From Planctomycetaceae bacterium (GTDB lineage: Bacteria; Planctomycetota; Planctomycetia; Planctomycetales; Planctomycetaceae), in NCBI GenBank assembly GCA_021732415.1, contig JAKFVC010000271.1, forward strand, positions 1 to 33,003: a DNA stretch of 33,003 nucleotides, written 5' to 3'. The translations under genes were made by a program, and so were the position numbers. The notes below the pieces were generated by a model, which worked only from the letters and a program-made list of their open reading frames with translations, was not told the origin of the DNA and searched no databases. Below are positions 1 through 33,003 of the stretch, one piece after another; position 1 is the stretch's first letter, and every line of letters begins with the position of its first letter.

Positions 1-25
1 CCAGGGCGAGGGGAGCCAGATTCAT
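1..25 (-). CDS. Possible 5' end of a divergent gene cut by the window edge
   Basis: On the minus strand an ATG at 25-23 opens a frame reading MNLAPLAL up to the window edge. An AGGA-containing purine stretch lies about six bases upstream, which could serve as a ribosome binding site. The residues would suit the start of a signal peptide. Only eight codons are visible, so no function can be assigned, and the start could be fortuitous. The stretch 26-295 holds no gene I can support; part of it (about 247-270) resembles one arm of the palindrome found around menC. Confidence 0.25.
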
Positions 26-295
26 TCTTATCCTACGTGGCGACAGAATCGCCACACGTCGCACAATCGCTACAACTAACACGATCCTTGCGACTCTTGT
101 ATCGCTCTTCTTCGTTCTCTTGATCTCAAGCCTCCCCCCCGCTCGATAGTGACTGTATCCGGCTCGTTCTGGTGACCAGAGACCCTGTTGACTGCGACAG
201 GGAGCTGACCGCGGTCTGCCTGGATCGACGACGGGGAATGAAGATGACCCGACTCGGAGAGTCAGGCTACAGGTTTGAGCAAGGGGTGTGCTTCC

Positions 296-916
296 ATGGC
301 GCGCAAGATCTTCTGGGGATTGTGGATGACCGTCTGGCCCGCGGTCGCATTGATTCCGCCCCTCGTCACGGCCCAGGGCCCGCAGCGCGCGGCTGTCGTG
401 GACGATTCGATCGTCACGCCCGCCAAACGGGGCTCAGCGCCGGCGGAAATGGTCAGCCCCAGGACCGAACTCACTCTGGAAGAAATTCCGGACAATCCTC
501 AATTGGATGTTCCGTCTGCAGACCCGTTCGAGCCCAAGCTGTCGGAGTCCAAGGCGCCGACCCAGCAGATCTCGCAACCCAGCGCCGCACATGGCGAAAA
601 AGCCTTCGATGAGGAAACGTTTGACAAGAGCGAACAACTGCCGACCGCTGGCAACATGGTCCCGAAGTCGCCCCGTGCCAACGTCCGACTGAATACGCCC
701 CGCCGGACGGGTCCCGAACTCACTGCCCAGGAAGAACGGGCTCAAAAGCTGATTCACGAACGGGCTATGTTGCGAGCCCAACAACGGCAAACGCGACTGG
801 CTGTCAAACAGTGGGTTCACACCACTCCTCGGGTAGCGGGCAAATCGACGAGCTGGCACCCCCAGACGACGCAACCCAATGCGTTGGCCGAATTTGACCG
901 GATCGAGAACCCGTAA
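296..916 (+). CDS. Hypothetical secreted protein, 206 aa
   Basis: No family is recognised. The ATG at 296 is preferred over the in-frame TTG at 275 because AAGGGG lies nine bases upstream of it and because the protein then begins with a normal signal peptide: MARK, a hydrophobic stretch rich in W, V, A, L and P, then a likely cleavage site after VTA at about residue 27. The mature part is low in complexity, rich in P, E, S, T and basic residues, with a Gln/Arg-rich helix-prone stretch near residues 150-170 and no visible catalytic motif. Codon use and GC look like those of its neighbours. The gene stands alone and is followed directly by a long inverted repeat. It is probably a small periplasmic or cell-surface protein; export is well supported, the role is not. 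Confidence 0.6.
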   Translation: MARKIFWGLWMTVWPAVALIPPLVTAQGPQRAAVVDDSIVTPAKRGSAPAEMVSPRTELTLEEIPDNPQLDVPSADPFEPKLSESKAPTQQISQPSAAHGEKAFDEETFDKSEQLPTAGNMVPKSPRANVRLNTPRRTGPELTAQEERAQKLIHERAMLRAQQRQTRLAVKQWVHTTPRVAGKSTSWHPQTTQPNALAEFDRIENP

Positions 917-934
917 TCGGCAAATGACGAATGT

Positions 935-1086
935 CGAAATCCGAATGACGAAAGAATGACCAATGACCCAATGACGAACTGATGACTCGAGTTTTGATCC
1001 GTGATTGCTGGCGCGAATTGTCGGATCAAGACTCCTATCTCATTTGGTCATTCGTCATTGGTCATTCTTTCGTCATTCGGATTTCG
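935..1086. repeat. Nested inverted repeat downstream of the 296-916 gene
   Basis: Outer arms 935-966 and 1055-1086 are perfect reverse complements over 32 bp and contain short internal repeats of the type AATGACGAA / AATGACCAA. Inside them a second pair, 989-1001 and 1022-1034, pairs at 12 of 13 positions and ends in GATCCG/CGGATC. The RNA would fold into a long two-tier hairpin. It lies 18 bases after a stop codon, so it could end transcription of the upstream gene, although there is no U-run. Confidence 0.85.
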
Positions 1087-1180
1087 TCATTCCCAGAAGA
1101 CTCATTCTTGCAATCTGCCCGCCCACAGGGGATATTCGAGGGTTCCTGATTCGAAGAAGTTCCCGCCAACCCGCAACATC

Positions 1181-1257
1181 AGCCGGCACGCGTTAGCGTC
1201 CGGTTCCTTCGGGAAATCAGGGCCAAAATCGGAACCGGGGGCTAACGCCCTCCGGCT
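1181..1257. repeat. Imperfect inverted repeat just upstream of trpC
   Basis: Arms 1181-1207 and 1231-1257 pair over about 27 bp with roughly five mismatches; each contains a GTTAGCG/GCTAACGCC-type core. The right arm ends 36 bases before the chosen trpC start. It could form a hairpin in the trpC leader. I see no leader peptide rich in Trp codons, so there is no evidence for classical attenuation. Confidence 0.6.
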
Positions 1258-1293
1258 AATGAATAATCCGTGCAGATCGGCAGCAGTCTTACG

Positions 1294-2082
1294 ATGTACG
1301 TCAATGTTTTGGATGAGATCGTCGCGCACAAGCGGTTGGAAATCGCCGCCGCCAAGCAGTTGCGTCCCGCGAGTGAACTCGAAGCCCGCCTGGCAGATGC
1401 TCCCCCCGTCCGCGACTTCTGTGCCGCTCTGCGATCAGCCGCGCCCCAACTGGGACTGATCGCCGAGATCAAGAAGGCGTCACCCTCTGCCGGCTTGATA
1501 CGGGCCAACTTTGATCCGGTCGAAATTGCTCGCATCTACGAGCAGCACGGCGCGAATTGCCTGAGCGTCCTCACCGACGAGAAATATTTCCAAGGCCATC
1601 TCGATTACCTGGTCGCCGTGCGGGGGGCCGTCTCGCTGCCGGTGTTGCGCAAAGATTTCATCATCGATCCGTACCAGGTTCTGGAAGCCCGCGCCGCGGG
1701 TGCCGACTGCATTCTGCTGATCGCCGAGTGCCTGAACGACTGCCAGATGCGGGACCTCTATTTCTATGCCTCGAATCTCGGGCTGGAAACACTGATCGAA
1801 ATCCACGAGGCCGAAAACCTTGACCGCGTGTTGAAGCTGGAACCGGGACTGATCGGCATCAACAATCGCGACCTCAAGGCGATGATCACCGATCTCGACC
1901 ATACGGTCCGCCTGAGTCCCCGCATTCCGGCCGACTGCCTGCTGGTCAGCGAGAGCGGCATCAAGACGCACGCGGATGTCGTAAAGCTGCAGCAAGCCGG
2001 CGCGGCGGCGATGCTCGTGGGCGAGTCATTGATGAAGCAGCCGGATATTGGTGCTGCCGTCGATCGCTTATTCGGCAAGTAG
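1294..2082 (+). CDS. trpC: Indole-3-glycerol phosphate synthase
   Basis: Converts 1-(2-carboxyphenylamino)-1-deoxyribulose 5-phosphate into indole-3-glycerol phosphate, the fourth step of tryptophan synthesis, in the cytoplasm. The 262-residue product is a complete single-domain (beta/alpha)8 barrel of usual length. Hallmarks are EIKKASPSAG at 59-68 (catalytic Glu59 and Lys61), VLRKDFIIDPYQV with Lys120, IEIH with Glu169, INNRDL with Asn190, and LVSESGI at 217-223. The C-terminal AAAMLVGESLM forms the phosphate-binding end of the barrel. The ATG at 1294 gives the usual N-terminus (MYVNVLDEIVAHKR); a GTG at 1270 would add eight residues and has no better ribosome binding site. No other trp gene is adjacent, so trpC is separate from any trp operon here. 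Confidence 0.95.
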   Translation: MYVNVLDEIVAHKRLEIAAAKQLRPASELEARLADAPPVRDFCAALRSAAPQLGLIAEIKKASPSAGLIRANFDPVEIARIYEQHGANCLSVLTDEKYFQGHLDYLVAVRGAVSLPVLRKDFIIDPYQVLEARAAGADCILLIAECLNDCQMRDLYFYASNLGLETLIEIHEAENLDRVLKLEPGLIGINNRDLKAMITDLDHTVRLSPRIPADCLLVSESGIKTHADVVKLQQAGAAAMLVGESLMKQPDIGAAVDRLFGK

Positions 2083-2384
2083 GTTCGACGCGTGGAACCG
2101 GCTCACCTGCCTGATCTCTTCTGGCTATCCGCGAGAGTTCGAGGGCGCACATCGTCTTGGGATTTTCCATAAACTCAGTTCGTATCTGATGTTATCAAGT
2201 TTGTTGATGGGCTAGTCGGCGAAAATACCAGGAATTCGAGCGGTGAGTTGATTGGATGGGTCAGCCGCCACCATTCACAATGGATATCGAGACCTGGCGT
2301 TTTTCAATTCGTAAGCGGCGAGCGCTCTGAGATGCGTCGGAGGGGTACACACCGAATGCCGGGATCCGTGTGTCTCAGTCAAAG

Positions 2385-2930
2385 AAGTCGAAGGGATCAA
2401 AGAGTTCAAAGAAGTCGCGCCGTAACAATCCAGATCCAGCCCCCGTGGCAGACGCTGCCAGCGTCTGTGGCCAATGACGGTAGCAGCGTCGGCCACGAGG
2501 GCACTTGGCACTTGGGCATTCGAAGGGATCAAAGAAGTCAAAGAGTTCAAAGAAGTCGCCTCAGAAAAATATCGACCCGGCTCGCCTGATTTCTGGTGGG
2601 TGAAGAATTCAAAGAAATCAAAGAGTTCAAAGAAGTCACGCCGTAACAATCCATATCCAGCCCCCGTGGCAGACGCTGCCAGCGTCTGTGTCCACCGATG
2701 CTAGCAGCGTCGGCCAAGGGGGCACTTGGGCGGTCGAAGGGATCAAAGAAATCAAAGAGTTCAAAGAAGCCACGTCGTAACAATCCAGATCCAGCCCCCG
2801 TGGCAGACGCTGCCAGCGTCTGTGGACGCCGAAGCTAGCAGCGTCGGCCACGGGGGCACTTGGCACTTGGGCGGTCGAAGGGGTCAAAGAAGTCGAAGAG
2901 TTCAAAGAAGTCGAAGGGATCGATCACCAC
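2385..2930. repeat. Cluster of three tandem palindromic and purine-rich repeats
   Basis: Three copies of a roughly 110-170 bp composite unit occupy about 2385-2560, 2604-2774 and 2775-2930. Each unit has two parts. The first holds the palindrome CAGACGCTGCCAGCGTCTG followed by a second stem partner (AGCAGCGTCGGCCA). The second is purine-rich with a nine-base period, variants of TCAAAGAAG. The stretch 2083-2384 ahead of the cluster holds no supported gene. Short open frames through the repeats (Lys/Ser/Arg-rich) follow the nine-base period and have no ribosome binding sites. A related block in inverted orientation lies at 32809-33003. Confidence 0.85.
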
Positions 2931-2973
2931 TGAGGCATGCGATTTCGGACCTTGATCTGTTAAAATTTGCGAC

Positions 2974-4269
2974 ATGAAATTCATTCATGCCGCAGATCTG
3001 CACATCGATAGTCCCCTACGAGGCCTGGAAGAATACGCGGGTGCGCCTGTGGAACGCGTCCGTAATGCCACGCGCGAAGCGCTCGTGCGACTCATCGATC
3101 TCTGCCTTGATCAGCAGGCGGCATTTCTCATTGTTGCCGGGGATCTATTCGATCACGACTGGAAGGATTTCAACACGGCCCTGTTCGTGGTGAAGCAATT
3201 TCAGCGGCTCGACAAGGAGGGAATCCCGGTTTATGTCATCCGTGGAAATCACGACTCGCGGGCCGAAATGTCGTTGCAAGTCCCTTGGCCGACTGGTGGT
3301 CGTTTCAAGCTGTTCAATCATAAGCAGGCCGAAACGGTCATCCTGCCCGAGCTGGGCGTCGCCATCCATGGAATGAGTTTCGCCGAACGTCACGTGCGGG
3401 AGAGTCTACTCCCCAAGTACCCTGCCCCGCTGAGCGGCATGTTGAACATCGGGATTCTGCACACCAGCGCGACCGGGGCGAGTGGCATTGAGGACCACCC
3501 GAGCTATGCTCCGTGTACGATCAAAGAGCTCGTCGACATGGGCTATCAATACTGGGCCCTGGGACATGTCCATCAGCGGCAGATTCTGCACGAAGGGGCC
3601 TGCCGCATTGTGTATCCCGGGAATACCCAGGGCCGGCACATTCGAGAAACGGGACCGAAGGGCTGTGCCGTCGTCACGGTCGAAGATGGCGAAATCGAGA
3701 GCATCGAGTTCGTCTCAACTGACGTCCTGCGCTGGAAAGAGGTGGAGCTGGAGTTATCCGCCCACCATCATCTCGACGACCTGTACGAGCTGGTCGCCAC
3801 CCAACTCAAAACGGAACTCGTCGCGGCGGACGAACGGCTGTTGGGAGTGCGGCTGAACATCCAGGGGGGCTGTGCAGCTCACCGGCAGTTGAATAGCGAT
3901 GCGGCGCGACGCGAGGCCGATGCGGCGTTGCGGGCGCGTGTGGGCGAGATTTCCGACGACGTCTGGCTCGAAAAGATCAAATGGCAAACACGGCCACCAG
4001 TTGATCGAAACGTGTTGAAAGAGGGGCAGGATTTTATCGGCGAACTGTTAAGAGACGTCGACCAACTGGCAGCCGATGACACCCAGTTCGCCGCATTTCT
4101 CGCCTGCCTGCAGCCGCTGATCGACAAAACAGAATCGGATTTGCTGGCCGGTCGGGACGAAGATGACAAGTCCGAAAAGCTGGTTGATTTCGCGAGTGCG
4201 GCCCAGCGGCGCGATTGGCTGAAGGCGGCAGAGGGGTTGTTGTTGAATCAGCTCACAAAAGACGACTAG
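2974..4269 (+). CDS. SbcD/Mre11-like DNA repair metallophosphoesterase (YhaO-like)
   Basis: Predicted manganese-dependent DNA nuclease, probably the nuclease subunit of a complex with the SMC-like protein encoded next. The 431-residue product begins with a calcineurin-like phosphoesterase domain of about 230 residues with all metal ligands visible: ADLHIDSPL (Asp8, His10), GDLFDH (Asp57), RGNHDSR (Asn92, His93, Asp94), ILHTSATG, and GHVHQRQ. The rest (about 260-431) is the family's C-terminal region, likely involved in DNA or partner binding. Length and motif order fit the YhaO group of the SbcD/Mre11 superfamily. The ATG at 2974 gives the canonical MKFIHAADLH start although no strong Shine-Dalgarno is visible. 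It is followed at 270 bases by the yhaN-like gene, a conserved gene pair in other bacteria; the gap holds a palindromic element. Confidence 0.9.
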   Translation: MKFIHAADLHIDSPLRGLEEYAGAPVERVRNATREALVRLIDLCLDQQAAFLIVAGDLFDHDWKDFNTALFVVKQFQRLDKEGIPVYVIRGNHDSRAEMSLQVPWPTGGRFKLFNHKQAETVILPELGVAIHGMSFAERHVRESLLPKYPAPLSGMLNIGILHTSATGASGIEDHPSYAPCTIKELVDMGYQYWALGHVHQRQILHEGACRIVYPGNTQGRHIRETGPKGCAVVTVEDGEIESIEFVSTDVLRWKEVELELSAHHHLDDLYELVATQLKTELVAADERLLGVRLNIQGGCAAHRQLNSDAARREADAALRARVGEISDDVWLEKIKWQTRPPVDRNVLKEGQDFIGELLRDVDQLAADDTQFAAFLACLQPLIDKTESDLLAGRDEDDKSEKLVDFASAAQRRDWLKAAEGLLLNQLTKDD

Positions 4270-4324
4270 TTGAATACGACGTCATACAATTGGCGAACTA
4301 TGCGAGATGGAATTTTTGTATGTA

Positions 4325-4524
4325 TCCCGGAGGGATTAAAGAGAGTAGCCGGTGGTTGAGCGCAGCGACACCACCGGATAGGAGAATTAGGTGTATTCGA
4401 CCCTGGAGGGGTCGCAGAGCAACGTTTCTGCGACCCCTCCAGGGTCGGAATTCAATCGTTTATCGCAATCCGGTGGTGTCGCTGCGCTCAACCACCGGCT
4501 ACTCTCTGTGACCCCTCCGGGGTC
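4325..4524. repeat. Nested palindromic element between the yhaO-like and yhaN-like genes
   Basis: Outer arms 4341-4379 and 4468-4506 are perfect reverse complements over 39 bp. Inner arms 4399-4417 and 4428-4446 are perfect over 19 bp with a ten-base loop. Each outer arm is itself palindromic (CCGGTGGT ... ACCACCGG). CCCGGAGGG at the left edge can pair with CCCTCCGGGG at the right edge. The right edge lies 15 bases before the yhaN-like ATG. A second member of the same family is at 16073-16310. No target-site duplication is obvious. It resembles a MITE or large REP-type element with no coding capacity. Confidence 0.9.
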
Positions 4525-4539
4525 TGTGACGGACCTTCT

Positions 4540-7500
4540 ATGCGTTTGCGACGATTGCACGCTTATCGTTATGGCCACTTTGCTGAAGCCTCGCTCGACT
4601 TTGTCGGGAATGGCTTGCAGGTTATTCACGGACACAACGAAGCGGGCAAATCGACTCTATTGCAGTTTGTCCGTGAGATTCTGTTTGGATTCGCGGTCCA
4701 GAACCCCTATGCATTTGCCGGCGAAAAGTTGGAAGGCGCTGCGTTGCTGGAACTGGCTGATCGCCGGTCAATCGAACTGCGGCGGCGGAAAGGACGCCCC
4801 GACAACTTGAGCCTCAGTCAAGGAGGCGAAACCGCCAGTTCGAACGAAGCCGAAGTCCAATTGCTGCTCGGCGGGGCGAATGCGTCACTCTATCAACGCG
4901 TGTTTGCGTTTGGTCTGGATGAGCTCGCCACCGGACAAGACAGCCTCAAGATGGAGGCCGTACAGCATGCCCTCCATGGGAGCGGCGTCGGTGGATTGAT
5001 TCACCCCCAGAAAATTCTCGATCTGCTCTCTAAAGAAGCGATGGAGATTTTTAAGGAAAAGGGCAACAAGCAGGAAATCCCGGCGATTTGTGCGGAGATC
5101 AAAAAGCACAGCACCGAACTCAAAGCGAAGATCACCAAGACCGAAACCTATCTGCAGCGCAAGCGAGATTACGATACGGCGCGGGAAGAGGCAGAACGTC
5201 TCGCGGAGCAATTGTCGCAACTGCGACGTGAGTACGTCCAAGTGAAAAAACTGGCGACTGCGTTTCCAATCTGGCGGGAACTGACTGACCTGCACGAACG
5301 CCGCGGTGGATTGGGGGCCGTCTCTCCCTTGGCGGCCGACGCACGCCAGAAGTTCGACAAGCTGCAGGATGAGCTGAAGCGTTTGGCGAAAGCGAGCGGG
5401 ACACTCGAACGCGACATTCAACACAACGAAGCCGAATTGCAAAAGAATCCGGCACAGAACGAATGGCTGAATCTACGCTCCCAGATCGAACGTGCGCGGG
5501 AACTCATCAAGTCGGTCGAGGAAGCTCGCCGCGATTTGCCGTTGTTGCAGGCGGAACTTCATTCCAATCAACAGCAAGTGCAGCACGGCATCGAAGACGT
5601 CATCTCCAACTGGACGGTCCAGCATCTCGAGGATTTTCGTTGCGATGCCGGTCAGCGCCGCCGTTGCGAGCAACTGGCCGAAACGAAACGGGAACTCGAC
5701 AACGAATCGATTCGACTCACAGAGCGCGAGACAGCACTCACAAAGGAGCGGGCGGAGACTCAGGCAGACCTGGCCGCCATTGGCGAGATTGCGGACGTCA
5801 CGGCCCTGCAAGCTCTGCTCAATAGTCATGCCGATCAGGTGGCGCGAGAGACCGAACTAACTCGCCTGACGAAAGAGCACTCCAAACAACAGCGAGCTCT
5901 GACGACGCTGATTCGCAAGCTGTCGCCTCCCCTGCCCGCCGGCACGACGCAGGTGGAAATGCTGCCCGTGCCGCCGCTCGAACAGATCAAACATTATCAA
6001 CAGCATTTCGCGGAGACTCGCAAACGAGTCACCTTCGCCGAACAATCTTTGTCGGAAGCGAATGAACGACTCCAGCAACAGTCGCGTGATCTGGCAACTG
6101 CTCGCGGCAGCTTATTAGAGATCCCCACGCAGCAAGGTTTACGCGACCTCCGGGCGCAGCGCGATGCCACCTGGCAACAGATTCAGCAGCACTTCATCCC
6201 CGGACAGGCGACTGCGGCTACCAAACCTTCGTCGATTGAAAAGTCTGTTGAATCACTCCCAGCAGAATTTGAACGTGCCACCGTTGCGGCCGACAATTAC
6301 TCCGACAAGATGTTCAGCAACGCCTCACTGGTCCATCAACAGGAACAGGTCGATCAATATCAGTCGGCGCGGGCAACGAAGCAGGACGAGCTAACCGCTC
6401 AGTTGGCCGCGATGGACAAGCTGACCGAACAATGGCGCGTCCTGTGGCAGCCTTGTGCATTCGAACCGTTTGACCCCGACACGATGGTTGCCTGGAAGAG
6501 CCAGCACGATCAAGCCTTGGAACTAATCGCCAAACTCGCGGATCTACAGGATGACATGGGACGACTGCAAAATGAGAGTCAGGCATTTTCCGCGCGACTC
6601 ACATTGGCCTTGCCTGAGTTTCAAGGGGGACCGGAACAGCGACTGGAGGCGGCGCAACAGCGGGTCGCGCATTGCCAGCAGCAGACGCAGGAACTGAAAA
6701 CGTGCCAGCGCCAGGTCGCACGATTCGAAAAATCGGGCGAACAACTAGCCGAAGAGCAACACTCGCTGGCGCGGCGACGCGACGAATTCATTCAGGACTG
6801 GCACAGTTGGCTGACCGCTCAACAATTTCCTGCTGACTGGCATCCCGATCTGGCCATGACTGTCGTCAGCCGTCTGCAAAGTTTACGCGACAAGTTACAA
6901 CAGATCCCTGGGTTGGAAAACCGGATTGCGGCGATGAGCCAGCGGTTGGCGGAATTCGATCCGTTCGTGCTCGAACTGTGCGAACAAGTCGCACCTGACT
7001 GGAAGCTGCAGCCTACAGAAGTCGCCGCGCGGCATCTCGCCGATCGTCTGCAGGCGGCCATCACGACCGATCAAAAACGAAATGAGTTGTCACGCGAACT
7101 CCAGAAGCATCGCCTGAAGTTGGATGAAGTCCGGCAACAGCAACTCGTTGCAGCCGGCGAGCGTGACAAGCTACTGGAGTTGGCCCAAGCCACGACTGAC
7201 GAGCAGTTTCTGCAGGAAGCACACCGAGCCGAGACGATTCGCGATCTCGAACAGCAGATAGAGGCCAAGGAGCAACAATTAACGCATCTGCGGGAATTCG
7301 AAGAGGAAGCGGCATTCACTCAGCAGTTGCAGGCTGTGGACTATCCGGCGCTGGAGGCTTCACGCCAGAGTCTCGAACAACGCATTCGCGAGCTCGAAGA
7401 TCAAGAGCGGCAAGCCAACGAACGCAAGGGAGCCACGGGCCTCGCGCTGGACCAGTTGGATGGCAGTGCCGCAGCGGCGGAGATCCAAAGCACGATCACC

Positions 7501-8028
7501 GAGCGACGTGCGGCATTGGCCAATGCGGTGGACCGGTATGTTCCATTGTTGTTTGCTCGCCAATTGCTGCAACAGACTTTGCAGCGCTTCGAGAAAGAAT
7601 CGCAACCGGAGATGCTGCGAGAAGCCTCCGACCTGTTCTCGGCGATGACCGGCGGACGCTATCACCGAGTCGAACGGCCGCGCGATGCCAATCGCCCCTT
7701 GCTCGTGTATCGCGCGGACAACAATGAAGACTTGGAGCCGGATCAACTCAGTACGGGCACGCGCGAGCAACTGTACCTGGCAATCCGGCTGGCCTATGTC
7801 CTGCACTATTGCACGAAGGCGGAACCGCTGCCGATTGTGCTGGATGATGTGCTGGCGAACTTTGATCCGGTCCGGACTCGACGTACGCTGGAAGCCTTGG
7901 GAAACATCACCGACCGCGTGCAGGTCCTGCTGTTTACCTGCCATCCGCACGTGGCGGAACTGGCACAGAACGTCTTCCCGGACTTGCAACCGATTGCCGT
8001 GCCAAGTTCCAATGTGGCGAAAGTATGA
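4540..8028 (+). CDS. SMC/Rad50-like AAA family ATPase (YhaN-like)
   Basis: Predicted ATPase partner of the upstream nuclease, acting in DNA double-strand-break repair or DNA-end processing. The 1162-residue protein has the split-ATPase layout of Rad50/SbcC. An N-terminal half (about 1-200) carries Walker A GHNEAGKST at 31-39. A very long Gln/Glu/Leu/Arg-rich coiled-coil region follows (about 200-1000). The C-terminal half has the signature LSTGTREQLYLAIRLAY and Walker B PIVLDDVLANFD. Central cysteines are scattered and no CXXC zinc hook is visible, unlike Rad50 and SbcC. The RLRRLHAYRYGHFAEASLDF opening fits the family (AAA_27-type). The ATG at 4540 lies directly after the palindromic element, with no strong Shine-Dalgarno, so translation may depend on coupling or on the folded leader. 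It is longer than Bacillus subtilis YhaN (under 1000 residues), the difference lying in the coiled coil. Confidence 0.9.
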   Translation: MRLRRLHAYRYGHFAEASLDFVGNGLQVIHGHNEAGKSTLLQFVREILFGFAVQNPYAFAGEKLEGAALLELADRRSIELRRRKGRPDNLSLSQGGETASSNEAEVQLLLGGANASLYQRVFAFGLDELATGQDSLKMEAVQHALHGSGVGGLIHPQKILDLLSKEAMEIFKEKGNKQEIPAICAEIKKHSTELKAKITKTETYLQRKRDYDTAREEAERLAEQLSQLRREYVQVKKLATAFPIWRELTDLHERRGGLGAVSPLAADARQKFDKLQDELKRLAKASGTLERDIQHNEAELQKNPAQNEWLNLRSQIERARELIKSVEEARRDLPLLQAELHSNQQQVQHGIEDVISNWTVQHLEDFRCDAGQRRRCEQLAETKRELDNESIRLTERETALTKERAETQADLAAIGEIADVTALQALLNSHADQVARETELTRLTKEHSKQQRALTTLIRKLSPPLPAGTTQVEMLPVPPLEQIKHYQQHFAETRKRVTFAEQSLSEANERLQQQSRDLATARGSLLEIPTQQGLRDLRAQRDATWQQIQQHFIPGQATAATKPSSIEKSVESLPAEFERATVAADNYSDKMFSNASLVHQQEQVDQYQSARATKQDELTAQLAAMDKLTEQWRVLWQPCAFEPFDPDTMVAWKSQHDQALELIAKLADLQDDMGRLQNESQAFSARLTLALPEFQGGPEQRLEAAQQRVAHCQQQTQELKTCQRQVARFEKSGEQLAEEQHSLARRRDEFIQDWHSWLTAQQFPADWHPDLAMTVVSRLQSLRDKLQQIPGLENRIAAMSQRLAEFDPFVLELCEQVAPDWKLQPTEVAARHLADRLQAAITTDQKRNELSRELQKHRLKLDEVRQQQLVAAGERDKLLELAQATTDEQFLQEAHRAETIRDLEQQIEAKEQQLTHLREFEEEAAFTQQLQAVDYPALEASRQSLEQRIRELEDQERQANERKGATGLALDQLDGSAAAAEIQSTITERRAALANAVDRYVPLLFARQLLQQTLQRFEKESQPEMLREASDLFSAMTGGRYHRVERPRDANRPLLVYRADNNEDLEPDQLSTGTREQLYLAIRLAYVLHYCTKAEPLPIVLDDVLANFDPVRTRRTLEALGNITDRVQVLLFTCHPHVAELAQNVFPDLQPIAVPSSNVAKV

Positions 8029-8038
8029 TAAGGATAAG

Positions 8039-8310
8039 ATCGGCAGCGAATTAAGAGAGGCAGCCAATGAATACAAATACTCCAGGAGGGTACTGATGAC
8101 AGACAGTACAACATGCGGTTGATCATCAGAATTTAAACCACGAATAACACAAATGACACGAATTTTAGAGAATTGTAATTCGTGTCATTTGTGTTATTCG
8201 TGGTTCAAAACTCTTGTTCGCCTGGTCAATGAAAGTTGTACTACGAGTTTCAGATTTTGGTTAGCCTTCTGAATTGTCTCATTCGCTGTCTCCTTTAATT
8301 CGCTGCCAAT
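8039..8310. repeat. Nested inverted repeat after the yhaN-like gene
   Basis: Inner arms 8136-8164 and 8177-8205 are perfect reverse complements over 29 bp, with a 12-base loop. Outer arms 8039-8070 and 8279-8310 match at 27 of 32 positions (core GGCAGCGAATTAA). The element starts 11 bases after the yhaN-like stop codon and fills almost the whole gap to the next gene. The inner hairpin could end or slow transcription, or protect the mRNA 3' end, but has no U-tract. Confidence 0.85.
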
Positions 8311-8341
8311 AACTTAAATAAATATCTGGGAGATTAATTCG

Positions 8342-9436
8342 ATGCGATTGTCGACACCTAGCGTCGTCGTGCTTGTTATTGGTTTCTTCGGGCTGTTCCC
8401 CATTCGCCTGCAGGCCGCCGATGTCTGGCCCACTCTGCCGGCCGCGAACGGCACTGTGAAAATCCCGGCTCAGGAGTGGCCGCTCAGGCCAGGTCCGCGA
8501 CAGGTGTTGGTGACCGTTCACTTCCCCGGTGGTAAGCTGGCCAACGTGACCGAGAAAACGGGACTGATGTTGTCATTGCACAACTGGGGCGGGACTGGTT
8601 GCGCGGGGACAGCGAATCCTGTCCAACTGGCCGAGCACTTCAATGTCGTTTGTTTGTGCGTCGATTACCTGCAGAGTGGCGACAAGGATTTGCCGGAACT
8701 GGAACCGTATGACTTCGGCTATCTGCAGGCCCTGGACGCACTGCGGGCATTGAGCTGGCTCGAAAAATCGCTGGTCGAACAGAAGCTCGCGTTCGCGAAA
8801 GGCCGAGTCTATGCCACGGGCGGATCGGGTGGCGGGAATGTCACGCTGATGGTCAATAAGCTCGCGCCGCGGACGTTTGCCTGTAACATCGACATGTGCG
8901 GCATGACTCGACTGACCGACGACATGGCCTTCAATCTGCCCGGGGGAACTGGTTTGAATGCTCGCTACAGCCGGGATCCGAGCAATCCATTTTATCTGAC
9001 GCCCGACCATCAGCAGTTGCGGTTTGTCGGTGATCCGACTCATCTGGAAGTGATGAAGAAGCTGGGGAATTCGGCGCGCGTGATCGTGGTCCATGGAGTT
9101 GACGATACGTCCTGCCCCATCGCCGATGCTCGGGAGATGGTCGCCAATATGGAGTCGGCCAAGCTGACCGTCGAACCCTGGTTCATCACTCCCGCTGAGG
9201 TCGATGGCAAGGCCATCCTGAGCCCCGGGCATTCCCTGGGCAACCGGACGCTGATTGTCTTTAAGGTCGCCGATCAGTACTTGCTGCCCGACAGCCCGAA
9301 GGCGGCCGTACGCGAGGGACCCAGCGATTTCGAACGCCGCGAGGATATTGTTTATCCCACCGTCAACGGGAGGTTTGTGATCTCGTATGCGGAGGGGTAT
9401 CCCGTTGGACGGTTTGAGAAGAAGGCCGATAAATAA
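8342..9436 (+). CDS. Secreted alpha/beta hydrolase, 364 aa
   Basis: Predicted exported serine hydrolase of the alpha/beta-hydrolase fold, closest in appearance to prolyl-oligopeptidase/esterase-like members; the substrate is unknown. A signal peptide covers residues 1 to about 25 (MRLS, then a long hydrophobic run ending LQA-AD). LSLHNWGGTG at about 78-87 looks like the oxyanion-hole strand. The nucleophile elbow is ATGGSGGGN with Ser162. A likely acid lies in VVHGVDDTSCP, and the catalytic His in LSPGHSLGN. The start is supported by GGGAG nine bases upstream. It is separated from the yhaN-like gene by the palindromic element, so it is probably its own transcription unit. Several cysteines (87, 104, 106, 181, 186) could form disulfides outside the cytoplasm. 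Confidence 0.8.
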   Translation: MRLSTPSVVVLVIGFFGLFPIRLQAADVWPTLPAANGTVKIPAQEWPLRPGPRQVLVTVHFPGGKLANVTEKTGLMLSLHNWGGTGCAGTANPVQLAEHFNVVCLCVDYLQSGDKDLPELEPYDFGYLQALDALRALSWLEKSLVEQKLAFAKGRVYATGGSGGGNVTLMVNKLAPRTFACNIDMCGMTRLTDDMAFNLPGGTGLNARYSRDPSNPFYLTPDHQQLRFVGDPTHLEVMKKLGNSARVIVVHGVDDTSCPIADAREMVANMESAKLTVEPWFITPAEVDGKAILSPGHSLGNRTLIVFKVADQYLLPDSPKAAVREGPSDFERREDIVYPTVNGRFVISYAEGYPVGRFEKKADK

Positions 9437-9899
9437 TTTGGACTGCGGTGATTCATCACCGCTTTCCTATGCAGGACCAGGCCTCGGGCTATCCAACGGC
9501 CGGTGCTCTTTGACAAGCTAATTATCCGGTGGTAGCGACGCTCAGTGACGCATCAGAATAAACTGCGCAGGAATAGAAAAACCCCCGCCCTTACGGGCTT
9601 CGCCGTGAAGGATATTTCGACGTGATGGGAGGGTGAGGCTCCTGCCGAACCGCAAGCGTCATTCGACTCTCGCCAGACTATCCGGTTCGGCAGGAGCCTC
9701 ACCCTCCCATCGACTCGAATCACGAATTGCACCAAGCTCCCTCGAAAATCCCGAGAAAAACGCCTTCACGGCGTTGCCTTACGGGACAGGACTTACCTGG
9801 ACAGTTTTTGGTGTAATGGACTCGGTAAGATCCATCGGCAACTTTAATCGCACGTCTAAACAAATTGGATAGCGGTGATAAATCACCGCAGTCCAAATT
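9435..9899. repeat. Long nested inverted repeat between convergent genes
   Basis: Outer arms 9435-9463 and 9871-9899 pair at 28 of 29 positions and contain a smaller palindrome (GCGGTGATTCATCACCGC). Inner arms 9625-9652 and 9683-9710 are perfect over 28 bp around a 30-base loop. A third, intermediate pair of 11 bp is at 9601-9611 and 9763-9773. The element starts on the last two bases of the hydrolase gene and ends 11 bases from the stop of the convergent delta-60 gene, so it fills the entire gap and could act as a two-way terminator. Confidence 0.85.
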
Positions 9900-9910
9900 T
9901 TGCTCTACTG

Positions 9911-11614
9911 TTACGTGTCTGTCGTGGTCAGATCAAACGGGATCGTCTTCTTACCGTTGGTTCCGAACCCAGCATCCAGCTCCCCTTCGGAATCGATGCG
10001 GGTCACGGCAAAGTCGGTATTTGACGGGTCAGAGGCCATCGATGCTCCGACGATCACGATCTTGCCATCCGACTGCAATGCCATGCTGTTGGCCACGTCG
10101 TAGTCGCTGCCACCCATGTTAAACGGAATCGATTTCTTGCCGTCGCTCGCGAAGAGCGTATCGAGTTCGCCGACCGACGTCAGCCTGGCAACTGAGAAGT
10201 CATAGTCACCCGAGGAACTAACCTGCGAGTAACCGCCGATGACGATACTACCATCCGACTGCACAGCGACCCCCGTGGCTTCGTCTGCGTTATCGGCCCC
10301 CAGATTGAATGGTATTGTCTTGCGGCCATCGCCACTGAATGTTTTATCCAGCGTCCCGTTCTTTTTGATTCGGGCCACGGCGAAATCAAGGTCGCCATTC
10401 GTGGCCGTCGCCGAACCAGCAACGACGATCGCGCCGTCCGATTGCAGGGCCACTGACGTCGCTCGATCAGACGCACTACCGCCGATATTGAACGCGACCG
10501 CCTTCTTGCCATCACCGCTAAAGCTATAGTCCAGGCTGCCGTTGGGTTTGACTCGGGCAACTGCAAAATCATCGTCGCCTCCCGAGCCCTTCGTATATCC
10601 CACGACCACGATACTGCCATCGGACTGAATGGCCACGGCGGCACCCGCATCATCGCCACCGCCGCTCAGATCAATCCATTTTCGGCCGTCACCCGTAAAC
10701 GACGTGTCGAGAGATCCATCCGTATTCAGGCGGGCCATGGCGATGTCTCCCGATCCACTGGCGTTCTGTTCGCAAGTGCCGACCAGCACGATCTTCCCAT
10801 CGCCTTGGATGGCGACTCCCGTCGCACGATCGTCGCCGTTGCCACCGTAGTCGAACGCCACGAGGGCCTTGCCATCGCTGCTGAAGTTGGTATCCAGCGA
10901 GCCGTCCGTATTCAGTCGCACGACAGCAAAGTCAAAGTTGCCGTTGCCGTCGCGCTGGGCATAACCGCCAACCACAATCTTGCCGTCGCTCTGGATCGCC
11001 ACACAGTTGGCGACATCGAGATCCGCGTTGAGATTGCCGTCTGCATCGACTCCACCCAGATTGAACGAGATCGTCTTTTTGCCGTTGGTACCGAACGTGG
11101 TATCCAGCGAGCCATCGGCGTTCAGGCGGGTGACGGCGAAGTCATAGTCCCCGAACGTATTCATCTGAGCGGCGCCGACCAGAATGATCTTGCCATCGGA
11201 TTGCACCGCGGTCGCAATCGCTTGATCCGAATCAATCGAGGTGGATACCGGCGTGGTCGTGCCGTCGACGGTGGTTGTTGATGTGGAGGAAGTCGTTGTA
11301 TTGCCGTCGGCATCGGTGGTCGTCGTCGTGACGGTAACCGTCGTGGTCGGATTGCCGTTGGAATCCACGCCATGCGTCGTCGTGGTCGTGCTGGTGGACC
11401 CGGCAGTGGCAGTATCCGGCTTGGGTTCGGCAGGATTTTGTGTCGCCGACTGAGTCGGGTTGGTGGCCGATAACAATTGCCGCGTTTCTAGAAACTCAAC
11501 GTGCGCCGGAGCGGGAGTTTCGAGTTGTTCGAATCGTTTACGCTTGGAGCTTCCCTGGATCCACTGATTCAGAGATTGCAACCACGAGACGGGATGCGAG
11601 GAATGCTGTGACAT
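9911..11614 (-). CDS. Delta-60 repeat surface protein with planctomycete N-terminal signature
   Basis: Probably an exported or cell-surface protein; molecular role unknown. The 567-residue product has three parts. Residues 1-50 are basic and lack a standard signal peptide but contain VEFLETRQLLSA, the LE.R.LL-type signature of many large planctomycete exported proteins. Residues about 69-127 are a Thr/Ser-rich linker. Residues about 131-567 hold seven consecutive repeats of about 60 residues built on the pattern A..VA.QSDGKIV..G / DFAVARLN.DGSLD..F..DGK, the delta-60 repeat family. Seven such units suggest a seven-bladed beta-propeller (inference). GAGGT about ten bases upstream supports the ATG at 11614. 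There is no C-terminal membrane anchor. The gene is convergent with the hydrolase and isolated on its upstream side. Confidence 0.88.
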   Translation of the reverse strand: MSQHSSHPVSWLQSLNQWIQGSSKRKRFEQLETPAPAHVEFLETRQLLSATNPTQSATQNPAEPKPDTATAGSTSTTTTTHGVDSNGNPTTTVTVTTTTTDADGNTTTSSTSTTTVDGTTTPVSTSIDSDQAIATAVQSDGKIILVGAAQMNTFGDYDFAVTRLNADGSLDTTFGTNGKKTISFNLGGVDADGNLNADLDVANCVAIQSDGKIVVGGYAQRDGNGNFDFAVVRLNTDGSLDTNFSSDGKALVAFDYGGNGDDRATGVAIQGDGKIVLVGTCEQNASGSGDIAMARLNTDGSLDTSFTGDGRKWIDLSGGGDDAGAAVAIQSDGSIVVVGYTKGSGGDDDFAVARVKPNGSLDYSFSGDGKKAVAFNIGGSASDRATSVALQSDGAIVVAGSATATNGDLDFAVARIKKNGTLDKTFSGDGRKTIPFNLGADNADEATGVAVQSDGSIVIGGYSQVSSSGDYDFSVARLTSVGELDTLFASDGKKSIPFNMGGSDYDVANSMALQSDGKIVIVGASMASDPSNTDFAVTRIDSEGELDAGFGTNGKKTIPFDLTTTDT

Positions 11615-12218
11615 GATAGACGTACCTCAAGTGTGGGGAGGGAACCCCGGTAGCGGAGAGGAGATGGGTAGGAGGCAGGGCGAGGATTTTTCGCGCGGGC
11701 GGGCAGGCTGCGGAGCGTGGTCACACAGCTCGCGTGGGGAGACAGGGGTAGCGCTTTAACAGAATGTTTGCGCGGCCTGAAAGTGTGAGAGTATCAGTGT
11801 GTGAGGGTTTGAGAGTAGAGAAAAGTCCGATCACGTTCAGGCTGTACTCTGACTCCGTTACTTTGGCACCCTCATACTCTCAAACGATTTTGATTGAGCA
11901 AACATTAAGTGAACTCTAAGGCTGGCTTGGTTTTCGATCGGCGATGTGCGGCTGGGGATCGTAATACAATCGCGTGGCAGAACGGCGATTGAATCACGGA
12001 TCAGCGAAGGGAGAACTTTGGCCGAGGTCAGTTGCGAATGAACTTGTTCGGCGTGATTTCAGATGGATAGTGGATGATCGCGAGCAGCCGGTTACCAAAT
12101 TATTTTGAAAGTTTTGAGATGGATTCAAGTTTCTGAGTGCAGTCGAAATTCTCCAGAAAAACGCGGCTTTGTCTATATGCCATTATTACTATCTCAACAG
12201 ATATCTCATTGCAGTCTC
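11615..12218. other. Gene-free stretch upstream of the delta-60 gene
   Basis: About 600 bases with no supported gene. It must hold the promoter and leader of the minus-strand delta-60 gene. A modest inverted repeat pairs GTTTGAGAGTA at 11807-11817 with its complement at 11875-11885. I cannot pick out a promoter with confidence. Confidence 0.5.
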
Positions 12219-12283
12219 GTAGCCCGACTCTCTGAGTCGGGTACTCCTCGTCGAAATGCTCCCGACTCAGAGAGTCGGGCTAC
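12219..12283. repeat. Palindrome downstream of menC
   Basis: Arms 12219-12241 and 12261-12283 are perfect reverse complements over 23 bp. Each arm is itself a small palindrome (CCCGACTCTCTGAGTCGGG). It begins 18 bases beyond the menC stop and may act as its terminator. The same family occurs at 13566-13632 on the other side of menC, and a single arm appears near 247-270. Confidence 0.85.
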
Positions 12284-12301
12284 GGCTCGGCTGCGCCGAG
12301 C

Positions 12302-13414
12302 TTACGACTTGAAAGTGGCGTGCTGGATCGTGAGTTTCGCCAGGCGATCGGCAACGGGTTCGGGCAACGAATCGGTCGCGCGAATACCCGGAGTGCCATC
12401 GGGGAGCGAGATCAGTTGCAGCGCGGGTTCGGACAGATCCTGATGATAGAACCGCGAACTCGGGAAGATGTCGGCTGGATATTTGAAATTGTCGAGCATC
12501 GCCAACGCCACGCAGATCCCCGCCCCCAGGCTGCTTTCCAGCATGCCGCCGACCCAGCACGGAATTCCGGCTCGCTGGCAGGTGTCGTGAATCTTGATGG
12601 CGTTCGTCAGGCCACCCACGCGGCCCGGCTTGATATTGACATAGCGGCAGCTTCCCAACTTGATGGCCTGCTCGACTTGGCGTACGGTCACGATACTTTC
12701 GTCGAGACAGACCGGGGTCCGAATCTGACGCTGGAGTTCAGCGTGGTCCAGTAAATCATCGTGCTGCAGCGGCTGTTCGATCATCGCCAGGTTGAATTCA
12801 TCGACTTGCTTGAAGAGGTCGATGTCCGACAACCGGTAGCCGCTGTTGGTATCGATGTGGAAGGTTTGTTTGGGATAGGCGCCCCGCACGGCTTTGAGCA
12901 CATTCAGATCCCAGCCCGGGCGGAATTTCAGCTTCACGCGCGGGAATTTGGCGGCGACCGCTTTGTCGACCGAGGCCAGCAGATCATCAATCGAATCCAT
13001 GACGCCAAAGTCGGCACCTACGGACACTTCGTTCCGAGTGGCTCCCAGGAGCCGATACAATGGCGTGTTCGTAAGCTTGCTCTGCAGACTCCACCAGGCC
13101 GTATCGAGAATTGCCTTGGAGAAGGGGTTGCCCTTATAAATGGCCAACTGCTTTTGGAGATCGTCTCCGGAGGAAATCTCCTTGCCGATCAGCGCCGGAG
13201 CCAGCCAATCGCGAGCGACCGTGAAGATACCCCCGCCCCATTCCGGGCTGTAACACGGGGCCGTCAGGGGGCAACTTTCGCCCCAGGCTTCGACCGAACC
13301 GCTGACCATGCGGCACAAAACGGCATGGGCGGCCGTGTCTTCTCCATAGGCGGTGCGCCAGGGATAGATCAACGGCATGGCGACATGGTAGAGGTCAATT
13401 CGGTCGATCCGCAT
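12302..13414 (-). CDS. menC: o-Succinylbenzoate synthase / N-acylamino acid racemase-type enzyme
   Basis: Enolase-superfamily enzyme of the MenC type 2 group. It most likely dehydrates SHCHC to o-succinylbenzoate in menaquinone synthesis; members of this group may also or instead racemise N-acylamino acids, and sequence alone does not separate the two. The 370-residue protein has the N-terminal capping domain (about 1-125) and the barrel. The catalytic set is complete: KLKFRPG with Lys161 and Lys163, HIDTNSGY with Asp188, MIEQPL with Glu213, CLDESI with Asp238, and NIKPGRVGG with Lys262. Spacing closely matches the Amycolatopsis racemase as I remember it. The ATG at 13414 gives the standard MRIDRIDLYHVAMPL start, with only a weak ribosome binding site. 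No other men gene is adjacent. It is flanked on both sides by copies of one palindrome. Confidence 0.9.
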   Translation of the reverse strand: MRIDRIDLYHVAMPLIYPWRTAYGEDTAAHAVLCRMVSGSVEAWGESCPLTAPCYSPEWGGGIFTVARDWLAPALIGKEISSGDDLQKQLAIYKGNPFSKAILDTAWWSLQSKLTNTPLYRLLGATRNEVSVGADFGVMDSIDDLLASVDKAVAAKFPRVKLKFRPGWDLNVLKAVRGAYPKQTFHIDTNSGYRLSDIDLFKQVDEFNLAMIEQPLQHDDLLDHAELQRQIRTPVCLDESIVTVRQVEQAIKLGSCRYVNIKPGRVGGLTNAIKIHDTCQRAGIPCWVGGMLESSLGAGICVALAMLDNFKYPADIFPSSRFYHQDLSEPALQLISLPDGTPGIRATDSLPEPVADRLAKLTIQHATFKS

Positions 13415-13565
13415 GGTGGGGCCTGTCAGTTGTCGGGTCTCGGTTGCTGGAAAATCAGGCGGTCTCGCGCTACGCGTTTCGCAAATCGTAGATCATCTTC
13501 TACGCGAGGTAAAGTTGCGGGGGTGATGCTTGATGGGTTATTCTGGTCTCAGGCGACCGCATTTC

Positions 13566-13632
13566 CGTAGCCCGACTCTCTGAGTCGGATGCATCGAAAC
13601 GAAGAGTACCCGACTCGGAGAGTCGGGCTACG
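13566..13632. repeat. Palindrome between menC and the threonine aldolase gene
   Basis: Arms 13566-13588 and 13610-13632 pair at 22 of 23 positions. The sequence is clearly the same family as 12219-12283. It lies in the shared upstream region of two divergent genes, menC (minus) and the aldolase gene (plus), so it could influence both promoters. Confidence 0.85.
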
Positions 13633-13696
13633 GTTCGGCGGAGCCTCACAAAAGCCGCGCCGCAATGTACCATGTCCCCCTACTTAGGACCGATTG

Positions 13697-14782
13697 ATGA
13701 GCCGAGTGATTGATTTGCGGAGTGATACCGTCACCAAGCCGAGCGCCGCCATGCGACAAGCGATGGCCAACGCCGAAGTCGGTGATGACATGAACGGCGA
13801 GGATCCGACCGTCAATCGTCTCGAAGAGATGGTCATCAAACTGTTCAACAAGGAAGCGGCCGTCTATTGCTGCTCGGGGACACAATCCAACCAGATGGCC
13901 GTCCGGGCCCATTGCCAATCGGGTGATGAGCTGTTGATTGAAGCCGGCGGACACATCGCAGGTTTCGAAGGGGGAGCTCCCGCGGCACTCAGCGGAGTCA
14001 CCTGCCGCACACTTTCGGGCAACCTCGGCATGCTCGATCTCCCGCAGTTAGAGGGCCAAATCCGAGCCGACAATCAACATCTCGCGCGGACCAAGCTAGT
14101 CTGTGTCGAGAATACGACCAACGTCGGCGGCGGGCACTGCTATCCCTTGGATATGCTGGAACGGGTCGGAAAGTGGGCTCACTCGAATGGGCTGCAAGTC
14201 CACATGGATGGTGCCCGGCTGTTTAACGCCGTGGTCGCCACCGGGCAATCTGCAGCGAAGATTTGCGAGCACATCGACAGTATCTCGGTCTGTTTTTCGA
14301 AGGGACTGGGCTGCCCGATGGGGTCGATCCTGATCGGCTCGAAGGACCTGATCTACCGTGCTCGTCGTGCTAGAAAAATGTTCGGCGGTGCCTTAAGGCA
14401 AGCGGGTATCGTGGCGGCCTCGGCGGTCTACGCTCTCGAAAACAATGTCGAACGACTCGCTGTTGATCACGAGAACGCCCAGGCATTTGCGGAGGAGATC
14501 CGCAAGATTCCTGGAATCAAGACGGATGCTTCCGGGGTGCCGACGAACCTGGTCTTCTTTGAGGTCGATCCCAAACTGGGTAACGCGTCGCAGCTGTCCT
14601 ATGCGTTAAAGCAGCGCGGGGTTCTGATCAATGCGGGAGGCAAGTCTCGCCTGCGAGCCTGCACGCATCTGGATGCATCGCGTGAGGACTTGTTGAGCGC
14701 GGCCAAGGTGTTGGCGGAATGCGTTCAAGCCGGGTTTTCGCAGTTTCCCGGTGCGGCGTCGGGGCCGTATGCACGCGGGTAG
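13697..14782 (+). CDS. ltaE: Low-specificity L-threonine aldolase
   Basis: PLP-dependent enzyme that cleaves L-threonine and L-allo-threonine to glycine and acetaldehyde in the cytoplasm. The 361-residue protein is full length. It opens with [13 protein letters not shown], the family hallmark, followed by [27 protein letters not shown] forms part of the PLP phosphate site. [10 protein letters not shown] and [12 protein letters not shown] (Asp and Arg contacts) precede [14 protein letters not shown], where Lys202 is the expected PLP Schiff-base lysine. The C-terminal domain is intact. The ATG at 13697 is chosen over the overlapping TTG at 13694. The gene is divergent from menC and followed by a nested inverted repeat. 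The subtype (L-threo, L-allo or low specificity) cannot be proved from sequence. Confidence 0.92.
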
Positions 14783-14792
14783 AACTGCGCGT

Positions 14793-15030
14793 AGGCGAGC
14801 GTCCGGCGTAAGCCGGAGGTTGTTAGCGACTCAGGCAAATCAATAGATTCTGTGGGTGCCACTGGCTCCGCCAGTGTTTTGCGGACGGCGTATAGACTAC
14901 CCGGCACTGGCAGTGCCAGTGGCACCCAACTGAGGAGCTTATTGATTTGTTTTGCTCATCTGTTTAAGTCACGTGAAATGGTTGATTGATCGCGTCTAAC
15001 AACCATCCGGCTTACGCCGGACGCTCGCCT
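14793..15030. repeat. Nested inverted repeat between convergent genes
   Basis: Outer arms 14793-14826 and 14996-15030 pair over 34 bp with one extra base; they contain GTCCGGCGTAAGCCGGA. Inner arms GGGTGCCACTGG (from 14854) and CCAGTGGCACCC (ending 14927) are perfect over 12 bp, and each carries a further small stem. The element fills the gap between the aldolase stop and the stop of the convergent hydrolase, where a two-way terminator would be expected. Confidence 0.85.
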
Positions 15031-15053
15031 AAATGCGATCCGTGTGCCATCGA

Positions 15054-15989
15054 TTACTTGGGCTTTGTCGCGGGCGTAGTCATCCCGACCAGCGTCTTCT
15101 CCAGTAACGCGTTGAACGCGTCCGGGTACTCCATCATCAGAAAATGCCCCGCGTCGGGAAGTGTGAGGACTTCGAACTGTGGGGCGTATTTCTTGCCCGC
15201 TTCGACCTTCTTGGGATCTCGAACCGCGTTGATGCAGACCAATGGTACCTTGACCTCTTTCATCCGCGGACGTTCGAATTCGTTGGCAAAATCGAGCATC
15301 GCCTGAAACGCGCTCACACCGACATCGCCGGGAGCCGAGGACATCTTGGTGACGATTTTCTCGATCAACACGGGATTCGTCTTCGCGGTGAAGAAGTCGT
15401 GTTCGTGACGGAGTGCTTCTCGCATCCCCGCCGCAAAATCCTTCTCGAAGGGCTTGCGATACTCGGCCATTTGCTCGGCTGAGTATTTCTCTTCGGGATC
15501 GGTCAGCGTGTCGACTCCCACCAGCCCGACCAGCCGCTCCTTCAGCAGCGGGGCCGCTTCGAGCATCACGGGACCACCCATCGAATGTCCGACCAGAACG
15601 ACCGACTTCAGTTGCAGCTTCTCGACCACTGCGGCCACATCTTTGCCGAATGCCGCCATCGTCCAATTCTTCCGCCCCAGCCCCGACTTGCCGTGTCCGC
15701 CCAAGTCAATCGCCACAACCCGTCGTGATTTGGCGAAATGGTCGAGTTGCGGTTGCCAGAAGGTACGATCACAACACCAGCCGTGAATGAACACCAACGC
15801 CGGTTCGCCTGCTCCGTGGACCTCGTAGCGGATGGTGACTCCATCCGCCGAGGCGACTTCACCGGTCACCGCTTCCTTCTTATCAGCCGGTTTTGCCGGG
15901 TCACTGCCCGCCAACACAAACAATCCACACCCAACCAAGATCAAGTTGGCCAGTCCAAGACTTACGCCGAATCTGCGAGGAGAGTTCAT
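15054..15989 (-). CDS. Exported alpha/beta hydrolase, 311 aa
   Basis: Predicted esterase- or epoxide-hydrolase-like alpha/beta hydrolase anchored in or exported across the membrane; substrate unknown. The start is placed at 15989 (MNSPRRFGVSL), not at the in-frame ATG 45 bases earlier, because it gives an N-terminus with two arginines and a hydrophobic stretch. That stretch contains LVGC (Cys21), which matches a lipobox; cleavage after LAGS is the alternative. The fold motifs are complete: VFIHGWCCDRTFW (oxyanion region, 67-79), DLGGHGKSG, nucleophile elbow VGHSMGG with Ser136, a candidate acid in NAVRDP, and the catalytic His in PDAGHFLMME. It ends convergently with the aldolase gene across an inverted repeat. 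A second, unrelated secreted alpha/beta hydrolase lies at 8342-9436. Confidence 0.82.
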   Translation of the reverse strand: MNSPRRFGVSLGLANLILVGCGLFVLAGSDPAKPADKKEAVTGEVASADGVTIRYEVHGAGEPALVFIHGWCCDRTFWQPQLDHFAKSRRVVAIDLGGHGKSGLGRKNWTMAAFGKDVAAVVEKLQLKSVVLVGHSMGGPVMLEAAPLLKERLVGLVGVDTLTDPEEKYSAEQMAEYRKPFEKDFAAGMREALRHEHDFFTAKTNPVLIEKIVTKMSSAPGDVGVSAFQAMLDFANEFERPRMKEVKVPLVCINAVRDPKKVEAGKKYAPQFEVLTLPDAGHFLMMEYPDAFNALLEKTLVGMTTPATKPK

Positions 15990-16072
15990 TTGATGCGTCC
16001 CGATTAACAGAAGAGATTGCAGCCCCTGCAACACTTTAGCGGAATGGCCTGAGATCGTGTATTCGCAGCTAT

Positions 16073-16310
16073 CCCGGAGGGATTAAAGAGAGTAACCGGT
16101 GGTTGAGGAGCGGAGCGACGACACCACCGGCTGTCGTCCCATCGCTTCCCCGATCCTGAAGGGATCGCAGAGCGTTGAGAACCCGGTCGATCGTTACTTC
16201 GTTCCCTCTGGCATCCCTTCAGGATGCGGCGGTCATATCTGGGGATTGACCGGTGGTGTCGTCGCTCCGCTCCTCAACCACCGGCTACTCTCTGCGACCC
16301 CTCCGGGGTC
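16073..16310. repeat. Second copy of the 4325-4524 palindromic element family
   Basis: Outer arms 16088-16130 and 16250-16292 pair at 42 of 43 positions. An inner pair of 13 bp (ATCCTGAAGGGAT with its complement) lies at about 16153-16165 and 16213-16225. Edges (CCCGGAGGGATTAAAGAGAG on the left, CCCCTCCGGGGTC on the right) match those of 4325-4524, while the inner palindrome differs in sequence. It sits upstream of the 15989 hydrolase start and 30 bases downstream of the M14 peptidase stop, between two co-oriented minus-strand genes. Confidence 0.9.
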
Positions 16311-16339
16311 AAACCATCACATCTCCATCCCTGAGTTGC

Positions 16340-17257
16340 CTATGGTTGTTTCTTCGACGGTTGGAATTGTATCACGGCCAACAGTGCTTCGCGGTGCTTC
16401 TTCCAACACTCTTCCCCCGGCAGATCGACTGGTAACTCCAGCGTAATCGTGGGGATCTGACGATCAATTCCGGCCCACGAACCGAAGCTGCCGGGTGTGG
16501 GGTAGCCGATCGTTTTGGCGACTCGATAACCATTCTCCAACTTCATCGCTTCGGCCAGATCGGCTCCGGGGCCGTCGTAGTTGTTGCACTCGCGGCCTTT
16601 GGTGATGGCATGGATCGATACGATGCGGTCGGGTCCCAGAAGTTCGACCGCCTTGATAATGGCCTGTGTTTCCGGCTCGCTGGCCGGTTTTTCTCCGCCG
16701 AATGTTTCGCCGCGTTTGGAGATCTTCCAATTGGTCGCAGGAAAGTTGCGGTTGAGGTCGATCTGGTGCTCATTCAGCCGACGCGTCCGTACCAGGCCGT
16801 CTGGATTAGTGACCGGGATCACCGCGACTCGACGATTGGCGTACGCAGCGGGATGCTCCAGCAGATAGTCGAGCAAGTGCCGGGCGAGATGGCCGCTGTT
16901 GGGTTCGCTCCCGTGGATGGCTCCGAAGATCAGAGCTGCGCGGCCCTGGGTGCCAAACACGTGCATGGTGATCGGCACGCCCTGCACCGAATACCCCAAC
17001 AAGACCACTTCCGGCGCGGCAACTCGGGGGATGGCCGGAGTTGGGATCGTAGCCGGAATCACTGTGGGAACGGCCACGGCCCCGCAGGCGGCTGGAGGTG
17101 TCCCCAGTCCCAGATCAAGCGGGCAGACGACATGGCGGTGTTGTCGAGCCCTCCGCCGGTCGCCTGCGCTCAGGTCGGCGGAGGGGATCGCGAAGAGACT
17201 GGGAAGAATCACAACTCCCAGTACCAGGTACCGGAAGCATCTTTCAAGAGCAGGCAT
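16340..17257 (-). CDS. Exported M14-family zinc carboxypeptidase (MpaA/DUF2817-like)
   Basis: Predicted zinc carboxypeptidase or amidase acting outside the cytoplasm, possibly on peptidoglycan-derived peptides. The start at 17257 gives 305 residues. AAGGGA lies four bases upstream, and the protein then begins with a clear signal peptide (ALERCFRYLVLGVVILPSLF). Upstream in-frame codons run into the inverted repeat and the antitoxin-like gene and are not protein-like. A Pro/Ala-rich linker (about 50-82) precedes the catalytic domain. Zinc ligands are GAIHGSEPN (His115, Glu118) and VSIHAITKG (His216). NPDG and DLNRNFP (Arg170) bind substrate, and ITLELP supplies the catalytic Glu274. Motif spacing resembles murein tripeptide amidase MpaA, though that enzyme lacks a signal peptide, so the substrate remains open. 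Confidence 0.85.
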   Translation of the reverse strand: MPALERCFRYLVLGVVILPSLFAIPSADLSAGDRRRARQHRHVVCPLDLGLGTPPAACGAVAVPTVIPATIPTPAIPRVAAPEVVLLGYSVQGVPITMHVFGTQGRAALIFGAIHGSEPNSGHLARHLLDYLLEHPAAYANRRVAVIPVTNPDGLVRTRRLNEHQIDLNRNFPATNWKISKRGETFGGEKPASEPETQAIIKAVELLGPDRIVSIHAITKGRECNNYDGPGADLAEAMKLENGYRVAKTIGYPTPGSFGSWAGIDRQIPTITLELPVDLPGEECWKKHREALLAVIQFQPSKKQP

Positions 17258-17279
17258 CGAATCCCTTCGTGCGGTCATC

Positions 17280-17358
17280 GTGAGCGGCACGGCGCTAGCC
17301 GCCGGTTTTTCAACGGAAGTCAAAACACAGAACAGGTGGCTAGCGCCATTCCGCTCAC
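17280..17358. repeat. Inverted repeat upstream of the M14 peptidase gene
   Basis: Arms 17280-17303 and 17335-17358 pair at 21 of 24 positions (core GGCGCTAGCC). It occupies the gap between the antitoxin-like gene stop and the peptidase start, so it could fold in the peptidase leader RNA or separate the two genes' transcripts. Confidence 0.75.
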
Positions 17359-17387
17359 AAAGTAAGGCTGCTTGAGCGCTGCCAGAA

Positions 17388-17618
17388 TTATTCGGTATCC
17401 GTCGGCGGATTGACGGCATAGAGCTTGCGCCAGTCGTCAAAGCTGGGGTCGGCGAGATCCCATTCCGCTTCGAGTCGGCTGCAGGCCAGTTCCCAGGCTT
17501 GCTGCTCATCGGTGGCAACCTGATGAATATCGATGACGACCTCCGTGCCTTCAGGCAGGTCCAGCGGTTGCTCAAGAACCAACTGGCCCTGTGCATAGCG
17601 AGCATTCACGCGAACCAT
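17388..17618 (-). CDS. Small antitoxin-like protein (DUF104/AF2212-like N-terminus), 76 aa
   Basis: The N-terminal half reads as a beta-rich DNA-binding antitoxin-like segment: VNARYAQGQLVLEQPLDLPE followed by GTEVVIDI, a pattern seen in short DUF104/VapB-like antitoxins. The C-terminal half is helical and acidic (QAWELACSRLEAEWD, then FDDWRKLY), typical of a toxin-binding tail. AAGGGAG about eight bases upstream of the ATG at 17618 supports the start. In a normal pair a toxin gene (PIN or MazF type) would overlap or follow within a few bases; instead an inverted repeat and a peptidase gene follow. It is thus an orphan, possibly a solitary regulator or the remnant of a toxin-antitoxin pair. 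The antitoxin assignment is from pattern, not from an alignment. Confidence 0.6.
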   Translation of the reverse strand: MVRVNARYAQGQLVLEQPLDLPEGTEVVIDIHQVATDEQQAWELACSRLEAEWDLADPSFDDWRKLYAVNPPTDTE

Positions 17619-18733
17619 GATCTAACTCCCTTGTCGGACAACCCAGTGAGACAACACACAATTCAAACAACTGCAACTTGATGGGTCCGTTGGCAGAACA
17701 CACAGCTCAGGGTGCCGTTCCACAACCTGTTCAAGGTCCGTGACCGTATTCCATTCCCAAGAGTATGAGACACACTCACACACCTGAGGTTCACATGGCC
17801 TGACAGCACTCAATGAACCCCAATTATTGGAACCCTACGAAGTAAAGTAAAGAAATTGTTTCACTCGCTCGCAGATTTCACACAATCGCAGACTGACCGT
17901 CAATATAGAGAGTCACGGCAGTAATCTTTTTCAAAAGCGCGATTGGCCAAGTCCGGCGCAATTTTATTTAAAACGTGCTCACTCATCGCATTTTGCTCAA
18001 AACTGATATTGTGGCATCCAGGCAGTTATTGTAATAAGCCGTCCAATTCGCACCTGTGTCTTAACCTCACCATCCGAAGAGTCTCGCAGGACTTGAATCG
18101 TTCACACCTCAACTCGAGCCATCGACCTTGATTGCTGAACTTTAAATAATTTGCAGTGGATTACCTCAATCCGGTTCTGGAACGAGGCCCCAAGAGCATC
18201 TTCGCGATACATCGACGCTTCCCTAAAAAACTATCCTCACATCGTTTACGGACGGAACCGGGCAGCATGCTCGTTTTCACTTCCGAGGTACGTACGGTCT
18301 CATCTGCTATTACGGATGGCGCGACAATAGCGATTGCGCGACTTACTCCGAATTCAATCCTTAAAGTGCTTATAACGGATCTGACGATCCTCAAGACAAT
18401 ACCGAACTAGTTCGTACGCATAGATTCCGTTTCGTGATCGCGGCTGCGTTCGAATGAACACGTGGTATGCCCCCTGAGTCACTCGGCGATTTCTACCTGG
18501 GCCACAGGACTGCCGAGATCTCCGTTGATTTAATTCCAACAACCCACACCAGTAATTCACCAGATTGCCAGCCGTTCTCACCTTGATCCACGGTGAGCCA
18601 CGTCGCTGGTCCAGCGGTGGCGCGTCGGTATCCCCCTGCCGATGTGTCGAGTCTCCCCTTGAGACAGTTCGCGACTGGAAGATTGCCGGCCCCCCTTCTT
18701 CGCCCTACTAAATTTTTTTCGGGAGTTTCGACC
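17619..18733. other. Long AT-richer gene-free stretch upstream of the giant surface-protein gene
   Basis: About 1.1 kb with no supported gene, visibly more AT-rich than its surroundings, particularly 17820-18170. It separates the divergent antitoxin-like gene from the giant gene and must hold both promoters. Short open frames here lack ribosome binding sites and protein-like composition. I see no large inverted repeat of the type found in the other gaps. It may act as a long regulatory leader for the giant gene. Confidence 0.5.
18721..18725 (+). promoter_or_regulatory. Shine-Dalgarno that fixes the start of the giant gene
   Basis: GGGAG lies eight bases before the GTG at 18734. The frame is open back to 18593, but the earlier GTG has no such site and would add 47 residues of atypical sequence ahead of the planctomycete-type N-terminus. 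Confidence 0.7.
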
Positions 18734-21700
18734 GTGGTTATCACAAGCTGGCTCGCCGCCCTCAGCAGCAAATTGTTTGGCAAGAAGAAGACCCCGCGCA
18801 CGCGGAGCCAACAGTCGAAACTCGCCGCCCAGGCGTCACAGGCCTCGGAAACCCTGGAAGAACGTACTTTGATGACCGTCGTCCCGGTCATCGATATCTA
18901 TGCACCCAACGCCGGCATCGATGAAGACCACGTCTTCAGCGTCCCCGCTCCGGGCGTGCTAGCCAACGACCCTGCTGGCCTGGGCACTAGAACGACAATC
19001 CAGGCGACGAATACGGCAGTTGGCGTCGCCCTCCTCAGTTCAGACGGTTCCTTTGTTTATACTCCGGGGGCAAGTCTGCAGTCGCTCACCCATGGTGAGA
19101 TCTCCATCCAGGAATTCACCTATAAGGTTGCTGACGCCGGTGACTTTGGACCCGATGCGGTCGGTCCCACGGCGATCGTGCGGTTGTATGTGATGGGCTT
19201 GAACGATGCTCCGACCGCCACCAATGCGACACAGAGCGTCAACTATTCGGAAGACGGCGGTCTGCAGAATATTGGTGCAATCGTAGCCGATGACGCCGAC
19301 TTGCATGATGTGATCACCGCGACATTGTCTCTGTCTGATAGCGATGCCGGAACTCTTTCGGCCCCCGGAGCGACGTTCAACCTGGGCGTGTTGTCGATCA
19401 CTGGCGAGAAAGCCACGGTGAATGCCGCGTTGGCGGCCGTGAAATTCACACCGAACGCCAATTACGATAAGAACTTCCACATCGATGTCAGTATTGCTGA
19501 CGGCGGTGAAGATGGAGCGGTCCCCTATACTGGCGTGATTACGATGACCGCCAATCCCGTCAATGAGGATTCACCCACGGCAAGTGGCGGAACCCTGACG
19601 GTTGATGAAGATTCTGGCGCGAACCCCGGGATGCTGATCGGCACTGATCCCGATACGAATCCCGCTTCGACCCTGACCTACTCGCTGGTTGCCGGTGCCT
19701 CACACGGGACGGTGATCATCACCGACTCAACCACCGGCGCTTACACCTATACCCCCGCCCCGGACTATTTCGGCTCGGATGGCTTTACATTCGAAATCAT
19801 GGACACCGCGGCCGCGACCAGTAACATCGCGGGCGTCAGCATCACGGTGACCTCGGTCAATGACGTTCCCATCTTTACCGTCGGGAGTGACCAGCCAATC
19901 CTGGAAGATGCCGGCGCGCAGTCGGTCCCTGGCTTTGCCACGGGGATCGCGGCCGGGGGCGCCAATGAAGACGGACAGACCTTCGACTTCATTGTCACCA
20001 ATGACAATAACTCGCTCTTCAGCGTGCAGCCATCGATCGATTCTAATGGCAAATTGACCTACACTCCCGCGGCCAACCAGAACGGTTCGGCCCTGGTGAC
20101 CGTCCAGATTCACGATGATGGCGGCACGGCTAACGGTGGGGTCGATACTTCTTCGACGCAGACTTTCACGATTGACGTCACCGCCGTAAACGATGTGCCC
20201 AGCTTCACCGTCGGGGCCACCCAGACCACACTCGAAGACGCGGGAGCACAATCAGTCACCGGGTTTATCTCGATCTTCTCTGTCGGTCCCGCCAACGAAA
20301 GCTCACAGACGCCCGATTTCGTCGTAACTAACGACAATAACAGTCTCTTCAGCGTGCAGCCGACGATTGACGCGACGGGGAAACTGACCTATACGGCAGC
20401 CGCCGACGCGAATGGCTCAGCCACTGTGACGGTCTACATCCATGATGACGGCGGTTCCACCAACGGCGGTGTGGATACTTCCGCGACGCAGACGTTCACG
20501 ATCAACATCACCCCAGTCAATGATGCCCCGTCCTTCACCAAGGGGGGCGACGAGAGCGTTGATGAAGACACGAGTTTGCATACCGTCAATGGCTGGGCCA
20601 CGGCTTTGGTCAAGGGTCCCGCGAACGAATCGGGTCAAACGCTGAGCTTTGGCGTTACAACCGACAACGACGCCCTGTTCTCTACCGGGCCGGCTGTCGA
20701 TTCCAGCGGCAACCTGACCTACACGCTGGCCGCCAATCGATTCGGCACGGCAGTCGTGACTGTGACGCTGCACGATAATGGCGGGACCGCGAACGGTGGC
20801 AGCGATTCCTCCGCCCCGCAGACGTTCAACATCGTCGTCGCCAATATCAACGACGTCCCGACCTTCACCGTCGGACCGACACAAACCACCAACGAAGATG
20901 CCGGTGCGCAATCCGTGACCGGATTCATTTCCACGTTCTCGCCGGGTCCGTTCGAAAGCGACACCGTTGACTTCGTCGTGACAAATGACAACAACGCACT
21001 CTTCAGCGTGCAGCCGGCGATCGATGCGACCGGCAAGCTGACGTATACAGCGGCTGCCGACGCAAACGGCTCTGCCACCGTCACGGTCTATATCCACGAC
21101 GACGGCGGCACGGCCAACGGGGGCGTCGATCAGTCCTCCACGCAGACCTTTACGCTCAACATCACCGCGGTCAATGACGCCCCCGCCTTCACTAAGGGTG
21201 CCGATGAAACAGTCCTCGAAGACTCTGGCCTGAATACCGTGACCGGCTGGGCCACCGGAATGTCAGTTGGACCCGCGAATGAATCAGGTCAATCGCTCAC
21301 CACATTCCATGTGAGCACGAGCAACGACAGTCTGTTCTCCGTATTGCCGGCGATTGATACGACCACCGGGGATCTGACCTACACTCTGGCCCCCAATGCC
21401 TTCGGATCCGCAGTCGTTACGGTCACGCTCAGCGATGATGGTGGATCGGCTAACGGCGGAAACGATACGTCAGCTCCTCAGACGTTCAACATCAACGTCA
21501 CGGGAGTCAACGACGCCCCCTCGTTTACCGTCGGACCGACTGAAACGAGTCTCGAAGACGGTGGAGCGAAGTCCGTCACTGGATTCATTTCTACGTTCTC
21601 GCCGGGTCCGGGGGAATCCGATAACGTCAATTTCGTGGTGACGAACGATAACAACGCTCTCTTCAGCGTCCAACCAGCGATCGATGCGACCGGCAAGCTG

Positions 21701-24700
21701 ACGTATACCGCGGCTGCCGACGCAAACGGCTCTGCCACCGTCACGGTCTATATCCACGATGATGGCGGCACGGCCAACGGGGGCGTCGATCAGTCATCCA
21801 CGCAGACCTTTACGCTCAACATCACCGCGGTCAATGACGCCCCCGCCTTCACCAAGGGCGCCGACGAATCTGTCCTCGAAGACTCTGGCCTGAATACCGT
21901 GACCGGCTGGGCCACCGGAATGTCAGTTGGACCCGCGAATGAATCAGGTCAATCGCTCACCACATTCCATGTGAGCACGAGCAACGACAGTCTGTTCTCC
22001 GTATTGCCGGCGATTGATACGACCACCGGGGATCTGACCTACACTCTGGCCCCCAATGCCTTCGGATCCGCAGTCGTTACGGTCACGCTCAGCGATGATG
22101 GTGGATCGGCTAACGGCGGAAACGATACGTCAGCTCCTCAGACGTTCAACATCAACGTCACGGGAGTCAACGACGCTCCCTCGTTTACCGTCGGACCGAC
22201 GGAAACGAGTCTCGAAGACGGTGGAGCGAAGTCCGTCACTGGATTCATTTCGACGTTCTCGCCAGGTCCGGGGGAATCCGATAACGTCAATTTCGTGGTG
22301 ACGAACGATAACAACGCACTCTTCAGCGTCCAACCAGCGATCGATGCGACCGGCAAGCTGACGTATACAGCGGCTGCCGACGCAAACGGCTCTGCCACCG
22401 TCACGGTCTATATTCACGACGACGGCGGCACGGCCAACGGGGGCGTCGATCAGTCCTCCACGCAGACCTTTACGCTCAACATCACCGCGGTCAATGACGC
22501 CCCCGCCTTCACTAAGGGTGCCGATGAGTCCGTTCTGGAAGATACGACCCTGCACACCGTCAATGGCTGGGCCACCGGCATCACCAAGGGACCGACCGCG
22601 GACGAGAACACGCAGAACCTCACGTTCAACGTCTCCAATGACAACAACGCGCTCTTCTCCGTCCAGCCGGCCATTGACGCCAGCGGCAACCTGACCTATA
22701 CCCTCGCCGCCAATGCCTTCGGCACCGCCACCGTTACCGTCACTCTCAGCGATGATGGCGGAACACTCAATGGCGGAGTCGATACGTCGGCGTCACAGAC
22801 ATTCGACATCGTCGTCACCAACGTCAATGACGCACCCTCCTTCACCAAGGGTGGTGACGAATCGGTCTACGAAGACACCAATCCTCATTCCGTCGCCAAC
22901 TGGGCTACGGCCATTTCCGCCGGTCCGAATGAAGGCAGTCAGACGGTCACGTTCAACGTCACCAACAACGACAATCCCACACTCTTCAGCGTCGCACCGG
23001 CGATCTCCGCCAACGGCACTTTGACCTACACCCTGGCTCCTAATGCCAACGGCACCGCAAACATCACCATTACCCTCAGCGATAACGGCGGAACGCTCAA
23101 CAGCGGTGCCGATACGTCGGGAACACAGACCTTTGCCATCGTCGTCAACCCGGTCAATGACGCGCCCGCCTTCACCAAGGGCGCCGACGAATCCGTCCTC
23201 GAAGATACCACCCTGCACACCGTCAATGGCTGGGCCACCGGAATCACCAAGGGACCGACCGCCGACGAGAATACGCAGAACCTCACGTTCAACGTCTCCA
23301 ATGACAACAACGCGCTCTTCTCCGTCCAGCCGGCCATTGACGCCAGCGGCAACCTGACCTATACCCTGGCCGCCAATGCCTTCGGCACTGCCACCGTTAC
23401 CGTCACTCTCAGCGATGATGGCGGAACGCTCAATGGCGGTGTGGATACGTCCGCTTCGCAGACGTTCGACATTGTCGTCACGGGTGTGAATGACGCTCCT
23501 GCCTTTACCAAGGGCACCGACGAAACCGTCTTCGAAGACACTGATCTGCATACTGTCGCCAACTGGGCCACGGGGATTTCCGCCGGACCAGGTGAAGGCA
23601 GCCAGACACTCACCTTTAATGTCACCAACAATGACAATCCGTCGCTCTTCAGCGTCGCACCGGCCATCGCTGCCGACGGCACTCTGACATACACGCTGGC
23701 ACCCAACGCCAATGGCACCGCCATGGTCACCATTACGCTCAGCGATAGTGGCGGCACCCTTAATGGTGGCAGCGATACATCCGGCTCGCAGACCTTCGCG
23801 ATCAACGTCATCGGCGTCAACGACGCTCCTGCCTTCACCAAGGGGGCCGATGAAGAGGTCCTCGAAGACAGTGGAGTCAATGGTGCTCACACCGTGGTCA
23901 ACTGGGCTACAGACATCACCAAGGGACCGACCGCGGACGAGAACTCGCAAGCTCTCACCTTCATCGTCGACAACGACAACCACAGTCTGTTCGCCGTGCA
24001 GCCCACGCTCAATTCCTCGGGCAGCTTGACCTACACCCTGAACCCGAATGCGTTCGGTACCGCCGTGGTCACCGTTACGTTGATGGATAACGGCGGAACG
24101 TCGGATGGCGGGGTCAATACTTCAGATCCACAGACCTTCAACATTGTCGTGACCGGCGTCAACGACGCCCCCACCTTCACGATGGGTCCCGACCAGATCG
24201 TTAATGAAGACAGCCATTCCTGCACCACGAATTTGATCACGAATGGTGGCTTCGAAGGCGGCCTGACCGGCTGGACAACATTTGGTGCCGACTCCGAAGG
24301 ATTCGGCGATAACAACTTCTATCCGCAAACCGGCACGGAAACCCCGCTGGGCAGCAATCCTGATGGTCCGGACTTCGTCGTTGCGGCACCCCCCGAAGGC
24401 ACCGACGCCGCCATGGCGGACCAGTTCGGGCCGGGCTACTCGATCCTGTATCAGAACTTCGTCGTCCCCACAGACATTGTCGCCGCGACGCTTTCCCTGC
24501 AGCTTTACATCAATAACCACAACATCGACTACACAGACCCTTCCAGTCTGGTCGGCGTGGACGCGGCCAATCAACAGGCGCGGATCGATCTGCTCACGGG
24601 ATCGTCAGCCATCGACAGCACGCACCCCAGCGACGTCTTGATGAACCTGTTCCAAACCCATCCGGGCGATGCCGCGAATTATGGCTATTCCACGCTGACT

Positions 24701-27700
24701 GCCGATTTGACGACCTTCCTGCAGGCACATGCGGGTGAGACCCTGCGGTTGCGGTTCGCTACGACCAATACGGAATTCTTCTTCGAAGTCGGTGTCGATG
24801 ATGTGCAGTTGAATGTGACCCACTCGGCCACGCACACGGTCTCCAACTGGGCGACGGATCTCTCGACCGGCGGCAGCGGTGAAACCCAAAACCTGACATT
24901 CAACGTCACCAACGACAACAACAGTTTGTTCGCGGTACAACCGGCGATTGATCCCGTCACGGGCGATCTGACCTACACCCTGACTCCCAATGCCAACGGC
25001 ACGGCGACGGTCTCCGTGGTCTTGATGGACGATGGCGGCAGCCTGAACGGGGGCGTCGATCGCACGGATCCTCAGACCTTTACGATCTCTGTCAACGCCA
25101 AGAACGATGCCCCTGAGTTTACGACCCCGCTGTACGACGAAGTGCTGGAAGACACCGGTGCCCATTCCGTGACCGGCTTCGCCACCGGAATGGCAGCGGG
25201 CCCCGCGAGTGCCACCGACGAATCCTCGCAGGTCCTGAACTTCATCGTCTCCAACGACAATAACTCGCTCTTCACCGTGCAGCCGTCGATCAATCCCACA
25301 ACCGGCACCTTGACCTATACCCTGGCCGCCAATGCTCATGGCAATGCCACGGTCACGGTCACGCTGCACGATGACGGCGGATCGGCGTATGGCGGTCAAG
25401 ATTCCTACACTCGCTATTTCACGATCGTCGTGGACGATGTGAATGATGCACCCACCTTCTCGTTGCCGGGCAGTCCCGATCAAACCATCCTGGAAGATGC
25501 CGGAGCACAAACCGTCGCAGGCTTTGCCACCGGCATCAGCGCTGGACCTGATGAGGGCGACCAGCAGTTGGAGTTCATCATCACCACCAGTGACGATTCG
25601 AAGTTTGACGTCCTGCCGCAGATCGACCCGATTACTGGTGATTTGACCTACACGCCCGCAGCCAATGCGAACGGCACCGTCACCGTGAGTGTCACGCTGT
25701 ACGACGACGGAGATATCGACCACGGCGGCATCGATCAGTCGACTACGAAGACGTTCACGATTCATATCACGCCCGTGAATGACGCGCCAGTCGCGGTCGA
25801 TGAAACAGGCATTGTTGTCTTCGAAGACGGCTCCCGCGACATTCTCGTCTTGCGGGATGCAACCGAGGTCGATGGCGATCCATTAGTGATCACCATCGCC
25901 ACCGACCCGTCACACGGAATCGCCACCGTCGATGACAACGGCACACCACTCGATTATACCGATGATGTCGTCAACTATCAACCATTTGCGAACTACAATG
26001 GGCCGGATACGTTCACTTATACGATCACTGATCCGCTGGGACTGTCTTCAACGGCCACGATCACGATGAACGTCATCTCCCTGAACGACGATCCGACGTT
26101 CACGCTGGGCACCAACCCAGCCATCTCGGAAGACGCCGGGGCTCAAACGATCAACGGCTTCATCACGGCAATTTCCCCTGGGCCCGCTGATGAATCAGGG
26201 CAGTCGGTCACCTTCAGCGTTACGAACGACAACAATTCCCTGTTCAGCGTGCAGCCGACGATTGATGCCAGCGGCAACCTGACGTTTACCCCGGCCGACG
26301 ACCAATATGGCACGGCCACGGTCACGGTCTACGCCCACGACGATGGTCCGACAACTTATGGTGAAACCGGGACATCGGCACCGCAGACGTTCACGATCAC
26401 AATTTCTCCCGTCAACGACGTCCCGTCATTCACCGCGGGTCCCAATCAGACCATCCTGGAAGACGCCGGAGCGCAGACGGTTTCTGGCTTCATCTCCACG
26501 TTCTCTCCCGGTCCGAATGAATCCTCGCAGACCGTCGACTTCATCGTTACGAACAATAACAACTCGCTCTTTAGTGTGCAGCCGGCAATTGCAGCCGATG
26601 GCACTCTGACCTACACGCCGGCCGCCAATCAAAATGGTACGGCGACCGTTTCAGTCCAGATTCATGATAACGGTGGAGGAACAGACACCTCTGTCGTCCA
26701 CGCCTTCACGATCACCGTGACCGCCGTCAACGATGCGCCCAGCTTTACGGTGGGTGGTGACCAAAGTACTGCGGAAGATGCCGGTGCGCAATCAGTGACC
26801 GGATTTATTTCCACGTTCTCACCGGGTCCGGGGGAAAGTGATACCGTTAATTTCGTCGTGGACAACGACAACAACGCCCTCTTCAGTGTCCAGCCGGCGA
26901 TCGATGCGACCGGCAATCTGACCTACACCGCGGCACCCAATCCCAATGGTTCCGCGACCGTCACGGTCTATATTCACGACGACGGCGGCTCTGCCAATAG
27001 CGGTTTCGACACGTCCACCACGCAGACCTTTACGCTCACCATCACCGCGGTCAATGACGTTCCGACCTTCACGGTCGGCGGCAATCAGACTTCCGCGGAA
27101 GACGCTGGTGCTCAGACCGTCGACGAATTCATCTCCACGTTCTCACCCGGTCCGTCCAACGAATCGGGTCAGGCGGTCAACTTCATCGTGACGAACGACA
27201 ATAACTCGCTGTTCAGCGTGCAACCGACAATCGCTGCCGATGGCACCCTGACCTATACTGCAGCCCCCAACAAGAATGGCTCTGCGACAGTCACCGTCCA
27301 GATCCATGACAATGCGGGGGGAATTGATACCTCGACCACCCAGACCTTCACCATCACCGTTACGCAAGTCTTCGACGCTCCAGTGATCGATGACGCACAC
27401 TTCAATCTTGCAGAAAACTCCGCAGTCGGAACGGTCGTCGGCACCATCATCTCCACCGATCCTGACGTCGGTGATACGGCGACCTTCACCATCACCAGCG
27501 GCAACACCGATGGAACTTTCGCGATCAATCCGACCACGGGTCAGATCACCGTCGCCAACAATGCGGCGCTGGACTTCGAAGCCCATCCGACTCTCCAATT
27601 CGTGGTGCAAGTGACCGACGGAAACGGCCTCATCGATACGTGTATCGTGATCGTCAGCCTGACCAACGTCGCGGAACCGCCGGTCCTCAATCTGCCGAGT

Positions 27701-28597
27701 GCCCCGAGTACGTTCTACATCCGCCATGGCCAGACCGTGATCGACGCCGCGGCGGCGATCACCGGCCAGGAATCACCCATCGATTTCCGCGGTGGGAAGC
27801 TCACGGTCCAAATCACCGGGAGCCCGAATTCAAACGACAGACTCGCCGTTTACGATCAGGATGCGGCCACCGGCAAGATCTCGGTGAGCGGCAAGAATAT
27901 CAGCTTCGGCAGTACGGTGATCGGCAAGATTACTCAAACAGGCAGCGGCGGTACTGCCCTGATCATCACTTTCAACCAGAGTGTCACAACCGACGCGATT
28001 AATGCCTTGCTGAAGGTGATCACTTACAAGTCCACGTCCACCACACCGCCGACAGCTCAACGCACGATTTCCTTCCGAGTGGAAAACGCAGGCAACTCGG
28101 CCAGTGTCACCGATACGCAGTTCATGAATGTCTCGACCAGCCCACCCAGCCGAGCGATCACGATCAGCGGCAATCCGACTGCCTACACGAACGGCGCGGC
28201 AGCGGTGGTCATCGCCCCCACGGCGATTGTCACCGGACCGTCGACGCTCGACTTCGATGGTGCCCGCATCAGCGTGCAGATTACGACTGGCAGCAACAGC
28301 AAGAACAAGTTGGGCATCAGCAACGTCGGTGGCATCACCCTGGTGGGCAGCGACGTCCTCTACAACGGCAACAAGATCGGCCGGGCCACGATCGGCAGCA
28401 ACTCGCTGTCGGTCAGACTCGAATCGATCAATGCCACGCCGGAAGCCGTCCAGGCCCTGACCCGAGCCATTAACTTCTCGACGCTCGCGGGCAATACCAG
28501 CCTGGCCGCCCGTGTGGCGACGTTCAGGTTGACCGACGTCACGGGAGCCACCAGCACCGGGGCCACTCAGACGATTAACGTCGGGTCCAACACCTAG
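18734..28597 (+). CDS. Giant cell-surface repeat protein (cadherin-like/VCBS-like modules), 3287 aa
   Basis: Probable giant adhesin or cell-surface structural protein. With the GTG start at 18734, residues 1-48 are MVITSWLAALSSKLFGKKK and a basic stretch ending in TLEERTLMT, the planctomycete LE.R.LL-type signature. About 50-370 holds VCBS/tandem-95-like domains. About 375-2878 holds some 20 copies of a 110-residue module with the pattern VNDAPxFTxG...EDxGxxxV...TNDNNxLFSVQPxID..GxLTYT...VTVxxHDDGG. Two subtypes alternate early on: TFTVG...FISTFSPGP and AFTKG...NGWATG. Interruptions are an inserted domain (about 1830-2030) and one tandem-95 domain (about 2348-2449). A cadherin domain follows at about 2879-2985, then two related C-terminal units of about 150 residues. 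There is no C-terminal membrane anchor or LPXTG. Asp/Asn-rich loops suggest calcium binding. A strong terminator follows. The reading frame is intact throughout. Confidence 0.92.
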   Translation: MVITSWLAALSSKLFGKKKTPRTRSQQSKLAAQASQASETLEERTLMTVVPVIDIYAPNAGIDEDHVFSVPAPGVLANDPAGLGTRTTIQATNTAVGVALLSSDGSFVYTPGASLQSLTHGEISIQEFTYKVADAGDFGPDAVGPTAIVRLYVMGLNDAPTATNATQSVNYSEDGGLQNIGAIVADDADLHDVITATLSLSDSDAGTLSAPGATFNLGVLSITGEKATVNAALAAVKFTPNANYDKNFHIDVSIADGGEDGAVPYTGVITMTANPVNEDSPTASGGTLTVDEDSGANPGMLIGTDPDTNPASTLTYSLVAGASHGTVIITDSTTGAYTYTPAPDYFGSDGFTFEIMDTAAATSNIAGVSITVTSVNDVPIFTVGSDQPILEDAGAQSVPGFATGIAAGGANEDGQTFDFIVTNDNNSLFSVQPSIDSNGKLTYTPAANQNGSALVTVQIHDDGGTANGGVDTSSTQTFTIDVTAVNDVPSFTVGATQTTLEDAGAQSVTGFISIFSVGPANESSQTPDFVVTNDNNSLFSVQPTIDATGKLTYTAAADANGSATVTVYIHDDGGSTNGGVDTSATQTFTINITPVNDAPSFTKGGDESVDEDTSLHTVNGWATALVKGPANESGQTLSFGVTTDNDALFSTGPAVDSSGNLTYTLAANRFGTAVVTVTLHDNGGTANGGSDSSAPQTFNIVVANINDVPTFTVGPTQTTNEDAGAQSVTGFISTFSPGPFESDTVDFVVTNDNNALFSVQPAIDATGKLTYTAAADANGSATVTVYIHDDGGTANGGVDQSSTQTFTLNITAVNDAPAFTKGADETVLEDSGLNTVTGWATGMSVGPANESGQSLTTFHVSTSNDSLFSVLPAIDTTTGDLTYTLAPNAFGSAVVTVTLSDDGGSANGGNDTSAPQTFNINVTGVNDAPSFTVGPTETSLEDGGAKSVTGFISTFSPGPGESDNVNFVVTNDNNALFSVQPAIDATGKLTYTAAADANGSATVTVYIHDDGGTANGGVDQSSTQTFTLNITAVNDAPAFTKGADESVLEDSGLNTVTGWATGMSVGPANESGQSLTTFHVSTSNDSLFSVLPAIDTTTGDLTYTLAPNAFGSAVVTVTLSDDGGSANGGNDTSAPQTFNINVTGVNDAPSFTVGPTETSLEDGGAKSVTGFISTFSPGPGESDNVNFVVTNDNNALFSVQPAIDATGKLTYTAAADANGSATVTVYIHDDGGTANGGVDQSSTQTFTLNITAVNDAPAFTKGADESVLEDTTLHTVNGWATGITKGPTADENTQNLTFNVSNDNNALFSVQPAIDASGNLTYTLAANAFGTATVTVTLSDDGGTLNGGVDTSASQTFDIVVTNVNDAPSFTKGGDESVYEDTNPHSVANWATAISAGPNEGSQTVTFNVTNNDNPTLFSVAPAISANGTLTYTLAPNANGTANITITLSDNGGTLNSGADTSGTQTFAIVVNPVNDAPAFTKGADESVLEDTTLHTVNGWATGITKGPTADENTQNLTFNVSNDNNALFSVQPAIDASGNLTYTLAANAFGTATVTVTLSDDGGTLNGGVDTSASQTFDIVVTGVNDAPAFTKGTDETVFEDTDLHTVANWATGISAGPGEGSQTLTFNVTNNDNPSLFSVAPAIAADGTLTYTLAPNANGTAMVTITLSDSGGTLNGGSDTSGSQTFAINVIGVNDAPAFTKGADEEVLEDSGVNGAHTVVNWATDITKGPTADENSQALTFIVDNDNHSLFAVQPTLNSSGSLTYTLNPNAFGTAVVTVTLMDNGGTSDGGVNTSDPQTFNIVVTGVNDAPTFTMGPDQIVNEDSHSCTTNLITNGGFEGGLTGWTTFGADSEGFGDNNFYPQTGTETPLGSNPDGPDFVVAAPPEGTDAAMADQFGPGYSILYQNFVVPTDIVAATLSLQLYINNHNIDYTDPSSLVGVDAANQQARIDLLTGSSAIDSTHPSDVLMNLFQTHPGDAANYGYSTLTADLTTFLQAHAGETLRLRFATTNTEFFFEVGVDDVQLNVTHSATHTVSNWATDLSTGGSGETQNLTFNVTNDNNSLFAVQPAIDPVTGDLTYTLTPNANGTATVSVVLMDDGGSLNGGVDRTDPQTFTISVNAKNDAPEFTTPLYDEVLEDTGAHSVTGFATGMAAGPASATDESSQVLNFIVSNDNNSLFTVQPSINPTTGTLTYTLAANAHGNATVTVTLHDDGGSAYGGQDSYTRYFTIVVDDVNDAPTFSLPGSPDQTILEDAGAQTVAGFATGISAGPDEGDQQLEFIITTSDDSKFDVLPQIDPITGDLTYTPAANANGTVTVSVTLYDDGDIDHGGIDQSTTKTFTIHITPVNDAPVAVDETGIVVFEDGSRDILVLRDATEVDGDPLVITIATDPSHGIATVDDNGTPLDYTDDVVNYQPFANYNGPDTFTYTITDPLGLSSTATITMNVISLNDDPTFTLGTNPAISEDAGAQTINGFITAISPGPADESGQSVTFSVTNDNNSLFSVQPTIDASGNLTFTPADDQYGTATVTVYAHDDGPTTYGETGTSAPQTFTITISPVNDVPSFTAGPNQTILEDAGAQTVSGFISTFSPGPNESSQTVDFIVTNNNNSLFSVQPAIAADGTLTYTPAANQNGTATVSVQIHDNGGGTDTSVVHAFTITVTAVNDAPSFTVGGDQSTAEDAGAQSVTGFISTFSPGPGESDTVNFVVDNDNNALFSVQPAIDATGNLTYTAAPNPNGSATVTVYIHDDGGSANSGFDTSTTQTFTLTITAVNDVPTFTVGGNQTSAEDAGAQTVDEFISTFSPGPSNESGQAVNFIVTNDNNSLFSVQPTIAADGTLTYTAAPNKNGSATVTVQIHDNAGGIDTSTTQTFTITVTQVFDAPVIDDAHFNLAENSAVGTVVGTIISTDPDVGDTATFTITSGNTDGTFAINPTTGQITVANNAALDFEAHPTLQFVVQVTDGNGLIDTCIVIVSLTNVAEPPVLNLPSAPSTFYIRHGQTVIDAAAAITGQESPIDFRGGKLTVQITGSPNSNDRLAVYDQDAATGKISVSGKNISFGSTVIGKITQTGSGGTALIITFNQSVTTDAINALLKVITYKSTSTTPPTAQRTISFRVENAGNSASVTDTQFMNVSTSPPSRAITISGNPTAYTNGAAAVVIAPTAIVTGPSTLDFDGARISVQITTGSNSKNKLGISNVGGITLVGSDVLYNGNKIGRATIGSNSLSVRLESINATPEAVQALTRAINFSTLAGNTSLAARVATFRLTDVTGATSTGATQTINVGSNT
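20881..22530. repeat. Near-identical 660-bp tandem blocks inside the giant gene
   Basis: Two adjacent blocks, about 21173-21832 and 21833-22492, repeat with an exact 660-bp period (two 110-residue modules). 21212-21516 is identical to 21872-22176 over 305 bp, and the remainder differs at only about a dozen positions, mostly silent. A partial third copy exists on each side: 20881-21172 on the left, and the start of the next block after 22493 on the right. A further 663-bp repeat relates 22501-22830 to 23164-23493. Confidence 0.9.
24221..24825 (+). other. Domain inserted within one repeat module of the giant protein
   Basis: A module starting VNDAPTFTMGPDQIVNEDSHS is broken after its EDSHS and resumes about 200 residues later at HTVSNWATDLS. 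The inserted segment reads NLITNGGFEGGLTGW at its start, has SILYQNFVVP and LRLRFATTN in the middle and ends GVDDVQLNV. This is the pattern of a jelly-roll carbohydrate-binding-like domain (the N.GFE...W opening and VDDV end are typical of CBM4/9-like and DUF642-like folds). The fold is an inference; the insertion is directly visible. Confidence 0.7.
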
Positions 28598-28621
28598 TCC
28601 GTCGCAGCAGAATTGAGAATC

Positions 28622-28667
28622 ACGGGGACGGCGGACCAATTGGGTTTGCCGTCCCCGTTTTCGTTTT
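28622..28667 (+). terminator. Rho-independent terminator of the giant gene
   Basis: ACGGGGACGGC at 28622-28632 pairs perfectly with GCCGTCCCCGT at 28648-28658, followed by a T-rich tail (GTTTTCGTTTT region). It lies about 25 bases after the TAG stop. Confidence 0.9.
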
Positions 28668-28803
28668 GCCAACCTCTATTCGCTTGTCCGTATTGTCCGC
28701 AGCTTTGAATGAGATTACTCTGTGGAAAGTGGAATGGATTCGTGTGGAGTACGAAGTGGCGAGAAATCGCGACGACCTACTTCGCCGCTATTGACCCCCG
28801 AAA

Positions 28804-28809
28804 AAGGAG
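28804..28809 (+). promoter_or_regulatory. Shine-Dalgarno that fixes the start of the 28817 gene
   Basis: AAGGAG lies seven bases before the ATG at 28817, the best ribosome binding site in the window. It argues against the in-frame ATG at 28709, which would add 36 residues and begins shortly after the giant-gene terminator. Confidence 0.8.
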
Positions 28810-28816
28810 TATTCAC

Positions 28817-29470
28817 ATGTGGGGCTTCCCTTCGCTGATGGCACCCGAGTCGCAACTCGACAAGTACAGTCGCTATCGACAAATCTTCAAGCAGTTGCAT
28901 TTCGACATGACTCGACTGCCGTTTTATCGCCCATTCTTTCAAACGGCCTGCCTGCATCTGGGCTACCGCGACTCCAAGGGTCATGCTCTTCCGCCGGACA
29001 ACGATGGCGAACTGGGTATTGTTTTTGATTATGCCCAAAACGAAGTCGTCATCGATGGCAACAATATGCTGGAGTTGAGTCTCGACTCCTTCTATAAACT
29101 GACGGCGGAACAAATCGAGCTATTGGAAGCACATCTCTCCGGAGAACCCGGACTGTATCGAATCGTGGATGCTCAACCCGAACTAGGCCAACTGACTTTT
29201 GAAGATTTGACACGGTCGGGACACCAAGTCGTCCTGACTGATATTATGATGAGCGCATGCTACTCAAGGCTGGCCCGACCTGAAGACTTCATGTTCATTA
29301 GGCCGGTTCAACTTAGCGATTTTGCGATGACGTCGGGCTTCAACTGCACGTTTGGCGGGGATCAAGAACGAGCTGTTCTGAAGCTGTGGGATAAGTATCA
29401 AGGTTCCGTACGATTCTCACAGATCGCCCGACACCATCAGGCAAAAGGAATTCCGTCTCTCAATTTATAG
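28817..29470 (+). CDS. Unrecognised cytoplasmic protein, 217 aa
   Basis: No family is recognised with confidence. From the ATG at 28817 the protein begins MWGFPSLMAPESQLDKYSRY and has no signal peptide or membrane segment. It looks like a soluble mixed alpha/beta protein with aromatic-rich N-terminal helices (PFYRPFFQTACLHLGY) and a C-terminal beta-rich stretch. Around residues 135-175, DLTRSGHQVVLTD...S..RP.D.MF.RPV.LSDF...SG loosely recalls a pattern in some SEC-C-associated proteins (D-L-T-G, then a P-G-D, then R-V-P-L); no SEC-C cysteine motif is present, so this is only a hint. It stands alone between two terminators and has ordinary base composition for the region. Confidence 0.65.
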   Translation: MWGFPSLMAPESQLDKYSRYRQIFKQLHFDMTRLPFYRPFFQTACLHLGYRDSKGHALPPDNDGELGIVFDYAQNEVVIDGNNMLELSLDSFYKLTAEQIELLEAHLSGEPGLYRIVDAQPELGQLTFEDLTRSGHQVVLTDIMMSACYSRLARPEDFMFIRPVQLSDFAMTSGFNCTFGGDQERAVLKLWDKYQGSVRFSQIARHHQAKGIPSLNL

Positions 29471-29595
29471 AGACGGAATGTTGTACCTGCTGCCTCCGCA
29501 TCGCCGACCGTCATTTAGCAACGACGAGTGGGAACTTTCGCGAGTGGAGAGCTCTAGTTCTGCTTCCACCGACTCGATATTACCCCGTCATAAAA

Positions 29596-29637
29596 ACAGC
29601 CCGGACATCCAAATGGATCTCCGGGCTGTTGGTTTTT
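29596..29637 (-). terminator. ppdK: Rho-independent terminator of ppdK, probably two-way
   Basis: AACAGCCCGGA pairs with TCCGGGCTGTT, and the stem continues through ATCC/GGAT around an AAAT loop with one C-C mismatch. On the minus strand it is followed by a U-run (TTTTTA), ending transcription from ppdK. On the plus strand it is followed by TTGGTTTTTGT, so it may also serve the 28817 gene. Confidence 0.9.
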
Positions 29638-29652
29638 GTCTAATCTAACGGC

Positions 29653-32370
<2,718 letters not shown>

Positions 32371-32808
32371 CTCAAAAAGTCCTTAAGGATCGGCCGCAGT
32401 GCTCGGGACGTAACCAACGCTCAGACGCACAACAACCAGGAAACCAGCTTTACACGGGCGCGACCGGGATCGTTCCGGCACGTTTTTTCTGGGGCGAGAT
32501 TTCGCAACAACAGGTCATCGCGAATGATTTCACGAGCCCTGCGGAAAGTCCACCGACAGAAAAGCCGCGCCGAGAGGTGACCAGAGCTCACATCCATATG
32601 AAGCGAACCCACTGGCGGCAGAGAGGCGCAGTTATAATCAGTCCGCTGACGATCAGTCCGCGCACACTTTACCCGCAGTTTCGCAATATCCGTGCTGTGT
32701 GGTACGTTAATCACAACCGGCCGAGAATTCAAGCGAGCGCGTAACTCATTGTTAACGCGTTATTTATGTCAACAGATTTACTCGCCGACACGAGCGGTGT
32801 CGGGGCAC
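32371..32808. other. Gene-free stretch upstream of ppdK
   Basis: About 440 bases with no supported gene; it must hold the ppdK promoter and leader on the minus strand. A short near-palindrome (GCGTAAC ... GTTAACGC) lies near 32740-32760. I cannot name promoter boxes with confidence. Confidence 0.45.
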
Positions 32809-33003
32809 ACCTCCCCGTGGCAGACGCTGCCAGCGTCTGTGTCTGCCGACGCTCGTAACATCTGCCACGGGGGCCGGAATTGGATTCTTACTGCGTGACT
32901 TCTTTGAACTCTTCGACTTCTTTGATCCCTCCGAACGCCCAGGTGCCCCCGTGGCCGACGCTGCTAGCGTCGGTGGACACAGACGCTGGCAGCGTCTGTG
33001 TCC
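32809..33003. repeat. Inverted-orientation block of the 2385-2930 repeat family, cut by the window edge
   Basis: The CAGACGCTGCCAGCGTCTG palindrome appears at about 32822-32840 and, as its near complement with CTGGCAGC, again at about 32978-32998. Between them are the complement of the purine-rich nine-base repeat (GACTTCTTTGAACTCTTCGA) at about 32896-32930 and the CCGACGCTGCTAGCGTCGG palindrome near 32954. Read on the minus strand, the order matches the units at 2385-2930. The block continues beyond the window. Confidence 0.85.

Follow-up and report, generated by a model that had tools for sequence, protein, structure and literature searches.

The intergenic gaps of the window, i.e., the whole 33,003-nucleotide stretch of Planctomycetaceae DNA analysed here, in all likelihood hold gene-less mobile palindromes, whose nesting comes both from the ends of Y1 (HUH-type) single-strand transposase elements and from palindromes landing in the loops of other palindromes. 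It was observed that the palindromes belong to families, that some of these families bracket Y1 genes, that outer and inner families pair promiscuously, and that palindromes are present in one genome and absent from another at orthologous sites. In the mechanism proposed, several Y1 elements bear two or three hairpins per end, the two ends being inverted copies; with the gene lost and the ends adjoining, the terminal hairpins would become outer arms and the subterminal hairpin inner arms. Such inverted multi-hairpin ends would explain why unrelated sequences have one layout. In addition, palindromic elements would insert into the existing loops of other such elements while the host stem stays whole, which would have given rise to the elements at 8039 and 9435 and to triple nests, and a composite could then spread as a unit, as the one at 14792 may have done. 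We infer a trans-acting role of Y1 proteins in moving the gene-less copies, and a preference for loops as landing places rather than a tolerance of insertion there.

It is possible, although on balance doubtful, that loops are true preferred landing sites of Y1 elements, which would stack over generations and replicate as composites, so that the stacks would be an ordered record of transposition and the three-hairpin inverted ends a distinct architecture that fits this process. If so, the nests could serve as a relative clock for element families, and congeneric genomes would make the process directly countable. Palindromes at transcript ends that were once of unknown origin can now be assigned to named families of mobile elements, some of which have candidate transposases; transposon end structure alone can give a shared nested layout, and IS200-like genes with three-hairpin inverted ends offer a good test of HUH enzymes on inverted ends.

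Nested inverted repeats in the window

An earlier note on this DNA had described nested double inverted repeats in six gaps, and these were indeed recovered, with both tiers above threshold in four of the six (those starting at 4325, 8039, 9435 and 14792). The inner pair of the 16073 element is below threshold and visible in the fold, while that of the 929 element, the weakest of the six, is a 13-nt pair with one mismatch (989-1001/1022-1034; P = 0.003 in 300 shuffles). The reported location after stop codons was also borne out, since for each of the six elements an open frame stops no more than ~60 nt away; the frame preceding the first element (275-916) had no Pfam match, and Rfam gave no match at gathering scores in the window. 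As to sequence sharing, 4325 and 16073 are indeed of one arm family, but the arms are not private to their sites, and all belong to genome-wide families. A search of the arms in their own genome found further copies of at least the arms for all five elements searched, the 16073 element being covered through the arm family common with 4325 rather than by a search of its own. Each DNA search of this genome scored 40 candidates, so that copy numbers are lower bounds.

The first element (929-1092; strand is given only where assigned) has outer arms at 929-967/1054-1092 (39 nt, 97%) around the weak inner pair. These arms are degenerate direct repeats, AATGACGAA-like, and recur in the genome, few of the places aligning across the interior, at ~71%. 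The second (4324-4524, plus strand) is a gene-less two-ended unit, with arms at 4326-4379/4468-4521 (54 nt, 94%) and inner arms at 4398-4418/4427-4447 (21 nt, 100%). Its left end consists of hairpin H1 (4324-4336), a GTAG tag (4345-4348), H2 (4349-4377) and H3 (4398-4414), and its right end has the same plan in reverse, with H3 at 4431-4447. The sixth element (16073-16310, plus strand; arms 16073-16130/16250-16307, 58 nt, 91%) is of the same family, H1 and H2 being its outer arms, H3 its inner hairpins, and GTAA its left tag.

The third element (8039-8310) is a composite, in which an outer family, GGCAGCGAATTAAAAGAGGCAGCGAATG (arms 8039-8070/8279-8310; 32 nt, 84%), encloses an element of family AACCACGAATAACACAAATGACACGAAT at 8132-8209 (arms 8132-8164/8177-8209; 33 nt, 97%), whose 12-nt loop (8165-8176) is inverted in a close relative, G003. 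At seven other places of the outer family the loop was short in three, held other palindromes in two and was unclear in two. In the fourth element (9435-9899), also a composite, an outer doublet family, AATTTGGACTGCGGTGATTCATCACCGC (arms 9435-9470/9864-9899; 36 nt, 92%), surrounds a member of the RAYT-associated family GGGAGGGTGAGGCTCCTGCCGAACC at 9587-9778 (arms 9616-9652/9683-9719; 37 nt, 92%); among the best 40 of 374 candidates in its search, all matches but itself fall within this inner element, and the relative has, by eye, a compact 38-bp hairpin at the site. These two composites each join two unrelated families. The fifth element (14792-15031) has outer family TAGGCGAGCGTCCGGCGTAAGCCGGA (arms 14792-14817/15006-15031; 26 nt, 100%) and, at 14853-14928, inner family GGGTGCCACTGGC (arms 14853-14876/14905-14928; 24 nt, 92%). 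It is a recurrent unit, possibly a composite in origin: the outer and inner pair is repeated in six of seven other loci, the seventh being truncated, and the outer family encloses other inner families in loci L107 and L142. The window also contains a plain, REPIN-like GTAG...CTAC doublet (12218-12284), whose family is also found on both sides of a RAYT-type gene (L052), and a second doublet of that family (13565-13633), the arms of which are absent from the orthologous gap of L056.

Frequency of nesting

Nesting clearly exceeded what palindrome density predicts, as the earlier interpretation required. The sample consisted of 60 interior stretches (positions 5,001-25,000) of larger contigs of the same genome plus the window, 1.23 Mb in all, with genes predicted simply as the longest ORFs. 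Its 258 palindromes formed 45 nested pairs (41 without the window) against 8.7 ± 3.0 expected, and no interleaved pair against 4.5 expected. At the threshold used, 20 stretches of 20 kb gave 118 inverted repeats, as opposed to none after shuffling. When fixed inners were taken out and gaps held, 27 nested palindromes stood against 15.3 ± 2.3 simulated, with 9 of the 244 units lacking a gap assignment; with gene edges closed also, the simulated value was 20.0 ± 1.9, and none of 2000 simulations reached 27.

Convergent gaps had 2.63 palindromes per kb, compared with 1.33 per kb for tandem gaps and 0.79 per kb for divergent ones. Inside loops the density was ~2.9 per kb (29 inner palindromes over 9.9 kb, not counting fixed pairs), higher than in all other intergenic space (1.41) and close to convergent gaps overall, and loops may therefore simply be permissive; it is to be noted that any such count is tilted toward nesting, because arm-breaking insertions stay invisible. 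Arm copies elsewhere in 1.43 Mb were found for 244 of the 258 palindromes. Of the 258, 92 (inner arms of fixed units counted) were in families found around Y1 genes of this genome as well, and for the families of the other 166 no Y1 gene was found among its Y1 loci. For 90 of 151 palindromes the arms were multicopy and the loop had no copy, but we do not claim private loops, because a short loop falls short of the E-value in such a search and a consensus is recognisable by eye among the loops of family 1.

Y1 genes and the ends of their elements

Twelve of the 16 distinct Y1 genes (L041, L042, L043, L044, L045, L049, L050, L051, L052, L053, L054 and L227) are bracketed by arms of a single family; bracketing is weak at L055, and no bracketing by one family's arms was seen at L046, L047 and L048. 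RAYT genes are flanked by their own repeats, namely family 1 at L052 and, on both sides of L054, family 0, the inner family of 9435; family 19 likewise brackets L050, and family 5 brackets L053 and L227. NF047646 was the best match of all five proteins scanned (L046, L049, L050, L052, L054), its cut-off being passed only by L046, which is not bracketed. For the proteins of L041, L042, L044, L045 and L051, IS200/IS605 gave the best score. The C-terminus of L049 has a weak DnaA match (35.8 bits, far under the cut-off), and DnaA-type domains are described for TIRYT subclass 2.1 in the cited section of PMC6006769. Within the 16 Y1 loci of this genome, none was found for the outer or inner family of 8039, the outer family of 9435, or the families of 14792 and 929, and families 11, 31, 10, 20, 16 and 67 flank none of the Y1 loci found. 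Open frames between distant inverted copies of families without a Y1 gene had no transposase look by eye; one of two such frames scanned in L140 is of the phage-integrase family, a single case.

By these matches, the nesting of 4325 and 16073 apparently reflects how the ends of a Y1 transposon are built, which the earlier note, in proposing a process behind the nesting, had not foreseen. The 4325-4524 sequence matches L045 at 1335-1432 and 1981-2036, and 16073-16310 matches it at 1335-1430 and 1940-2036, i.e., at both ends in each case, as is characteristic of non-autonomous IS200/IS605-like derivatives. The L045 gene (C13:15189-15527) encodes a protein that matches PF01797 with 66 bits and NF033573 with 49.8 bits, the latter under the cut-off of 55. 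The L045 element has three hairpins per end, and its ends are inverted; this is why the gene-less copies show outer around inner arms. With 4325 as the query (200 bp), 40 places were scored, the query's own among them, and all but one (39) covered positions 2-197 or more. L041, L042 and L044 have both tiers in common with other gene-less units, while L051 has only the outer tier in common with its own. Other repeated family pairs are (17,18), (23,24) and (0,0), and (43,46) is a unit by virtue of its match to L041.

Composites and orthologous sites

Outer and inner families combine freely: family 20 encloses family 2, 3 or 16; family 31 encloses 3 or 10; family 11 encloses 0 or 25+6; and family 1 encloses 0, 2, 17, 21 or 44. 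Outside the window there were 32 outermost nested outers, of which 11 were left out as their inner families are all fixed units; of the 21 kept, three (numbers 8, 15 and 17) end with the contig of the relative, leaving 18 comparable sites, with sites 0 and 11 and the outer arm of 16 read by eye under the threshold. Five of the 18 have the same outer family in both genomes with the inner one missing or different. In the relative, eight others bear a palindrome unrelated to ours and three bear none at all, so that these 11 say nothing about history.

At L146:8203, compared with L220, the same outer family encloses a different inner one at the same site. At L114:8312 the loop of the host hairpin measures 23 nt in this genome and 104 nt in the relative, the arms being identical (22/22 twice). 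The guest is a 68-bp GTAG repeat present in at least 40 places in the relative (all 40 scored, 38 of them close to full length) and at least 29 in this genome (40 scored); without it, the relative's loop is still ~13 nt longer. None of the orthologous sites in the relative was cleanly empty with an exact junction, from which a target-site duplication could be read. The relative's compact hairpins at 9435 and L093:6637 could be later deletions between hairpin copies, as insertion and deletion are not distinguished by this relative alone and only the loop length normal for the family polarises the change. Between the two genomes, arms have diverged less quickly than spacers, and the loop was inverted in two of eight same-arm cases, the 31 palindromes compared being from regions picked around composite sites rather than a random sample.

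The earlier proposal that palindromes insert into the loops of others is thus upheld for 8039, 9435 and sites outside the window, by the promiscuous pairings, by orthologous hosts that are empty or have another guest, and by a multicopy guest, but 4325, 16073 and 14792 are recurrent units.

Alternative explanations

Inner and outer arms could always be one fixed unit, with no insertion. This describes 4325 and 16073, the pairs (17,18), (23,24), (0,0) and (43,46), and largely 14792, i.e., three of the six elements; as a general rule it is highly improbable, given the promiscuous pairings, the exchanged inner element at L146:8203, and the L114:8312 loop, which has the short length normal for its family in one genome and is filled in the other. 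We give equally little credence to an origin of palindromes in place by replication template switching, with nesting as repeated switching. Arm-to-arm exchange would indeed invert loops, as seen in two of the eight same-arm cases, and, by eye, both arms of an element have extensions peculiar to it, but the arm copies elsewhere for nearly all sampled palindromes and the multicopy guest with fixed ends argue against it; template switching may instead maintain and flip palindromes.

The earlier note had also suggested that transcript ends are selected for RNA hairpins of two tiers; such hairpins could terminate transcription or protect the 3' end, and their differing sequences would then be convergent. 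Position is in keeping with this, since density is highest in convergent gaps, 72 of 102 palindromes in tandem gaps are nearer the upstream stop, and arms are the slower to change; moreover, Di Nocera et al. (PMC3733652, in the section cited) regard REPs as transcribed sequences that work as RNA elements. The same position bias is, however, described there for REPs elsewhere. Selection on RNA predicts an excess of G-U mismatches, but on the transcribed strand of tandem gaps 53 G-U stood against 56 A-C (convergent, 21 against 42 with arbitrary strand; divergent, 12 against 12). A T-run directly followed the hairpin on the transcribed strand in 1 of 102 tandem-gap palindromes, the same as in the mirror control (1 of 102), which argues against intrinsic terminators. 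In family 14 (the 4325/16073 type), left and right H1 differ in 11 of the 12 readable sequences although each pairs with itself, two of the 14 (16073 and L016) having no readable tag at both ends; H3 is alike left and right in 9 of the 12, as long-range pairing would also give. From the mismatch counts, the T-runs and the differing H1 hairpins, selected RNA hairpins are unlikely as the main reading, and mobile palindromes remain our preferred one.

Relation to known systems

The closest known systems are REPIN/RAYT, TIRtrons, and the PATE/SMR elements of Haloquadratum, compared here with the cited sections of the respective papers. REPINs, or REP doublets with RAYT transposases (Bertels and Rainey 2011, PMC3116915; Di Nocera et al. 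2013, PMC3733652), resemble our palindromes in their inverted doublets with GTAG/CTAC ends, variable spacer, and RAYT gene flanked by the same repeats; they are likewise mostly extragenic and commoner in convergent and tandem gaps. The difference is that many families occur here together, mutually nested in two to three tiers. The doublets at 12218-12284 and 13565-13633 are REPIN-like in the strict sense, with inverted short hairpins and GTAG outermost, whereas 4325 and 16073 as such are not, since their tag is internal, an extra hairpin (H1) lies outside it, and the gene is IS200-like rather than RAYT-like.

TIRtrons and TIRYTs (PMC3733652) similarly have Y1 genes within long inverted repeats and dispersed gene-less copies. 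Long inverted repeats bracket L041, L042, L044, L045 and L051, but TIRYTs are RAYT-like, in contrast to the IS200/IS605-type proteins of these loci, the first four of which are two-tier. The Haloquadratum elements (Dyall-Smith et al. 2011, PMC3119063) include gene-less, end-only IS605-type derivatives and small repeats (SMR-A) that insert into near-terminal palindromes. PATEs, however, have no inverted terminal repeats, and the PATE type is excluded for 4325 and 16073; because the ends here are inverted, the product is a nested palindrome, and the guests are of many families. Finally, REP repeats or their dimers are described within another palindrome in A. variabilis, T. roseum and H. neapolitanus (PMC3733652), with one guest family and one kind of host palindrome, whereas here the relation is many-to-many and is seen to change between relatives.

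Palindrome families and the six nested elements

The palindromes of the host genome (9.87 Mb, of which the window is part C99) were surveyed in a 1.23-Mb sample that combined 60 stretches of 20 kb from contig interiors with the window. The sample held 349 inverted repeats. Intergenic DNA accounted for 258, at a density of 1.43 per kb, versus 0.086 per kb in coding DNA. At least one further copy of the arms was found within 1.43 Mb for 244 of the 258 intergenic palindromes, and 33 of the 69 arm families in the sample had two or more members; the gap palindromes are very likely mobile. The CAGACGCTGCCAGCGTCTG palindromes (family 2, represented 16 times in the sample) form clusters at 2439-2857 and 32813-32998 of the window, with several copies in inverted arrangement.

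An earlier note had marked six nested elements in the window, each an inner arm pair inside the loop of an outer pair, and their positions and outer arms were borne out by inverted-repeat search; by their starts, they are 929, 4325, 8039, 9435, 14792 and 16073. Both tiers exceeded the inverted-repeat threshold in four of the six, the inner pair of 16073 was visible in the fold, and that of 929 measured 13 nt. All five elements searched against the own genome had further copies of at least their arms, which showed that the sequences are not private to single elements; the counts are lower bounds, 40 of 41 to 374 candidates having been scored per element. The arm family of 16073 is common to 4325. 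The window also carries an open frame of 3334 aa (18593-28597).

Nesting in excess of chance

In the sample, 45 nested pairs with 40 distinct outers were counted (41 pairs without the window), and no interleaved pairs. Random placement of the same units in the same intergenic space yielded 8.7 ± 3.0 nested (200 runs, highest 21) and 4.5 interleaved pairs; palindrome density alone thus falls short of the observed nesting. Under a stricter model, which left out the inners of fixed units and confined every other unit to the gap where it lies, 27 nested units were observed against 15.3 ± 2.3 simulated, or against 20.0 ± 1.9 when the 20 nt beside each gene were closed, and 27 was reached in none of 2000 simulations of the stricter model. 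The excess is then modest, in a count to which arm-breaking insertions are invisible. Inside loops, palindrome density (outside fixed pairs) was approximately 2.9 per kb, near the overall 2.63 per kb of convergent gaps. Triple nests also occur, e.g., at L107:8228-8571 and L118:4387-4727 of the own genome.

Very likely nesting by joined ends of Y1 elements

Searches of the own genome for Y1 genes, which encode HUH-type single-strand transposases, gave 15 PF01797 matches (13 above cut-off) and 11 NF047646 matches (1 above cut-off), together 16 distinct genes. The same arm family lay on both sides of 12 of the 16, weakly so in one more, and three were without it. In the Y1 locus L045, the end consists of hairpin H1 (self-complementary GACTCCGGAGGAGTC), GTAG, H2 (CCGGTGG...CCACCGG), about 30 nt and H3 (CACCCTGAAGGGGTG), followed by the gene and then the same plan inverted. 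Both ends were matched by 4325-4524 and by 16073-16310. The gene-less copy consists of two such ends next to each other, with H1 and H2 as the outer arms and H3 as the inner arms. Three other Y1 loci (L042, L041 and L044) follow the same plan in other sequences, both tiers being common to gene-less units of the sample; L051 also has a similar plan, but only its outer tier is common to its gene-less unit. The L051 gene (1069-1881, minus strand) encodes a 271-aa Y1 protein that, judged by eye, may combine two Y1 domains in a single polypeptide: a Y motif (YIAGQ) but no HUH occurs in its first half, and an HUH-like DHIH in its second; its Pfam match is limited to residues 54-127.

Twelve sequences of family 14 were readable, namely L045, 10 gene-less own copies and the orthologue in the relative G003. 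Left and right H1 were unlike in 11, the exception being L045 itself, yet every H1 self-pairs; therefore, at least for H1, it is the local hairpin that is kept rather than the long stem. H3 was the same on both sides in 9 of the 12. Nesting of 4325 and 16073 by joined ends is very likely, and we infer that gene-less copies are moved by the bracketing Y1 proteins.

Probable nesting by insertion into loops

In a second proposed origin, a mobile palindrome would insert into the loop of another, generating a composite nest. This idea of the earlier note is likely to apply to 8039 and 9435, but not to 4325 and 16073 with their joined Y1-element ends. Different inner families occur inside the same outer families in the arm-family table of the sample. 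The 8039 outer family was inspected at seven other places, with a short loop in three, unrelated palindromes inside in two and an unclear state in two. For 14792, seven other loci were inspected: the outer and inner pair recurred together in six, and the remaining one was a truncated contig. Two further copies of its outer family enclose other inners; this composite may therefore have become a unit. Hence, inner and outer arms do not always travel together, given the outer families with varied inners, although they do so in the two-ended units of 4325 and 16073 and largely in the 14792 pair. Hairpin loops are suggested to be preferred landing sites.

The main ingredients have precedents in PMC3733652, PMC6006769, PMC3116915 and PMC3119063: palindromes that contain REP repeats, in three species (PMC3733652), Y1 genes flanked by long terminal inverted repeats (PMC3733652), and end-only derivatives of IS605-type elements as targets of small mobile repeats (PMC3119063). 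Neither many-to-many nesting of such families nor IS200-like genes with three-hairpin inverted ends were described in the literature searched (titles and abstracts, few subscription papers).

The earlier note had alternatively proposed selection for two-tier RNA hairpins at transcript ends. Palindrome density is indeed highest in convergent and lowest in divergent gaps, and, of the 102 palindromes in tandem gaps, 72 are closer to the upstream stop; however, removal from promoters would fit both features equally well, and REPs behave the same way in position, according to PMC3733652. The direct tests failed, since mismatches in tandem gaps were G-U in 53 and A-C in 56 cases and T-runs showed no excess at tandem-gap palindromes. 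Secondary use of the palindromes in transcript ends may nonetheless occur.

Comparison with relatives

The named relatives, found via one window gene, were mostly Planctomycetaceae MAGs, the nearest being JAQGHS010000699.1 (L056; 97% protein identity). Over the window genes, DNA identity was 87-90% for G003 and 76-80% for a second relative, G002. Elements 4325 and 8039 occur in G003 (arms 88-100%, spacers 69-85% identical), which at the 9435 site has a compact 38-bp hairpin (by eye) in place of 465 bp. L056 carries unrelated palindromes at the 14792 and 16073 sites, the latter reaching the contig end. The more distant L090 has an unrelated palindrome at the 4325 site and none at threshold at the 8039 and 9435 sites; in L090, the genes at 9424 and 12297 are direct neighbours, and what lies between them in the window, the DUF5122 gene (9911-11614) with its flanks, is missing.

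Outside the window, 21 composite sites were chosen and 18 were comparable, 16 with G003 and 2 with G002. The relative had the same outer family with the inner absent or different at five (one, number 0, by eye), the same inner with one outer arm at one, one remaining outer arm at one, an unrelated palindrome at eight, and no long palindrome at three. The best single case for loop insertion is L114:8312, where the arms are identical in G003 (22/22 twice) and the loop is 23 nt in the own genome, within the family norm of 23-31 (three members), versus 104 nt in G003. The G003 loop contains a 68-bp GTAG...CTAC repeat. With 40 candidates scored per genome, this repeat has at least 40 matches in G003, of which 38 extend over nearly the full length, and at least 29 in the own genome; minus this guest, the G003 loop still exceeds the own-genome loop by about 13 nt.

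The arms of families 3, 4, 6, 8 and 10 (e.g., window 8132-8164; L134:4049; L102:16047) appear by eye to consist of a 7-8 bp motif repeated three times in direct orientation; the arms face each other in inverted orientation across loops that are mostly short, and the motif shows concerted base changes between and within families (CACAGAA, CACGAAT, CACGGAT, CACAGAG, CGCAAAG). No partner gene was found for these families. In a single case (L140:11407-13027), a phage-integrase-family gene and the gene of a phosphopantetheine-site protein lie between two equally oriented family 3 palindromes.

For 31 own palindromes whose loops measure 6-120 nt, the sequences retrieved from relatives included an orthologous gap, and 8 of the 31 keep their arms there. 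In two of these eight, the loop was inverted between conserved arms relative to the orthologue, namely 8165-8176 (versus G003) and 12242-12260 (versus L056), with alignment scores of -5 and -2 in direct and +6 and +7 in inverted orientation, respectively, against shuffle scores of about -0.4 and -0.8 (sd about 2).
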